Source: Propioniciclava tarda (GTDB taxonomy: Bacteria > Actinomycetota > Actinomycetes > Propionibacteriales > Propionibacteriaceae). From it: a DNA stretch of 64,000 nucleotides. The stretch is from positions 62,001-126,000 of the forward strand of contig NZ_FXTL01000002.1 in NCBI RefSeq assembly GCF_900182665.1, given 5' to 3'. This document shows, piece by piece, positions 1 to 64,000 of the stretch. The translations under genes and the position numbers were made by a program. Numbering within the stretch: position 1 is the stretch's first letter; each line of letters begins with the position of its first letter. The notes under the pieces were generated by a model. It made no database searches, was not told the origin of the DNA, and worked only from the letters and a program-made list of their open reading frames with translations.

Positions 1-2
1 TC

Positions 3-443
3 TGCGTGCCCGGCTCTGTCGAGGTCGTCGAGTTCATGAAGGTGCGCCGCTACAGCCACGTCATGCACCTGGAGGCGGCCGTCATCGGACGCCTCGCGCC
101 CGGTCGGACCGCCCTGGACGCCACCCTGTCGTGCTTCCCGGCGGGGACGCTCTCGGGTGCCCCGAAGGTCCGGGCGATGGAGATCATCGACCGGCTCGAG
201 GTCAGCCGCCGCGGCCTCTACGGCGGCGTGGTGGGCCACTTCGACCTCTCCGGCGACAGCGATGTGGCCATCGCTATTCGGACGGCCGTGATCAAGGACG
301 GTCGCGCCTACGTCCAGGCCGGCGCCGGGCTCGTCGCCGATTCCGTCCCGGCCAGCGAGGACGCCGAGTGCCGCAACAAGGCCATGGCCGTCCTGCGCGC
401 CGTCCAGCAGGCCGCCGGCCTGACCCGGGTGGGTCCGGCCTAG
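3..443 (+). CDS. trpE: Anthranilate synthase component I (TrpE), C-terminal part
   Basis: The frame is already open at the window edge, so only about the last 147 residues are present. They hold the chorismate-binding core of TrpE: the C-x-P-G-S-V segment, [22 protein letters not shown] and the late [12 protein letters not shown] and [10 protein letters not shown] blocks. The enzyme makes anthranilate from chorismate and glutamine-derived ammonia, the first committed step of tryptophan synthesis in the cytosol. The downstream trpC, trpB and trpA on the same strand support TrpE over the related PabB or isochorismate synthase. The feedback-inhibition region lies outside the window. No trpG, trpD or trpF is visible here. 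Confidence 0.93.
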
Positions 444-554
444 ACCGCCAGCAGGCGCGCCGTTCCGAATCGCGCACCCCGTGGTGGAGAAACGCACCCA
501 CTCCTGGGATGCTGTCTCCAGCCCACGACCACGTCGAACCAGGAAGGACGAGCC

Positions 555-812
555 ATGACCCACGGCACGGCCCATCAGTCCATCGATCCCGTCCGCAGCG
601 CGACCCAGCCGCTGACCCATCACGGACGCACCCTGGCGGCCTGGACCGGAAGCGTCATCGCCCTCGTCGGGTTCGTCATCGCCGCGGTCGCGTTCGTGCT
701 GCCCGGCGGCATCAACTGGACCGTCATGTGGATCGGGCTGGCCATCGTGGCCCTGTCGGCGATCGTCGGCCTCGTGCTGCGCAACATGGGCCACGGCGCC
801 AAGGAGAACTGA
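555..812 (+). CDS. Small HGxxPAAW-family membrane protein of the trp cluster
   Basis: An 85-residue protein with two hydrophobic helices (about residues 32–56 and 60–77) and a polar tail. Just before the first helix it carries HHGRTLAAWTG, a variant of the HGxxPAAW signature of a small actinobacterial membrane family usually found between trpE and trpC; the same position here supports the assignment. The ATG is preceded by AGGAAGGA. Its TGA is immediately followed by the trpC GTG, so translation is probably coupled. The biochemical role is unknown; the name comes from family memory and synteny, not from a demonstrated function. Confidence 0.8.
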   Translation: MTHGTAHQSIDPVRSATQPLTHHGRTLAAWTGSVIALVGFVIAAVAFVLPGGINWTVMWIGLAIVALSAIVGLVLRNMGHGAKEN

Positions 813-1610
813 GTGGGGGTCCTGGACGAGATCATCGTCGGGGTCCGCGAAGACTTAGCCGTCCGCGAGGCGTCTCTTCCCCTCCGGGAACTGATGGACG
901 CCGTCGCGCAGCTTCCCCCCACGCTCGACCCCATGCCCCGCTTCCGGGCACCGGAACTGGCGGTCATCGCCGAGGTCAAGCGGTCCAGCCCGTCGAAGGG
1001 CGCGCTGGCCGAGATCGCTGATCCCGCCGCGCTGGCGTCCGAGTACGCCGCCGGGGGGGCCGCCGCGATCTCGGTCTTGACCGAGCGACGCCGCTTCGGC
1101 GGCGAGCTGGCCGACCTGGTGGCGGTCAGGCAGAGCGTCGGGGTCCCGGTGCTCCGCAAGGACTTCATGGTCGCCGACTACCAGTTCTACGAGGCCCGGG
1201 TCGCGGGGGCCGACCTGGTGCTGCTGATCGCTGCAGCCCTCACCGATGCCGAGCTCGGACGCTTCCTGGAACTCTCCCGGCATCTCATGCTCACGCCGCT
1301 GGTTGAGGTCCACACGCCCGAGGAGACCCGGCGCGCGGTCGCGTCCGGGGCGGCGCTGATCGGGGTCAACAACCGCAACCTGCAGACCCTCGACGTCAAC
1401 ATCGCCGAGTTCGAGAAGCTGGCGAGCCTCATTCCGGCCGACCGGATCAAGGTCGCCGAGTCCGGGATCCTGGCCGTCGGCGACGTCGAACGCGTGGCGT
1501 CTGCCGGGGCCGACGTGATCCTGGTAGGGGAGGCGCTGGTCAGGTCCGGGGACCCCCGTCGCGCCGTGGCAGACTTCACGGCGGCGGGAACGGCTGCTCG
1601 CCAGCGCTGA
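813..1610 (+). CDS. trpC: Indole-3-glycerol phosphate synthase
   Basis: A 265-residue TIM-barrel enzyme that converts CdRP to indole-3-glycerol phosphate in tryptophan synthesis. Visible family motifs are [13 protein letters not shown] (residues 51–63, with the catalytic Lys near 56), [30 protein letters not shown] and the phosphate-binding VAESGI and [10 protein letters not shown] near the end. Length is normal. The GTG start directly abuts the TGA of the upstream membrane protein gene. No fused TrpF domain is present. The PriA-type isomerase encoded at 24.3 kb could supply the TrpF step, as in other actinobacteria. Confidence 0.97.
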
Positions 1611-1645
1611 CGTCAGTCGGCGTCCCACCATCGAGAGGAAACGAC

Positions 1646-2881
1646 GTGTCCTGGCCCGATGCCGGTGGTCACTACGACATCTTCGGCGGCAAGTACGTTC
1701 CCGAGGCGCTGTACGCGGCCCTCGACCAGCTCGACCGCGAGTTCACCGCGGCCCAGTCCGACCCGGAGTTCCAGGCCGAACTCGGACGCCTCCTGCGCGA
1801 CTACGCGGGGCGTCCGAGCCCCATCACGGAGCTGCCCAAGCTCAGCCGACACGCGGGCAACGCCCGCCTGGTCGCCAAGCGCGAGGATCTGAACCACACC
1901 GGCTCGCACAAGATCAACAACGTTCTCGGCCAGGCGCTGCTCACCAAACGCATGGGCAAGCGCCGGGTCATCGCCGAGACCGGAGCCGGCCAGCACGGCG
2001 TGGCCACCGCGACCGCCGCCGCGCTGCTGGGCCTCGAGTGCCGCGTCTACATGGGCCGCGTCGACACCGACCGCCAGGCCCTCAACGTCGCCCGGATGCA
2101 GCTGCTGGGCGCCGAGGTGGTCGCGGTCGAGTCCGGGTCGAAGACCCTCAAGGACGCCATGAACGAGGCCATGCGCGAGTGGGTGGCCACCGTCGACGAG
2201 ACCCACTACCTGATCGGCTCGGTCGCCGGCCCGCACCCCTTCCCGCGCATGGTCAAGGGCTTCCAGCGGGTCATCAGCGACGAGGCCCGCGCCCAGCTGC
2301 TCGATCGCGACGGGGTGCTGCCCTACGGGGTGGCCGCCTGCGTCGGCGGTGGCAGCAACGCGATGGGCATGTTCGCGGCGTTCATCGACGACCCGGACGT
2401 CGCGCTGTACGGCTTCGAGGCCGCCGGCGACGGCGTCGAGACCGGACGCCACGCGGCGTCCATCTCGGCCGGCAGCGTCGGCGTCCTGCACGGCATGCGG
2501 ACGTACGTCCTGCAGGATGACGACGGCCAGACCCTCGAGTCCCATTCGATCTCGGCCGGCCTGGACTACCCGGGCGTCGGCCCGGAGCACGCCTGGCTGG
2601 CGGCGTCCGGACGCGGCACCTACGAGCCCGTGACCGACGCCGAGGCGATGGACGCCTTTCGGCTGCTCACCCGCGAGGAGGGCATCATCCCGGCCATCGA
2701 GTCGGCGCACGCGGTCGCCGGGGCAATGCGCCTCGGCCGCCGGCTCGCCGAGGAGCAGCCCGAGCTGCGGCCTACGATCTGCATCTGCCTGTCCGGCCGC
2801 GGCGACAAGGACACCGACACGGCGCTCTCCTGGTTCGGCCTCGACGGCACCCCCGATCGGTCGATGGGAGGCGGGTTCTGA
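1646..2881 (+). CDS. trpB: Tryptophan synthase beta chain
   Basis: A 411-residue PLP enzyme that condenses indole with serine. The N-terminal GGKYVPE block, the PLP lysine in [10 protein letters not shown] (Lys89), the [12 protein letters not shown] loop, [10 protein letters not shown] (phosphate-binding GGGSN) and the C-terminal CLSGRGDKD are all intact, which identifies the TrpB1 type that pairs with TrpA. The GTG start has a purine-rich GAGAGGAAAC tract just upstream. The stop TGA shares its last base with the ATG of trpA (TGATG), as expected for equimolar alpha/beta production. Confidence 0.98.
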
Positions 2882-3711
2882 TGGCGGATTACGGACAGTC
2901 GGGGCAGGCCTTCCTCAAGGCCAAGGCCGAAGGACGCGGCGCGCTGGTCGCCTACGTGCCGGTCGGCTACCCGGACGTGGCCACGTCGTACGCCGCGATG
3001 CGCGCCGTCTGCGGCGACGGGGACACCCCCGGCGTCGACCTGGTCGAGATCGGGCTGCCCTACAGCGACCCGGTCCTCGACGGACCCGTCATCCAGCGGG
3101 CCGGCACCCAGGCCCTGCAGCGCGGCGTCCGGACGCGGGACGTCTTCGGCGCCATCGAGGCCGTCGCCTCCACGGGGACGCCTGCGGTGGCCATGACCTA
3201 CTGGAACCTCGTCGACCGCTACGGCGTGGACGCCTTCGCCCGCGACTTCGCGAACGCCGGCGGCTGCGGCTTGATCACGCCCGACCTCACCCCGGACGAG
3301 GCCGAGGAGTGGCTGGCCGCCTCCGACGCCTACGGCCTCGACCGCATCTTCCTGGTGTCTCCGAGTTCGACCGACGAGCGCATCGTCGCCACGACCGCCG
3401 CCTGCCGGGGCTGGGTCTACGCGACCGCTGTCATGGGCGTCACCGGCGCCCGGACCGAGACCTCGTCCCTGGCTCCCGAACTGGTCGGACGCCTCCGTGC
3501 CTTGGCCCCCGACACGCTCGTCGGCGTCGGGCTCGGTGTCTCGACCGGCGCCCAGGCGCGTGAGATCACCGGCTACGCGGACGCCGCCATCGTCGGCTCC
3601 GCCCTCGTCCGAACCCTGATCGAGGCCGAGGATGCCGGACGCCCGAGCGATCTGAGCGGTCTACGCCGGGTCGTGGCCGACCTCACTGCGGGCGTACGGT
3701 TGCGGTCGTGA
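2881..3711 (+). CDS. trpA: Tryptophan synthase alpha chain
   Basis: A 276-residue TIM-barrel subunit that cleaves indole-3-glycerol phosphate and channels indole to TrpB. The catalytic pair is visible in LVEIGLPYSDP (Glu56) and LDGPVIQRA (Asp67). The phosphate-binding GVGLGVSTG and IVGSALV segments are present near the C-terminus. It overlaps trpB by one base at the start. At its end the TGA overlaps the GTG of lgt. A likely -10 element for lgt (TACGGT) lies inside the last codons of this gene. Confidence 0.97.
   Translation: MADYGQSGQAFLKAKAEGRGALVAYVPVGYPDVATSYAAMRAVCGDGDTPGVDLVEIGLPYSDPVLDGPVIQRAGTQALQRGVRTRDVFGAIEAVASTGTPAVAMTYWNLVDRYGVDAFARDFANAGGCGLITPDLTPDEAEEWLAASDAYGLDRIFLVSPSSTDERIVATTAACRGWVYATAVMGVTGARTETSSLAPELVGRLRALAPDTLVGVGLGVSTGAQAREITGYADAAIVGSALVRTLIEAEDAGRPSDLSGLRRVVADLTAGVRLRS
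3695..3700 (+). promoter_or_regulatory. Putative -10 box for a leaderless lgt mRNA
   Basis: TACGGT fits the actinobacterial TAnnnT -10 pattern and ends 7 nt before the lgt GTG, where transcription would be expected to start. lgt has no Shine-Dalgarno sequence. The box lies within trpA, so lgt may be expressed both by read-through and from its own start. No clear -35 was seen. Confidence 0.4.
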
Positions 3712-4574
3712 GCCTGCTGTTCATTCCGAGCCCGCCGATCAACGGCGTCCAACTGGGGCCGTTCTTCGTGCACTTCTACGCGCTGACGATGCTGTCCGGC
3801 TTCGCGGTGGCGTTCCTGATCGGACGCCGGCGCTGGGTCACGCGCGGGGGAGACCCCGTCGTCTTCGAGAACATCGTGATGTGGGCGATCCCGTCCGGCC
3901 TCGTCGGGGCGCGGATCTACCACGTGCTCACCCACTGGGGCGACTACTTCGGCCCGGGGCACCTCAACCCCTTCGCGATCTGGGAGGGCGGCATCGCGAT
4001 GTTCGGGTCGCTCATGGGCGGCGCCATCGGCGCCCTCATCGCGGCCCGGCTCTACAAGGTGCGCCTGTGGGCCTTCGGCGACTGCATCGCCCCCGGCATC
4101 GCGGTCGCGCAGGCCGTCGGACGCCTCGGCAACTGGTTCAACCAGGAACTCCTCGGACAGCCCTCAACGGCCCCCTGGGCGCTCGAGATCGACCTCGCTC
4201 ACCGGCCCCCGGGCCTGGAGCAGTTCGCCACCTTCGAGCCCACGTTCCTCTACGAGCTGCTGCTGAACCTGCTGGCCGCGGCGATCATCCTCAAGCTCGA
4301 CAAGATGCTTCGCCTGGGCCACGGGGCCTGCTTCGCCCTATACATCGCGCTGTACGGCGCGATCCGCTTCGTCATCGAGGGCATGCGCACCGACTTCTCG
4401 TACTACCTCGGCCCGCTCCGGACGAACCAGGTCACGGCGCTGGCGGTCTGCATCGGTGGCGCCATCGGTTTCGTCCTGCTGCGGCGCTTCCTGCCGGGCC
4501 GCGAGGCGCCGCACCTCGAGGCGTCCGAGCCGGTGACGTCGGAGGCTGGGACGGACGCGTCGGCGTCCGAATGA
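3708..4574 (+). CDS. lgt: Prolipoprotein diacylglyceryl transferase
   Basis: A 288-residue polytopic membrane enzyme that moves diacylglycerol from phosphatidylglycerol to the lipobox cysteine of prolipoproteins. The Lgt signature GRLGNWFNQE (residues 138–147), the IPSGLVGARIYHV and EGGIAMFGSLMGG segments and about seven hydrophobic helices are present. The last 20 residues are a polar acidic tail common in actinobacterial Lgt. The GTG overlaps the trpA stop (GTGA). Its place after trpA is common in actinobacteria. A likely substrate in this window is the L,D-transpeptidase lipoprotein at 25.5–26.5 kb. Confidence 0.97.
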   Translation: MSLLFIPSPPINGVQLGPFFVHFYALTMLSGFAVAFLIGRRRWVTRGGDPVVFENIVMWAIPSGLVGARIYHVLTHWGDYFGPGHLNPFAIWEGGIAMFGSLMGGAIGALIAARLYKVRLWAFGDCIAPGIAVAQAVGRLGNWFNQELLGQPSTAPWALEIDLAHRPPGLEQFATFEPTFLYELLLNLLAAAIILKLDKMLRLGHGACFALYIALYGAIRFVIEGMRTDFSYYLGPLRTNQVTALAVCIGGAIGFVLLRRFLPGREAPHLEASEPVTSEAGTDASASE

Positions 4575-4579
4575 ATCTG

Positions 4580-4585
4580 TAAGCT
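4580..4585 (+). promoter_or_regulatory. Putative -10 box upstream of gltBD
   Basis: TAAGCT lies just after the lgt stop and would start transcription near 4592, giving a leader of about 110 nt before gltB. The leader is very GC-rich with several GCGC/GGCC dyads but matches no riboswitch I recognise. An AAAGACGGGAG tract precedes the gltB ATG. No convincing -35 is visible. Confidence 0.3.
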
Positions 4586-4703
4586 GCGCGCGGGTCGGCG
4601 TCGCTGAGGCGCTGACCCCGGCCATGACGCGCCGGCCGGGCGCGCGACGCGCTGCTCCCGGTCTGGTCTCGTGCGCCGATGAACTGCAAAGACGGGAGTT
4701 CCC

Positions 4704-7700
4704 ATGGTGATGCCCAGCCGCGCGGCCGAAGGTCTGTACGACCCTTCGTTCGAGCACGACGCCTGCGGTGTCGCCTTCGTCGCCCAGTTGAGCGGGACGC
4801 CGAGCCACGACATCGTCGCCAAGGGGCTCACCGCACTCGAGAACCTGGACCATCGTGGCGCCACCGGCGCCGACGAGGCGGCCGGCGACGGCGCGGGGAT
4901 GCTGCTGCAGGTGCCCGACCGGCTCATCCGCGAGACGGTCAATTTCCACCTGCCCGAGCCCGGCCACTACGCCATCGGCATGGCCTTCCTGCCCTCGGAC
5001 GCCCGCGCCCGCGCCACCGCCAAGCGCACCATCGAGTACATCGCGATCGAGGAGGGGCTGCGCGTCCTCGGCTGGCGCGACGTGCCCACCAACACCGACA
5101 CGCTCAGCCCCGTCTCGTTGGCGGTGAAGCCGTTCTTCGAGCAGCTCATCGTCACCGACGACGTCGACCCGACCGCCGGCATCGACCTGGACCGGATGGT
5201 GTACCCGCTGCGCAAGCGCGCCCAAAACGAGGCGTCCGTGTACATCGCCTCGCTGTCGGCGCGGACGCTTGTCTACAAGGGCATGCTCACCACCCAACAG
5301 CTGCGCGAGGTGTTCCCGGATCTCACCGACGAGCGCTGCGAGTCCGCGCTCTCGCTGGTGCACTCGCGCTTCTCGACCAACACGTTCCCGTCCTGGGAGC
5401 TGGCGCACCCCTACCGGATGCTGGCCCACAACGGCGAGATCAACACCATCAAGGGCAACCGCAACTGGATGGCCGCGCGCGAGTCGCTGCTGTCCACCGA
5501 CAAGATCCCCGGCGACCTGTCCCGGACCTTCCCGGTGGTCACGCCGGGCGGCTCCGACTCGGCGTCCTTCGACGAGGTGCTCGAACTGCTGCACCTGGCC
5601 GGACGCTCCCTGCCGCACGCGGTCATGATGATGATCCCGGAGGCCTGGGAGAACAACCGCCAGATGGACGCCAAGCGGCGCGACTTCTACCGCTTCCACG
5701 CGTCCGTCATCGAGCCCTGGGACGGCCCGGCGGCCGTCTGCTTTACCGACGGGTCGCTCATCGGGGCCACGCTGGACCGCAACGGCCTGCGTCCGGGACG
5801 GTTCTGGGTGACCGACGACGGACTCGTCGTGTTCGCGTCCGAGGCCGGAGTGCTCGACATTCCGCAGAGCAAGGTCGTGAAGAAGGGGCGCCTCCAGCCC
5901 GGTCGCATGCTGCTGGTCGACCTCGAGCAGCATCGCCTCATCGACGACACCGAGATCAAGCAGCAGTTGGCCGAGGCGCAGCCGTACGGCGAGTGGGTGA
6001 CCCGACGCCTGAACCTGAAGAACCTGCCCGAGCGCGCCCACGTGGTGCACTCGCACAGCTCGGTGCTGCGCCGCCACCAGATGTTCGGCTACACCAACGA
6101 AGAGGTGAAGACGATCATCGCCCCGATGGCCGAGACCGGCGCCGAGGCGATCGGATCGATGGGCACCGACACCCCGCTGGCGGTGCTCTCCGAGCGTCCG
6201 CGGCTGCTGTTCGACTACTTCAGCCAGCTCTTCGCGCAGGTGACGAACCCGCCGCTGGACGCCATCCGCGAAGAGATGGTGACGTCGCTGTCGAGCTCGA
6301 TCGGGCCTGAGAGCAACCTGCTGGAGCCCGGCCCGGACTCCTGCCACCAGATCGTGATCCCGTACCCCGTTCTGGACTCCGACGAGCTGGCCAAGCTGGT
6401 CCGGATCAACCGCGACGGCAGCCACCCCGAGTTCGACAGCTACGTCATCCGCGGGCTCTACCAGGTGCACGACGGCGGCCCTGCGCTGGAAGCTCGCCTG
6501 GACGAGATCTGCACCGAGGTCGGCGAGGCGATCAAGAACGGCAAGCGGACGATCATCTTGTCCGATCGCCACAGCAACACCGACGAGGCCCCGATCCCGT
6601 CGCTGCTGCTGGTCGCGGCGGTGCACCAGTACCTGGTGCGCGAGAAGCTGCGCACGCAGGTCGGCCTGATCGTCGAGGCCGGCGACGTCCGCGAGGTGCA
6701 CCACATGGCGCTCCTGATCGCCTACGGCGCTGCGGCCGTCAACCCCTACCTGGTCTTCGAGACCGCCGAGGACCTGGCCCGCAACGAGCTGTACCTCACG
6801 GTGACCCCCGAGAAGGCGATCTACAACGTCCGCAAGGCGCTCGGCAAGGGCGTGTTGAAGGTCATGAGCAAGATGGGCGTCTCGACGCTGGCGTCCTACA
6901 CCGGCTCGATGATCTTCGAGGCCGTGGGCCTGTCCAGCGAGTTCGTGGGCAAGTACTTCACGGGCACGGCATCCCGCATCGAGGGCATCGGGGTCACCGA
7001 GATCGCCGAGGAGATCCGGCAGCGGCATTCGTGGGCGCATCCGTCCGACCACCGGACGGTGGCCCACCGCACGCTCGACGTCGGCGGCGAGTACAAGTGG
7101 CGCCGCGAGGGCCCGCCGCACCTGTTCGATCCCGACACGGTCTTCCGGCTGCAGCACGCGACACGCACGAAGCGGTTCGACATCTTCCGCCAGTACACCC
7201 AGGGCGTGAACGACCAGGCCAAGCGCCTGATGACGCTGCGCGGCCTGCTGGAGTTCGACACGGACGCCCGCGAGCCGATCAGCATCGACGAGGTCGAGCC
7301 GATCAGCGCGATCGTCAAGCGGTTCTCGACGGGTGCCATGAGCTACGGCTCGATCAGCCGCGAGGCCCACGAGACGCTGGCGCGTGCGATGAACAAGCTG
7401 GGTGCCAAGTCGAACACCGGCGAGGGCGGCGAGGACCGCGAGCGCCTCTACGACCCCGAGCGCCGCTCGGCGATCAAGCAGGTGGCGTCCGGACGTTTCG
7501 GCGTCACGAGCGACTACCTGACGAACGCCGACGACATCCAGATCAAGATGGCCCAGGGCGCCAAGCCCGGCGAGGGTGGCCAGCTGCCCGGCCAGAAGGT
7601 TTACCCCTGGATCGCCTCGACCCGGCACTCCACGCCGGGCGTCGGCCTGATCAGCCCGCCGCCGCACCACGACATCTACTCGATCGAGGATCTCAAGCAG

Positions 7701-9230
7701 CTGATCCACGACCTGAAGTGCGCGAACCCGGTGGCCCGCATCCACGTGAAGCTGGTCGCCGAGGTGGGCGTCGGCACGGTCGCCGCCGGCGTCAGCAAGG
7801 CCAAGGCCGACGTGGTGCTGATCTCCGGCCACGACGGTGGCACCGGCGCCGCGCCCCTCACGTCCGTCAAGCACGCCGGCGGGCCCTGGGAGCTCGGCCT
7901 CGCCGAGACGCAGCAGACGCTCCTGCTCAACGGGCTGCGCGAACGCGTGGTCGTGCAGGTCGACGGCCAGCTCAAGACCGGACGCGACGTCGTCATCGGC
8001 GCGCTGCTCGGGGCCGAGGAGTTCGGCTTCGCCACCGCCCCGCTGGTCGTGTCGGGCTGCATCATGATGCGCGCGTGCCACCTCGACACCTGCCCCGTCG
8101 GCGTCGCCACGCAGAACCCCGAGCTGCGCGAGAAGTTCACCGGCGACCCGGAGTTTGTCGTCACGTTTTTTGAGTACATCGCCGAAGAGGTCCGCGAACT
8201 GCTGGCGTCCCTGGGCTTCCGCCGTCTCGAGGACGCCGTCGGTCACGTCGAGCTGCTCCGGACGCGCGAGGCCATCGACCACTGGAAGGCGCAGGGGCTC
8301 GACCTCGCGCCGATCCTGCACCGCGTCGAACTGGCGCCGGGGGCGTCCCTGAAGAACTCGACGACCCAGGACCACGGCCTCGACGCCAAGCTGGACGTGA
8401 CCCTCATCGAGCAGGCGCGTCCGGCGCTCGACAAGGGCGAACGCGTCCGGTTCGCGGTGGACGTCCGCAATGTCGACCGCACCGTCGGCACGATGCTGGG
8501 CCACCACGTCACCAAGGCCACGAAGGGCGAGGGTCTGCCGGACGACACCATCGAGATCGACTTCACCGGCACCGGCGGCCAGAGCTTCGGCGCGTTCGTG
8601 CCGAAGGGCATCACGCTGCGGCTCACCGGCGACACGAACGACTACCTGGGCAAGGGCCTGTCGGGCGGACGCCTCGTCGTGCGTCCAGCCGCGGACGCGC
8701 CATTCGCCGCCGAGGAGCAGATCATCGCCGGCAACGTCATCGGCTACGGCGCCACGTCCGGTGAGCTGTTCATCCGCGGTCTCGTGGGCGAGCGGTTCTG
8801 CGTCCGCAACTCCGGGGCGACCGCGGTCGTCGAGGGCGTGGGCGACCATGCGTGCGAGTACATGACCGGGGGAGAGGCGCTGATCCTCGGCCCCACCGGA
8901 CGCAACGTCGCCGCCGGCATGTCCGGTGGCGTGGCCTGGATCCTCGACCTCGATCTCGACCGGCTCAACTCCGAGCTGGCCGACCCGTGTCCCCTGAGCG
9001 ATACCGACCTCGATCGGGTCACCGAGCTGCTGGCCAAGCACCACGCCGAGACCGGCTCGACCGTCGCCCGGGTGCTCCTGGACGCCGGCCGTGACGAGCT
9101 GGCTAGGCGCTTCACCAAGGTCCTGCCGCGCGACTATGCGCGCGTGCTGGCCGCCAAGGCCGACGCGGAGGCGTCCGGTCTCGATTCCGAAACTACGGTC
9201 AAGCTGATGATGGAGGCCGCTCATGGCTGA
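4704..9230 (+). CDS. gltB: Glutamate synthase (NADPH) large subunit
   Basis: A 1508-residue alpha subunit that forms glutamate from glutamine and 2-oxoglutarate. The N-terminal class II amidotransferase nucleophile is in HDACGVAF (Cys21), so a short propeptide of about 20 residues should be removed. Next come the central domain, the FMN-binding synthase domain ([31 protein letters not shown]), the 3Fe-4S cysteines in [16 protein letters not shown] (about 1118–1133) and a C-terminal GXGXG beta-helix domain. Length is normal for bacterial GltB. The last eight bases overlap gltD. Either ATG of the ATGGTGATG cluster could start it; the first has the better spacing. Confidence 0.97.
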
Positions 9231-10689
9231 TCCCAGGGGCTTCATGAAGTACCCCCGCGAGGTCGCGACGCGGCGTCCGGTCGCCGAGCGCGTGCAGGAC
9301 TGGCAGGAGGTGTACCCCGAATCGCCGGGACGCGCCGTCCTGCCGATCATCACCAAGCAGGCGGCCCGGTGCATGGACTGCGGCATCCCGTTCTGCCACT
9401 CCGGCTGCCCGCTGGGCAACCTCATCCCGGAGTGGAACGACCTCATCTACCGGGACGCCTGGGTCGAGGCCACCGACCGACTGCACGCGACGAACAACTT
9501 CCCCGAGTTCACCGGACGCCTCTGCCCGGCGCCCTGCGAGACGGCCTGCGTCGAGGGCATCAACCGCGACCCGGTCACGATCAAGAACATCGAGGTCGCC
9601 ATCGCCGACAAGGCGTGGGACGACCGCCGCATCGATCCGGTGCTGACCGAGTGGCACACGCTCAAGACGGTCGCGATCGTCGGCTCGGGTCCGGCGGGCC
9701 TGGCCGCGGCCCAGCAGCTGACCCGGATGGGCCACACGGTCGTCGTCTACGAGCGTGCGGACGCCGTCGGCGGGCTCCTGCGCTACGGCATCCCCGAGTT
9801 CAAGATGGAGAAGGCGATCCTCGATCGCCGCGTCAAGCAGATGGTCCGTGAAGGCACCGTCTTCCGGACCGGCGTCAACGTCGGCGTCGACATCACGGGC
9901 GACCAGCTGCGCGAGCAGTACGACGCGGTCTTGCTGGCCATCGGGTCGACCGTCCCGCGCGACCTGGACGTCCCCGGACGCGAGCTGGCCGGGATCCACC
10001 AGGCCATGGAGTTCCTGCCGCAGGCCAACCGCGTGGCGGTCGGCGAGGAGGTGACCGATCAGATCCTGGCCACGGGCAAGAACGTCGTCATCATCGGCGG
10101 TGGCGACACCGGCGCAGACTGCCTCGGCACGTCCATCCGGCAGGGCGCCACGTCGATCACGCAGTTGGAGATCCTGCCGACCCCGCCGCAGGGGCGTCCC
10201 GACACCCAGCCGTGGCCGACCTACCCGATGGTCTACCGCGTCAGCTCGGCTCACGAGGAGGGCGGCGAGCGGCTCTACTCGGTCAACACGCGCGAGTTCA
10301 TCGGCGCCGACGGCCAGGTGACCGGGCTGCGCCTCGACGAGGTGCGCTTCGAGGGCGGTCGCTTCGTGCCGGTCGAGGGCAGCGAGCGCGTCCTGGACGC
10401 CGACCTCGTGCTGCTCGCCATGGGCTTCCTGCACCCGCAGCGCGAGGGCCTCGTCGAGCAGCTGGGTGTCGACCTGGACGCCCGCGGCAACGTCGCGCGC
10501 AACGACGACTTCGAGACCTCGGTGCCGGGCGTTTTCGTCTGCGGGGACGCCGGACGTGGCCAGTCGTTGATTGTCTGGGCGATTGCCGAGGGCCGCTCCT
10601 GCGCCAACGGAGTGGACGCGTTCCTGCAGGGCGAGAAGTCACAGCTGCCGAAGCCGATCCTGCCGACCGCGCGTCCGCTGGTGGTCTGA
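9223..10689 (+). CDS. gltD: Glutamate synthase (NADPH) small subunit
   Basis: A 488-residue beta subunit that passes electrons from NADPH through FAD to GltB. The N-terminus has the cysteine clusters [17 protein letters not shown] and CPAPCETAC for 4Fe-4S centres. The first dinucleotide fold is [10 protein letters not shown], followed by [10 protein letters not shown]. The second is [11 protein letters not shown], and the C-terminal [16 protein letters not shown] binds FAD. Length is normal. It overlaps the end of gltB by eight bases, indicating one operon and coupled synthesis. Confidence 0.97.
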
Positions 10690-10694
10690 GCGCC

Positions 10695-11411
10695 GTGCCG
10701 TCCGCTGCTGGCGCGGGCGAACCGACGCCGTCGGTGCTCTCGGTGAACGTCGGGACGGCTCGGCCGAGTCCCACCGGACGCGGCCCCCGCACCGGCATCT
10801 TCAAGGCGCCGGTGGAGTCCATCGAGGTGCGCGACCCGGGGCCCAAGCGCGTCCTGGACGGCGCCGCGGTGAGCGGCGTCGCCGACGACCACGTGGGGGA
10901 CGGCCGACACCACGGGGGGTCGCTCCAGGCGGTCTACGCGGTGGCGTCCGAGGAGCTCGCCTGGTGGTCGGCCGAGCTCGGCCGCGAGCTGCGTCCGGGG
11001 GCGTTCGGGGAGAACCTCACGCTGGCCGGGTTCGACGTGGACGCCGCGCTGGTGGGGGAGCGGTGGCGCATCGGGGACGAGGTTGAGGTGCGGGTCACCG
11101 GCCCGCGCATCCCGTGCAACACCTTCCGGGCCGCAATGGGCGTACCCGGCTGGGTGCGGCGGTTCTCCGACCGCGGCCGCACGGGGGCATACCTGGCGGT
11201 CGTCACGCCCGGCACGATCCGCCCCGGCATGAGCGTCACGGTGTCGGCTCGGCCCGATCACGGCGTCACGGTGCCGCTGCTGTACCGGGCGATCACGACC
11301 GAGCCGGACCTCGCCGGGCGGGTGCTGACGGCCGCCGACCACCTGGACGCCGAGACCATCGACGTGCTGCGGCGTCGGGCCCCCTACGCGCTGGACGCCG
11401 AGCCGTCCTGA
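10695..11411 (+). CDS. MOSC domain-containing protein
   Basis: A 238-residue protein of the MOSC (molybdenum cofactor sulfurase C-terminal) / YiiM-like family. Visible motifs are GIFKAPVESIEV, DGRHHGGSLQAVYAV, RPGAFGENLTLAGFD and the conserved RIPCNTF cysteine block (near residue 140). These proteins handle sulfur or molybdopterin ligands and may reduce N-hydroxylated compounds; the substrate here is unknown. The GTG at 10695 lies 6 nt after gltD. GTG 10734 or 10743, just before the conserved LSVNVG, are alternative starts, and the latter fit the family N-terminus better. No separate promoter was seen. Confidence 0.83.
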   Translation: MPSAAGAGEPTPSVLSVNVGTARPSPTGRGPRTGIFKAPVESIEVRDPGPKRVLDGAAVSGVADDHVGDGRHHGGSLQAVYAVASEELAWWSAELGRELRPGAFGENLTLAGFDVDAALVGERWRIGDEVEVRVTGPRIPCNTFRAAMGVPGWVRRFSDRGRTGAYLAVVTPGTIRPGMSVTVSARPDHGVTVPLLYRAITTEPDLAGRVLTAADHLDAETIDVLRRRAPYALDAEPS

Positions 11412-11466
11412 CGGACGGTGCGTGCCGCCATGGGCGTCCGGACGCCGGCGTGCCACGATGGCGTCC

Positions 11467-12054
11467 ATGAGCGGAACGAAGAAGAGGTTCGAGCGGCAGG
11501 TCAAGCTGGTCCGCGACTTGGCCGCGGCCTCGCGCGAGTACCTGCCCATGCCTCCCGGACCGACGCCGCTGGCCGGCCCGCTGGAGGTCGTCGCCAAGTT
11601 CGCGGCCGCGTGGGAGAGCAAGGACGCCGCCGCGATCGGCTCCCTGTTCGCCGAGGATGCGGACTACGTCAACGTGGTCGGCCTGTGGTGGACGTCTCGA
11701 CACTCCATCCAGCGCGTGTTCAAGCGCTCCTTCAAGGACGAGTTCAAGACGGCGACGTTCACCTTCGAGAAGGTGTCGTTCCGCCAGGTCGGCTCGGACG
11801 CCGCCGTGCTGCACGGCCGATGGCAGATCTCGGGGCAGGTCGACCCCGAGGACGAAGTCGCCGACGTCCGTCGCGGCATGATCATGTTCGTGCTCGAGAA
11901 GGTCGCCGACGCCAGCTGGCTCATCGTCAGCGCCCAGGCCACCGACATCGCGATCGCCGCGGACACCCTGATCGCCCGCGACGGCCAGCTGACCGCCACC
12001 AGCTACGTGCCCGAGGTGCCAAACCTGCCCGATCCCGAGCCCGGCTCGGTCTAG
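11467..12054 (+). CDS. SnoaL-like / SgcJ-type nuclear transport factor 2-fold protein
   Basis: A 195-residue soluble protein. Residues about 35–165 look like a SnoaL/NTF2-like domain: VVAKFAAAWESKDAAAIGSLFAEDADYVNVVGLWW, then alternating strands and LEKVADASWLIVSAQATDIA. Many such proteins are small enzymes, but the catalytic residues are not conserved well enough to propose a reaction. An in-frame ATG three codons earlier (11458) or a GTG at 11422 are alternative starts; none has a strong ribosome site. It ends two bases before the DUF1697 gene, suggesting co-transcription. Confidence 0.72.
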   Translation: MSGTKKRFERQVKLVRDLAAASREYLPMPPGPTPLAGPLEVVAKFAAAWESKDAAAIGSLFAEDADYVNVVGLWWTSRHSIQRVFKRSFKDEFKTATFTFEKVSFRQVGSDAAVLHGRWQISGQVDPEDEVADVRRGMIMFVLEKVADASWLIVSAQATDIAIAADTLIARDGQLTATSYVPEVPNLPDPEPGSV

Positions 12055-12056
12055 CG

Positions 12057-12587
12057 GTGCCGCGTCACCTGGCCCTACTGCGGGCCGTCAACGTGGGCGG
12101 CCGCAACAAGGTGCCGATGGCCGAGTTGCGCGCCCTGGCCGGGGACCTCGGCTACGCCAGCGTCCGCACCTACATCGCGTCCGGCAACCTGATCTTCCAC
12201 TCCGAGAACACGGACGCCGCCTGCGCGGCCGAGCTGACGGCCGCCATCCCCGAGCGCTTCGGCTTCGCCGTCGACGTCGTCGTGGCCTCCAAGGACGTGC
12301 TGACCAGGGCCGTCGCCGCCCACCCGTACGCCGACGGCGACCCCAAGCAGGTGCACGTCGGCTTCGCCTCCGGCCCGATCCCGGACGCCGCCCTCGACCG
12401 GCTGCGGGCTGTCGCGTCGGCGTCCGAACGGGTCACGGCGGACGGAACGCTGCTGTACGCGGACCTCGCCGACGGCGTCCACGATTCCAAGCTCGCGGCC
12501 AGCGTGACCCCGGCGCTGAAGCCCGAGTTCGTGACCCTGCGGAACCTCGCTACGTGCCGGACGCTGCTGCAGTTGATGACTGATTGA
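12057..12587 (+). CDS. DUF1697 family protein
   Basis: A 176-residue protein beginning HLALLRAVNVGGRNKVPM, the hallmark N-terminus of the DUF1697 family (RGINVGG..K..M). It continues with LGYASVRTYIASGNLIF and the late SVTPALKPEFVTLRNLAT block near the C-terminus. The family is widespread, small and of unknown biochemical role. The GTG start was chosen because the conserved region begins within five codons of it. It lies directly behind the SnoaL-like gene. Confidence 0.85.
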   Translation: MPRHLALLRAVNVGGRNKVPMAELRALAGDLGYASVRTYIASGNLIFHSENTDAACAAELTAAIPERFGFAVDVVVASKDVLTRAVAAHPYADGDPKQVHVGFASGPIPDAALDRLRAVASASERVTADGTLLYADLADGVHDSKLAASVTPALKPEFVTLRNLATCRTLLQLMTD

Positions 12588-12650
12588 GCCCTCGATCGAC
12601 GATGTCGACCACGCCGGGCGTCGCGTCGTGGAACTGTCGGGGGCCGGGGT

Positions 12651-12656
12651 TAGGGT
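12651..12656 (+). promoter_or_regulatory. Putative -10 box for dnaE
   Basis: TAGGGT is a good TAnnnT match. It predicts a transcript start near 12663 and a leader of about 67 nt before dnaE. AAGGAGG at 12709–12715 in that leader is the likely ribosome site, though its 14-nt spacing to the ATG is longer than usual. The -35 region is not obvious. Confidence 0.4.
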
Positions 12657-12729
12657 GAGGGCTCTCGGGTTCTTCCCCGCCCGGCATCCCTTGCGCACGC
12701 ACGAGCTGAAGGAGGCGCGGACCACCGCC

Positions 12730-15700
12730 ATGCCGGACGGTTTCGTACATCTGCACTGCCATTCCGAGTTCTCGATGCTCGACGGGGCGGCCCGACTGAA
12801 GGGGCTGGTCCAGGGCGCCGAGAAGATGGGGATGCCCGCGCTGGCGGTGACCGATCACGGCAACCTGTTCGGCGCCTACGAGTGGTACAAGACGGCCAAG
12901 GGCAGCCCGGTGAAGCCGATCATCGGCCTCGAGGCGTACCTGACGCCGAAGACGCATCGGTCTGAGCGCAAGCGGGTCCAGTTCGGCGACGGCACCGGCG
13001 ACGACGTGGCGGCCAAGGGCGCCTACACCCACATGACCATGTGGGCCGAGAACAACGCAGGCATGCACAACCTGTTCCGGCTCAGCTCGCTGTCGAGCCT
13101 GGAGGGGTTTTTCTACAAGCCGCGCGCCGACCGCGAGCTGCTGAACCGCTACGGCAAGGGCCTGATCGCCACCACCGGTTGCCCGTCCGGCGAGGTGCAG
13201 ACCTACCTGCGGCTCGGTCAGTACGCGGACGCGGTGAAGTCCGCGGCCGAGTTCCGCGACATCTTCGGCGCCGGCAACTTCTACTGCGAGTTGATGGACC
13301 ACGGCCTCGACATCGAGGCCCGCGTCCGGGCCGACCTCCTGAAGCTGGCCAAGGAGCTCAAGCTGCCGCTAGTCGCCACCAACGACCTGCACTACGTCAA
13401 CGCCGAGGACGCCGAGGCCCACGACACCCTGCTGTGCGTCTCGTCCGGCTCGAATCGGGACACGCCAGGACGCTTCAAGTTCGACGGCAACGGCTACTAC
13501 CTGAAGCCGGCCGAGGCGATGCGGCTGCTGTTCTCGAACCTGCCGGAGGCCTGCGACAACACCCTCGAGATCGCCGAGCGGTGCGAAATCTCGTTCGACG
13601 AGGGCAGCGGCACCTACATGCCCGAGTTCGGGGTGCCCGAGGGCGAGACCGAGGCGTCCTGGTTCATCAAGGAGGTGGCGCGGGGGCTGACCGCGCGCTT
13701 CCCGAACGGCATTCCCGAGTACGCGCTGAAGCAGGCGGAGTTCGAGCAGGACGTCATCATCGGCAAGGGCTACGCGGGCTACTTCCTCGTGGTCGCCGAC
13801 TTCATCAACTGGGCCAAGGAGAACGGCATCCGGGTCGGCCCCGGGCGCGGCTCGGGCGCCGGCTCGATGTGCGCCTACGCGATGCGGATCACCGACCTCG
13901 ACCCGGTGCCGCACGGGCTGATCTTCGAGCGCTTCCTCAACCCGGAGCGTCCGTCCATGCCCGACTTCGACGTCGACTTCGACGAGCGTCGCCGCGGCGA
14001 GGTGATCCGCTACGTCACCGAGAAGTACGGCGACGACCGGGTCTGCCAGATCGTCACCTACGGCACCATCAAGGCCAAGCAGGCGATCAAGGACGCCGGA
14101 CGCGTCCTGGGCAAGCCCTTCAGCCTCGGCGAGAAGATCACCAAGGCCTACACGCCGCCGGCGATGGGCAAGGACGTCCCGATCGCCGAGGTCTTCAACC
14201 CCCAGCATCCGCGCTACGGCGAGGGCACCGAGTTCCGCGAGCTGTACGACACCGACCCCGAGGTGAAGGAGGTCGTGGACACCGCCCGCGGCATCGAGAA
14301 CCTCAAGCGCCAGTGGGGCGTCCACGCGGCCGGCGTCATCATGTCGAGCAAGCCGTTGATCGACGTCATCCCCATCATGAAGCGGGAGCAAGACGGCCAG
14401 ATCATCACCCAGTTCGACTACCCGAGCTGCGAGGCGCTCGGCCTGGTCAAGATGGACTTCCTGGGCCTGCGCAACCTTACGATCCTCGACGACGCCATCC
14501 GCAACGTCGAGTCGAACCGGGGCGTCGTCCTCGACCTCGACGAGCTGAGCCGGGAGATGACGGATCGAGCGGCGTACGACCTGCTGGCGTCCGGTGAAAC
14601 CCTGGGCATCTTCCAACTCGACGGCGGCGGCATGCGCTCCCTCCTGCGCCTCATGCAGCCCGACAACTTCGAGGACATCTCCGCGGCCCTGGCCCTGTAC
14701 CGGCCCGGCCCGATGGGCGCCGACTCGCACACCAACTACGCGCTCCGCAAGAACGGCAAGCAGCCGATTGAGCCGATCCATCCCGAGCTGGCCGAGCCCT
14801 TGCGCGACATCCTCGACACCACCTACGGCCTGATCGTCTACCAGGAGCAGGTGCAGCAGATCGCCCAGCGGGTCGCCGGGTACAGCCTCGGCAAGGCCGA
14901 CCTGCTGCGGCGCGCGATGGGCAAGAAGAAGAAGGAAGTGCTGGAAGCCGAGTTCGTCCCGTTCTCGGGCGGAATGCGGGCGAACGGCTACTCGGACGCG
15001 GCCATCAAGTCGCTCTGGGACATCCTCGTGCCCTTCTCCGACTACGCCTTCAACAAGGCCCACACCGCCGCCTACGGCGTCATCTCGTACTGGACGGCCT
15101 ACCTCAAGGCGAACTACCCGGCCGAGTACATGGCCGCGTTGCTGGAGTCCGTGAAGGGCGACAAGGACAAGTCGGCGGTGTACCTCGCCGAGTGTCGGCG
15201 CATGGGCATCAGGGTGCTGCCGCCCGACGTGAACGAGTCCGTTGGCATGTTCACCCCCGTCGGCACCGACATCCGCTACGGGCTGGGTGCGATCCGCAAC
15301 GTCGGCGACAACGTCGTCCGAGGGATCGTCGCCGGACGGGACGAGCACGGCAAGGCGTCCGACTTCAACGAGTTCCTCGACAACGTGCCGCTCGTGGTCT
15401 GCAACAAGCGGGTCATCGAGTCGCTGATCAAGGCGGGCGCCTTCGACTCGCTGGGCCACACCAGGCGCGCGCTGATGGAGTGCTTCGAGGCCAAGGTGGA
15501 CGCCGTCATCGACCTCAAACGCAACCAGGCCAACGGCCAGGACGACCTCTTCGCGGCCTTCTTCGATAGTTCGGACGCCGCCGGCTCGGCCTCGATGGCG
15601 ACGCCGATTCCCGCGATCGCCGAGTGGGACAAGACGGCCCTGCTCGCGTTCGAGCGCGAGATGCTCGGCCTCTACGTGAGCGATCACCCGCTGAACGGCC

Positions 15701-16260
15701 TGGAGCACATCGTGGCGGCCAACCGCGACCTCTCGATCGCGATGCTCGTCGCCGACGGTGGCCCCCGCGACGGCACCGTCACGATCTGCGGCTTGATCAC
15801 CCACGTCCAGCGCAAGCAGAGCAAGGACGGCCGGCAGTGGGCGATCCTCACGGTCGAAGACCTCGAGGCGTCCCTGGAGGTGCTGGTCTTCACCAACGCC
15901 TACGCCCCGGTGGCGATGTCGGTGGCCCCGGACACGCTCGTCCGCATCAAGGGACGCGTCCGCGAGAAGGACGAGAGCGTCGAGCTCTCGGCGTCCGATG
16001 TGTCGTTCCCGGACGTGACCACCGGGCCGACGGGGCCGTTGACGCTCAACCTGCCGACCACGCGCTGCACGCCGGCGGTCGTCGAGCAGCTGAAGTTCGT
16101 CCTGGGCCGGCATCCGGGCACCCAGGAAGTACGCATGCGGCTCATCGCGGGCGCGGGCGCCAAGGTCTGGAAGCTGGACGACCGACTCCGGGTGGCCACC
16201 TCGCCCTCGCTGATGGCGGAGCTCAAGGCCCTGCTCGGCCCGTCCTGCGTGGGCGTGTAG
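12730..16260 (+). CDS. dnaE: DNA polymerase III alpha subunit
   Basis: A 1176-residue replicative C-family polymerase. The N-terminal PHP domain starts VHLHCHSEFSMLDG (residues 6–19) and has the histidines and acidic residues of a metal site. The catalytic core includes GPGRGSGAGS and PDFDVDFDERRRGEV (about 411), which supplies two catalytic aspartates. After the fingers and FNKAHTAAYG comes a helix-hairpin-helix region and an OB fold (TICGLITHVQRKQSKDG). Length is typical of DnaE1. The frame stays open upstream to 12628, but family alignment and the AAGGAGG tract favour the ATG at 12730. Confidence 0.96.
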   Translation: MPDGFVHLHCHSEFSMLDGAARLKGLVQGAEKMGMPALAVTDHGNLFGAYEWYKTAKGSPVKPIIGLEAYLTPKTHRSERKRVQFGDGTGDDVAAKGAYTHMTMWAENNAGMHNLFRLSSLSSLEGFFYKPRADRELLNRYGKGLIATTGCPSGEVQTYLRLGQYADAVKSAAEFRDIFGAGNFYCELMDHGLDIEARVRADLLKLAKELKLPLVATNDLHYVNAEDAEAHDTLLCVSSGSNRDTPGRFKFDGNGYYLKPAEAMRLLFSNLPEACDNTLEIAERCEISFDEGSGTYMPEFGVPEGETEASWFIKEVARGLTARFPNGIPEYALKQAEFEQDVIIGKGYAGYFLVVADFINWAKENGIRVGPGRGSGAGSMCAYAMRITDLDPVPHGLIFERFLNPERPSMPDFDVDFDERRRGEVIRYVTEKYGDDRVCQIVTYGTIKAKQAIKDAGRVLGKPFSLGEKITKAYTPPAMGKDVPIAEVFNPQHPRYGEGTEFRELYDTDPEVKEVVDTARGIENLKRQWGVHAAGVIMSSKPLIDVIPIMKREQDGQIITQFDYPSCEALGLVKMDFLGLRNLTILDDAIRNVESNRGVVLDLDELSREMTDRAAYDLLASGETLGIFQLDGGGMRSLLRLMQPDNFEDISAALALYRPGPMGADSHTNYALRKNGKQPIEPIHPELAEPLRDILDTTYGLIVYQEQVQQIAQRVAGYSLGKADLLRRAMGKKKKEVLEAEFVPFSGGMRANGYSDAAIKSLWDILVPFSDYAFNKAHTAAYGVISYWTAYLKANYPAEYMAALLESVKGDKDKSAVYLAECRRMGIRVLPPDVNESVGMFTPVGTDIRYGLGAIRNVGDNVVRGIVAGRDEHGKASDFNEFLDNVPLVVCNKRVIESLIKAGAFDSLGHTRRALMECFEAKVDAVIDLKRNQANGQDDLFAAFFDSSDAAGSASMATPIPAIAEWDKTALLAFEREMLGLYVSDHPLNGLEHIVAANRDLSIAMLVADGGPRDGTVTICGLITHVQRKQSKDGRQWAILTVEDLEASLEVLVFTNAYAPVAMSVAPDTLVRIKGRVREKDESVELSASDVSFPDVTTGPTGPLTLNLPTTRCTPAVVEQLKFVLGRHPGTQEVRMRLIAGAGAKVWKLDDRLRVATSPSLMAELKALLGPSCVGV

Positions 16261-16261
16261 C

Positions 16262-16267
16262 TAGGCT
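16262..16267 (+). promoter_or_regulatory. Putative -10 box for a leaderless mRNA
   Basis: TAGGCT sits just after the dnaE stop and ends 6 nt before the ATG at 16274, the spacing expected if transcription starts on the start codon. There is no Shine-Dalgarno in between. Confidence 0.42.
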
Positions 16268-16273
16268 GCGGTC

Positions 16274-16834
16274 ATGACCGGGCAGCGCATCGTCTCGTGG
16301 GTCGGCGTCCTCGCCGGGCTGGCGGTGGTGGTCGGGGTCTTGGGCTCTCTCGTGTGGGCCCGGATGGTGCACCTGCCCGTCTACGTCATCGGCCCTGACC
16401 ACGTGGCCGTCATGACCGAGCGCGGGCATTCCGAGCTCTTCGCGTCGGACGCCTGGTTCGTGGCGATCGGCCTGGTGGGCGGGCTCGTCCTGGGCGGCCT
16501 GACCTGGTCCTGGTTTCGCAGCCTCGGCTGGCCGGTCGTCCTGATCACACTGGGCGCGGGGCTGGTGGCCGGGCTGGTCTGCCGCGAGATCGGGCAGCTC
16601 TGGGGGCCCGGTCCGCTGGACGTCCGCCTCGACCACGCTAACCCCGGCGACACCGTTCCCGCCGCCTTCCAGCTGCACTCGCCGGCCGCCCTCGCGGCGT
16701 GGGCGATGGCCGCGGTGTTGCCGACACTGTTGGCGTCCGCGCTGGGCCCCGAGCTATCGCCACACGGCGACGCCGGCCCGCGCGGTCGGGCCGCGGTCAG
16801 CCCCGAACCCGCGCCGATCGACCAGGACGCCTAG
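16274..16834 (+). CDS. Integral membrane protein, DUF2567-like
   Basis: A 186-residue protein with four hydrophobic segments (about 9–29, 62–82, 88–110 and 138–158). Between the first two is a short extracytoplasmic-looking loop, and SDAWFVAIGLVGGLVLG resembles the DAWF..LGL signature I associate with the actinobacterial DUF2567 family. The C-terminus is a polar Pro/Ala-rich tail. No enzymatic motif is visible. It lies between dnaE and the CYTH–CHAD gene, only three bases from the latter, so the two probably share a transcript. Confidence 0.65.
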   Translation: MTGQRIVSWVGVLAGLAVVVGVLGSLVWARMVHLPVYVIGPDHVAVMTERGHSELFASDAWFVAIGLVGGLVLGGLTWSWFRSLGWPVVLITLGAGLVAGLVCREIGQLWGPGPLDVRLDHANPGDTVPAAFQLHSPAALAAWAMAAVLPTLLASALGPELSPHGDAGPRGRAAVSPEPAPIDQDA

Positions 16835-16837
16835 GCG

Positions 16838-18376
16838 ATGGGCGGCGTCGCCGAGAACGAGGTGGAGCGCAAGTTCTCTGTTCCTGTCGGTGGCGACCTG
16901 GTGCCGCCCCGGTCGCTGGGGGAGTGGGCGGCCCCGAAACAGTTCGACCTGGACGCCGAGTACTTCGACACCCCCACGTTGGCGCTGACGCGGGCCGGCT
17001 GGAGCCTAAGGCGGCGCACCGGTGGCGGGGACGAGGGCTGGCATCTGAAGTCGCCCCGCAGCGGCGACGCGCGGGTCGAGCGGCGCGTTCCGCTGGCTGG
17101 CTCCGTTCCCCCGGCGTCGCTCCGCCGGGAGGTGGGCCACCTGCTCGACGACGAACCGCTGATCCCGGTGGCCCGCCTCATCACCGTCCGCGAGGAACAC
17201 GACCTGCTGCGCGCCGGCGGCGGCGTCCGGGCGCACCTGTGCCACGACCGCGTCCGCGCCGAGGTGGGCGACCGCAGCTCGGCCTGGTCCGAGGTCGAGG
17301 TCGAGTTGGCCCCGGACGAGCCACGAACGACGCTGGACGCCGTCGCCGCGGCCCTCGCGGCCTCCGGCTGCGGTCCGGCCGAGCACTCGTCGAAGGTGGC
17401 TCGGGCACTCGCCCTGCGGACGCCGCCCGCGCCGACGACGGTGACGAGCCCGGCCAACGTCGTCGTCGCTGGGTATCTGGCCCGGCAGGTCGGGTCCCTT
17501 CAGGCCTACGACGAGGGGGTCCGAGCGGACGCGCCGGACGCCGTCCACAAGTCCCGCGTCGCGGCCCGCCGGCTCCGCAGCGTGCTGAGGGTGTTCGTCC
17601 CGGTGTTCGATCCGTCTGTGGCGCGGCCGCTGGCCGAGGAACTGCGCTGGTACGGGCTCGTGGCTGGGGCGTCGCGGGATCTCGAGGTGCTTGCCGAACA
17701 CGTCGCCGCCACGTTGGCCGACCTGGCTGGCGCGGTCGACCAGGGCGGCGTCGACCAGGTGCTGCGCCACCTGGCCGAGAAGCACTTCGCCGCCCACGGT
17801 GCGCTTGTGGCGGCCCTGGAGACGGATCGCTATGCCGCCCTCCAGCGGTCGCTGGCGGACTTCGTCGCGGCCCCCCCACTCAGCGGACGCCGCCGCAAGC
17901 CGACCCACGACGTGGTCGCGGTCTGCCTGGCCAAGGCGATCGGGCGGGTGCGTCGTCGCGCGGACGCCGCTCAGAGCCGTCCCAACGACCTCGCGCCCTG
18001 GCATGAGGTGCGCAAGGCCGCCAAGGCCGTTCGCTACGCCTGCGAGGCGCTGGCCGAGGCCTATGGGCCGGAGGCGACGGCGTCCGCGAAGCGCTGGGAG
18101 GCCGTCACGGAGGCGCTCGGGGACGCCCAGGACACCGTCGTCGCGAGCGAGGCCCTCACCGAACTGGCCGGGCGTGATCCCGGACCAGGGCTAGCGCTGC
18201 TGGTGGAGCAGCAGGTGACGAAACGGACCGCCGCGCTCGATCAGGGCCGCGCGGCCCTGGTCGAGGCGCTGGACGACCCCTTGGCCTGGCTCAAGCAGGA
18301 GGCGTCAGCGGGCGATGTCGGCGAAGACAGCTCCGATGACGGACGCCAGCGCCTCGGCGTCCACCTCGACTTGTAG
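16838..18376 (+). CDS. CYTH and CHAD domain-containing protein
   Basis: A 512-residue protein with an N-terminal CYTH domain (triphosphate tunnel fold; the ExExK signature appears as NEVERKF at residues 6–12, followed by YFDTP and SWRRRTGG-type strands) and a C-terminal CHAD helical domain from about residue 210 (HKSRVAARRLRSVLRVF, LRWYGLVAGASRDLEVL, WHEVRKAAKAVRYACEAL). CYTH domains act on triphosphates, and CHAD domains bind polyphosphate granules through conserved histidines. A polyphosphate-related role is inferred. The CHAD fold appears to finish near LAWLKQEA; the last 24 codons run antisense into the convergent ybaK gene. Confidence 0.9.
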   Translation: MGGVAENEVERKFSVPVGGDLVPPRSLGEWAAPKQFDLDAEYFDTPTLALTRAGWSLRRRTGGGDEGWHLKSPRSGDARVERRVPLAGSVPPASLRREVGHLLDDEPLIPVARLITVREEHDLLRAGGGVRAHLCHDRVRAEVGDRSSAWSEVEVELAPDEPRTTLDAVAAALAASGCGPAEHSSKVARALALRTPPAPTTVTSPANVVVAGYLARQVGSLQAYDEGVRADAPDAVHKSRVAARRLRSVLRVFVPVFDPSVARPLAEELRWYGLVAGASRDLEVLAEHVAATLADLAGAVDQGGVDQVLRHLAEKHFAAHGALVAALETDRYAALQRSLADFVAAPPLSGRRRKPTHDVVAVCLAKAIGRVRRRADAAQSRPNDLAPWHEVRKAAKAVRYACEALAEAYGPEATASAKRWEAVTEALGDAQDTVVASEALTELAGRDPGPGLALLVEQQVTKRTAALDQGRAALVEALDDPLAWLKQEASAGDVGEDSSDDGRQRLGVHLDL

Positions 18377-18802
18377 CCCGCGGCGTCCGGCGGAACAGAA
18401 GATCGTGTCGAACAGCAGCGCGGTCTCGTCGATCACGGTGGGCAGGGGCGTGCGCTGACCCAGGGGAGAGATGCCACCCACGACGTAGCCCGACGACCGC
18501 TCCGCGTCCTTCGGATCGGCCAGGTCGGCCTTCTTGGCCCCGAGGGCGGCGGCGATCGCCTTGAGGTCGAGCATCCCGGCGACCGGCACGACGCCGACGG
18601 CCAGCTCGGGGCGTCCGCCGGGGTTGACGTCGACGATCAGGGTCTTGAACACGCGCTGGGGGTCGAGCCCCAAGATGGCGATCGTCTCGTCGCCGAAGTG
18701 CCGCTCGGACGGGTCGTGCTCGTAGGCGTGCAGTTCGAAGGCCACGCCGGCGGCGGTCAGGGCATCGGTCGCGGGCGTCCCGCCGCTGAGCTTCTTGGCC
18801 AT
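18305..18802 (-). CDS. ybaK: Cys-tRNA(Pro)/Cys-tRNA(Cys) deacylase, YbaK/EbsC type
   Basis: A 165-residue protein of the YbaK/ProX editing family, which clears mischarged Cys-tRNA(Pro). Motifs visible are TPATDALTAAGVAFELHAYEHDP, the catalytic-lysine segment VFKTLIVDV, the middle LKAIAAALGAKKADLADP and the SGYVVGGISPLGQR loop. Length is typical (about 160). It converges on the CYTH–CHAD gene and overlaps it by 72 bp. The conserved family C-terminus lies within that overlap, so this gene rather than its partner owns the shared bases. A TACACT box lies 3 nt before the ATG. Confidence 0.92.
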   Translation of the reverse strand: MAKKLSGGTPATDALTAAGVAFELHAYEHDPSERHFGDETIAILGLDPQRVFKTLIVDVNPGGRPELAVGVVPVAGMLDLKAIAAALGAKKADLADPKDAERSSGYVVGGISPLGQRTPLPTVIDETALLFDTIFCSAGRRGLQVEVDAEALASVIGAVFADIAR

Positions 18803-18803
18803 C

Positions 18804-19541
18804 TCAGTGTAGGAGGGCCGCCGCGCCGGCCACGATCACGGGAGCGAGCAGCAGGGCGGGCAGCATGTCGCCGACCGGGATCTGCTTGAGCTGCAAAAGC
18901 CGCAGTGAGAGCGCCATCAGGATCACGCCGCCGGTGGCGGTGAGGGCATCGATCTGCGCCAAGGACAAGAAGTCGCCGAGCGCGAACGCGAGCAGGGTCA
19001 GGCCGCCCTGCAACACGCCGACGAGCACCGCGGAGAACAGCACGCCGTAGCCGAGCGAGGCGGCGAAGGCGATGGCGGCGAAGCCGTCCAGCAGCGACTT
19101 CACCAAGAGCTGGTCTGCGCCGCGGCCGAGGCCGTCCGACAACGACCCCAGGATGGTCAGCGGGCCGACGCAGAACAGCAGCGTGGGCGTCACGACGGCG
19201 TCGACGAAGCGTCCGGAGTCCTCGTCGTCGGCGATCTTGGACCGCAGCCAGTCGGCGGCACCCTCCAGCCGCTGCTCGATGCGGAGCGCCGACCCGATCA
19301 GACCGCCGACCAGCAGGGCGCCGATGACGACCAGCAGCCCGCCCTTGCCGACCACGCCGGCGAGCGCCGTCGAGCCGATCGACCCGGCCGATGAGATACC
19401 CAGCACGAGCGTGACGAGGCCGAGTGTCGCGGTGATGAGCTGCCTGGTCCGCTCGGGAATGCGGGATCCGAATAGGAGCCCGATCACCGAGCCCACCGCG
19501 ACGGTGACCACGTTGGCGACCGTGCCGAGCCCGATGAACAT
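18804..19541 (-). CDS. DUF554 family membrane protein
   Basis: A 245-residue protein with about seven hydrophobic segments, starting [25 protein letters not shown], the typical DUF554 (YdfK-like) opening. The family is a widely distributed set of putative membrane proteins without an assigned substrate. [19 protein letters not shown] matches the conserved central segment. An in-frame ATG at 19553 would add four residues but would fall within the hisD -10 box, so 19541 is preferred. It is divergent to hisD with only 19 bp between starts, and ybaK follows after one base. Confidence 0.85.
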
Positions 19542-19548
19542 GCGCCAA

Positions 19549-19554
19549 TACAAT
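19549..19554 (+). promoter_or_regulatory. Putative -10 box for a leaderless hisD mRNA
   Basis: TACAAT, one base from the TATAAT consensus, is followed by exactly 6 nt and the hisD GTG. A transcript beginning at the G of GTG is the simplest reading. No Shine-Dalgarno is present, and the -35 region would lie inside the divergent DUF554 gene. Confidence 0.5.
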
Positions 19555-19560
19555 CATCGG

Positions 19561-20868
19561 GTGCAGCTTCGAACCATCGACGTCCGCGGACAGAAACCGG
19601 ACTACCGCGCCGTCATCCCGCGCGGCTCGTTCGACGTCGAGCAGGCGTTGGACGCCGTCAGACCGATCTGTGACGCCGTCCGCGACCGCGGGGTCGATGC
19701 GCTGGTCGAGTTCTCCCAGCGCTTCGACGGGGTCGTTCCTGAGTCGTTCCGGGTGCCGGTCGAGGTCCTGGCCCGCTCCGCCGAGACCATGGACGCCGAC
19801 GTGCGGGCCGCCCTGGAAGAGTCGATCCGCCGCCGCCGCGCGGTCGCGCTCGCCGAGCGGGAGCCGGACTCGATCACGGTCGAGCTGGCGCCCGGGGCGT
19901 CCGTCGAGATTCGAACGGTTCCGGTGCGTCGCGTCGGCCTCTACGTGCCCGGGGGACTGGCGCCGCTGGCGTCCTCGGTGCTCATGAACGTCGTCCCCGC
20001 CCAGGTGGCGGGGGTCGAGTCGCTGGCGCTGGCCACCCCGCCGAGCCGCGCGCACGGCGGCCTGCCGGACCCGACGGTGCTGGGCCTGTGCCACCTGCTC
20101 GGCGTGGACGAGGTGTACGCCGTCGGCGGAGCCCAGGCGATCGCCATGTTCGCCCACGGCGTCGCGGGGCTCTGCGAGCCGGTCGACCTCGTGACGGGTC
20201 CGGGCAACATCTATGTGGTCGCGGCCAAGCGGCTGCTGCGCGGCCTCGTCGGCATCGACTCCGAGGCCGGACCGACCGAGATCATGGTCTTAGCCGACGC
20301 GACTGCCGACCCCGCGTTCGTCGCCGCCGACCTGATCAGCCAGGCCGAGCACGATCCGATGGCCGGGTCGGTCCTCGTCACCGACGCCCCCGCGTTGGCC
20401 GACGCCGTCAACGCGCTGCTCGACGACCAGATCGACGCGCTCGACAACACCGATCGCATCCGGACGGCCCTATCGGGCTCGCAATCGGCCGTCGTCCTGG
20501 TGGACGACCTGGACCAGGGCATCGCCGTCGCGGACGCCTACGGCGCCGAGCACCTGGAAATCCACACCTCCGACGCGCGCGACGTGGCTCGCCGCATCCG
20601 CAACGCGGGCGCCATCTTCGTGGGCCCGTACGCGCCGGTACCGCTGGGCGACTACTCGGCGGGCTCGACGCACGTGCTGCCGACGTCGGGCACGGCGGCG
20701 CACAGTTCCGGGCTCACCGTGCGCAGCTTCTGCAAGACCGTGCACGTCATCGAGTACTCCGCGGAGGCCCTCGCCGAACTCGGCCCCCTCGTCGAGGCCT
20801 TCGCGTCGGCCGAGCTGCTGCCGGGGCATCGCGAGGCGATCGCGATCCGGACGAGGCGTCCGCGATGA
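19561..20868 (+). CDS. hisD: Histidinol dehydrogenase
   Basis: A 435-residue zinc enzyme that performs the last two oxidations of histidine synthesis (histidinol to histidine, with NAD+). Visible motifs include [43 protein letters not shown], the zinc/catalytic [10 protein letters not shown] and the late GAEHLEIHT. The GTG start is fixed by the near-consensus -10 box 6 nt upstream and by the family N-terminus. The ATG of hisC overlaps its TGA, so hisD begins a hisDCBH operon. Confidence 0.97.
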
Positions 20869-21953
20869 GGGCCGACGTCACGCTCGCGGACCTGCCGCTG
20901 CGCCCCGAGTTGGTGGGGGAGGAGCCCTACGGCGCACCCCAGCTGGACGTCCCCGTCTGCCTCAACGTCAACGAGAACCCGTACCCGCCCTCGGACGCGA
21001 TCCGGCGCGAGATGGCGGACGCGATCCTCGCGGCGTCCGCCCGGATCGACCGCTATCCGGACCGGGAGGCGTCCGAGCTGCGCCGCCGGCTGGCGGCCTA
21101 TCTCGGGTACGGGCTGACGATGACGAACGTGTGGGCCGCGAACGGCTCCAACGAAGTCATGACCCACGTGCTGGGCGCCTTCGGCGGACCCGGACGCCGC
21201 TGCCTCACGTTCACGCCGACCTACTCGATGTACCCCGAGTACGCGCGGAACACGCACACCGAGTACGTCACCGCGGCCCGGCACGACGACTACACCTTGG
21301 ATGCGGGCCTCGTGCTGAGCGCCATCGACACCCAGCGGGCCGATGTCGTGCTCATCACCACGCCGAATAATCCCACGGGCACCTCGACTCCGCTCGACGT
21401 CATCGAGACGGTGCTCGAGGGCACGGACGCGATCGTGGTCGTCGACGAGGCCTATCAGGAGTTCTCGACCACCCCGGACGCCAGCGCCCTGGGCTTGCTG
21501 CCGCGCTTCGGCAACCTGATCGTGTCGCGCACGATGTCGAAGGCGTTCGCCCTCGCAGGCGGACGCGTCGGCTACTTGGCCGCCGCGCCGGCGATCGTGG
21601 ACGCCTGCCGGATCGTCCGGCTGCCGTACCACCTCTCGGCGCAGACCCAGGCGATCGCCGAGGTGGCCCTCGCGCACGCCCCCGCGATGCTGGCCAACGT
21701 CGACCTCCTACGGGCAGCACGTGACGAGTTGCTGGTCCGGCTGCCGGAGCTGGGGTACGAGGTCGTGCCGTCCGATGCGAACTTCGTCCTCTTCGGACGC
21801 TTCACCGACCGGCACCTCGCCTGGCAGCGGCTCTTGGACGCCGGCGTCCTGGTACGCGAAACTGGCCCGGCCGGCTACCTGCGCGTCTCCGCGGGAACCC
21901 CGGAAGAAATGGCCGCCTTCTACGCGGCAGTCGAACAGATCGGACACCCATGA
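20865..21953 (+). CDS. hisC: Histidinol-phosphate aminotransferase
   Basis: A 362-residue class I/II aminotransferase that makes L-histidinol phosphate from imidazole-acetol phosphate and glutamate. It opens with the [10 protein letters not shown] block of HisC, has the NGSNEV cofactor loop, [16 protein letters not shown] and the PLP lysine in [17 protein letters not shown]. Length is normal. The start overlaps hisD (ATGA) and the end overlaps hisB (ATGA), consistent with tight translational coupling. Confidence 0.97.
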
Positions 21954-22564
21954 GCGAGCGGACGGGCGCCGTCGAGCGCACCACCAGCGAGTCCTCGGTG
22001 CGCGTCGAGGTGAACCTCGACGGAACCGGTACGGCGGACGTCAGCACCGGCGTGGGCTTCTATGACCACATGCTCACGTCGCTGGCGAAGCACTCGCTGG
22101 TCGACCTGGTGGTCGCGGCGTCCGGTGACGTTGAAATCGACGCCCATCACGTGGTCGAGGACACGGCCATCGTGCTCGGTCAGGCTCTCGCTCAGGCGCT
22201 GGGGGACAAGCGGGGCATCCGCCGGTTCGGCTACGCCCGCATCCCGCTGGACGAGGCGCTCGCCGAGTGCACCGTCGACGTCGCCGGACGACCCTACGTC
22301 GTCTGCACGGGCGAGCCCGACGCGCAGGTCTACGCGCGCATCGGGGGAGCTGGGGTGGCGTTCGCCGGCTCGATGACCCGCCACGTGGTGGAGTCGCTCG
22401 CGTTGAACGCTGGCCTCTGCGTGCACCTCAACCTCCTAGCCGGACGCGACCCGCACCACATCGTCGAGGCCCAGTTCAAGGCGCTCGCCCGGGCGCTGCG
22501 CCAGGCTGTCGAGCCGGACGCCCGCGTCGCGGGCGCGGTGCCGTCCACGAAGGGCGCCTTGTGA
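21950..22564 (+). CDS. hisB: Imidazoleglycerol-phosphate dehydratase
   Basis: A 204-residue monofunctional HisB without a phosphatase domain, as usual in actinobacteria. It dehydrates imidazole-glycerol phosphate using two Mn centres. The metal-binding motifs are present as internally repeated sequences: [30 protein letters not shown] and [20 protein letters not shown]. It is coupled to hisC upstream and hisH downstream by four-base overlaps. Confidence 0.97.
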
Positions 22565-23187
22565 GTCGTCCGGTTGTCGCGATCCTGGACTACGGCTCCG
22601 GCAACCTGCATTCGGCCTCCCGCGCTATCGAGGCCAGGGGCTGCGAGGCCGTCCTGACGTCGGACGCCGACGCGGCCTTCGCCGCGGACGGGCTCGTCGT
22701 GCCCGGAGTGGGTGCCTTCGCCGCCTGCCTGGACGGGCTGCGGGCGGTCGGTGGCCCCGACGTCATTCGCCGGAGGCTGGCGTCCGGACGCCCTGTGCTG
22801 GGCATCTGCGTCGGTCACCAGGCCATGTTCGCGGCCGGTATCGAGCACGGCATCGAGGCGCCCGGGGTCGGCGTCCTGCCCGGAACGGTCGATCAGTTGA
22901 CCTCGGTTCGACTGCCGCACATGGGCTGGAACACGGTCGTGGCGGCCCCGGGGAGCGTCCTGTTCGACGGCGTCCAGGATGAGCGGTTCTACTTCGTCCA
23001 CAGCTACGCCGTCCACGAGGCGAACTGGCCGGACGGCGTCCGACTGACGTGGTGCGAGCACGGCGGCGACCGGTTCGTCGCCGCGGTCGAGTACGGCTCC
23101 CTCAGTTCGACCCAGTTCCATCCCGAGAAGTCCGGGGACGCGGGCGCCCGCCTGCTCCGGAACTGGGTGGCGACGCTCGCGGGGTGA
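22561..23187 (+). CDS. hisH: Imidazole glycerol phosphate synthase, glutaminase subunit
   Basis: A 208-residue class I glutamine amidotransferase that feeds ammonia to HisF. The nucleophile is in [12 protein letters not shown], the histidine and glutamate of the triad in QFHPEKS, and the start IDYG.N-type motif appears as ILDYGSGNL. The GTG overlaps the hisB stop. hisF, its obligate partner, is not in the window. The last 86 bp overlap a convergent minus-strand membrane gene; the HisH C-terminus looks conserved, so the overlap is probably an extension of the other gene. Confidence 0.96.
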
Positions 23188-23803
23188 AGTGGAGCGGATG
23201 ACTCGCTAGCCAGGCCTCGCTGACCGTCTTGATGCTGACGAGACAGATCAAGGCGACGATGCCGATGGTGCGCGAGTCGGCGTCGTCCAGAAGATCGCGC
23301 GAGATCCACACGAGCAAGCCGACGGAGACGGCCAGGACGATGAACCGGATCACGGCGGACGCCAGGCCCACGGCCGCCCGCTCGCCGATGGGACGCTCGG
23401 GCCTGGACAGCGCGATGGCATCGGTCGTTTGGCGGACGATCAGGAGCGCCAGCGGCAGCCAGAAGGCCAGCGGCGTGAGGCTGTAGCCGGCGATGATCGC
23501 GACGAGCACGCAGAACAGGCCGAGCAGCAGCGTGTAGACGCCGAAGAGGGCCGCAAGGTAACCGGTAGGCCGGTCGCCGACCGGTGGGAGAAGTGCGACC
23601 TCATCGCCGGCTTGGGCGCGACTCACCAGCGCCAGCCCGACCAGTCCCGCCAGCACGGCCTCGATCAAGTAGAGGAGCAGCAGGTTCCCGATCTTGGCGC
23701 CAAAGAGGGCCACGGCCAGGACTGTCAAGAGGTTGTAGGCAACGACGCCGAGCGTGTTGAGTGCAGCGTGGGGCGCAGGGCTGGGGGCCGGGGTGACTGC
23801 CAT
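23102..23803 (-). CDS. Membrane protein, DUF6498-like
   Basis: A 233-residue protein with about six hydrophobic helices. The first, [28 protein letters not shown], resembles the opening of DUF6498 proteins (…LLLLYW.E…). The role is unknown. It splits the histidine cluster between hisH and hisA on the opposite strand. The C-terminal 29 or so residues (Pro/Arg/Ser-rich) are read antisense to the end of hisH and look like run-on sequence beyond the last helix. A TACCAT box 6 nt before its ATG suggests a leaderless mRNA. Confidence 0.65.
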
Positions 23804-23809
23804 GGCTGG

Positions 23810-23815
23810 ATGGTA
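23810..23815 (-). promoter_or_regulatory. Putative -10 box for the DUF6498-like gene
   Basis: Read on the minus strand this is TACCAT, followed by 6 nt and the ATG at 23803. There is no Shine-Dalgarno, so a leaderless mRNA is likely. Confidence 0.38.
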
Positions 23816-23915
23816 CGGCTCTGGCCCGACGTGTCTACCTACGTCCAGCCGTGGGTCACGTCGGTGCCTCTCGCCCTCGTCGAGACCGCAGCGGCCTGCC
23901 CGAGGCTACGACGTC

Positions 23916-24266
23916 CTAACCTTTCTGGAGGACCAACAGATGGTGGCCGCGCACGATGGTCCCGGTTGCCACGCCCGAAGACACCCGGTCGCCGACCGTG
24001 AGGCGGTAGATCGCTGCGGCTGCTCGCTCCGCGTTGCGGAAGAACTCGTTTCGCGCGAACTGCGTCGGCCCAGCCTGAAGGGTCATCTTCGCTGGACCCG
24101 TCGCCACCCAGTCGGCGTCCAGATGCCTCGGCAGGGGCTCGCCACTGTAGAAATCGCCGCCCTGGGGATCGCCATGGAAGGACGCGCTGCCAGACGCGGG
24201 GCCGACAACGTCGGCGTCGTGCTGTCGCCGTACAACGCGCCAGCGACCGTCGGCTGCCCGTCGCGG
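23916..24266 (-). pseudogene. Possible gene remnant between hisH and hisA
   Basis: On the minus strand a 116-codon open stretch ends at 23916. Its composition looks protein-like (segments [69 protein letters not shown]). It has no usable start codon before the GTG at 24107 and is closed upstream by an in-frame TGA (24267–24269). A neighbouring frame continues plausibly (FHLDRDGQP). This pattern suggests a gene broken by a frameshift, or a short gene starting at 24107. I do not recognise the family. The rest of 23804–24347 holds only the flanking promoters. Confidence 0.35.
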
Positions 24267-24333
24267 TCAAGGTGGAAGGGTGCGAGTGCATTCCAGCACC
24301 TCAGGCCCGTCCAGGGGGAGGGGTTCGGCTCGG

Positions 24334-24339
24334 TAGGAT
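24334..24339 (+). promoter_or_regulatory. Putative -10 box for hisA
   Basis: TAGGAT ends 8 nt before the hisA ATG, so the transcript would start on or within two bases of the start codon. A GGGGGAGGGG tract lies upstream of the box and would be outside such an mRNA. Confidence 0.42.
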
Positions 24340-24347
24340 TCCGTCCC

Positions 24348-25073
24348 ATGCTCCCACTGACGCTTCTGCCCGCCGTCGACGTCCAGGGCGGCCAGGCCGT
24401 CCAACTCACCCAAGGGATCGCCGGCTCGGAGAAGACGTTCGGCGACCCACTCGCCGCCGCCCGGCGCTGGCAGGACGCGGGAGCCGAGTGGCTGCACCTC
24501 GTCGACCTGGACGCCGCCTTCGGGCGTGGCTCGAACGCCGAGGTCATCGCCGAGATCACTCGGCACATGACGCTGAACGTCGAACTCTCGGGCGGCATTC
24601 GCGACGACGCCTCCCTGGATCGGGCGCTCGCCACCGGCTGCCGCCGCGTGAACATCGGCACGGCCGCCCTGGAGGATCCGGCCTGGTGCGAGCGGGTGAT
24701 TGCGAAGCACGGCGACCAGATCGGCATCGCGATCGACGTCAAGGGGTCGAACCTGGCCGCGCGCGGGTGGGTCCGCGAGGGCGGCGACTGGGCCGAGGCG
24801 GTTCGCCGCCTCACGGCAGCCGGCTGCAGCACGTTCGTCGTCACCGACGTCAAGAGCGACGGCATGCTGACCGGCCCCAACCTGGACCTGCTGCGGCAGG
24901 TCGCCGCCCTGACCGACGCCGAGGTCATCGCCTCCGGCGGCATCGCCCAGTTGGACGACCTCCGCGCGCTCCGCACCTTGGTGCCCGTGGGCGTGACCGG
25001 CGCCATCATCGGCACGGCCCTGTACGTCGGCAACTTCACCTTGACCGACGCGCTGGCCGTTGCGGGGGAGTAG
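24348..25073 (+). CDS. hisA: Phosphoribosyl isomerase A (HisA/PriA type)
   Basis: A 241-residue TIM-barrel isomerase for ProFAR in histidine synthesis. Catalytic aspartates lie in [13 protein letters not shown] (Asp11) and [22 protein letters not shown] and [11 protein letters not shown] are the phosphate sites. In actinobacteria lacking trpF the same protein (PriA) also isomerises phosphoribosyl-anthranilate. The absence of trpF from the trp cluster here makes that dual role plausible, but a trpF elsewhere cannot be excluded. It is separated from hisDCBH by a minus-strand insertion and has its own promoter. Confidence 0.95.
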
Positions 25074-25077
25074 TCGT

Positions 25078-25428
25078 ATGGCAGACGAGGCGCGCGTCGG
25101 CGTCCTTCTCGAACGACTGTCGGACGCCGACGCGCGAGTCCGCCTCGACGCGGTCGAGGCCCTCGGAGCCTTGCGGGATGAGGCGCTCCCAGCCCTGGAT
25201 GCCCTGACGTTGCTGCTCGACGATCCGGACGGCGAGGTGCGGCTCGCGGCTGTTCACGCCCTCGGCAGCATGGACCCGCGCGAGACCGAGGACGCCCTGA
25301 AGTGGGCGCTGCAGTCAGACGACTACCGCGTACAATTGGCGGTCCACGCCCTCATTCAGGGCACGGCTCGGACGCGCGGTCCGGATTCGACCCTGTGGCG
25401 CGATCCGGCGATCGGCCGCTTCGAGTAG
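25078..25428 (+). CDS. Small HEAT-repeat protein
   Basis: A 116-residue soluble protein made almost entirely of HEAT-like helical pairs: LLERLSDADARVRLDAVEALGALRD, LLLDDPDGEVRLAAVHALGSMD and LKWALQSDDYRVQLAVHAL. Such repeats mediate protein–protein binding; no enzyme motif is present. A GGGGGAG tract at the end of hisA, 8 nt upstream, serves as ribosome site, and the ATG follows the hisA stop by four bases. It is therefore likely co-transcribed with hisA. A second, longer HEAT protein occurs at 41.4 kb. Confidence 0.8.
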   Translation: MADEARVGVLLERLSDADARVRLDAVEALGALRDEALPALDALTLLLDDPDGEVRLAAVHALGSMDPRETEDALKWALQSDDYRVQLAVHALIQGTARTRGPDSTLWRDPAIGRFE

Positions 25429-25523
25429 CGCTGGGGCCGTGACCCAGGAGCCGGGCGCGAGGTTCGAGCACGCCAGCCCCAGTCATGGCAGCCAGAACCA
25501 CCATCGGTCGAGGCTGACGATCG

Positions 25524-26516
25524 TCAGAAGACGTAGACCTTCGCGCCGATGGGCGTGTTGGTGAAGAACCACTTCGCGTCGGCCAGGTTGCCGACGTTGA
25601 CGCAGCCGTGGCTCGACGTGGAGTAGCCCTGTGACCGGAACAGCGACGAGTAGTGCACGTACATGTTCGGGTCGAACATCACCGAGTAGGGCATGGCCCC
25701 GGAGCCGTAGTTATCCGAGGGCGGGTTGACCAGCTTGTTGTACACCCGGTAGGTGCCGCTGACCGTCTGGAAGACCCGCCACTTGCCCGTCTTGGCCTCA
25801 GAGTTCCAGCCGCCGACTCGGATCGGGACGACCTTCACGACCGCGCCGCTCTTGAGGTAGGTGAGCTTGCGATGGGCCTTGTCGACGCACAGGACGACGC
25901 CGGCCGACTTGCACTGGTCCGGGATGACCTCCGGGACGGCGGGTGCGTTGCTCGCGAGCGCCACCCACGTCTCCGTCCGGACGTAGGCGTTGGGGTTGAT
26001 GCCACGGGAGCGCTGGTAGTTGAGGATCGCGTTGGCGCCCGCCGTGCCGACCGACTTCGACGTCTTGGACGAGTAATAGCCCGCCGTGTTCAGCAGCTTC
26101 AAGGCCAGCGCAGCGCAGGTGCCGCTCGAGCCCGGTCCGACGGACGCCGTGAGGCAGTTGCCCAACGCCGCCCGCTGCTCGGCCGTCAGGGAGTCGGCGG
26201 GATTCGGCTTCGGGGTGGCCGTGGTGGTGGTCTTCGTCGGCGATGGGGTCGCGGTGGAGGTCGCAGCCGTAGGAGTCGGGGTGGTCTGTGTAGGCGTCGC
26301 GGTGGTGGGGTTGATGCTGGGCGCCAGCGAGGGGCTCGGGGAGGTCACCGTCACCGCCACCGAGGTCGGCGTGGACGTCGAGACGGCCGTCGAGGTGGAC
26401 GCCTGGGTGGGCGGAGACACGGCGCAGCCGCTCAATGCGATCGCGGCGACAACGGGCCAGGCCAGCATCGTGGCCCAGCCGCGGTTAGCGGTCGTGGGTG
26501 CGTCGACAGTGCTCAT
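25524..26516 (-). CDS. L,D-transpeptidase lipoprotein
   Basis: A 330-residue exported protein. A signal segment is followed by the lipobox ALSGC (Cys near residue 31), so it should be lipidated and anchored outside. A long Thr/Ser/Pro-rich spacer (about 36–110) would span the wall. Then come a peptidoglycan-binding-like region (LNYQRSRGINPNAYVRTETWVAL) and a C-terminal YkuD catalytic domain with the conserved SHGCVNVG. The enzyme would form 3-3 cross-links between stem peptides. The ATG at 26516 with GAGGTAG upstream is preferred to an in-frame start 14 codons earlier. Confidence 0.93.
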   Translation of the reverse strand: MSTVDAPTTANRGWATMLAWPVVAAIALSGCAVSPPTQASTSTAVSTSTPTSVAVTVTSPSPSLAPSINPTTATPTQTTPTPTAATSTATPSPTKTTTTATPKPNPADSLTAEQRAALGNCLTASVGPGSSGTCAALALKLLNTAGYYSSKTSKSVGTAGANAILNYQRSRGINPNAYVRTETWVALASNAPAVPEVIPDQCKSAGVVLCVDKAHRKLTYLKSGAVVKVVPIRVGGWNSEAKTGKWRVFQTVSGTYRVYNKLVNPPSDNYGSGAMPYSVMFDPNMYVHYSSLFRSQGYSTSSHGCVNVGNLADAKWFFTNTPIGAKVYVF

Positions 26517-26661
26517 ACATCTACCTCGGGGTGCAATGCGGTGGCGTTGGGCAGCCACGCTGCTGGCTAGGGTAACTCAGCAACCTGAGAAATCCCGGAC
26601 GGGGTCCGCGCCTGCCGTCGAGCGCGGCGGGCCGCCTCCAAGGGCCCAGCGTGGCGTGCAC

Positions 26662-26667
26662 TAGAAT
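26662..26667 (+). promoter_or_regulatory. Putative -10 box for yebC
   Basis: TAGAAT is a good -10 match and predicts a start near 26674 with a leader of about 35 nt containing AAGCAAGG before the ATG. The -35 is unclear. The 150-bp interval 26559–26708 otherwise holds only the promoter side of the divergent L,D-transpeptidase gene. Confidence 0.42.
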
Positions 26668-26708
26668 CGCGGCGGTCATTTCAGACGTACAAGCAAGGCG
26701 GACATCAC

Positions 26709-27497
26709 ATGAGCGGTCACTCCAAGTGGGCCACGACGAAGCACAAGAAGGCGGCGATCGACGCGAAGCGCGGCAAGCTCTTCGCGAACCTCATCAAGAA
26801 GATCGAGGTTGCGGCCCGGCTCGGCGGTGGTGACCCCGGAGGCAACCCCACGCTGTACGACGCCATCACCAAGGCGAAGAAGAACTCGGTTCCGAACGAC
26901 AACATCGACCGCGCCGTCAAGCGTGGCGCCGGCATCAGCGGCGAGTCTGTCGAGTACCTCACGATCACCTACGAGGCGTACGGCCCGGCGGGGGTGTCGA
27001 TTCTCATCGACTGCCTCACCGACAACCGCAACCGCTCGGCCGCCGACGTCAAGGTGGCGGTCACCCGCAACGGCGGGACGATGGCCGATATGGGCTCCGT
27101 GGCGCGCGTCTTCGACCGCAAGGGCGTGGTCGAGGTCTCGAAGAAGCAGCCGTCCGGTCAGAAGGGCGTCCCGGACAAGGTCGTGACCGAGGACGACCTG
27201 CTCGAGGCCACCCTGGACGCCGAGCCCGAGGACATCAGCGACGAGGGCGACACCTTCAAGATCATCTGCGACCCCAACAACCTCGTCGAGGTTCGCAAGG
27301 CCGTCCAGGCCGCCGGCCTCGATTACGACAGCGCCGACACCGAGTTCAGGGCCCAGTTCGACCAGGCAGTCGACAACGCCGACCAGGCCGCCAAGCTCTT
27401 CAAGCTTCTGGACGCCATCGAGGACGTCGAGGATGTCCAGGACGTCTGGAGTAATGAGGACGTGCCGGACGAAATCCTCGCTGCCCTGGAGGACTAG
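26709..27497 (+). CDS. yebC: YebC/PmpR family regulatory protein
   Basis: A 262-residue member of the YebC/TACO1 family, starting with the invariant [18 protein letters not shown] and continuing [22 protein letters not shown] and [19 protein letters not shown]. Members were named as transcriptional regulators, and some help ribosomes through difficult sequences. Length is normal with a slightly extended acidic C-terminus. Its position just before ruvC is conserved in actinobacteria. It ends ten bases before the SOS-type ruvC promoter, so ruvCAB has its own control. Confidence 0.95.
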
Positions 27498-27500
27498 GGC

Positions 27501-27506
27501 TAACAT
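27501..27506 (+). promoter_or_regulatory. Putative -10 box of the ruvCAB promoter
   Basis: TAACAT matches TAnnnT and lies directly before the LexA-type palindrome, which would cover the transcription start. The leader to ruvC is about 22 nt and contains GGAGGAG. Confidence 0.4.
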
Positions 27507-27522
27507 CCGAACAAACGTTCGG
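27507..27522 (+). promoter_or_regulatory. LexA/SOS box upstream of ruvCAB
   Basis: CCGAACAAACGTTCGG is an imperfect-centre palindrome matching the actinobacterial/Gram-positive LexA site CGAAC-N4-GTTCG in every conserved position. It sits between the -10 box and the ribosome site of ruvC, a position where bound LexA would block initiation. Damage-inducible expression of ruvCAB is the expected outcome. Confidence 0.8.
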
Positions 27523-27534
27523 AGGAGCTGAGTC

Positions 27535-28101
27535 ATGCGCGTGCTCGGGATCGATCCCGGCCTCACCCGCTGCGGTGTGGGCGTGGTCGAGGGCGACCCC
27601 GGTCGGACGCCGACGCTGTTGCTCGCCGACGTCATCCGGACGGCGTCCGATCTGGAGACCGGCCAGCGCCTCGCGGCGTTGGAGCGGTCGCTGGTGCAGT
27701 ACCTCGCCGAGTACCGTCCGGACGCCATCGCGGTGGAGCGTCCGTTCGCGCGCCGCGACGTCTCGACCATCATCGGCACCGTCCAGGCGGCCGGTGTGGT
27801 CCTGCTCGTCGGGACGCGCGCGGGCCTCAGCGTCGCCCAGCACACGCCGACCGAGGTGAAGGCGTCCATCACCGGCAGCGGACGGGCCGACAAGGCACAG
27901 ATCGGCCACATGGTGATGCGGATCCTCAAGCTGGACGCCCCGCCACAGCCCGCGGACGCCGCCGATGCGGTCGCCCTGGCCGTCTGCCATCTTTGGCGAG
28001 CGCCGGCCATCGCGCGGATCGAGCAGGCCCGGGAGCGCGCCGAGCTGGCCCAGAGCATCGCCCAGTGCCGCGCGAGGGCGCGCGAAAGGAGGCTGGGATG
28101 A
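27535..28101 (+). CDS. ruvC: Holliday junction endonuclease RuvC
   Basis: A 188-residue resolvase that cuts Holliday junctions after RuvAB branch migration. The catalytic acidic residues are visible in VLGIDPGLTRCG (Asp7), AVERPFARRD (Glu) and the C-terminal ADAADAVALAVCH (two Asp). GGAGGAG lies six bases before the ATG. The ATG of ruvA overlaps its stop. It is the first gene of ruvCAB behind a LexA-type box. Confidence 0.97.
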   Translation: MRVLGIDPGLTRCGVGVVEGDPGRTPTLLLADVIRTASDLETGQRLAALERSLVQYLAEYRPDAIAVERPFARRDVSTIIGTVQAAGVVLLVGTRAGLSVAQHTPTEVKASITGSGRADKAQIGHMVMRILKLDAPPQPADAADAVALAVCHLWRAPAIARIEQARERAELAQSIAQCRARARERRLG

Positions 28102-28706
28102 TCGCCCAGATCACCGGGAATGTCGTGTCGGCCGGGCCGACCTGGATCGTCGTCGAGCTGGGCGGGCTCGGCCTCCGGGCGCTGACGACGCCGTCGACGT
28201 CGGCCGGGGCCAGGCCGGGCCAGCCCGTCACGCTGCAGACGTCGCTCGTCGTGCGCGAGGACTCGCTCACCCTCTACGCCTTCGCGGACGCCGACGAGCG
28301 CGACGCGTTCGAGCTGGTCCAATCCGCGTCGGGGATCGGCCCCAAGATCGCCCTCGCCACGGTGTCGGTGCTGCCTCCGGACGCCCTGCGTACCGCCATC
28401 TCGACAGCGAATCTCGTCGCGCTGATGAAGGTGCCCGGCATCGGGAAGAAGGGCGCGGAACGGCTGGTCATCGAGTTGCGGGACAAGGTCGCCGGGCTCG
28501 GCTCGGGCGCCGAGCCGGCCGCCCAGGCCGCGCCCGCGGCGTCCGGCTGGCAGGACCAGGTCGCCTCGGGCCTGGAGACGCTCGGCTGGTCGGCCCGCGA
28601 CGCCGCCGCCGCGGTCGAGCGCATCGCGCCGCTCGCCGCCGAGGACCCCACCCTGGGCGTCGGCGCGCTGATGCGCGCCGCCCTGCGCACGCTGGCGAAG
28701 GGCTAG
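28098..28706 (+). CDS. ruvA: Holliday junction branch migration protein RuvA
   Basis: A 202-residue protein that tetramerises on Holliday junctions and loads RuvB. The N-terminal OB fold (ITGNVVSAGPTWIVVELGGLGL) is followed by helix-hairpin-helix motifs (SGIGPKIALATVS and VPGIGKKGAERLVIELRDK) and a C-terminal RuvB-binding domain (LETLGWSARDAAAAVERI). An AAAGGAGG ribosome site lies inside the end of ruvC, and the ATG overlaps the ruvC stop. Confidence 0.97.
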   Translation: MIAQITGNVVSAGPTWIVVELGGLGLRALTTPSTSAGARPGQPVTLQTSLVVREDSLTLYAFADADERDAFELVQSASGIGPKIALATVSVLPPDALRTAISTANLVALMKVPGIGKKGAERLVIELRDKVAGLGSGAEPAAQAAPAASGWQDQVASGLETLGWSARDAAAAVERIAPLAAEDPTLGVGALMRAALRTLAKG

Positions 28707-28709
28707 TCC

Positions 28710-29768
28710 ATGGCGAAGCTCACGGACGATCCGCTGGACCCCCACGCCCACGTCGGCGACCTGGCCGCCGAGTCGGCGCTGCGACCGCCGTCGCTGGCCG
28801 AGTTCAAGGGCCAGCCGCGCGTCGCCGAGCAGTTGGAGCTCGTGCTGACCGCCGCCCAGCGGCGCGGACGCGTCCCGGATCACGTGCTCCTGTCCGGCCC
28901 GCCTGGCCTGGGCAAGACAACCCTGGCGATGATCATTGCGAACGAGATCGGCGTCCCCCTGCGCATCTCGTCCGGGCCGGCGATCCAGCACGCCGGCGAC
29001 CTGGCCGCGATCTTGTCTGGGCTGTCCGAGGGCGAGGTCTTCTTCCTCGACGAGATCCACCGCATGTCGCGTCCGGCCGAGGAGATGCTGTACCTGGCCA
29101 TGGAGGACTTCCGGGTCGACATCATCGTCGGCAAGGGCCCGGGGGCGACCGAGATCCCCTTGGAGATCCCGCCGTTCACCCTGGTCGGGGCCACGACCCG
29201 CGCGGGCCTGCTGCCAGGCCCGCTGCGCGACCGCTTCGGCTTCACCGGGCAGCTCGACTACTACGAGACGGACGCCCTGGTCGGCATCGTCGAGCGCTCC
29301 GCGTCGCTGCTCGGCATCGCGATCGATCGCACGTCAGCGACCGTCATCGCGTCCCGGTCGCGCGGGACGCCTCGCATCGCGAACCGGCTGCTGCGCCGCG
29401 TCCGCGATTACGCGTTGGTTCGTCGCAACGGACGCATCGACCCGGCCGTGGCGTCGGAGGCGCTGACGCTGTACGAAGTGGACGAACTGGGCCTCGACCG
29501 TCTTGACCGGGCCGTCCTGGAGGCTGTCTGCACCCGGTTCGGTGGCGGCCCCGTGGGCCTGTCGACCCTGGCGATGAGCGTCGGCGAAGAGACCGAGACC
29601 GTCGAGGAGGTCGCCGAGCCGTTCCTGATCCGGCAAGGCTTTCTGATGCGGACGCCTCGAGGTCGCGTCGCGACCCCCCGGGCCTGGCAGCACCTGGGTC
29701 TGTCGGCGCCGCGCGTCGAGGGCACTGGGGTGCCGGACCTTTTCAGCGACACAGACCCCACGCGCTAG
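28710..29768 (+). CDS. ruvB: Holliday junction branch migration ATPase RuvB
   Basis: A 352-residue AAA+ motor. Walker A is [12 protein letters not shown], Walker [10 protein letters not shown], sensor 1 [18 protein letters not shown]. The C-terminal winged helix shows [29 protein letters not shown]. It starts three bases after ruvA. TAGTCT at 29766–29771, at its stop codon, is a candidate -10 box for the following yajC-secDF genes. Confidence 0.98.
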
Positions 29769-29818
29769 TCTTGCTCGCCGGTGGCCTGTCGCCATCGCAC
29801 ACGACCCGAGGATTTCCA

Positions 29819-30214
29819 ATGGACTACACGACGTTGCTCACCATGGCCGCGGTGATCGCTGTCGGCTATTTCCTGCTCATCCGTCCCAGCCAGAAGCGCC
29901 AGGCCGAGCAGCAGAAGACCCTGAGCTCGATCGAGCCCGGCGTCCGCATCATGACGACCGCCGGCGTGTTCGCAACCGTGGTCCACCTGGGCGAGAAGCA
30001 GGCCGTCCTGGAGATCTCGCCCGGGGTTGAGATGACCATCGCCAAGGCGGCGATCGCCAAGGTCGTCGCCCCCGCCGACGAGGAGTTCGAGTACGACGAC
30101 GCCTCGGCCGAGCCGGCCGCGACGGTCGACGAGGCGGCGACGGAACCCATCGCGTCCGAGGCGGTTCCGGGCACGGAGTTCCAGGGCTACCCCCGCCCCG
30201 ACGACAAGATTTAG
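29819..30214 (+). CDS. yajC: Preprotein translocase subunit YajC
   Basis: A 131-residue membrane protein with one N-terminal helix (LLTMAAVIAVGYFLLI) followed by RPSQKRQ and the conserved VRIMTTAGVFATVVHLGEK and EISPGVEMTIAKAAIAKVV. It associates with SecDF to help SecYEG. The C-terminus is acidic and variable. The ATG was chosen over upstream frame because the TM helix begins within six residues. secD follows after 12 bases. Confidence 0.92.
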   Translation: MDYTTLLTMAAVIAVGYFLLIRPSQKRQAEQQKTLSSIEPGVRIMTTAGVFATVVHLGEKQAVLEISPGVEMTIAKAAIAKVVAPADEEFEYDDASAEPAATVDEAATEPIASEAVPGTEFQGYPRPDDKI

Positions 30215-30226
30215 ACAGGACTGTTT

Positions 30227-31924
30227 GTGGCCACCACGAGCACCAACACGCACCAGCACCCGCTCCGGACGCTCCTGATCTTCGGGGCGTGCGTGATCGC
30301 GCTCTACGCGATCATGGCGATCAACAACATCTGGACGCCGAAGCTCGGCCTCGATCTGCGGGGCGGTACAACGATCACGCTGACCGCGGCCAACGTGTCC
30401 GGGTCGGGTGCCGTCGACAAGACCAGCCTCGAGCTGGCCCGCACGATCATCCAGCAGCGCGTCGACAGCATCGGTGTGGGCGAGTCGCAGGTCACGACCT
30501 CCGGTGACACCCAGATCATCGTCGCCGTGCCGAACGTCGCCCCCGACAAGCTCAACGAGATGGTCGGCCAGACCGCGCAGCTCTACTTCCGTCCCGTGAA
30601 CACCATCGCGGCGTCCCCGGTGCCCGCGGCGACGGCGTCCCCGTCAGCCGGCGCCACGCCGGCGGCCGGCGCCACGCCGACCTCGGACGCGACGGCGTCC
30701 GGACCCTCGGCGTCCCCGACCCCGAACCGCCGCCCGCTGCCCATGCTGCCGACGCTGCCGCCCACCCCGCGCCCGACGGTCGCGGCCGACAAGCAGCCGA
30801 CCACGGCCGAGGCCATGGCCTGGACACCGACGCCGCAGGACCAGGCGGAGTTCGAGGCCTACAAGTGCGGCGACCCGTCGCCCACCCCGGACATCACCGA
30901 TCAGCCGTTGATCACGTGCGATCGCGCTGGCCAGACCAAGTTCCTGCTGGGCCCGGTCATCCTGAAGGGCAGCCAGCTCACGAGCGCGTCCGCCGGCATC
31001 CCGCAGGGCCAGGTGGCGCCCATCGTCGCTCTCCAGTTCAACGCCGAGGGTGCGACGATCTTCGAGCAGGCGACGAAGGCCTTGGTGGCCAAGACGTCCC
31101 CGCAGAACGCCTTCGCCATCGTCCTCGACTCGAAGGTGATCTCCTACCCCGAGATCAACCCGCTGAAGACGCCCAACGGCATCGCCGGCGGCGGTGCCGA
31201 GATCTCGGGCAGCTTCACCATGGCCTCGGCCCAGGATCTTGCCAACGTCCTGAAGTACGGTGCCCTGCCGCTGTCCTTCGTCCTGTCCGAGCAGAACACC
31301 GTGTCCCCGACGCTCGGCGGCGAGCAGCTGCACGCCGGCATCATTGCCGGGCTCATTGGCCTCGCGCTCGTGGTGATCTACTCGCTGATCTATTACCGGG
31401 CCCTGGCCGTCGTGGTGGTGGCGTCGCTGGCGCTGGCAGCCGCGATCACCTACGCGTTCATGGTGCTGCTGGGCCAGGCGATGGGCTTCGCGCTCAACTT
31501 GCCCGGCATCGCGGGCGCGATCGTCGCCATCGGCGTCACGGCCGACTCGTTCATCATCTACTTCGAACGCATCCGCGACGAGGTCCGCGACGGTCGAACC
31601 CTGCGCACGTCCATCGAGACCGGGTGGCTGGGATCGCGGAAGACGATCGTGATCGCGGACGCCGTGTCCGTCCTGGCCGCCGTCGTCCTGTTCGTCTTGG
31701 CCATGGGCGCGGTGAAGGGCTTCGCCTTCACCCTGGGCCTGACGACGCTGATCGACGTGGCGATCGTGTTCTTCTTCACCAAGCCGCTGGTGACGCTGCT
31801 CGGCCGCACGAAGTACTTCGGCGAGGGGCGCAGGTTCTCCGGCTTCGAGCCCGACCACATGGGCGCACGCCGCCGTCCAGGACTTCGCCCGCGCACGCCC
31901 GCGGCGGCCGGAAAGGGGGCGTGA
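30227..31924 (+). CDS. secD: Protein translocase subunit SecD
   Basis: A 565-residue RND-type protein that uses the proton gradient to assist late protein export. The conserved LGLDLRGGTTITL follows the first helix, and five more helices occupy the C-terminal third (GIIAGLIGLALVVIYSLIYY, GIAGAIVAIGVTADSFIIYFERI). A Pro/Ala/Thr/Ser-rich insert of about 75 residues (roughly 130–205) splits the first periplasmic domain, a feature of actinobacterial SecD. The stop shares one base with the secF ATG. Confidence 0.96.
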   Translation: MATTSTNTHQHPLRTLLIFGACVIALYAIMAINNIWTPKLGLDLRGGTTITLTAANVSGSGAVDKTSLELARTIIQQRVDSIGVGESQVTTSGDTQIIVAVPNVAPDKLNEMVGQTAQLYFRPVNTIAASPVPAATASPSAGATPAAGATPTSDATASGPSASPTPNRRPLPMLPTLPPTPRPTVAADKQPTTAEAMAWTPTPQDQAEFEAYKCGDPSPTPDITDQPLITCDRAGQTKFLLGPVILKGSQLTSASAGIPQGQVAPIVALQFNAEGATIFEQATKALVAKTSPQNAFAIVLDSKVISYPEINPLKTPNGIAGGGAEISGSFTMASAQDLANVLKYGALPLSFVLSEQNTVSPTLGGEQLHAGIIAGLIGLALVVIYSLIYYRALAVVVVASLALAAAITYAFMVLLGQAMGFALNLPGIAGAIVAIGVTADSFIIYFERIRDEVRDGRTLRTSIETGWLGSRKTIVIADAVSVLAAVVLFVLAMGAVKGFAFTLGLTTLIDVAIVFFFTKPLVTLLGRTKYFGEGRRFSGFEPDHMGARRRPGLRPRTPAAAGKGA

Positions 31925-33123
31925 TGAGCGCCACGGAGACCACCACGCTCGGTGAGGCGGCTGACGCCAAGCGCGGCTCGCTTGCCCACCGGCTCTACAC
32001 CGGTCAGCTGTCGTACGACTTCGTTCCCAAGTGGAGGCGTTGGTTCGTCATGTCGGGCGTCCTGCTCGCCATCTCGGTCATCGCCTTGGCGACGCGGGGG
32101 CTGAACCTGTCGATCGACTTCCGGGGCGGCACCCAGTTCGTGGTGCCCACCGCCGTGACCGCCACGTCGATCGACGACTATCGCCGGACGGTTCAAGCGC
32201 TCAACCTGCCCGACATGGCAGAGGTCCATGTCAGCACGGTCGGAACCGGCCAGGTCGACGTGCAGGTGCGCAGCCTCAACGCCGAGGAACTGGGCAAGGT
32301 CCGCTCCGCTTTAGCGGAGAAGGCGCAGCTGCAGCCGGCCCAGGTGACGAACAGCCTGATTGGCGCCTCGTGGGGTCAGCAGATCACCCAGGCCGGCGTC
32401 GTCGCCCTCCTGGTGTTCCTAGCGCTGGTCAGCCTGATGATCTGGGTCTACTTCCGGGACTGGAAGATGTCGGTGGCGGCCATCAGCGGCCTGATCCATG
32501 ACCTGATCCTGACCCTGGGCGTCTTCGCTGTCCTGCAGTTCGCGTTCAGTCCTGCCAGCCTGATCGGCATCCTGACGATCCTGGGCTACTCCCTCTACGA
32601 CAACGTCGTGGTGTTCGACAAGGTGCGCGAGAACGTCAAGGACATCACCAAACAGAGCCGCACCTACTCGGAGGCCGCCAACACCTCCGTCAACCAGGTG
32701 CTGGTCCGGTCGATCAACACGACGATCATCGGCGTGCTGCCCGTGGCGGCCATTCTGTTCGCCGGCACCTTCATCCTCGGCACCGGCCCGCTGAAGGATC
32801 TCGGCCTGGCCTTGTTCGTCGGCATGCTGACCGGCGCCTACAGCTCGGTGCTGATCGCGACGCCGCTGCTCTGCCTGATGCGTGAGGCCGAGCCGGCTAT
32901 GAAGGAGCACCGGGCGCGCCTCGCCCGCCGGGTGACCCGCAGGTCGGCTCCCGCAGCCCCGTCGGCCCCGGTCGCCACCGTCGCGGTTCAGGAGGCGTCC
33001 ACCCTGAAGCTGGCGCCCGTCGCCACCACGGACGTCCCGGACCTCTCCCAGGGCTTCAAGCAGCCGCCGGCCGCTCGCGTCCAGCCCTCGAAGTCGTCCC
33101 GCGCTGACAGGAAGAAGCCGTGA
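31924..33123 (+). CDS. secF: Protein translocase subunit SecF
   Basis: A 399-residue partner of SecD. Visible are the N-terminal helix with LSIDFRGGTQFVV after it, and five C-terminal helices including DLILTLGVFAVLQFAFSPASLIGILTILGYSLYDNVVVFDKVRENV, the SecF signature. The last 80 residues are a cytosolic basic, Pro/Ala-rich tail. GGAAAGGGGG at the end of secD is the likely ribosome site. The TGA overlaps the GTG of apt. Confidence 0.96.
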   Translation: MSATETTTLGEAADAKRGSLAHRLYTGQLSYDFVPKWRRWFVMSGVLLAISVIALATRGLNLSIDFRGGTQFVVPTAVTATSIDDYRRTVQALNLPDMAEVHVSTVGTGQVDVQVRSLNAEELGKVRSALAEKAQLQPAQVTNSLIGASWGQQITQAGVVALLVFLALVSLMIWVYFRDWKMSVAAISGLIHDLILTLGVFAVLQFAFSPASLIGILTILGYSLYDNVVVFDKVRENVKDITKQSRTYSEAANTSVNQVLVRSINTTIIGVLPVAAILFAGTFILGTGPLKDLGLALFVGMLTGAYSSVLIATPLLCLMREAEPAMKEHRARLARRVTRRSAPAAPSAPVATVAVQEASTLKLAPVATTDVPDLSQGFKQPPAARVQPSKSSRADRKKP

Positions 33124-33653
33124 ACTCCCGGCAGCAGCTCATCATCGACCTGATCCGCGACGTTCCGGACTGGCCGAAGCCCGGGGTGGTCTTCAAGGAC
33201 ATCACTCCGCTGCTCGAGAAGGCCGAGGGGCTCCGCGCCGCGGTCGACGAGCTGTGCGCCCAGGCGCCCGGGCCGATCGACGTCGTCGTGGGCATGGAGG
33301 CGCGCGGGTTCATCTTCGCGGCGCCCGTCGCCCTGCAGCTGGGCGCCGGCTTCGTCCCGGTGCGCAAGCCGGGCAAGCTCCCCGGACGGGTGATCGAGCA
33401 GCAGTTCTCGCTCGAGTACGGCCACGAGACGCTCACGATGCTGCACGATGCGCTCTGGCCCGGCGCCCGGGTCATGGTGGTCGACGACATCCTCGCCACC
33501 GGCGGAACGGTCGCGGCGACGGCGTCCCTGCTGAAGCAGTTGGGCGCCGAACTGGTGCACGTCGCGGTCCTGATGGAACTGGGCTTCCTGAACGGGCGAA
33601 AGGCCCTGGACGCCGCTGGCATCGACTCCTACTCGGCGGTCGTCGTCGTCTGA
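33120..33653 (+). CDS. apt: Adenine phosphoribosyltransferase
   Basis: A 177-residue purine-salvage enzyme that makes AMP from adenine and PRPP. The PRPP loop is VMVVDDILATGGT, with DVVVGMEARGFIFAAPVA and VPVRKPGKLPG also conserved. Length matches the family. The GTG overlaps the secF stop. Placement between secF and relA is a common actinobacterial arrangement, and Apt and RelA both touch purine nucleotide pools. Confidence 0.97.
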   Translation: MNSRQQLIIDLIRDVPDWPKPGVVFKDITPLLEKAEGLRAAVDELCAQAPGPIDVVVGMEARGFIFAAPVALQLGAGFVPVRKPGKLPGRVIEQQFSLEYGHETLTMLHDALWPGARVMVVDDILATGGTVAATASLLKQLGAELVHVAVLMELGFLNGRKALDAAGIDSYSAVVVV

Positions 33654-33688
33654 GTCGTCGCCGACGCGGATCACTCGTCGGCGGGGCC

Positions 33689-33694
33689 TACACT
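33689..33694 (+). promoter_or_regulatory. Putative -10 box for relA
   Basis: TACACT lies 35 bp after the apt stop and 28 bp before the relA ATG. A GGGAGGTGAA ribosome site sits in the short leader. The -35 is not clear. Confidence 0.4.
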
Positions 33695-33722
33695 TACCTC
33701 CCACGGAGCGGGGAGGTGAACC

Positions 33723-36128
33723 ATGGCAGGCGCGACATCAGACCGAGGACGGCGGGAGGCGTCCGGACCGAGACCTTCGCCTGCCCCCGCGTCAACCGCG
33801 ACGGACGCCGCACCCTTCGGCCTGGACGAGCCGCGTCCTGACCCGGCCATGGCGGCGATCGACACCGACAGCCAAGGCCACCGCGTCCTGCCCCCCGAGG
33901 TCGCCAAGACCGAGCAGCCTCGCCTGCGCATGCGTAACGTGCTGGCGCGCCTCGGCGGCCAACGCACCACCTACGACGCCCAACTCGAGCCGCTGCTGAG
34001 CGCGATGCGCGCCCACCACCCCAAGGTGGACGCCGCACTCATCGAGCGGGCCTACAAGGTGGCCGCCCGCCACCACCTGGAGCAGAGCCGCAAGAGCGGC
34101 GATCCCTACATCACGCATCCGCTCGCGGTGGCGACGATCCTCGCCGGGCTGGGCATGACCGAGCCGACGATCGTGGCCGCCTTGCTGCACGACACGCTGG
34201 AGGACACGTCCTACACGCTGGACCAGCTGCGGGACGACTTCTCCGACGAGGTCGCCACGATGGTCGACGGGGTGACGAAGCTGGACAAGCTCACCTACGG
34301 CGAGTCGGCGAAGGCCGAGACCATCCGCAAGATGGTGATGGCGATGAGCCGCGACATCCGCGTCCTGGTGATCAAGCTCGCCGATCGCCTGCACAACATG
34401 CGGACGATCCACTTCCTGACCGACGAGAAGCAGAAGCGCATCGCCCGCGACACGCTCGAGATCTACGCCCCGCTGGCCCACCGGCTCGGCATGAACGCCA
34501 TCAAGTGGGAGCTGGAAGACCTGAGCTTCGAGGTGATCGAGCCGAAGATCTACCACGAGATCGTCAGCATGGTCACCGAACGTGCGCCGATGCGCGACGA
34601 GTACCTGCGGACCGTGATCGAGCAGGTCAAAGGTGACCTCGCCGAGGCGCACATCAAGGCGACGGTGTACGGGCGTCCGAAGCACTACTACTCGATCTAC
34701 CAGAAGATGATGGTCCGCGGCCGCGACTTCTACGAGATCTACGACCTCGTGGGCCTCCGCGTGCTGGTCGAGGACAAACGCGACTGCTACGACGTGCTGG
34801 GCATCCTGCACGCGCGCTGGCGTCCGCTGCCTGGCCGCTTCAAGGACTACATCGCGATGCCAAAGTTCAACCTCTACCAGTCGTTGCACACGACCGTGGT
34901 GGGGCCGGGTGGGCGTCCGGTGGAACTGCAGATCCGAACGCACCAGATGCACCGGGAGGCCGAGTTCGGCGTCGCGGCGCACTGGAAGTACAAGGAAGGC
35001 GGCGCGGGCACCGAGATCAACTGGGTGCAGTCGATCTCGGAGTGGCAGAAGGAGACCGAGGACTCGGGCGAGTTCCTCGACACGTTCCGCGACGAGATCA
35101 GCCGCAACGAGGTGTTCGTGTTCTCACCGAAGGGCGACGTCATCTCGCTGCCACAAGGCGCGACGCCCGTCGACTTCGCCTACGCGATCCACACCGAGAT
35201 CGGCCATCGCTGCATCGGCGCGCGCGTCAACGGACGCCTCGTGCCGCTCGACAGCCAGCTCGAGATGGGGATGTCGGTCGAGGTCATCACCTCCCGCGCC
35301 ACGAACGCCGGCCCGAGCCGCGACTGGCTCAACTTCGTCAAGACGCCGCGGGCTCGCTCGAAGATCCGGCAGCACTTCACCCGCGAGCGCCGCGACGAGT
35401 CGATCGAGCTGGGCAAGGAGGCGCTGACCAAGCAGCTGCGCCGCCGCGGCCTGTCGATCTCGCGGACGATGACCCCCGAGCACCTGATGGGCGTCGCGCA
35501 GCATTACCACCTGGCGGACGCCGTCGCGCTGTTCGCCGCGGTGGGGGAGGGCAACCTCAACGCCCAGGCCGTCGTCGGCCAGCTGATCGACTCGATGGGC
35601 GGCGGGGACGCCGCGGCGGAGGCGTCCGCTGCGGATCAGCCGGTCCTGACCGGACGCTCCATCCGAAAGAAGCTCAACGCGACCGGCGTGGCCGTGGACG
35701 GCGATCCCGACATGTGGGTGAAGCTCGCCAAGTGCTGCATGCCGGTGCCCGGCGACGAGATCGTCGGCTTCGTGACGCGCGGCGAGGGCGTATCGGTGCA
35801 CCGCAAGGACTGCACGAACAGCAAGAGTCTGTTCAACACGCCCGAGCGGATCGTCCCGGTCGGCTGGACCCAAGCCGCGGACGCCGCGTACCTGGTTGCC
35901 GTTCAGGTGGACGCCATCGATCGCTCGGGCCTGATCACCGACGTCACCCGTGTGCTGTCCGACATGAGGATGAACATCATCTCCGTGAACGCGAAGGGGA
36001 GCCGCACGGGCGAGTTCGGCATCCGGCTGGCCTTCGAGACCCCGGATCCGCGGCACCTCAACAACGTCATCTCGGCGATGCGCCGCGTCCCGGGGGTCTT
36101 CGACGTCTACCGGACTCAGGCCAGCTGA
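33723..36128 (+). CDS. relA: Bifunctional (p)ppGpp synthetase/hydrolase RelA/SpoT
   Basis: An 801-residue Rel protein that controls the stringent response. After a variable 65-residue N-terminus come the HD hydrolase domain (YITHPLAVATILAGLG, ALLHDTLEDT with His156-Asp157), the synthetase domain (YDLVGLRVLVEDKRDCY, FNLYQSLHTTVVGP), the TGS domain (VFSPKGDVISLPQGATPVDFA), a conserved cysteine patch (AKCCMPVPGDEIVG) and a C-terminal ACT domain (DRSGLITDVTRVLSD). Both active sites look intact, so it should be bifunctional. Confidence 0.97.
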   Translation: MAGATSDRGRREASGPRPSPAPASTATDAAPFGLDEPRPDPAMAAIDTDSQGHRVLPPEVAKTEQPRLRMRNVLARLGGQRTTYDAQLEPLLSAMRAHHPKVDAALIERAYKVAARHHLEQSRKSGDPYITHPLAVATILAGLGMTEPTIVAALLHDTLEDTSYTLDQLRDDFSDEVATMVDGVTKLDKLTYGESAKAETIRKMVMAMSRDIRVLVIKLADRLHNMRTIHFLTDEKQKRIARDTLEIYAPLAHRLGMNAIKWELEDLSFEVIEPKIYHEIVSMVTERAPMRDEYLRTVIEQVKGDLAEAHIKATVYGRPKHYYSIYQKMMVRGRDFYEIYDLVGLRVLVEDKRDCYDVLGILHARWRPLPGRFKDYIAMPKFNLYQSLHTTVVGPGGRPVELQIRTHQMHREAEFGVAAHWKYKEGGAGTEINWVQSISEWQKETEDSGEFLDTFRDEISRNEVFVFSPKGDVISLPQGATPVDFAYAIHTEIGHRCIGARVNGRLVPLDSQLEMGMSVEVITSRATNAGPSRDWLNFVKTPRARSKIRQHFTRERRDESIELGKEALTKQLRRRGLSISRTMTPEHLMGVAQHYHLADAVALFAAVGEGNLNAQAVVGQLIDSMGGGDAAAEASAADQPVLTGRSIRKKLNATGVAVDGDPDMWVKLAKCCMPVPGDEIVGFVTRGEGVSVHRKDCTNSKSLFNTPERIVPVGWTQAADAAYLVAVQVDAIDRSGLITDVTRVLSDMRMNIISVNAKGSRTGEFGIRLAFETPDPRHLNNVISAMRRVPGVFDVYRTQAS

Positions 36129-36134
36129 CCCGCC

Positions 36135-36296
36135 TCAGGACGCCGCCGGCGCGAGTTCGTCCGCGGGAAGCGCTTCAGGCGCCCGACTCGCGCTAGTCAC
36201 GACCAAGCATGCGGTCGCGCAGAGCAAGAGTCCCACCACGGTGACGCTGCCGAACCAGGGCGGGGAGTCGTGGGAGACGTAGCCGGTGACGGCCAT
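36135..36296 (-). other. Small hydrophobic ORF, possible gene remnant
   Basis: A 53-codon minus-strand frame starting ATG at 36296, with one clear membrane-type helix (WFGSVTVVGLLLCATACLVV) and a polar Ala/Pro tail. The same frame stays open upstream (…ASLGLATGADS) and resembles the last helix of an MFS transporter, so it may be a 3' remnant. No ribosome site is visible. It occupies most of the 265-bp gap between relA and the DUF349 gene. Confidence 0.25.
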
Positions 36297-36349
36297 CGAG
36301 TCCGCACCGGTGGCCAGACCAAGGGACGCCGGCCGCTCAGGCGTCCGAC

Positions 36350-36378
36350 AGAAAGGGGCCGGACGGCGTCCGACCCCT
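36350..36378 (-). terminator. Rho-independent-like terminator of the DUF349 gene
   Basis: An 11-bp stem with one mismatch (AGGGGCCGGAC pairing with GTCCGACCCCT) and a 3-nt GGC loop lies just after the DUF349 stop in its direction of transcription. On the minus strand it is followed by TTTC. The short T-run makes it a modest terminator. Confidence 0.5.
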
Positions 36379-36393
36379 GAATCCGACGAGGGC

Positions 36394-37638
36394 CTACCGC
36401 TTGAAGTCCTCCAGCGTGGCCTTCGCCTGGTCGAGCCAGGTGGTGTAGGTGTCGATCGAGTCCTGGGCCTTCTTGGCGGCGGCCTTGTCGCCCCGAGCCT
36501 CGGCCTTGGCGATCTTCTCGGTCAACTTGGCGATCTCGGCGCTCAGCATGCCGACCGTCTCCTCGGCGCGCTGACGAGCCTCGGGATCGGTGCGCCGCCA
36601 CTCGTCCTCCTCGGCGGACTTCACGGCCTGCTCGATAGCGCGGAGGCGGTTGTCGAGGCCGCGGATCGCATCCCGCGGCACCTTGCCGAGCGCGTTGTAC
36701 CTCTCCAGGAAGGTGCGGAAGGCGGCGCGGGCCTCGTTGACGTCCTTCACGGGCACGATGGACGCCTCGGCCTGCGCCAGCAGCGCCTCCTTGGCGTCCA
36801 GGTTGCCCTTGAACTCGGCGTCCTGCTCGTTGAGGGCCGCCGACCGGGCGGTGAAGAAGGCGTCCTGCAGGCCGCGGAACTCGGTCCAGAGCGCCTCGTC
36901 GACGGCGCGCGGCGCGCTGCCGGCGGCCTTCCACCGAGTCATGAGATCGCGGAACGCGCCCGAGGTGGCGCCCCAGTCGGTCGAGGTGGCCAGTTCGCGC
37001 GCCTCGGCGATGATCTGGTCCTTGAGCGACTTGGAACTGTCGCGCTTGGCGGCCTGCTCGGCGAACTGCGACTTGCGGCGCCGCGTGTACGTCGTGCGCG
37101 CGGTCGAGAAGCGATGCCAGAGGGCGTCGTCGGTCGCCCGATCGATGCGGGGGAGCCCACGCCACGCCTCCAGAAGGTCGCGGAACCGGTTCACGCCCGC
37201 CCGCCAGTCGTTGCCCTCGGCGAGCTTCTCGGCCTCAGCCACCATGGCCTCCTTGGCCTCGCGCGTCGCCTCGTGCTGCTTGGCGCGCTCCGCCTTCCGG
37301 GCTTCGGACTGCTCGGCCAGCAGGGGGCTCAGAGCGTCGAGCTTGGCGGACAGGGCCGCGAGGTCACCGACGGCGTTCGCGCCGGTCACGCTCTTACGGA
37401 CGATCCCGATCGACTGCCGAGCCTCTTCGGGGCTGAGTGACCCGTTGCGGATTCTCTGGTCGAGGAGTCCCACCTCGACTTCCAGTGCCTCGAATCGCCG
37501 GACGTAAAAGGCGAGGGCCTCGTCGGCGGGCATCCCGGGAATCTGACCGACCGCACGCTCGCCGTCAGCGGTGAGCACGTAGACCGTGCCGTCCTCCGCG
37601 ACGCGGCCGTGGCTCGCCGGACCTGTCGTTTCACTCAT
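36394..37638 (-). CDS. DUF349 domain-containing protein
   Basis: A 414-residue, highly charged, largely helical protein. Several DUF349 repeats are visible, each with a W..A..….LW..F... pattern (WRAGVNRFRDLLEAWRGLPRID, WGATSGAFRDLMTRWKAAGSAPR, ARAAFRTFLERYNALGKVPRD), then a coiled-coil-like C-terminus. Bacterial DUF349 proteins are poorly characterised and may contact RNA or replication proteins. The ATG at 37638 was chosen over an in-frame start 45 codons upstream because the upstream part is Arg/Pro-rich and promoter-like. It is divergent to the metallo-hydrolase gene. Confidence 0.88.
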   Translation of the reverse strand: MSETTGPASHGRVAEDGTVYVLTADGERAVGQIPGMPADEALAFYVRRFEALEVEVGLLDQRIRNGSLSPEEARQSIGIVRKSVTGANAVGDLAALSAKLDALSPLLAEQSEARKAERAKQHEATREAKEAMVAEAEKLAEGNDWRAGVNRFRDLLEAWRGLPRIDRATDDALWHRFSTARTTYTRRRKSQFAEQAAKRDSSKSLKDQIIAEARELATSTDWGATSGAFRDLMTRWKAAGSAPRAVDEALWTEFRGLQDAFFTARSAALNEQDAEFKGNLDAKEALLAQAEASIVPVKDVNEARAAFRTFLERYNALGKVPRDAIRGLDNRLRAIEQAVKSAEEDEWRRTDPEARQRAEETVGMLSAEIAKLTEKIAKAEARGDKAAAKKAQDSIDTYTTWLDQAKATLEDFKR

Positions 37639-37720
37639 GGGCGATATTTTGCCCCATTCGGGCCGCGCCCGCTTCATCGCCCCGCGCGGAGTGGAACGCC
37701 GAGCCTCGCAGGGGCGGCGA

Positions 37721-37726
37721 TAGGGT
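37721..37726 (+). promoter_or_regulatory. Putative -10 box for a leaderless mRNA
   Basis: TAGGGT is followed by 6 nt and the GTG of the metallo-hydrolase gene, with no ribosome site. It is in the 94-bp divergent space shared with the DUF349 gene. Confidence 0.42.
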
Positions 37727-37732
37727 GTCGGG

Positions 37733-38425
37733 GTGTTTCTCGCATCCTTCCCGGCCGGGCCCTGGCAGACCAACTGCTACCTGGTCGCGCCCGAGCGCGG
37801 ACGCGACGTCGTGGTCATCGATCCGGGTGTGGGCGCCTTCGACGTCATCAGGCAGAGTCTGGACGCCGACGGCGCCGGTGTTGCCGGCGTCCTGTTGACC
37901 CATGGGCACATCGACCATGTGGCGTCCGCGGCGGACGTCGCCGATCACTGGGGCGTCCCGGCCTGGATTCACGCCGCCGACCGGGAGTTGCTGACCGAGG
38001 CGGGGCCGATCCTGTCGTCGTCGCTGAAGCTGGCCCTGGAACTCGGCGTCGACCTCCGCGAGCCCAAGGACCTCCGGCTGCTGGCCGGGGGAGAGGACCT
38101 GTCGCTGGGCGGCCTGGACTTCCACGTCCACGCCGCGCCTGGGCACCGCCCGGGGTGCGTGATGTTGTCGCTGCCGTACGGCGGAATCGACGAGGACGAG
38201 CCGTCCCAGTTGCTGTTCACCGGCGACGTGCTGTTCGCCGGCTCGATCGGTCGAACCGACCTGCCCGGCGGCAACGCGGCCGTCATGGGACGCACCCTCC
38301 GCGACGTCGTCTCGGTGCTGCCCGACGACTGGGCAGTGCTATCGGGCCACGGGCCCGAAACCTCGATCGGCGCCGAGCGCGCGAGCAACCCGTACCTGCA
38401 AGACCGCTACCTGAGGACGCTATGA
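37733..38425 (+). CDS. MBL-fold metallo-hydrolase (glyoxalase II-like)
   Basis: A 230-residue metallo-beta-lactamase-fold protein. The metal motif is LLTHGHIDHV (residues about 60–69); further ligands appear as AAPGHRPG, FTGDVLF and the late LSGHGPETSIG. The architecture matches the glyoxalase II-like branch that often precedes hisS in actinobacteria. The natural substrate cannot be told from sequence. Its TGA overlaps the ATG of hisS. Confidence 0.92.
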   Translation: MFLASFPAGPWQTNCYLVAPERGRDVVVIDPGVGAFDVIRQSLDADGAGVAGVLLTHGHIDHVASAADVADHWGVPAWIHAADRELLTEAGPILSSSLKLALELGVDLREPKDLRLLAGGEDLSLGGLDFHVHAAPGHRPGCVMLSLPYGGIDEDEPSQLLFTGDVLFAGSIGRTDLPGGNAAVMGRTLRDVVSVLPDDWAVLSGHGPETSIGAERASNPYLQDRYLRTL

Positions 38426-39744
38426 GCCGCCCCAAGCCCCTGTCCGGCTTCCCCGAGTTCCTGCCCGCCGGACGCATCGTCGAGCAGGCCGTGCTCGACT
38501 CGCTGCGCTCGACGTTCGAGCTGCACGGGTTCGCGTCCGTCGAAACCCGGGCCGTCGAGACGATGGAGTCGCTGACCCGCAAGGGTGAGATCACCAAGGA
38601 GGTCTACGTCGTGCGCCGCCTGCACGCGGCGGAGGGCGAGGCGTCCGACGATCTTGGGCTGCACTTCGACCTGACGGTCCCCTTCGCGCGCTACGTGCTG
38701 GAGACCTCGGGCCACCTGGCGTTCCCGTTCCGGCGCTACCAGATCCAGAAGGTGTGGCGTGGGGAGCGGCCGCAGGAGGGCCGCTACCGCGAGTTCGTCC
38801 AGGCCGACATCGACATCGTCGGCGAGGGCTCGCTGGCCGAACACCACGACGTCGAGGTCGCGCTGGTGATGCTGGAGGCGCTGGAGGGACTGCGAGCGCT
38901 CGGAGTCCCGCCGGTCACCATCCACGTCAACAACCGCAAGCTCGCCGAGGGCTTCTACCGCGGCCTCGGCGTCGACGACCACCTCGCCGTCCTGCAGCGC
39001 GTCGACAAGCTCGACAAGATCGGGCCGGACGCCGTCCGCGGGCTTCTGGTCGACGAGTTGGGGATGGCGCCCGAGTCTGCCGACAAGTGCCTGGCGCTCG
39101 CGACCATCACCAGCGCCGACGCGTCGTTCGTGGACGCCGTCCGCGCGTTGGGCGTCCGAAACGACCTGCTGGACGAGGGGCTGGAGGCGCTGGCGTCCGT
39201 CGTTCGGGCGGCGGCCAAGGTCGCGCCCGGACGCGTCGTCGCCGACCTCAAGATCGCCCGCGGGCTCGACTACTACACCGGGACCGTCTACGAGACCGAG
39301 CTCGAGGGCTACGCCAAGCTCGGCTCGATCTGCTCGGGCGGGCGCTACGACTCGCTGGCCACCGACGGCAAGACGACCTACCCGGGCGTCGGGATCTCGG
39401 TCGGGGTGACGCGCATCCTGGGCGTCCTGATCGGACGCGGCAAGCTCGTCGCGTCTCGGTCGGTGCCGACGTGCGTGCTGGTCGCGGTCGACTCGGAAGA
39501 CACCCGAGACGCCGCCATGGCCGTCGCGTCTCGGTTGCGTTCTCGCGGCATCGCGACCGAGGTCGCGCCGAAGGCTGACAAGTACGGACGCCAGATCCGC
39601 TACGCCGAGCGCCGCGGCATCCCGTTCGTCTGGTTCGGGGAAGGCTCGGTCAAGGACATCCGCTCCGGCGACCAGTCGGACGCCGACCCCGACACCTGGA
39701 CGCCCCCGGCGTCCGATCTGCGGCCGACGGTCAGCGCGGGGTGA
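38422..39744 (+). CDS. hisS: Histidine-tRNA ligase
   Basis: A 440-residue class II synthetase. Motif 2 region FRRYQIQKVWRGERPQEGRYREFVQADIDIVG and the HisRS-specific GLDYYTGTVYE are clear, as is motif 3 GVGISVGVTRI and the C-terminal anticodon-binding domain. The N-terminus (PLSGFPEFLP) is the form I associate with actinobacterial HisRS. The ATG overlaps the upstream stop. Its TGA lies inside GTGA, where the GTG is in frame with the GNAT gene downstream. Confidence 0.96.
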   Translation: MSRPKPLSGFPEFLPAGRIVEQAVLDSLRSTFELHGFASVETRAVETMESLTRKGEITKEVYVVRRLHAAEGEASDDLGLHFDLTVPFARYVLETSGHLAFPFRRYQIQKVWRGERPQEGRYREFVQADIDIVGEGSLAEHHDVEVALVMLEALEGLRALGVPPVTIHVNNRKLAEGFYRGLGVDDHLAVLQRVDKLDKIGPDAVRGLLVDELGMAPESADKCLALATITSADASFVDAVRALGVRNDLLDEGLEALASVVRAAAKVAPGRVVADLKIARGLDYYTGTVYETELEGYAKLGSICSGGRYDSLATDGKTTYPGVGISVGVTRILGVLIGRGKLVASRSVPTCVLVAVDSEDTRDAAMAVASRLRSRGIATEVAPKADKYGRQIRYAERRGIPFVWFGEGSVKDIRSGDQSDADPDTWTPPASDLRPTVSAG

Positions 39745-39818
39745 GCGAGCCGTCGCTCTGAGTCCGACCTGTCCGGATCGACGACGAGGCCGAAGTCCTG
39801 GCGTACTGGGATCTGGAC

Positions 39819-40751
39819 ATGGCGATCTGGCGGTCCATCGAGCCCGGCTTCGTTGACGTTCCCTTTGCTGAGTACTCCCATCGTCTTGGTGCTCCCGAGC
39901 CCGGCTACGAGCGTCGGCGGTACGTCGCGATCGCAGCTGGCAGCTTCGTCGGCCTGGGCTGGGCACTGTTGCCGATGAACGGCAACCTCAGCCATGCCTA
40001 CGTCTCGGTGCGCGTCGCCCCCGAGTGGAGGCGCCGCGGCTTCGGCCGTGCCATCGAGGCCCAGATCCGCGCCGAGCTGCCGGCCCAGCGGACGGAGTTG
40101 CACGGCTGCGTCGAGTTCTTCGATGGCCACGCCAGCGAGGGCTGGCTGGTGGCGGTGGCTCGCCTGGGATACACCGAGGTCGAGAGGAGCGTGCTCAGCG
40201 CCTTACCGCTGCCCGTCGCGAATGACGTGCTCGATTCCTTGGCGGGTCCGACTCCGGCCGGGTACCGAGTGGAGAGCTTCCAGGGAGCCGTCCCGGTGGC
40301 GTATCAAGCCGGTGTTGGGATCCTGGATGGGCTGGTCAACGCCGACGCGTCCACCGGGGACGCTCATGTCGAGCCCGTTCCAGTGCACCCAGAGGACTAC
40401 CGGGCACAGGTCGCCCTGCTCCAGGCCGCGGGGCGCGACCTTCTCACCAGCCTGGCGCTGACAGACGACGAGCGGGTGGTCGGCTACACCGTGCTGCAGC
40501 TACCGAGCGATCCCCGACGCGAGGTCTACCAACAAGGGACGCTCGTGCTCGCTGAGCACCGCGGCCACGGGCTTGGCCTGGCTCTCAAAGTCGCCAACCT
40601 CCGGGCCCTGCAGGCGCTCGATCGCGGCGATCCCAAGGTGACCACCGGCAACAATGACGCCAATCGTTGGATGCGCGAGATCAATCAGCGGTTGGGTTTT
40701 CAACCCAGCGGCTCGGAGGTGTGGTTCCGGCGGCTCGTCGAGGCGTCCTGA
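39819..40751 (+). CDS. GNAT family N-acetyltransferase with a tandem-domain layout
   Basis: A 310-residue protein with two GNAT-like halves: the first has VSVRVAPEWRRRGFGRAIEAQI (acetyl-CoA loop), the second LVLAEHRGHGLGLALKVANLRAL. The substrate is unknown. The usual N-terminal strand VRPVRIDDEAEVLAYWDLD lies just upstream in the same frame, but is separated from an apparent GTG start (39741, overlapping the hisS stop) by an in-frame TGA at 39759–39761. The ATG at 39819 is therefore either a reinitiation start or the start of a truncated protein. No good ribosome site precedes it. Confidence 0.75.
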   Translation: MAIWRSIEPGFVDVPFAEYSHRLGAPEPGYERRRYVAIAAGSFVGLGWALLPMNGNLSHAYVSVRVAPEWRRRGFGRAIEAQIRAELPAQRTELHGCVEFFDGHASEGWLVAVARLGYTEVERSVLSALPLPVANDVLDSLAGPTPAGYRVESFQGAVPVAYQAGVGILDGLVNADASTGDAHVEPVPVHPEDYRAQVALLQAAGRDLLTSLALTDDERVVGYTVLQLPSDPRREVYQQGTLVLAEHRGHGLGLALKVANLRALQALDRGDPKVTTGNNDANRWMREINQRLGFQPSGSEVWFRRLVEAS

Positions 40752-40752
40752 C

Positions 40753-41298
40753 TCAGGATCCGTCCTCTGGATCGCCGTGCTCCAGGGCCTCGATCACGTT
40801 CGCCACCGTCTGCTCCTGGGAGCCGCTGGCGTCCACGGTGTCGGCCCGGGGACGCTGCTGGACGAAGGCGTTCAGCGCCTCGATGAGCGCCGTCGCGTCG
40901 CTCGGTGCGATCGGACCCTCTTTGCGCGGCTCGTCCGTCGCCGAACGCTCCGCGATCCGTCGCCGCAACTCGGACGCGGGCACCATCAACACCAGTTCGT
41001 GGAAGGACGCGCCCAGGTCGCCGGCGCCAGCCTCCAGCTCGTCCACGAAGTCGGAGCGCGCAACGTACTGGGCGATGACGACGTCGCTGCCGGCCGCGAG
41101 CTGTTCGCGGGCTGTCTCCACGGCTTGGGCGCGGGCGAGTCGTCCGGCGGCCTTGCGATCGGACGGCCAGGACGGAAGGGCGTGCTTCAGGTCGTCAACG
41201 TCGATCGCGATCGCGCGGGGGAGACGCCCCGCGACCAGGGCGCCGATCGTGGACTTGCCGACGCCCGGTGCACCGTTGAGCAGGACGAGTCGAGCCAT
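40753..41298 (-). CDS. AAA/P-loop kinase-like protein
   Basis: A 181-residue protein with an N-terminal Walker A GAPGVGKST (residues 9–17), a Walker B-like AIAIDVDDLKH and an arginine-rich lid (ELRRRIAERSATDEPRK). It resembles small-molecule kinases such as chloramphenicol phosphotransferase or gluconate kinase-like proteins, but the substrate site is not diagnostic. The ATG at 41298 is preferred because it begins MARLVLLNG, directly ahead of the P-loop, and a TACGAT box lies 6 nt upstream. Its stop is next to that of the GNAT gene (convergent). Confidence 0.78.
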   Translation of the reverse strand: MARLVLLNGAPGVGKSTIGALVAGRLPRAIAIDVDDLKHALPSWPSDRKAAGRLARAQAVETAREQLAAGSDVVIAQYVARSDFVDELEAGAGDLGASFHELVLMVPASELRRRIAERSATDEPRKEGPIAPSDATALIEALNAFVQQRPRADTVDASGSQEQTVANVIEALEHGDPEDGS

Positions 41299-41304
41299 GC
41301 CCGC

Positions 41305-41310
41305 ATCGTA
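41305..41310 (-). promoter_or_regulatory. Putative -10 box for the P-loop kinase gene
   Basis: On the minus strand TACGAT is followed by 6 nt and the ATG at 41298 with no Shine-Dalgarno between them, as in the other leaderless candidates. Confidence 0.42.
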
Positions 41311-41408
41311 GGTGTCCCCGGGCTCGGCGGGCGAGGAAATCACGGTGTGAATGGGCCTGGAATGTCAGGGAGTCGGACAGCGTTGCTGCCCGGTGAGGAG
41401 GCAACACC

Positions 41409-42161
41409 ATGACCAACACCATCGACACCGCGACGCTCATCAAAGGTCTCGTCGACCCCGACCAGAACGTGCGCCGGGAGGCTGCCATCGCGCTGGGCGG
41501 CGTCCGGACGCCACAGGCGGCGGGCGCGCTGGTGGCCCGCCTCGGCGCCGAGCAGGACTGCTTCGTCCGCGAGGCGCTGACCTGGGCCACCGTCCACGCG
41601 GGCGAGGTCGCGGTGCCGGGCGTCCTGGACCAGCTGACGAGCCCGGACGCCTCCGCGCGCATGCAGGCGGCCCACGTCCTCAGCAAGATCGCCGATCCGG
41701 CGCACGCCGAGCACATCATCCCCGTGGTGGCGGACGCCGACGCCCAGGTGGCCGTCAAGGCCTACCGCGCCGCCGCGAACACGCGTCGCGCCGAGGTGGT
41801 GCCGGCGCTGATCTCCCGGCTCGCCGACGGCGACCTCGAGCAGCGCGACGCCCTCAACAGCGCCTTCGCCACGCTCGGGGAGGTTGCCCTGGACGACCTG
41901 GTCACGGCCCTGGGAGATGCGCGTCCGGCCGCTCGGGCCCATGCCGCGGACGCCCTGGGTCACGTGGGCTCGCCGACGGCCGACGCCGCCGTTGATGCCT
42001 TGTCAGGCCTCCTGGGCGACGCGGACGCCGACGTGCGGCTCGCCGCAGTCAGCGCCCTCGGCGAACTGGATCGGCAAGCCGCCGTGGACGCGCTCACGCG
42101 CGCCGCGGCGTCCGATGATGCTGTCGTAGCAGGCGTGGCGAAGCGGCTCCTGGGCCGCTGA
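41409..42161 (+). CDS. HEAT-repeat protein
   Basis: A 250-residue soluble protein with about seven HEAT or PBS-lyase-like repeats (LVDPDQNVRREAAIALGGVRT, DASARMQAAHVLSKIAD, DADVRLAAVSALGELDR). It probably acts as a binding scaffold; no catalytic motif is seen. GAGGAGG at 41395–41401 is a strong ribosome site 7 nt from the ATG. The gene stands alone between a minus-strand kinase gene and the convergent DyP peroxidase. Confidence 0.85.
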   Translation: MTNTIDTATLIKGLVDPDQNVRREAAIALGGVRTPQAAGALVARLGAEQDCFVREALTWATVHAGEVAVPGVLDQLTSPDASARMQAAHVLSKIADPAHAEHIIPVVADADAQVAVKAYRAAANTRRAEVVPALISRLADGDLEQRDALNSAFATLGEVALDDLVTALGDARPAARAHAADALGHVGSPTADAAVDALSGLLGDADADVRLAAVSALGELDRQAAVDALTRAAASDDAVVAGVAKRLLGR

Positions 42162-42167
42162 GCAGGT

Positions 42168-43079
42168 TCAGTCTTCGTCGACGACGTACGCCGCGAGGTC
42201 TGACGCCGTCGGCACGACGTAGAACGCGCCCGTTAGCGGCGTCGTGAACCGGGTCAGCTGATCGCGGACGCCGTCGCCCACGCCCGCCATCCGGCGGAGC
42301 ATCTCGGCTTGCCGGAACTGGTCGCGGGAGAAGCCGACGAACAGTGTGCCGTGGCGTCCGGACTCGCCGTAGGCCGTGTTGCGGCGGAAGATCTTCTGCT
42401 CCTCGCCGTCGACGTGCACCTTCGAGCGGGCGATGTGGGCCGTCGGCGGCTTGACGGCGTCGTCCATCTCGACGTCGTCGGCCTTGGTCCGGCCGATGGC
42501 GTCCTCCTGGGCCTTGACCGGCAGGGACGTCCAGGCCTCGATGTCGTGCTCCCAGATCTGGTACAGCAGGACGCTCGTCCCAGACCCCGGCTCGCCGGAC
42601 GGCACGGTCACGACGTCGGCCGCACGCAGCACCGGTGGGTTCTCGGTGCCGTCGACGAAGCCGGTCAGGTCACGGCTCTCCTTGTAGTGCCAGCCGACGC
42701 GCTCGGTCTTGACCTCGGCCACGCCTTCGACGGCCGCTCGCAGCGCCATGGCTGCGTCGAACACGCTGGGGCGGTCGGGTCCGGCGATCCAGACCCAGAG
42801 GTCGCGCTGCGTGGCCGGCATGGTGAAGCCGTCGAGCCCCACGACGGGCTCGTCGAAGTCGGCCGCATCCTGCGGCGTCCGATCGGGGGCGAGGGCCCGC
42901 CACAGGCTGGGCCGAGCGCCCAGGACGACGGTCACGCCGCCGCGGGTCGACCAGGGCTCGGCGGCGTTGACGAGCGCGCGGATCGCGGCGTCCAGGGTGG
43001 CGTCGCCGACGAGGTCGAGTTCCAAGAAGTCGTTGTCGGGATTGCTGAGGGCGAAGATTCCGGGCTGGGGGCTGTGCAT
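42168..43079 (-). CDS. DyP-type heme peroxidase
   Basis: A 303-residue peroxidase. The distal GXXDG motif is GFVDGTENP, the proximal heme histidine is in AHIARSKVH, and the catalytic-side arginine is in the later GTLFVGFSRD block. There is no Tat signal, so it is of the cytosolic (B-like) type; such enzymes can be cargo of encapsulin shells, but no encapsulin gene is adjacent. AAGGATGA precedes the ATG. It is divergent to aspS. Confidence 0.93.
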   Translation of the reverse strand: MHSPQPGIFALSNPDNDFLELDLVGDATLDAAIRALVNAAEPWSTRGGVTVVLGARPSLWRALAPDRTPQDAADFDEPVVGLDGFTMPATQRDLWVWIAGPDRPSVFDAAMALRAAVEGVAEVKTERVGWHYKESRDLTGFVDGTENPPVLRAADVVTVPSGEPGSGTSVLLYQIWEHDIEAWTSLPVKAQEDAIGRTKADDVEMDDAVKPPTAHIARSKVHVDGEEQKIFRRNTAYGESGRHGTLFVGFSRDQFRQAEMLRRMAGVGDGVRDQLTRFTTPLTGAFYVVPTASDLAAYVVDED

Positions 43080-43168
43080 GGCTCATCCTTGAAAGAAGCG
43101 GGCCGACGCTGACGGAACTACCTTGTCGCAGGCGCCTCGCCGGTGTCCATCCGGTCTGAGCCTGCCCC

Positions 43169-43174
43169 TAGACT
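43169..43174 (+). promoter_or_regulatory. Putative -10 box for aspS
   Basis: TAGACT lies 49 bp before the aspS ATG. AAGAAGGGAA in the short leader is the probable ribosome site. The -35 is not evident. Confidence 0.4.
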
Positions 43175-43223
43175 GAAGCCTCGTGCGCGCACCGTCTATG
43201 CGCGGCAAGAAGGGAATACACAC

Positions 43224-45026
43224 ATGATTCGCACCCATTCCGCCGGACGCCTCAGGGCCTCCGATGTCGGATCCGAGGTCACGCTGGCCGGCTGGGTCGC
43301 CCGCCGCCGCGATCACGGAGGCGTCGCCTTCATCGATCTTCGGGACGCGTCCGGCATCGCTCAGGTGGTCGTCCGAGACGAGCTGCTGGACAGTTCCGGC
43401 GCCCATGACCTGCGCAACGAGTTCTGCGTCAAGGTGACCGGCGTCGTCGAGCTTCGCCCGGAGGGCAACGCGAACCCCGACCTGCCGTCCGGCGAGATCG
43501 AGGTCGCGATCCGTGAGCTGGAGGTGCTGAACCCGGCGGCTCCGCTGCCGTTCCAGATCGACGAGCGCACCACCGTCGGTGAGGACGCGCGCCTGAAGTA
43601 CCGCTACCTCGACCTGCGGCGTCCGCGCCAGGCGGCCGCGATCCGGCTTCGGTCGAAGGTCACGTCCGCGATGCGCAAGGCGCTGGACGAGATGGATTTC
43701 GTCGACATCGAAACGCCCACGCTGACCCGGTCGACGCCCGAGGGTGCCCGCGACTTCGTGGTGCCCGCGCGCCTGCATCCGGGCAGCTGGTACGCCCTGC
43801 CGCAGAGCCCCCAGCTGTTCAAGCAGCTGCTGATGGTGGCCGGCCTGGAGCGCTACTACCAGATCGCCCGCTGCTACCGCGACGAGGACTTCCGCGCCGA
43901 CCGCCAGCCCGAGTTCACCCAGCTCGACATCGAGATGAGCTTCGTCGACCAGGACGACGTGATCTCGATGGCCGAGAAGGTCATGGCGGCCTGCTGGAAG
44001 CTGGTCGACGTCGAGATGCAGTTGCCGCTTCCGCGGATGACCTGGCACGACGCCATGGACCACTACGGCTCCGACAAGCCCGATCTGCGCTTCGAGAACC
44101 GGATCGTCGAGCTGACGGACTACTTCGCCAGCACCGAGTTCCGGGTCTTCCAGGCGCCCTACGTCGGCGCCGTCGTGATGCCCGGCGGCGGCTCGCAGCC
44201 GCGGCGGACGTTCGATGCGTGGCAGGAATGGGCGAAGCAGCGCGGCGCGCGCGGCCTCGCGTACGTCACGTACGACGAGAGCGGCGAGCTGGGCGGACCG
44301 GTCGCCAAGAACCTCTCGGACGCCGAGCGCGCGGGCCTGGCGTCCGCGACAGGTGCCAAGCCCGGGGACTGCGTGTTCTTCGGCGCCGGGAAGCGCGAGG
44401 CTACCCAGGAGCTCCTTGGCGCGGCTCGGCTGGAGATCGGACGCCGCTGCGGCTTGATCGACGAGAACGCCTGGTCGTTCCTGTGGGTCGTGGACGCGCC
44501 GATGTTCAAGCTCCGCGAGGACGCCGAGGCGTCCGGGGACGTCTCGATCGCGGCGGGGAAGTGGGCGGCCGTGCACCACGCGTTCACGTCGCCCAAGCCC
44601 GAGTCGCTGGACACGTTCGACACCGATCCGGGGTCGGCGCTGAGCTACGGCTACGACTTCATCTGCAACGGCAACGAGGTGGGCGGCGGCTCGATCCGTA
44701 TCCACCGTCGCGACGTGCAGGAGCGGGTGTTCAAGGTCATGGGCCTCTCGCCGGAGGAGTCGCAGGAGAAGTTCGGCTTCCTGCTGGACGCCTTCCAGTT
44801 CGGCGCGCCGCCGCACGGCGGCATCGCGTTCGGCCTGGACCGGCTGGTCATGCTGCTCGGCGGCTTCGACACGATCCGCGACGTCATCGCGTTCCCGAAG
44901 TCGGGCGGCGGATTCGATCCGCTCACCTCGGCCCCGGCGCCGATCACCGCGCAGCAGCGCAAGGAGGCCGGCGTCGACGCCAAGCCGGTCGACAAGACCG
45001 CCAAGGCGGACGCCCCCGCCAGCTAG
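43224..45026 (+). CDS. aspS: Aspartate-tRNA ligase
   Basis: A 600-residue bacterial-type class II AspRS. It has an N-terminal anticodon-binding OB fold ([23 protein letters not shown]), motif 2 [25 protein letters not shown], the bacterial GAD insertion domain (about 300–420) and motif 3 [13 protein letters not shown]. Whether it is discriminating (Asp only) or also charges tRNA-Asn cannot be told here; many actinobacteria use the non-discriminating form with GatCAB. The frame is open upstream to 43143, but the family start and ribosome site favour 43224. Confidence 0.96.
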
Positions 45027-45067
45027 GGCGTCCCTCTGGCTCGGCTAAGCGGCTGACGCGTCCTCAA

Positions 45068-45246
45068 CGGGGGTCCCCTCCGTGAACGGGATCCCCGCCG
45101 GCAAGGGGGGTCCCCTCCGTGAACGGGATCCCCGCCGGCAAGGGGGGTCCCCTCCGTGAACGGGATCCCCGCCGGGCCAGGGGGGTACCCCTCCGTGAAC
45201 GGGATCCCCGCCGGGCCAGGGGGGTACCCCTCCGTGAACGGGATCG
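45068..45246 (+). repeat. Five-unit palindromic tandem array
   Basis: The core CTCCGTGAACGGGATC starts at 45078, 45115, 45152, 45191 and 45230, giving unit lengths of 37, 37, 39 and 39 bp. Each unit contains the palindrome GGGATCCC and a second dyad that is GGGGTCCCC ahead of cores 1–3 but GGGGTACCCC ahead of cores 4–5, so the symmetry is kept although the sequence differs. It follows aspS by 40 bp. No coding role is apparent. The remainder of 45027–45403 holds the hairpin listed next and a short dyad at 45290–45303. Confidence 0.9.
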
Positions 45247-45334
45247 CTGTGCGTGATCGGGTGGATGGGCCACGGATTGGGCACAATGACTGACCTGGGT
45301 CAGCTGGGTTCCCACAGTCGACGGCAGTCATCTA

Positions 45335-45372
45335 CGTGAGGAATCCGGTGCTGGGGCGCCGGATTCCTCACG
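45335..45372 (+). repeat. Perfect 14-bp inverted repeat (hairpin)
   Basis: CGTGAGGAATCCGG and its exact complement flank a 10-nt spacer. The stem has no mismatch. It lies 31 bp beyond the end of the minus-strand AbiEi-like gene and could act as its terminator or be a mobile REP/MITE-like element. No T-run follows on either strand. Confidence 0.85.
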
Positions 45373-45403
45373 AAGATCGAGGTGTCGTGCCGGGAGATTC
45401 CGG

Positions 45404-46453
45404 TCATGCTCGGGGTCCCGATCGAGATGAGCTCGCGTCCTGGACCAGTGATCCCGTTTGCGCGATCCGCACAGGAGGGAGGCTTGGATCGATGGCTGAA
45501 CTTGTCGAAGCCCTAGACAGCGCGATGCGCACAGGAGGGAGGCTTGCCCCAGCCCGGGCGGCAACGGCGGCCTCGATCGTTGCCAGGACCCGGATGCCTT
45601 GTTTTCGGATGGTGTTCGGGGCGAAGCCGAGGGCGATGATCCCCTGGGCGCCGAACCGGGAATCGCCCTCCACGGTGGCCTCCCAGAGGTCTGCCCCGTC
45701 GCTGTCCGGACCGCAGTGGTATCGCTTCGAGTGGATCTGCACGGCGATCCCGTGCTCAGGAAGGTAGGCGTCCGGCGTTCCGATGGGCAATCCGCGTGCA
45801 TCCTCAAGCCTGGGGTTGTACAGCACGGTCCAGGGACGCCGCGCCAGCAACCGGCGAAGTGAGACCTCGGCCATCGACCATGATCCGCCTTCGAAGTCCC
45901 TGAGGCCGCGGTTGACGGCCGCCGTTCCATTCCGGCGTCCCCCTCTCACCTCAGCGCGGACGCGAGCCACGGTGCTGAGGCCGCCCTGAAGGACCGAGAT
46001 CGTCAACGCTTGGATCTGCGCGGCCGGGTACTCCTGATACCGACTCGCGTCGAGGAGTGAGCGTTCCAGTGCTGCCACCCGTAGCCCACCCACAGGGCGT
46101 TCCGCGGGCCAGCGCGTGGTGCGCACGACAGCTGCTCCCGGGCATTCGTGGGCGTAAAGCCCATCCTGGGTGAGGAAGCGGTAGACGCTCGGCGGGTGGG
46201 GCAGTTCGACGCCGAGGATCTTCAACGCGTGGGCGCCGGTCAACAGGGCCCGAGGGCCAGCCCAGAGGACGGCAGCGGAGAGTTCCTCGGCGTCGGTCAG
46301 GGTGCCTCGATGACCTGCATAAACGCCGGGGAACGGCCGTTGGCCCACGGTGGCCGTCAAGTGGCGCCGCGCGTCCGGCGTCCACTCCGCCGCGGACAAC
46401 TGGTTCCGCGACGCGAGTCCGTGCTGTTCGGGGAAGCGGGGGAGGGTGCGCAT
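45404..46453 (-). CDS. AbiEi-antitoxin-like / DUF559-like protein
   Basis: A 349-residue protein. The N-terminus (HGLASRNQLSAAEW…GVYAGH) has the winged-helix layout of AbiEi-type antitoxin domains. The later part holds a PDDEXK-like, DUF559/Vsr-type pattern (IGTPDAYLPEHGIAVQIHSKRYH, then FGAQGIIALGF). Such proteins are common in actinobacteria as solitary genes of unknown role. No partner AbiEii toxin is adjacent. The last 50 or so residues are encoded by a repeat (45461–45546) and look acquired. GAAGGAGAAA precedes the ATG. Confidence 0.7.
   Translation of the reverse strand: MRTLPRFPEQHGLASRNQLSAAEWTPDARRHLTATVGQRPFPGVYAGHRGTLTDAEELSAAVLWAGPRALLTGAHALKILGVELPHPPSVYRFLTQDGLYAHECPGAAVVRTTRWPAERPVGGLRVAALERSLLDASRYQEYPAAQIQALTISVLQGGLSTVARVRAEVRGGRRNGTAAVNRGLRDFEGGSWSMAEVSLRRLLARRPWTVLYNPRLEDARGLPIGTPDAYLPEHGIAVQIHSKRYHCGPDSDGADLWEATVEGDSRFGAQGIIALGFAPNTIRKQGIRVLATIEAAVAARAGASLPPVRIALSRASTSSAIDPSLPPVRIAQTGSLVQDASSSRSGPRA
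45461..45546 (+). repeat. Two 26-bp repeats 60 bp apart
   Basis: A 26-bp word beginning CGCGAT and ending GGAGGGAGGCTTG occurs at 45461–45486 and 45521–45546 with one mismatch (C versus G at its seventh base). Between them lies GGCTGAACTTGTCGAAGCC, which resembles a dispersed actinobacterial REP-type word (TGAGC-TGTCGAA) I know from memory. The unit lies in the 3' part of the AbiEi-like gene and encodes SLPPVRIA twice in its tail. Confidence 0.8.
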
Positions 46454-46598
46454 GGAGTTTCTCCTTCGGCGTGACTGCCCTACACGTTGGACGCCAAAGG
46501 GCGATTCTTGTCACGCGGAGAGAATCTGTGGATAACTCCTGCGCCAGATACGATTCCCGGGTGAGCGCGGCGAGTTCCGGGAGCTAGGCCGGCAACCA

Positions 46599-47013
46599 GA
46601 TCATCGTGAAGTTCGCGGTGCCCTGGCGCCGGGTTGCGCACAATGATCCGCCTCGCCTCGGGGGAGGTTCTCGTGAGGAGGAGGAAGATGCCGTTGTCCG
46701 CACCTCGCCGGAGCCAGGCATCATCGTGAGGTTTGCGGTGCCCTGGCGCCGGGTTGCGCACAGTGATCCGCTCGGGGGAGGTGAATGGGGAGGATTCCGT
46801 GGGCGGTGACCGCGCCGGAGCCACGCATCATCGTGAGGTTTGCGGTGCTAGGACGCCGGGTTGCGCACAGTGATCCGCTTCCGAAGAGGAAGCGGAGGGT
46901 GTGGAGGATGAAGAGGAAGCGGAGGGTGTGGAGGATTCCGTGGGCGGTGACCGCACCGGAGCCAATCGTGAGGTTTGCGGTGCTAGAACGCCGAGTTACG
47001 CACCATGATCCGC
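46599..47013 (+). repeat. Four-copy REP-like family
   Basis: A word of about 52 bp, from ATCATCGTGAGGTTTGCGGT to TTGCGCACAGTGATCCGC, occurs at about 46599–46652, 46720–46771, 46827–46878 and 46964–47013, all in the same orientation. Its ends form an imperfect inverted repeat (ATCATcGTG…CACaATGAT). Copies differ by point changes, and the fourth is 5'-shortened. The spacers also share sequence (ATTCCGTGGGCGGTGACCGC before copies 3 and 4). The 592-bp gap 46454–47045 contains nothing else recognisable. Confidence 0.88.
46883..46936 (+). repeat. 27-bp perfect tandem duplication
   Basis: The 27-bp word starting GAAGAGGAAGCGG and ending GTGTGGAGGAT is present twice head to tail (46883–46909, 46910–46936), inside the third spacer of the REP-like family. 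It is likely a recent slippage product. Confidence 0.85.
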
Positions 47014-47045
47014 CTCGGAGGGAGGTTGACAGGGACCGTGCCGCT

Positions 47046-47822
47046 CTAGGAGAGCGCGGCCCGGCGTCCGAAGCGGATCCATGCCGCGGATCCGAGCACG
47101 ATGGCGGCAGCGGCGACGGCCGCCCAACCGGTCAACGCGGACGCGGGGGAGTCCGTGAGGCGTCCGACCGCGATCCAGACCAGGCCCCAGGACAACGCTC
47201 CGGCGACGGCGAACCGGCCGCCGAGCCGGACGGCCAGCAGGACGCCGATCCCGGCCGCGACCGCCAGAACGATCGCCGCGACAACCGGATCCAGGCTGCC
47301 GAAACTCACCCCGGACTGCACCAGCGCCGCCGTGATGTTCGCCGCCGTCGCGATCGACACCCAGCCGAGGTAGAGCCCGAACGTGCCGTCAACCACGATC
47401 AGCTCGGCCGTCGAGGACGCGCGCTCGCGGGTGAGGCGCGCGACGAGGCGTCCCAGCACCACCACCAGCACGGCGATGACGCCCACGCTCGGCCAAATCC
47501 AGCCCACCTGCGTGACGAGCAGCCAGACGGCGTTCAGGATCATCGACACCCCGGCCAGCCACCAGATGTCGCGGGTCCGGGCCGACCGCTGGGCGATGGG
47601 CAGCCACTGCCAGACCGTGTACGCCAGCAGCCCAAGGTAGATCACCGACCAGATCGAGAAGGCGCGCACGGCGGGCGCGAGCAGGGTCGCGTCCGCGGCG
47701 AGGGCTCCACCGGACGACTCCTCGACGCGCGTGCCGATGACGCCGATGCCGAACAGGGTGCCGACGACGCAGAACACGAAGGACGCGGTCACGAAGAGCT
47801 GGCGGGTCAGAGTGGAGTTCAC
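47046..47822 (-). CDS. TspO/MBR-like (tryptophan-rich sensory) membrane protein
   Basis: A 258-residue protein with about seven to eight hydrophobic helices and a Trp-rich middle (AFSIWSVIYLGLLAYTVWQWLP, DIWWLAGVSMILNAVWLLVTQVGWIWP), as in the extended TspO/MBR-related family. TspO proteins bind tetrapyrroles, but the ligand here is unknown. The GTG start has GAAAGG upstream. It is divergent to a marR gene and shares the regulatory region that carries a TTCAA-N4-TTGAA palindrome, so the MarR protein may control it. Confidence 0.82.
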   Translation of the reverse strand: MNSTLTRQLFVTASFVFCVVGTLFGIGVIGTRVEESSGGALAADATLLAPAVRAFSIWSVIYLGLLAYTVWQWLPIAQRSARTRDIWWLAGVSMILNAVWLLVTQVGWIWPSVGVIAVLVVVLGRLVARLTRERASSTAELIVVDGTFGLYLGWVSIATAANITAALVQSGVSFGSLDPVVAAIVLAVAAGIGVLLAVRLGGRFAVAGALSWGLVWIAVGRLTDSPASALTGWAAVAAAAIVLGSAAWIRFGRRAALS

Positions 47823-47878
47823 GGTGGGCCTTTCGACGGGACCCTCTGGCGCGGAGGGCTACTGCTCACTACGCTATC

Positions 47879-47892
47879 TTCAAGAGATTGAA
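47879..47892 (+). promoter_or_regulatory. Probable MarR operator
   Basis: TTCAAGAGATTGAA is a perfect 5-bp dyad with a 4-bp spacer in the 95-bp divergent region between the TspO-like and marR genes. A second TTCAAGA follows at 47895–47901. MarR proteins typically bind AT-rich dyads of this type in their own promoters. This is one of the most AT-rich spots in the window. Confidence 0.55.
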
Positions 47893-47917
47893 CTATTCAA
47901 GATGATGAAGGAAAGCG

Positions 47918-48399
47918 ATGCTCGCTGAACCCGTCAGGCAGTGGACCGCCGGTCCGATGCACCCGGCCACGCTCCTGCTGCGGCAGCTGATGCTCGGCCG
48001 CGAGGACCTGGAGCGAGCGCATGCCCGCTCCCTGGACGTCAATCTCGTCGACTACCGCGCCATGGGCGTCCTGCTGGGCCAGGGGCCCGTCACGCCCGGA
48101 CGCCTCGCCGTCGAACTCGGCACCACGCCTTCGGCCACGTCGAACATCATCGAAAGGCTGGAGCGCGTCGGCCACCTCACCCGCGAGGAGGATCCCGGCG
48201 ACCGTCGTCGCGTCCTCGTGCGCGCCAATCCCGAGAGTGCCGGGCGGGCGATGGGCACGATCCTGCCGATCCTGTCGTCGGTCGAGCAGAGCATCAAGGC
48301 GATGGACGCCGACGCGCAGGCGGCGGTCGTCGAGTACTTGCGGGTGTCGGTCCGCGCGATGCAGGACGCCATTGATGCCCTCCGGAACCAGGCGTCGGC

Positions 48400-48403
<4 letters not shown>
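47918..48403 (+). CDS. MarR family transcriptional regulator
   Basis: A 161-residue winged-helix regulator. The DNA-binding part is visible as QGPVTPGRLAVELGTTPSATSNIIERLERVGHLTREEDPGDRRRVLVR, with the conserved D.R wing (DPGDRR). The inducer cannot be inferred. AAGGAAAG precedes the ATG. It is divergent to the TspO-like gene and its TGA overlaps the ATG of a long-chain acyl-CoA ligase gene, so it may regulate both. Confidence 0.93.
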
Positions 48404-50223
<1,820 letters not shown>

Positions 50224-50286
50224 CCCGGACCGGGTCGCGAGGTGGTTGCCAGCCCGCGGCTCAGCGCCGGGACGGGGAATGCCAAA

Positions 50287-50314
50287 GGGGGCCCGGCCGA
50301 TCGGCCGGGCCCCC
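50287..50314 (+). terminator. Perfect 28-bp palindrome, bidirectional terminator
   Basis: GGGGGCCCGGCCGA is followed directly by its exact reverse complement. It sits between two convergent genes (acyl-CoA ligase ending 50223, padR ending 50327) and would form a very stable hairpin in either transcript. CAAA/ACTTGCTTGG flank it rather than long T-runs. Confidence 0.75.
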
Positions 50315-50326
50315 ACTTGCTTGGCG

Positions 50327-51097
50327 CTAGTTGGTCTCGCGCGGCTGCTCGGCGAGGATGCCGAAGAGCTTGCGGCGCGTCTCGTGGAGGAGCGCGGCGG
50401 CATCGGCGAGTTGGCCGGGGGAGCCGGCGACGGTGGCCGACTTCAGCGCCGCGCCGAGGCCAGCGAAGGCCTGCCACATCTCCGCAGCACCCTCGGCGTC
50501 GTGGCCGGATTCGGCGTTGACGGCCTCCCACGGCTTGACCGTGACCTCGGCGGCTGCCGCTGCTCCGGCCCCGGTGAGCCGGAAGCCCTTGAAGCCCTCC
50601 GCCTCGTGGTTCTCGATCAGCGCTTCGTCGAGGAGCTGGCTGATCGCGGGGTAGATCGCGCCGGGGCTCGGCTTCCAGACCCCGTTCGTGCGCTCGGCAA
50701 GCGTCTGGATGATCTGGTAGCCGTTCATCGGCTGTTCGGCGAGCAGGGCCAAGATGGCTTGGCGCACGTCACCGCGCCGAGCCCGCCCGCGGCGTCCGCC
50801 GGGGCCGCCCGGGAAGCCGGGACCGCCCGGCCCGAAGCCGCCGGGACCCATCGGCCCCATCGGACCCATGGGTCCGAATCCGCCGAACCCGCGGGGTCCA
50901 CGCGGTCCGCGTCCCTCGCCTCGGCCGCGGCGTCCGTCGCGGTCGCCGGGAACCTGGCCGCCCGGGCCCTCGGTCTGCATGCGCGGCCCGCAGCCGTCGC
51001 CGCGATGGTGGTGATGGGGCTCGGCCCCGTCAAACGGACGCCCACGGCGTCCGGTGTCTGTCGTGGGCCATTGCGAGCCCCAAGGTGCGTTCCTCAT
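50327..51097 (-). CDS. PadR family regulator with a Gly/Pro-rich N-terminal extension
   Basis: A 256-residue protein. Residues about 1–108 are low complexity: HHHH at 28–31, an Arg/Gly-rich stretch and collagen-like GPMGPMGPMGPGGFGPGG. The winged-helix PadR domain follows (ILALLAEQPMNGYQIIQTLAERTNGVWKPSPGAIYPAISQLLDEALI), then a helical dimerisation region. Similar His/Gly-rich N-termini occur in other actinobacterial PadR proteins. AAAGGAACTC precedes the ATG. The frame stays open far upstream on the minus strand, but that part is antisense to rarA. Confidence 0.9.
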   Translation of the reverse strand: MRNAPWGSQWPTTDTGRRGRPFDGAEPHHHHRGDGCGPRMQTEGPGGQVPGDRDGRRGRGEGRGPRGPRGFGGFGPMGPMGPMGPGGFGPGGPGFPGGPGGRRGRARRGDVRQAILALLAEQPMNGYQIIQTLAERTNGVWKPSPGAIYPAISQLLDEALIENHEAEGFKGFRLTGAGAAAAAEVTVKPWEAVNAESGHDAEGAAEMWQAFAGLGAALKSATVAGSPGQLADAAALLHETRRKLFGILAEQPRETN

Positions 51098-51125
51098 GAT
51101 GAGTTCCTTTCGTGCGTTGCCATAA

Positions 51126-51135
51126 CGATATATCG
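51126..51135 (-). promoter_or_regulatory. Candidate PadR operator
   Basis: CGATATATCG is a perfect palindrome 29–38 bp upstream of the padR ATG, in an otherwise GC-rich region. PadR proteins often autoregulate through AT-rich palindromes of this kind. It overlaps the likely -10 region (TATATC) of padR. Confidence 0.45.
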
Positions 51136-51237
51136 AAAGTAACACGCTAGACAAGTCGAATCGCCAACGAGTTTCAGGTGGGCGATCGACGGCCGGTCGA
51201 CAGGGTCGACGGATGCTGTCCTGTCGTAGGGACGTTG

Positions 51238-51243
51238 TACGGT
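51238..51243 (+). promoter_or_regulatory. Putative -10 box for rarA
   Basis: TACGGT ends 7 nt before the rarA GTG with no ribosome site, as in the lgt promoter, suggesting a leaderless mRNA. The 153-bp gap to padR otherwise holds the padR promoter. Confidence 0.42.
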
Positions 51244-51250
51244 CGGACGC

Positions 51251-52618
51251 GTGACGGACCTGTTCGGCAACCCCGACCTCGCGGACGCCCCCGCGCGCGG
51301 TGGGTCGCTGTCGAGCGCGGACCACGGCCACCTGCCCTTGGCGGTGCGCCTGAGGCCACAGACGATCGACGAGATCGTGGGGCAACAGCACCTGCTGGCG
51401 CCGGGTTCGCCGTTGCGGCGGCTCGCCGACGGCCAGCCGATGTCGGTCTTCCTCTGGGGTCCGCCTGGCGTCGGCAAGACGACGATCGCGTCCGTGGTCT
51501 CGCGCGCCACGAACCGCCGGTTCGTCGAACTGTCGGCCGTCACGGCCGGCGTCAAGGAGGTCCGCGCCGAGTTGGACGCCGCACGGCGCGAGCTGGCCCG
51601 TGGGCGGGCCACGGTCTTGTTCGTCGACGAGGTGCATCGCTTCAACAAGGCCCAGCAGGACGTGCTGCTGCCAGCCGTCGAGAACCGGCTGGTCACCCTC
51701 ATCGCCGCCACCACCGAGAACCCGTCCTTCTCGGTGATCTCGCCGCTGCTCTCGCGCAGCCTCCTGCTCACCCTCAAGCCGCTGACGGACGCCGACATCG
51801 GCGTCCTGATCGACCGGGCGCTGACGGACGAACGCGGGCTGGCCACGCCGGACGGAGCCCAGTACTCCCTCACCGATGACGCGCGCTCGACCATCGTCCA
51901 GCTGGCCGGTGGTGATGCTCGCCGGGTGCTGACCTACCTGGAGGAGGCCGCGGCGTCGGCGTCCGCCCAGGGCCTGACCGAGATCACACCGGAGGTCGTC
52001 GAGCAGGCCGTCGACCGGGCGGCCCTGCGCTACGACGCGGACGGCGACCAGCACTACGACGTGATCAGCGCGTTCATCAAGTCGCTGCGGGGCTCCGATG
52101 TGCAGGCCGCTCTGCACTACCTGGCGAGGATGTTGGAGGCCGGCGAGGACCCCCGCTTCATCGCGCGGCGGCTGGTGATCCTGGCCAGCGAGGACATCGG
52201 CATGGCGGCGCCGAGCGCCTTACCGCTGTGCATGGCCGCCGCTCAGGCCGTCCAGCTGATCGGGATGCCCGAGGCGCAGATCAACCTGGCCCACGCCGTC
52301 ATCGCCTGCGCCACCGCGCCCAAGTCGAACGCCGTCGTTGTCGCCATCAACGAGGCCGCCGCCGACGTGCGGGCCGGCAAGGGCGGCGCCGTCCCGCCTC
52401 ATCTGAGGGACGCCCACTACGCGGGAGCGAAGAAGCTCGGCCACGGCGTGGCCTACCAGTACGCCCACGACCACCCGCACGGGGTCGCGGCGCAGGTTTA
52501 TCTGCCGGACGACCTGGCTGACGCGGTCTACTACCGCCCGACGCAGCACGGCGCTGAGGCGCAGATCTCCGAGCGGCTCCCGGTGATCGACGGCCTCCTC
52601 GGCCGCCATCGGGACTGA
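51251..52618 (+). CDS. rarA: Replication-associated recombination ATPase RarA
   Basis: A 455-residue AAA+ protein of the RarA/MgsA/WRNIP1 family, which acts at stalled replication forks. Walker A is [12 protein letters not shown], Walker [16 protein letters not shown], sensor 1 [10 protein letters not shown]. The C-terminal half has [32 protein letters not shown] and YKYAHDHP-like [11 protein letters not shown], characteristic of the family. Its position before alaS is conserved in many actinobacteria. Confidence 0.95.
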
Positions 52619-52684
52619 GTCGAGGAATGGCGTCCGACGAAGGAGCGTTGAAGTCGTGACGAACGTCGTTGAAGCCGCGTGCAC

Positions 52685-52690
52685 TACGCT
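52685..52690 (+). promoter_or_regulatory. Putative -10 box for alaS
   Basis: TACGCT would start transcription near 52697 and give a 72-nt leader. GAAAGAGGGC before the alaS ATG is the likely ribosome site. No T-box-like structure was recognised in the leader. Confidence 0.35.
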
Positions 52691-52768
52691 CAGGCAGGCT
52701 GTTCCGCGCTCAGCCACGGCGCAGCCGGACGCACGGCGTCCACAGCAGACACGAAAGAGGGCACCGAC

Positions 52769-55447
52769 ATGTTGACGGCCGAGATCCGCCGCCGCTTTCT
52801 CGATTTCTTCGAGCGCAACGGGCACAAGATCCTGCCCTCGGCCTCGTTGGTCTACAACGATCCGACGCTGCTGTTCGTGAACGCCGGCATGGTGCCGTTC
52901 AAGAGCTACTTCGTCGGCGCCGAGCCGCCGCCCGCACCTCGGGTGGCGACGTGCCAGAAGTGCGTCCGGACGCTCGACATCGACGACGTCGGCAAGACGA
53001 CCCGCCACGGCACGTTCTTCCAGATGCTCGGCAACTTCGCCTTCGCCGACTACTTCAAGGCGGGCGCCATCGAGTTCGCCTGGAAGCTGGTCACCGGTCC
53101 GCAGAGCGAAGGCGGCTTCGGCTTCGACCCCGACAAGATCTGGGTCACCGTGCTCGGTCCCGGCTACCACCCCGACTACCCCGAGGGGGACGCCGAGGCG
53201 CGTGAGCTGTGGCGTGCGGTCGGCATCCCGGACGAGCGGATCCAGGGCCGCAGCCTCAAGGACAACTACTGGAACATGGGCGTGCCCGGTCCGGGTGGCC
53301 CCTGCTCCGAGATCTACGTCGACCGCGGCCCTGACTTCGGCGCCGACGGCGGCCCGGTCGTGGACGAGGACCGCTTCCTGGAGATCTGGAACTTGGTCTT
53401 CCAGCAGGAGGACCTCTCGGCCGTCCGCGCCAAGGACGACTTCGACATCGCCCGCCAGTTGCCCAGCCAGAACATCGACACGGGCGCCGGCCTGGAGCGC
53501 ATCGCGTACTTGCTGCAGGGCAAGGACAACATGTACGAGATCGACGAGATCTTCCCGGTCATCGAGAAGGCAGCCGAACTCGCGGGCAAGGTCTACGGCG
53601 AGAATCGTGACGACGACGTGCGGATGCGCGTGGTCGGCGACCACATCCGCAGCGCGCTGATGCTGATGACCGACGGTGTCGCGCCGGGCAACGAGGCGCG
53701 TGGGTACGTGCTGCGCCGCCTGCTGCGCCGCTCGATCCGGTCCATGCGTCTGCTGGGGGTCGAGTCCAAGGTGCTGCCCGCCTTGCTGCCGGTGTCGCGC
53801 GACCTGATGAGCGCGTCCTACCCCGAGATCCTGAAGGAATGGGACCGCGTCTCGGCCAACGCCTACGCCGAGGAGGACGCCTTCCGGCGCACCCTGGCCG
53901 CGGGCACGCAGATCTTCGAGGCGGCGGCGTCCCAGGCGAAGGGCGCGGGGGCGTCCGTGCTGTCGGGCGAGCGGGCGTTCCAACTGCACGACACCTACGG
54001 CTTCCCGATCGACCTGACGCTCGAGATGGCGTCCGAGCAGGGCCTGGACGTCGATCGGGACGGTTTCAAGCGCCTCATGCAGGAGCAGAAGGACCGCGCG
54101 AAGGCGGACGCCCGCGCCAAGAAGGGCGGCGCGGTCGACACGGCGGCTTTCACCGACGTGCGCCGGGCCGGCGAGTCGCGATTCGTGGGCTATAGCGACC
54201 TGAGCGCCGAGGGCCGCGTCCTCGGCATCGTCTCGGGCGGACGCCTCGTGGACGCCGCGCATCCCGGTGAGATCGTCGAGATCGTCCTGGACGCGACGCC
54301 CTTCTACGCCGAGTCCGGTGGTCAGGACGCCGACAGCGGCATCCTGACGGCCAACGGCGTCCAGCTGGACGTCTTGGACGTGCAGAAGCCGGTCGATGGC
54401 CTCATCTCGCACAAGGTGCTCGTCGGCGAGGGCGAGGTGCGGCCCGGGGACACCCTGCTCGCCAGCGTCGACCCGGTCGCGCGGCGGCACGGTGCGGCGT
54501 CCCACTCGGCGACCCACATCGTGCACGCGGTGCTGCGCAAGATCCTCGGACCCACGGCGGTCCAGGCGGGCTCGTACAACAAGCCGGGCTACCTGCGGTT
54601 CGACTTCAACGCCAACGCGGGGCTGTCCAAGGGCATGCGCGAGGAGCTCGAGGGCCTCTCCAATGAGGCCATCGACGCCGGCTACGACGTCACCGACACC
54701 CAGATGTCGCTGGCCGACGCCAAGGCGTTGGGGGCGATGGCGATGTTCGGCGAGAAGTACCCCGACGTCGTGCGCGTCGTCGAGATGGGTGGACCCTTCA
54801 GCCGCGAGCTCTGCGGCGGCACCCACGTCACGAACACCGCTCAGATCGGGATGCTCACCCTGCTGGGTGAGTCGTCCATCGGGTCGGGCGTCCGGCGCGT
54901 GGAGGCGCTGACCGGCAAGGACGCCTTCGCGCACCTCGCGAAGGAGCGCGCGCTCGTCGCGACCCTGGCCGACCTGCTCAAGGCCCAGCCGGAGCAACTC
55001 GAGGACCGCGTCGGCCGCATGGTCGCCCAGCTCAAGGCCGCCGAGAAGGAGGTCGCGGACCTGCGCGCCAAGGAGCTCCTCGGCAACGCCGCGGCCCTGG
55101 CCGCATCGGCTGAGACCGTCGGCTCCTACCGGCTCGTCGCCCGGCAGCTGAGCGGCGTCGGCGGCAACGACCTGCGGACGCTCGGCATCGACCTGCGCGA
55201 GCGGCTCGGGTCGGACGCCTCGGTCGTCGCCCTTGTGGGCGGCACCGACGACAAGCCCGTTGTGACCGTCGTCACCAACGACGCCGCGCGCGCCGCTGGT
55301 GCCAAAGCGGGCGTCCTCGTGGGCGTCGCGGCCGAGAAGCTCGGCGGACGCGGCGGCGGCAAGGACGACATCGCCCAGGGTGGCGGCAGCAACGGGGCAG
55401 GTGCGGCGGACGCCTTCGCCGCGGTCCGCGCCGCCCTGGCCGGATGA
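52769..55447 (+). CDS. alaS: Alanine-tRNA ligase
   Basis: An 892-residue class II synthetase. The catalytic domain begins IRRRFLDFFERNGHKILPSASLV, and motif 2 includes TRHGTFFQMLGNFAFADYFK. The editing domain carries the zinc-type HSATHIVHAVLR and CGGTHV motifs, and the C-Ala domain ends with GGGSNGAG-like glycine-rich sequence (GGRGGGKDDIAQGG). Length is normal. The frame extends 30 codons upstream, but the family N-terminus fixes ATG 52769. The ruvX ATG overlaps its stop. Confidence 0.97.
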   Translation: MLTAEIRRRFLDFFERNGHKILPSASLVYNDPTLLFVNAGMVPFKSYFVGAEPPPAPRVATCQKCVRTLDIDDVGKTTRHGTFFQMLGNFAFADYFKAGAIEFAWKLVTGPQSEGGFGFDPDKIWVTVLGPGYHPDYPEGDAEARELWRAVGIPDERIQGRSLKDNYWNMGVPGPGGPCSEIYVDRGPDFGADGGPVVDEDRFLEIWNLVFQQEDLSAVRAKDDFDIARQLPSQNIDTGAGLERIAYLLQGKDNMYEIDEIFPVIEKAAELAGKVYGENRDDDVRMRVVGDHIRSALMLMTDGVAPGNEARGYVLRRLLRRSIRSMRLLGVESKVLPALLPVSRDLMSASYPEILKEWDRVSANAYAEEDAFRRTLAAGTQIFEAAASQAKGAGASVLSGERAFQLHDTYGFPIDLTLEMASEQGLDVDRDGFKRLMQEQKDRAKADARAKKGGAVDTAAFTDVRRAGESRFVGYSDLSAEGRVLGIVSGGRLVDAAHPGEIVEIVLDATPFYAESGGQDADSGILTANGVQLDVLDVQKPVDGLISHKVLVGEGEVRPGDTLLASVDPVARRHGAASHSATHIVHAVLRKILGPTAVQAGSYNKPGYLRFDFNANAGLSKGMREELEGLSNEAIDAGYDVTDTQMSLADAKALGAMAMFGEKYPDVVRVVEMGGPFSRELCGGTHVTNTAQIGMLTLLGESSIGSGVRRVEALTGKDAFAHLAKERALVATLADLLKAQPEQLEDRVGRMVAQLKAAEKEVADLRAKELLGNAAALAASAETVGSYRLVARQLSGVGGNDLRTLGIDLRERLGSDASVVALVGGTDDKPVVTVVTNDAARAAGAKAGVLVGVAAEKLGGRGGGKDDIAQGGGSNGAGAADAFAAVRAALAG

Positions 55448-55941
55448 CGGACGCCGCGGGCGCGGGCTTCCGCGTCGGCGTCCGGCTGGCCCTCGACTGG
55501 GGGCAGGCCCGGATCGGTGTCGCTGCCTGCGACGCCCACGGCACTCTGGCGTACCCCGTGGAGACGATCGCGTCGGCGTCCGATCTGAGTGCCGTCAAGG
55601 CGAAACTGCAGCGGATCGTCGCCGAGTACGACCCCATGGAGATCGTCCTCGGCCTGCCACGGCACCTCAAGGGCGTCGAGGGGGCGGCGGCGGCAGGTGT
55701 CCGGGAGAAGGCGGCCTGGGTCGCGGCGCTGTTCCCGAGCGTCGGCGTCCGGCTGGTCGACGAGCGGCTGACCACCGTCAGTGCGGCGGCGAACCTGCGG
55801 TCAGCCGGACGGAGCGCCAAACAGCAACGGTCCGTCATCGATCAGGCGGCGGCGGTGGCGATCCTTGACCATGCCCTGGACGTCGAAAGGCATACTGGAC
55901 GGGCTGCGGGGGAACAGGTGAGCGAGAGGACGCCAAGCTGA
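55444..55941 (+). CDS. ruvX: Holliday junction resolvase-like / pre-16S rRNA nuclease
   Basis: A 165-residue YqgF/RuvX protein with an RNase H-like fold: LALDWGQARIGVAACD (first catalytic Asp), VLGLPRHLKGVEG, LVDERLTTVSA (Glu) and VIDQAAAVAILDHALD (C-terminal Asp). In E. coli the homologue matures the 16S rRNA 5' end. It overlaps alaS by four bases and mltG by one, the standard alaS–ruvX–mltG operon. Confidence 0.94.
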   Translation: MTDAAGAGFRVGVRLALDWGQARIGVAACDAHGTLAYPVETIASASDLSAVKAKLQRIVAEYDPMEIVLGLPRHLKGVEGAAAAGVREKAAWVAALFPSVGVRLVDERLTTVSAAANLRSAGRSAKQQRSVIDQAAAVAILDHALDVERHTGRAAGEQVSERTPS

Positions 55942-57164
55942 TGCGGAGTCACAGGTACAGCGACGTGGAACCGCTGCGCGATCCGGACACGGGGCAGTGG
56001 AACACCGACGAGATCAAGCGGCGCGCCAAGGGCTGGGCCGCGGTCCTGCTCGCACTGGCCGTCCTGGGCGCCGGCGGCGCGCTCGTCGCGGCCAAGGGCT
56101 ACGAGTTCTACATGGGGGCCAAGACCGCCAAGGACTACGTCGGAGCCGGCACGGGTGAGACTCAGGTGGTCATCCCGAAGAGCTCCACGGCGCTGCAGAT
56201 CGGCAAGATCCTGGCCGACGGCGGCGTGATCAAGGACGCCAAGAAGTTCCAGGACACCGCCCTGACCCGTCCGGACCTGTGGGGCAAGGTCCAAGCCGGC
56301 AAGTTCAAGCTGGCCAAGGAGGTGCCGTCGCTGACGGCGCTGCAGCAGCTGGTCGATCCGACCCGGGCGATCCACAACTGGATGAGCGTCCCCGAGGGCT
56401 GGCGCATCGACCCGCAGCTGGTCGACGTCCTAGCCAAGGGCATGAAGCTGCCCGCACCCGACGTCAAGGCATTCCTCACCACCAAGGCGCGCCCGAACGA
56501 CTACGGCTATCCCGCCTGGGTGTCCCCGACGGGCGCGGCGGGCCCGGTGGCCTTCGAGGGCCTGCTGTTCCCCGACAAGTACGACGTCCAGGACGGCGCG
56601 ACCCTGGAGGCGCAGACCAAGGCGATCGCCGGCAACTTCAACGCCGTCATGGCGCGGCTGGACTTCAAGACCAAGGCCCAGGCGCTCAGCTTCGGCGACC
56701 CGAAGGACACCGAGAACACCAAGGCTTACAAGGCGTTGATCGTCGCCAGCATCATCGAGAAAGAGGTCTTCCGCGCCGAGGACCGTGCCAAGGTCGCCCG
56801 CGTCATCTACAACCGCCTGGCGAAGGGCGTGCAGCTCCAGTTCGACTCGACGGTGGCGTACTCGGTGAACAAGACCGGCACCGTCTGGACGACCGCCGAT
56901 GAGCGCGACTGCAAAAAGAACCCGAGTCCGTACAACACCTACTGTGTCAAGGGGCTGCCACCCACACCGATCTCGGCGCCAGCCGAGGCGGCCCTGTCGG
57001 CCGCGCTCAACCCGGAAGCCGGCGACTGGATGTTCTTCGTGCCCATCAACCTGGACACGGGCGAGACCAAGTTCTCGGTGACGGACGCCGAGCACAACGC
57101 GGCTCGCGCGGAACTGCAGGCGTGGTGCTTGGCATCGCCGGAGAACAAGAAGAAGTGCGCCTAG
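55941..57164 (+). CDS. mltG: Endolytic murein transglycosylase MltG
   Basis: A 407-residue single-pass membrane protein. A cytosolic N-terminus of about 32 residues precedes one helix ([19 protein letters not shown]). The extracytoplasmic YceG/MltG domain has the catalytic-glutamate segment [35 protein letters not shown] and the late [19 protein letters not shown]. It cuts nascent glycan strands and so terminates their growth. The usual downstream aroE is absent; aroC follows instead after a 55-bp gap packed with GGACGC words. Confidence 0.95.
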
Positions 57165-57219
57165 GCGTCCCCTCGGACGCGTCGAGGACGCGTCCGGACG
57201 CCGTGACAGACTGACCCTC

Positions 57220-58404
57220 ATGCTTCGTTACCTGACCGCGGGGGAGTCCCACGGACGCGCGTTGATCGCCACGATCGAGGGGCTTCCGGCGCACGTGGCC
57301 ATTTCGACCGACGAGATTTCGGACGCCCTCGCGCGGCGCCGCCTCGGGGTCGGGCGCGGGGCGCGCATGAAGTTCGAGCGCGACGAGGTGACGCTGATGA
57401 CCGGCGTCCGGCATGGCGAGACGCTGGGTTCGCCGATCGCGGTGGTGATCAACAACACCGAGTGGGACAAGTGGGAGACCGTGATGTCGCCCGACGCGGT
57501 CGACCCCGAGGAGCTGGCCGCTCAGGCGCGCAGCGCCGCCCTGACGCGCCCGCGTCCGGGCCACGCGGACCTGGCCGGCATGCAGAAGTACGACTGGGAC
57601 GAGGCGCGGCCCATCCTCGAGCGGGCCTCGGCCCGCGAGACCGCCGCCCGGGTCGCCATCGGGCAGATCGCCCGGAACTTCCTCGACCAGGCGTTCGGCA
57701 TCCGGGTGGTTAGCCACGTCGTGCAGTTGGGGGCGGTGGCGTCCGGCGGGCAGGTCCGTCCGACCCCGGACGATCAGGCGGCGATCGACGCCGATCCGGT
57801 GCGCTGCTTCGACGAGGCCGTGGCCGACGCCATGCTCGCCGAAGTCGAGGCCGCCAAGGCCGACGGCGACACCCTGGGCGGCATCGTCGAAGTGCTGGCC
57901 TACGGCGTCCCGGCCGGTCTGGGATCGCACATCCAGGGCGACCGGCGCCTCGACGCTCGGCTGGCTGGCGCGCTCATGGGCATCCAGGCCATCAAGGCCG
58001 TCGCCGTGGGTGACGGCTTCGACATGTCGACCCGCGGCTCGCTCGCGCACGACGAGATGGTGCCCTCCGAGCATGGTCCGGTGCGGCTGAGCAACCGCTC
58101 GGGCGGCACCGAGGGCGGGATGAGCACCGGCGAACTGCTGCGCGTCCGGGCGATCATGAAGCCCATCTCCACGGTGCCCCGGGCGTTGCGCACGGTCGAC
58201 GTGGCGTCCAACGAGCCGGCCCAGGCGCACCACCAGCGCTCGGACGTCTGCGCGGTCCCGGCGGCCGGCGTGGTCGCCGAGGCGATGGTCGCGTTGGTCC
58301 TCGCGGAGGTCGCGTTGGAGAAGTTCGGGGGAGACTCGGTGGAGGAAGCGCGCCGCAACTACCAGGCCTACCTGGCCCGCCTCGCGGAGCGTGGGCTGGG
58401 GTGA
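57220..58404 (+). CDS. aroC: Chorismate synthase
   Basis: A 394-residue FMN enzyme that makes chorismate from EPSP, the last shikimate step. Family motifs are [20 protein letters not shown] (residues 4–23), [41 protein letters not shown], and [12 protein letters not shown] with FKPI-type [11 protein letters not shown]. Length is normal. A CAGACT box 7 nt before the ATG may be its weak leaderless promoter. The stop overlaps the GTG of aroK. Its product feeds the TrpE encoded at the window start. Confidence 0.97.
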
Positions 58405-58913
58405 GCCGCACCATCGCGCTGATCGGCATCTCGGGGGCCGGCAAGTCGAAGATCGGCCGGACGCTGGCCGCCCGCCTCGGCGTCGACCTGCTCGACGTGG
58501 ACGCCGAGGTCGAGCGCCGCCAGGGCCGCACGATTGCCGACATCTTCGCCACGGACGGCGAGGCCGCCTTCCGGGCCGCCGAGTCCGACGTCTGCGTCGA
58601 GGCCCTCGGACGCCCCCGGACGGTCGTCTCCCTGGGCGGGGGAGCGCCGATGACGCCCGCCATCGCCGATGCCCTGCGCGGCGTCCACGTGGTGTGGCTC
58701 CGCGTCTCGCCTGCGGTCGCGGCGTCCCGGGTTGCCGGCCACGGCGACCGTCCGCTGCTGAATGACGACGACCTCGTCGCGAAGCTGACCCGGATGCTGG
58801 ACGCCCGGGGCGCCACCTACGCGCGCCTCGCCGATCAGATCGTGGACGCCGACGGCGACGACGCGGACGCCAAGGCCCAGCTGATCGCGGCGGCGGCGGA
58901 GGCGTCCGTATGA
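58401..58913 (+). CDS. aroK: Shikimate kinase
   Basis: A 170-residue P-loop kinase that phosphorylates shikimate with ATP. Walker A is [15 protein letters not shown] (the canonical G-K-S/T is intact), followed by [21 protein letters not shown] (substrate-binding Asp and Arg) and [10 protein letters not shown]. The lid contains DRPLL. Length is typical. It overlaps aroC and aroB by four bases each, so aroCKB is one unit. Confidence 0.96.
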
Positions 58914-59986
58914 AGACGATCCGAGTGAACGCCGAGCGGCCGTACGACGTCACCGTCGGGCACGGTGCGGTGGCCGGCCTAGCAGACGCCGTCGCGGGCT
59001 GCGCCAAGGTCGCCGTGCTGCACCCGCCCGTCCTGGCCGACGAGGTGGCGCGATGGACGGCCGGCATCGCGGGCGAGGTCATCCCGATCGTCCTGCCGGA
59101 CGGCGAGGCCGCGAAGACCGCGTCCGTCCTGGCATCGGTCTGGGAGGCTCTCGCCGATGCGGGCTTCACTCGCTCGGACGCCGTCGTCGGCGTCGGCGGT
59201 GGCGCGACCACCGATCTGGCCGGCTTCGTGGCGTCCAGCTGGCTGCGGGGGGTGCGGTACGTGAGCGTCCCGACGACCGTGCTGGCCATGGTGGACGCCG
59301 CCGTCGGCGGTAAGACCGGCATCGACCTGCCGCAGGGCAAGAACCTCGTCGGCGCCTTCTGGGAGCCAGCCGCCGTAGTGGCCGACCTGGACGCCCTCGC
59401 GACCCTGTCCATCGACGAACTCCGCGGCGGGCTGGCCGAGATGATCAAGCACGGCTTCATCGCCGATCCGCGCACCCTGGAGCTCTTCGAGGCCGACCCG
59501 GCCGCGATGCTCGACTCGGCCTCCCCGGCGTTGGCCGAGGCGATCGAGCGGTCGATCGCGGTCAAGGCGTCCGTGGTGTCGGCCGATCTGCGCGAGGCGA
59601 CCTCGGTGGGCAAGCAGGTCGGACGCGAGCTGCTGAACTACGGCCACACCCTCGCCCACGCCATCGAGAAGCGTGAGCACTACACCTGGCGGCACGGGGA
59701 CGCCGTCGCCGTCGGCCTCAACTTCGCGGCCACCCTGAGCCACGTGCTCGGACACCTGTCGGCGTCCGACGTCGAGCGCCACCGAGCCATCCTGACGTCG
59801 GTCGGATTACCGATCAGTTATGAGTCCGACGCCTGGGCCGACCTGCGTGCCACGATGAACCTCGACAAAAAGGCCCGCGGCGACGCCGTCCGTTTCGTGC
59901 TGCTCGACGGCGTCGCGGACCCCTTCATTGCTGTGGCCCCGGACGAAGCCGCCCTGGCCACGGCGTACGACGAGATCACGAGGTAG
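58910..59986 (+). CDS. aroB: 3-dehydroquinate synthase
   Basis: A 358-residue NAD- and metal-dependent enzyme that forms dehydroquinate from DAHP. Visible motifs are LPDGEAAKT, VGVGGGATTDLAGFVASSWLRGV, VDAAVGGKTGIDLPQGKNLVG, the metal ligands in GLAEMIKHGFI and NYGHTLAHAIE, and the late HGDAVAVGL. It overlaps aroK by four bases. aroE and aroQ are not next to it, so the pathway genes are split. Confidence 0.97.
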   Translation: MKTIRVNAERPYDVTVGHGAVAGLADAVAGCAKVAVLHPPVLADEVARWTAGIAGEVIPIVLPDGEAAKTASVLASVWEALADAGFTRSDAVVGVGGGATTDLAGFVASSWLRGVRYVSVPTTVLAMVDAAVGGKTGIDLPQGKNLVGAFWEPAAVVADLDALATLSIDELRGGLAEMIKHGFIADPRTLELFEADPAAMLDSASPALAEAIERSIAVKASVVSADLREATSVGKQVGRELLNYGHTLAHAIEKREHYTWRHGDAVAVGLNFAATLSHVLGHLSASDVERHRAILTSVGLPISYESDAWADLRATMNLDKKARGDAVRFVLLDGVADPFIAVAPDEAALATAYDEITR

Positions 59987-59990
59987 ATCT

Positions 59991-60686
59991 GTGTACATCG
60001 CCAAGCACTTCGAGCTGGCACCGGAACGCGTCAGCGAGCTGCTGACCTCGGCCGTCACGGCCGAGGTCGTCGCCGCCTATCCCGAGGGGCCGGAGGCGAC
60101 GTTGCTGCCCGTCTCCTACGAGGCGGACGCCGACGGCGGGCTCGGCTCCCTGGTCGCGCACGTGACGCGCACGAACGACCTGTGGAAGAGGACGCCGCTG
60201 GGCGAGGTCCTGGCGATCGTCTCGGGTCCGGACGCCTACGTGTCGCCCACCTGGTTCCCCGGCTACCCGGAGCGCGCCGAGGTGCCGACGTGGAACTACG
60301 TCACCGTTCACGCGTACGGTCAGCTGATCGTTCATGACGACGCCGCGTGGTGCCGGTCGAAGGTCGCCCGGTTGTCGGCGTCCCATGGGTACGACGTCGA
60401 CCAGGTCGACGAGCGGTCCATGGAGCTCATGCTGCGCTCCATCGTGGGCATCGAGTTGAAGCTGACCCGCGTGCTCGGCAAGGGAAAGCTGTCGCAGAAC
60501 AAGTCCACGGAGTTCCTGGGCTCGGTCATCGCCGGGCTCAGCGAGCGCGGCGGCGCCCAGGATGAGGCGCTGGCGTCCGCGATGACCCAGATCTCGGTGC
60601 CGCATGCGGCAGCCCGCGAGGAACTGGTGGCCGGCATCCGGGCCGAGCACCAGCTCGGCTTCGCGGCGCCCGTCGACCGCGGCTGA
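59991..60686 (+). CDS. FMN-binding negative transcriptional regulator (PaiB-like)
   Basis: A 231-residue split-barrel flavin-binding protein. The N-terminal MYIAKHFEL and the signature YVSPTWFPGYPERAEVPTWNYVTVHAYG match PaiB, first described in Bacillus as acting with the acetyltransferase PaiA. GLGSLVAHVTRTNDLWK is also family-typical. Whether it regulates genes or acts as a flavoenzyme is uncertain. The GTG at 59991, four bases after aroB and behind AGGTAG, was chosen from the family start. Confidence 0.9.
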   Translation: MYIAKHFELAPERVSELLTSAVTAEVVAAYPEGPEATLLPVSYEADADGGLGSLVAHVTRTNDLWKRTPLGEVLAIVSGPDAYVSPTWFPGYPERAEVPTWNYVTVHAYGQLIVHDDAAWCRSKVARLSASHGYDVDQVDERSMELMLRSIVGIELKLTRVLGKGKLSQNKSTEFLGSVIAGLSERGGAQDEALASAMTQISVPHAAAREELVAGIRAEHQLGFAAPVDRG

Positions 60687-60750
60687 GTTCAACCGAAAGG
60701 ACGATGCCCCCGGGTGGATCGCGACACTGCGTCGCGACGATGCTGGAGAC

Positions 60751-61146
60751 ATGCTCCTGACCGCGATCCTGCTCATCACCGCCGCCCTTGCCTGCTACAC
60801 GGCGGGCGTGTGGGCCGAGCACCGCACTGGCGTCCTGGCGCCCACCCACTCGGTCCTGTTCGCGTTGGGCCTCTCAGCGGACGCGTCCGGCACGTATGTC
60901 ATGTCCCTGATCCAGAACGCGGGCACCGCAGTCAAGGACGGGACCGCTGGCGTCCTGCAGTCGATGATGGCCGTCACGGGAGCCCTCGCACTCGTCCTGA
61001 TGGCCGTGCACCTGCTGTGGGCTCTAGTCGTCCTGATCCGGAACCGGGCCGCCGAGAAGGCCACCTTCCACCGCTTCTCGCTCATCGTCTGGGCCATCTG
61101 GCTCGTGCCGTACTTCACCGGCATGGCCAGCTCGATGGTCCGCTGA
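60751..61146 (+). CDS. HsmA family membrane protein
   Basis: A 131-residue protein with four predicted helices (about 3–20, 29–45, 68–92, 108–126), beginning MLLTAILLITAALACYTAGVWAEHRTG and containing LHLLWA-type and FHRFSLIVWAIWLVPYFTGM segments typical of the HsmA family. The function is unknown. The start was placed at the ATG just before the first helix, with TGGAGAC upstream; the open frame before it is not hydrophobic. DUF2871 follows after 22 bp. Confidence 0.8.
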   Translation: MLLTAILLITAALACYTAGVWAEHRTGVLAPTHSVLFALGLSADASGTYVMSLIQNAGTAVKDGTAGVLQSMMAVTGALALVLMAVHLLWALVVLIRNRAAEKATFHRFSLIVWAIWLVPYFTGMASSMVR

Positions 61147-61168
61147 ACCTCTACGAAAGGAAACCACC

Positions 61169-61633
61169 ATGACCACCACCATCGAGCGGCGCATCTTCAA
61201 CTCGGCCGCCATCTGGACCGTGCTGGGGCTGCTGTCGGGGCTCGGCTACCGCGAGCTGACCCGCACGCTGGAGTTCACGGGCAAGACGCAGCTGGCCGTC
61301 GCCCACACCCACGCTCTCGTGCTCGGCACCGTGATGCTGCTGATCGTCCTCATCCTGACCCGCGTCTTCTCTCTGGCCACCGACGAGCGGTTGGGCTACC
61401 TCTTGGGCTTCTGGAACGCCGGTCTCGCACTGACGTTCGGCATGCTCGTCACCAAGGGCACGCTCCAGGTCCTCGGCAACGAGCTCGCGAACCACAAGGC
61501 GGTCGCGGGGGTGTCCGGGCTGGGCCACATCCTGTTGGCCGGATCGTTCGTCGTCCTCTTCCTGATCGTCCGCAAGGGTCTGGGTTCCACCCCGACGCCG
61601 GCCGCGGAGGTCGCACCCGCTAGCGTGAGCTGA
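61169..61633 (+). CDS. DUF2871 domain-containing membrane protein
   Basis: A 154-residue protein with four hydrophobic helices. AVAHTHALVLGTVMLLIVL, with two histidines entering the second helix, and VSGLGHILLAGSFVVLFLIV match the DUF2871 family of putative membrane proteins. The histidine placement could suit heme or metal binding, but that is conjecture. GAAAGGAAACC is a strong ribosome site before the ATG. It stands between the HsmA gene and a two-component system on the same strand. Confidence 0.83.
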   Translation: MTTTIERRIFNSAAIWTVLGLLSGLGYRELTRTLEFTGKTQLAVAHTHALVLGTVMLLIVLILTRVFSLATDERLGYLLGFWNAGLALTFGMLVTKGTLQVLGNELANHKAVAGVSGLGHILLAGSFVVLFLIVRKGLGSTPTPAAEVAPASVS

Positions 61634-61653
61634 CCACGACCCAGGAGATCGAC

Positions 61654-62850
61654 ATGCCGGACGCCGTGCGTCACGCCACGCGGTCCGCTGCGCTGACCGC
61701 TTTGGAGATCGGCCAGTCCGTCCTCGTCGTGGTGCTGCTGGCGCTGGCGGCGGCCTCGTCGGCGCGCACCGGCTCGTCGCTCGCGCCCGTGGCCGCTGTG
61801 GCCGCGGGCGCGCTCTTCGTCGGGGGGCTCGTCGTGCACCGCCGACTGGGCGCCCGGGGGCGTGTCGTGTGGGTGCTGCTGGTGCTCGCGGCCGTGCACG
61901 GGCTCACGCTCCTCTCGCCTGACTTCAGCTGGGTCGCCTTCCCCGTCTGGCTGGCGATGGGCCAACTCTTGCCCCTGCCGCTGGCACTGTCGGTCGGTGC
62001 GGTCAGCGTGACGTTGGTCGTGCTGGCTCAGGGCCCCACGACCACGGCGGGGGTGGTTGGCCCGCTGGTCGGGGCGGTGGTGGCGCTGGGGCTGTCGCGC
62101 GGGGTCGTCCTGATCGAGGCGGAGGCGCGACGCAGTCGGGCGCTGTTGGCGTCCGTACTCAAGGCCCAAGCTGAGACCGACCGGCTGTCCGCTGAGGTCG
62201 CCGAAGCCCAGCGCCTCGCGGGCGTCCAGGCCGAACGGGCCCGGCTGGCGGCCGACCTGCACGACACGCTCGCCCAGGGCTTCTCGTCCATCGTCATGTT
62301 GGCGCGAGCAGGGCAGAAGCAGCCGGACGCCGCGGGCTCGGCGTCCGCGCTGGCAGGCATCGAACGGGCCGCCCTGGAGAACCTGGCCGAGGTGCGGTCG
62401 GTCGTCTACGCGCTGGCCCCCGAGGACCTGTCCGGCTCCGGGCTGCGTGCCCCGTTGGCCAGGCTGGCCGACCGCTTGCGGCAGACCGGACTCGAGGTCC
62501 ACCTTGATATTGACCCGGACCTGCCCCGCCTCGACACGGGCACCGAGGTGGCGCTGCTCCGGGCGGCGCAGGGGCTGCTGGCCAACGTGGAGACGCACGC
62601 TGCGGCGTCCCAGGTGCACGTGTCGCTCGTGGCGGCGCAGGACGAGGTTCGCATCGACGTGGTCGACGACGGGCGTGGCTTCGATCCCAGCCAGGTCTCA
62701 GGGGAGCCGACCCTGGCGGGCGGCTATGGGCTCCGGGCACTGCGGGAGCGGCTGGGCGTCCTCGGCGGCGGGCTGGAGATCGAAAGCGCCCCCGGCGAAG
62801 GTACCGCCATGTCGGCGCATCTGCCCTTGTCGCGGCGGGTGACGCCATGA
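61654..62850 (+). CDS. Sensor histidine kinase, NarL-family (HisKA_3)
   Basis: A 398-residue membrane kinase. Five or so helices fill residues 15–160 with almost no extracytoplasmic domain, so the stimulus is probably sensed in the membrane. A short coiled coil leads to the HisKA_3 phosphoacceptor in ERARLAADLHDTLAQGF. The ATPase domain has LLANVETHAAASQVHV (N box), VVDDGRGFDP (G1) and GGYGLRALRERLGVLGG. The stop overlaps the ATG of its response regulator. Confidence 0.94.
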   Translation: MPDAVRHATRSAALTALEIGQSVLVVVLLALAAASSARTGSSLAPVAAVAAGALFVGGLVVHRRLGARGRVVWVLLVLAAVHGLTLLSPDFSWVAFPVWLAMGQLLPLPLALSVGAVSVTLVVLAQGPTTTAGVVGPLVGAVVALGLSRGVVLIEAEARRSRALLASVLKAQAETDRLSAEVAEAQRLAGVQAERARLAADLHDTLAQGFSSIVMLARAGQKQPDAAGSASALAGIERAALENLAEVRSVVYALAPEDLSGSGLRAPLARLADRLRQTGLEVHLDIDPDLPRLDTGTEVALLRAAQGLLANVETHAAASQVHVSLVAAQDEVRIDVVDDGRGFDPSQVSGEPTLAGGYGLRALRERLGVLGGGLEIESAPGEGTAMSAHLPLSRRVTP

Positions 62851-63467
62851 TCCGCGTGTTGGTGGTGGACGACCACCCGGTGATCCGAGGAGGCCTGGCC
62901 GCCCTGCTGAGCGGCGAGCCGGACCTGCAGGTCGTGGCGTCGGCCGCGTCCGGTGAGGAGGCGCTGGCCATGGTCGACGACGTGCGTCCCAGCCTGGTCC
63001 TGTGCGACCTTCGCCTGGGCCCCGGCATCGACGGCGTCGAGGTGACGACCGCCCTGAGGGCGCTCCCGGACCCGCCCGCGGTGCTGATCCTGACCACCTT
63101 CGACAACGACAGCGACATCGTCCGCGCCGTGATGGCCGGGGCGGCGGGCTACCTGTTGAAGGACGCTCCCGCCGAGGCGATCGCCGACGGCATCCGGGAC
63201 GCGATCGCCGGACGCCTCGTCCTAACACCGGAGCTCCTCGGACGCGTGAGCGACCGGATGACCAAGGGCGTCCCGGACCTGAGCGAGCGCGAGCTGGCCG
63301 TCCTGCGCGAGGTCGCGCTGGGCCGGACCAATCGCGAGGTCGCCAAGGCGCTGTTCATCTCGGAGGCGACGGTGAAGACGCATCTCGTCCACGCGTACTC
63401 CAAGCTGGGCGCCGGCAACCGCACCGAGGCCTTGGCACGCGCCCGCGATCACGGACTCCTCGGCTGA
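62847..63467 (+). CDS. LuxR/NarL-family response regulator
   Basis: A 206-residue regulator. The receiver has [12 protein letters not shown], the phosphorylated aspartate in [11 protein letters not shown] (Asp near 54) and the switch lysine in [10 protein letters not shown]. The C-terminal LuxR helix-turn-helix is [51 protein letters not shown]. It overlaps the kinase gene by four bases. The preceding HsmA, DUF2871 and PaiB-like genes are plausible targets. Confidence 0.95.
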
Positions 63468-63521
63468 GCCCGTCACCGGTTCACAGTCGGGGCCGGTTTC
63501 TCGACCTCGCGACATTCTCGG

Positions 63522-63527
63522 TAGACT
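63522..63527 (+). promoter_or_regulatory. Putative -10 box for efp
   Basis: TAGACT predicts a transcript start near 63534 and a leader of about 26 nt with the strong ribosome site GGAGGAAGG (63544–63552). TCGACC at 63501–63506 is a weak -35 candidate. Confidence 0.45.
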
Positions 63528-63559
63528 CCGGCGTCGGAGTACTGGAGGAAGGCACGCGG

Positions 63560-64000
63560 ATGGTTCAGATCTCGACGAACGACCTGAAGAACGGCACGGT
63601 TCTCGACCTGGACGGTCAGCTGTGGGCCGTCATTTGGTTCCAGCACCACAAGCCGGGCAAGGGCAACACGGTCGTCCGCAGCAAGCTCAAGCACGTCCTG
63701 AGCGGCAAGGTCGTCGACCGCACCTTCAACTCCGACACCAAGGTCGAGAGCGCTTCCGTCGACCGCCGCGAGATGCAGTACCTGTACCACGACGGCGAAG
63801 CCTTCGTGTTCATGGACGCCACCAGCTACGAGCAGCTCCCGATCCCGGACGCCGTCGTCGGCGACGGCAAGGACTACCTGCTCGAGAACATGATGGCCAC
63901 GGTCGCCACGCACGAGGGCAACCCCCTCTACATCGACCTGCCCCCGTCGGTGGAACTCGAGATCACCTACACCGAGCCCGGGCTGCAGGGCGACCGCTCC
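63560..64000 (+). CDS. efp: Elongation factor P, N-terminal part
   Basis: The first 147 codons of EF-P, cut by the window end. It starts [21 protein letters not shown]. The loop that reaches the peptidyl-transferase centre is [17 protein letters not shown], with the tip lysine present; actinobacterial EF-P is often active unmodified on this lysine. The central OB domain ([23 protein letters not shown]) is complete, and the third domain is just beginning. EF-P relieves ribosomes stalled at polyproline. Placement after the aro genes is usual. Confidence 0.96.

What the first reader, a model, noticed from the sequence alone, without database searches (positions are those of the whole stretch)
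1..64000. Highly iterated hexamer GGACGC/GCGTCC on both strands and in all codon phases
By eye the word GGACGC or its complement appears in most genes many times. A hand count in 20941–21540 (hisC) gives seven, and 27601–27860 (ruvC) gives about six. For independent bases at 70 % GC about one per 600 bp is expected for both orientations. It occurs in every phase with matching codon choice: GGA-CGC for Gly-Arg (hisS near 38470), CGT-CCG for Arg-Pro (dnaE near 13948), GCG-TCC for Ala-Ser (end of gltB near 9170), GAC-GCC for Asp-Ala (very common). It also lies between genes. Selection or mutation at DNA level, not protein level, is the simplest explanation. Analogues would be cyanobacterial HIP1, DNA-uptake words, Chi or chromosome-polarity motifs, or a methylation target.
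Basis: partly seen in the sequence, partly recalled or inferred. Interest (0 to 1): 0.75.

Follow-up and report, generated by a model that had tools for sequence, protein, structure and literature searches.

The report
Six-letter DNA word repeated genome-wide
A high-GC actinobacterium and several of its relatives carry one six-letter DNA word (GGACGC), in the window's genome about once every 150 letters on both strands, inside and between genes, because changes that make the word are kept and changes that break it are lost, strongly enough to leave a mark on its proteins; what reads the word is not known.

Summary
GGACGC/GCGTCC occurs 453 times in the window and 20,152 times in the 2.97 Mb genome (reversed word: 4,015), and is the most over-represented hexamer under three codon-preserving nulls, in all six phase/strand classes; spacers show it too. 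The unit is a crisp core GGACGC with graded flanks, best CGGACGCC.

It shows no overall strand polarity, no even spacing and no preferred place in genes. Under the codon null it ranks first in three genus-mates and in single genomes of two other genera, second in a third, with lineage-specific flanks. Other families of the class are mostly near the control level.

Where a relative differs from the word by one base, this genome has the word three times more often than matched substitution rates predict, for transitions and transversions and at all codon positions. On a polarised branch losses are 0.37 of expectation. Asp-Ala, Ala-Ser and Gly-Arg dipeptides are raised. So a fixation bias acts on the word itself.

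Vsr is absent and none of four methyltransferase families is in every genus member. Best guess (0.4): dense sites for an abundant chromosome protein. Biased repair and uptake drive remain rivals.

The parts
1..64000 (.). Dispersed word GGACGC (240 on +, 213 on -); 163 of the 453 copies are the extended form CGGACGCC/GGCGTCCG; mean gap 141, median 85, maximum 939 bases
20941..21540 (.).
27601..27860 (.).
38470..38475 (+). Example in phase 0: GGA-CGC (Gly-Arg) in hisS (gene called 38422-39744)
13947..13952 (-). Example GCGTCC on the + strand, read as -G CGT CC- (Arg-Pro) in dnaE (called 12691-16260)
9171..9176 (-). Example GCG-TCC (Ala-Ser) near the end of gltB (called 4704-9230)
57165..57201 (.). 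Five copies packed in the spacer after the gene that ends at 57164
   Evidence: starts 57165, 57175, 57186, 57190, 57196; gene end

Best explanation
GGACGC (best form CGGACGCC) is a highly iterated, non-palindromic DNA word kept at about 6.8 copies per kb by a fixation bias of scaled strength about 1.8 per site (my calculation). Shown: the excess, its independence of codon phase, strand and gene position, differences toward the word for all substitution classes, fewer losses, a mark on protein dipeptides, a core shared between genera with lineage-specific flanks. Inferred: the word is the low-information binding site of an abundant sequence-specific chromosomal (nucleoid) protein of this family; each site adds a little to occupancy within about 100-200 bp, so each is weakly selected, wherever it lies and in either orientation, with a preference for inward-facing pairs 9-20 bp apart. 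DNA acquired recently lacks the sites and gains them slowly.
For: Top hexamer under three codon-preserving nulls: 2827 against 1156, 1269 and 1870 in the genes of 464 kb. Crisp at six positions, graded at the flanks, like a protein's binding profile. G000 has the word where the relative has a one-base neighbour 127 times vs 40.3 and 182 vs 58.4, first of 1063 and 1205 hexamers, at all codon positions and in all substitution classes. Polarised gains 15 vs 5.4 and losses 12 vs 32.1; 20 hand-picked control words pool to x1.26 and x1.04. Sites are only ordinarily conserved (0.33 and 0.25 against means 0.285 and 0.233 for 58 and 59 permuted words), as expected if number rather than place matters. 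The bias persists within 25 bp of another copy (x2.8, x2.5) and is x4.4, x3.7 at 120-250 bp: a local effect. Inward pairs at 9-20 bp x1.95, direct x0.58. Genes and spacers alike, nearly flat along genes.
Against: No protein has been identified; only repair (Vsr), competence (ComEC) and four methyltransferase families were searched. Spacing is more variable than random (CV 1.22, variance/mean 1.2-2.0), with no even coverage and no clear helical period. The pair geometry is weaker in relatives: inward 1.25-1.82 against outward 0.75-1.28 at 9-20 bp, nearly equal in G122 (1.32, 1.21), and G093 lacks the direct-repeat deficit; it could partly reflect flank preference, and other words (CTCGGC, CGCCGC) also show some orientation preference. 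Beyond 250 bp from another copy the gain bias is uncertain (1 vs 2.9; 10 vs 3.7). A repair or conversion drive acting on the site itself would give the same gain and loss pattern.
Confidence: 0.4

Rival explanations
1. DNA-uptake word: the family is naturally transformable and its uptake machinery prefers GGACGC, so recombination with taken-up DNA drives the word up (molecular drive as for DUS/USS).
For: Non-palindromic, strand-symmetric, in genes and spacers, core shared across genera with flank differences like DUS dialects (PMC3630211, passages). ComEC matches in 141 of 144 family genomes, G000 among them (C2:41063-41857). Differences toward the word by every substitution class.
Against: ComEC is nearly universal, also in genomes without the excess (G057 and G109, whole-genome ratios 0.53 and 0.67). 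At one per 150 bp a kb-sized fragment already carries several copies, yet the gain bias persists near existing copies. One-mismatch core forms are not in excess over the codon null, whereas for uptake sequences singly mismatched forms are reported over-represented (PMC1939737, passages; a different null). A 6-base word occurs by chance about once per 635 bp at 70% GC, so it discriminates poorly.
Confidence: 0.2
2. Biased repair or gene conversion: an enzyme that recognises the word, or marks one strand of it, makes mismatch repair favour the word-bearing strand (Elhai's HIP1 model, or a Vsr-like process generalised).
For: Site-local gain bias and protected existing copies, no phenotype needed; explains uniform spread. 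Elhai proposes such a ratchet for HIP1 (PMC4390886: abstract, sections 2.2 and 2.6, and part 1 of section 3.4 read).
Against: No Vsr match in G000; 3 of the 13 genus members have one. Transitions x3.8 and x3.5, transversions x3.0 and x3.0, GC-to-AT x12.8 and x9.8, AT-to-GC x2.5 and x2.7, so no single mismatch type. G011 has only N6_N4 methylase matches among four methyltransferase Pfam families (one of the two is interrupted by a stop), while G034 has none of that family, so none of the four is in every genus member. Families outside those four were not tested.
Confidence: 0.2
3. Target of an orphan DNA methyltransferase with an epigenetic role, kept numerous by selection on methylation.
For: G000 carries an orphan-looking RsrI-like N6/N4 methylase (C4:84505-85362), found at 66-78% identity in its three nearest relatives by RelA, G103, G123 and G011.
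Against: The same enzyme (69-76%) is in G051, G081, G021, G092, G109, G079 and G058, whose whole-genome word/reversed ratios are 0.7-1.7, and no match of comparable identity is in word-rich G122, G087, G017, G072.
Confidence: 0.1
4. Context-dependent mutation or codon-pair preference without any recognition of the word.
For: Overlapping words (CGGACG, GACGCC, CCGGAC) also rank high; position 3 (to A) gives a large share of the differences, 52 of 127 and 59 of 182 (sums).
Against: All 18 single-substitution neighbours are at 0.56-1.05 of the gene-wise synonymous null. The nine NGGACGCN forms without C on either side total 333 against 338.7 (sums), so specificity spans about 8 bases. Six phases, spacers and nonsynonymous differences speak against codon-pair preference.
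Confidence: 0.08

Closest known systems
HIP1 (GCGATCGC) and alternate HIPs of cyanobacteria
   Same: A short word iterated genome-wide in a clade with variable strength; HIP1 counts 300-2700 per Mb in most cyanobacteria outside group C1 (PMC4390886 section 2.2); CGGACGCC here 1828, both orientations, in 722 kb of coding DNA.
   Different: HIPs are palindromes, generally with matching methyltransferases in the genome (PMC4390886 abstract); this word is not a palindrome and no shared methyltransferase family was found among four. The excess is lower (8-mer x3.9-4.6 over codon nulls; HIP1 O/E 55-228 on base composition, a laxer null).
DNA uptake sequences (DUS of Neisseriaceae, USS of Pasteurellaceae)
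   Same: Non-palindromic, strand-symmetric, conserved core with lineage dialects, absent from some family members (PMC3630211 passages).
   Different: DUS are 10-mers or a little longer (length partly recalled) at 2,245-4,549 copies in the genomes named in the passages seen; here a 6-8-base word at 20,152 copies, no one-mismatch core excess, and no uptake specificity known to me for this family (recalled).
Chi, KOPS/AIMS polar words
   Same: Short over-represented words read by chromosome machinery (recalled).
   Different: Those are strand-biased along replichores (recalled); this word is strand-symmetric in G000 and six word-rich relatives.
Dcm/Vsr very-short-patch repair bias of E. coli (recalled)
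   Same: An enzyme can raise a word by biased repair.
   Different: One mismatch type; here all classes, and no Vsr match in G000.

Membership tests
HIP1-type highly iterated palindrome | Gross genome-wide excess over a compositional null | tested here: met
HIP1-type highly iterated palindrome | Palindromic word | tested here: not met
   GGACGC and GCGTCC differ; the palindromic fusions GCGTCCGGACGC and GGACGCGTCC are minor, 23 and 38 in 389 kb of coding DNA, though above the synonymous null (1.5 and 4.25)
HIP1-type highly iterated palindrome | Resident methyltransferase for the word or its inner part | tested here: inconclusive
   PF01555, PF00145, PF02384, PF07669 match 12, 8, 12 and 12 of 13 genus members; specificities unknown, other families untested
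DNA uptake sequence | Non-palindromic, strand-symmetric excess in genes and spacers | tested here: met
DNA uptake sequence | Excess of one-mismatch forms | tested here: not met
   Core neighbours 0.56-1.05 and, in the 8-mer context, 0.35-1.21 of the gene-wise synonymous null; only the two outer positions are graded
DNA uptake sequence | Natural transformation with word-dependent uptake | not testable with these tools
   Only ComEC presence was checked
Chi / KOPS / AIMS | Strand bias along replichores | tested here: not met
   chi2 20.4 for 21 stretches; 10.2/7, 6.0/14, 11.6/12, 7.5/12, 6.8/12, 5.1/10 (chi2/stretches) in G103, G011, G093, G122, G017, G072; single 20-kb pieces of G116 0.5, G109 7.1, G005 0.6. 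oriC and dif were not located
VSP repair | Vsr endonuclease | tested here: not met
   No PF03852 match in G000; matches in 3 of 13 genus members
VSP repair | One mismatch type accounts for the gains | tested here: not met

The most novel reading that the evidence does not exclude
A non-palindromic chromosome-organising word, read by a still unknown abundant actinobacterial DNA-binding protein, occupies the genome at one site per 150 bp and is selected or driven strongly enough to shape amino-acid sequence: a genome-wide code at the DNA level written through the proteome.
Probability: 0.35. Interest if true: 0.85.

Novelty: new variant of a known kind. Interest (0 to 1): 0.68.

Why it matters
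Few genome-wide iterated words are known, and the purpose of the best known (HIP1) is still debated. This one is very dense, not a palindrome, shared by several genera and more common in this line than in its near relatives, so the cause can be tested: rival mechanisms predict different substitution spectra, saturation distances and protein partners. A DNA-level force that shifts dipeptide frequencies also warns against reading such protein features as adaptive, and scarcity of the word may flag recently acquired DNA.

Tried and rejected
Codon usage or codon-pair preference: rejected. Strand polarity (Chi, KOPS): rejected. Vsr repair: rejected. RsrI-like orphan methylase as the cause: first attractive because G000 and its three nearest relatives share it, dropped because its wider distribution does not follow the word. 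Competence: ComEC does not discriminate. Terminator hairpins: inward pairs with 3-14 base loops are 240 against 117 outward, but 82% lie in genes (single copies 86%). Even spacing or a helical period: not found; the 3-base coding period stands out, and 10.4 bp has power 2.8 as the best of 40 periods between 9 and 13 bp. Genes aligned to G011 against genes not aligned: no difference, x2.43 (85 genes) and x2.34 (106 genes), but the second group is not proven accessory, since only part of G011 was fetched. Literature: GGACGC with 'overrepresented' gave one unrelated paper and with 'motif' and 'bacteria' none; other searches showed nothing on this word in the titles and abstract starts listed, listing 10 of 99 papers. 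The held library lacks most subscription journals.

Corrections made on checking: the word is not claimed absent from G005, whose 20-kb piece has x0.69 of the codon null but whose whole-genome ratio to the reversed word is 1.5.
Full report
Where it is. The window is C2:62001-126000 of a 2.97 Mb genome in 40 contigs, 100% complete by the tool's estimate. The closest named DnaE among the 80 loci is that of a Propionicimonas metagenome genome (80%); genus-mates G103 and G011 are at 83% and 82%, so the genus is probably Propionicimonas or next to it (inference; near-identical records may be left out). NCBI places Propionicimonas in Nocardioidaceae.

The excess. The window has 453 copies; whole-genome counts are 10,001 and 10,151 against 2,017 and 1,998 for the word read backwards. 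In 464 kb of the genome (394 genes called with my own simple caller) the coding copies number 2,827. Gene-wise permutation of synonymous codons gives 1,156 (x2.45); keeping also the neighbouring bases at codon junctions 1,269 (x2.23); keeping two bases each side, which already preserves part of the word, 1,870 (x1.51). The word ranks first of all hexamers under each null; all six phase/strand classes are raised, 1.6 to 8.6-fold under the first null and 1.2 to 2.0-fold under the third. In 238 short spacers (30 kb) there are 185 copies against 51-85 by Markov models of order 1-3, and 30 of the reversed word.

The unit. No single-substitution neighbour of the core is in excess (0.56-1.05 of the gene-wise null; up to 1.13 under the junction null). 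Flanks matter: C before and C after. In 722 kb of coding DNA CGGACGCC has 1,828 copies against 396 and 471. The nine forms with C on neither side total 333 against 338.7 (summed).

Distribution within the genome. Per-stretch strand counts fit no polarity (chi2 20.4 for 21 stretches; one stretch, L088, has 92 against 56). Density is 6.9, 6.7 and 5.9 per kb in co-directional, convergent and divergent spacers; enrichment along genes is 2.39-2.55 after a slightly lower first 60 bases (2.05). Spacing is over-dispersed, not periodic. Density follows GC (r = 0.72 over 5-kb windows), and stretches of low GC hold few copies: L091 at GC 0.64 has 2.65 per kb, and some of its 5-kb windows are at the level of the reversed word. 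L091 and a word-poor part of L082 hold methylase or restriction-type matches. That recently acquired DNA lacks the word is an inference, confounded with GC.

Close pairs. Over 864 kb, inward pairs (GGACGC...GCGTCC) with starts 9-20 bp apart are x1.95 of expectation, outward pairs x0.95 and direct pairs x0.58; outward pairs at 6-8 bp are x1.92; at 21-32 bp inward and outward are alike (1.35, 1.46). In six relatives inward pairs at 9-20 bp are 1.25-1.82 and outward 0.75-1.28; direct pairs are below 0.8 in five of six (G093: 1.2). Of 31 abundant words GGACGC has the strongest orientation preference (z 6.5), but overlapping words follow and a few others show some (CTCGGC z 3.0, CGCCGC z 2.5).

Distribution among genomes. 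In one search (147 genomes of the family) all 13 genus members have the word at 2.0-5.0 times the reversed word (G000 5.0, G123 4.1, lowest G068 2.0); G122 of g9 and G062 of g25 have 3.0, G087 of g17 2.9, G072 of g16 2.4, while sister genomes in g9 and g16 have 0.67 (G109) and 0.53 (G057) (ratios mine). In one search (246 genomes of the class, most from other families) the others are mostly near 1; f26 is at about 1.6-2.0 and some f20 genomes reach about 1.5. Of 80 named loci, 5 exceed 1.6 times the reversed word: the Propionicimonas locus, Rothia L033, a short metagenome contig L042 and two Streptomyces loci, L058 and L077. Under the gene-wise codon null the word ranks first in G000 (x2.41), G103, G011, G093, G122 and G072 and second in G017 (x1.65-1.92), from 134-280 kb each for the relatives; in single 20-kb pieces it is x1.64, rank 11, in G116 and x0.69 in G109 and G005. 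The G005 piece disagrees with that genome's whole-genome ratio of 1.5. In the small pieces the word is first in 8 of the 13 pieces from g1, g9, g16 and g17 relatives and weaker in others (G068 57 against 41; G117 5 against 9 in a 5-kb piece). Flank taste differs: C after the core in the g1 genomes and G017, A most favoured after it in G122 and G072.

How it is being made. I aligned G000 with G103 (74.6 kb, 79% identity) and G011 (119 kb, 75%). Where the relative has a hexamer one base from the word and the other five bases agree, G000 has the word 127 times against 40.3 expected, and 182 against 58.4, given the rate of that base change at that codon position. It is first of 1,063 and 1,205 hexamers, whose mean ratios are 0.92 and 0.93. 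Each of the six positions is above expectation, from x1.4 (position 4, G103) to about x12 (position 3, the A, which gives 52 of 127 and 59 of 182); single cells are small and a few are zero (sums mine). By class, transitions are x3.8 and x3.5, transversions x3.0 and x3.0, GC-to-AT (position 3 only) x12.8 and x9.8, AT-to-GC x2.5 and x2.7; first and second codon positions are at least as strong as the third (x3.3-6.1 against x2.8); with C before the core x4.4-7.0, with C only after it x2.1-2.9, with neither x0.7 and x1.9. The opposite comparison is weaker: the relatives have the word where G000 has a neighbour x1.46 and x1.90, rank 63 of 997 and 10 of 1,176, so the G000 line has more of it. Polarised on 60 kb with three genomes, gains are 15 against 5.4 and losses 12 against 32.1; 20 hand-picked control words pool to x1.26 and x1.04. 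With standard fixation formulas this is a scaled coefficient near 1.8 (my calculation; small counts). Sites are only ordinarily conserved (161 of 493 and 195 of 767; rank 21 of 59 and 25 of 60 permuted words), so copies turn over.

Mark on proteins. Dipeptides that the word encodes are raised in G000 relative to composition: Asp-Ala 1.34, Ala-Ser 1.31, Gly-Arg 1.17, Arg-Pro 1.08, against 0.97, 0.87, 0.90 and 0.96 in 39 named actinobacterial loci above 69% GC; the reversed dipeptides differ less (1.07, 0.89, 0.84, 0.84 against 1.02, 0.99, 0.86, 0.78). Relatives with a weaker excess lie between: G093 1.19, 1.09, 1.12, 1.10; G011 1.10, 1.02, 1.04, 1.05; G017 1.05, 1.02, 1.08, 0.99. Codon nulls, which keep the protein, therefore probably understate the effect.

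What reads it. The spectrum does not fit a one-mismatch repair bias, and G000 has no Vsr match. Four methyltransferase families give none common to all genus members: G011 lacks three of them and G034 lacks the fourth. ComEC matches 141 of 144 genomes. The gain bias is x2.8 and x2.5 within 25 bp of another copy and x4.4 and x3.7 at 120-250 bp; beyond 250 bp counts are few (1 against 2.9; 10 against 3.7). A process saturating at about one site per kb, as in uptake of long fragments or strand-directed repair, should have stopped acting at this density (argument, not a test). I therefore favour many weak, local, additive sites for an abundant DNA-binding protein, at about 0.4, and keep site-local biased repair and uptake drive at about 0.2 each.

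Comparison with the known. HIP1 and DUS are the nearest kinds. By the tests made it is not a HIP (not palindromic), not Chi or KOPS (no polarity) and not a VSP product; it fails one expected DUS feature (one-mismatch excess), and the defining uptake test could not be made. From PMC4390886 I read the abstract, sections 2.2 and 2.6 and part 1 of 3.4; from PMC1939737 and PMC3630211 passages only; other papers only as search listings. The work of Xu, Lawrence and Durand on selection for HIP1 is recalled, not seen.

Limits. Gene calls are home-made; alignments are BLASTN pieces; polarised counts are small; enrichment by genome rests on a reversed-word control except where a codon null is stated; 29% of the genome was read, though the word was counted in all of it.

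Noticed in passing
L091 (G000 C4:1-20000): Low-GC (0.64), word-poor island with large ORFs and a C5 methylase whose best PADLOC match is DruM (Druantia-like); only the methylase was scanned.
   Followed up: partly
L082 9293-14128 (G000 C1:109293-114128): Word-poor stretch (819, 538 and 205 aa ORFs) that overlaps Eco57I and N6_Mtase matches: probably an acquired restriction or defence locus.
   Followed up: partly
L192 1444-2304 (G000 C4:84505-85362): Orphan-looking RsrI-like N6/N4 DNA methylase between an MFS transporter-like and a phosphatase-like ORF (those two recognised by eye), patchily spread in the family at 66-78% identity.
   Followed up: yes
G000, G103, G011, G122, G017 coding DNA: CGATCG and/or GATCGC also rank high under the synonymous null (e.g. 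CGATCG 1040 against 725 in G000), a second iterated word resembling the HIP1 core.
   Followed up: no
G000 coding DNA: GAGGCCTC strongly avoided (12 against 77), and several CTAG-containing words rarely appear against relatives: possible restriction avoidance and the common CTAG rarity (recalled).
   Followed up: no
family f26 (G170, G189, G207, G222): Another family of the class has the word at about 1.6-2.0 times the reversed word.
   Followed up: no
L081 16793-18860 (G000 C1): 2.07-kb gap in the word at GC 0.52, perhaps a recent insertion.
   Followed up: no
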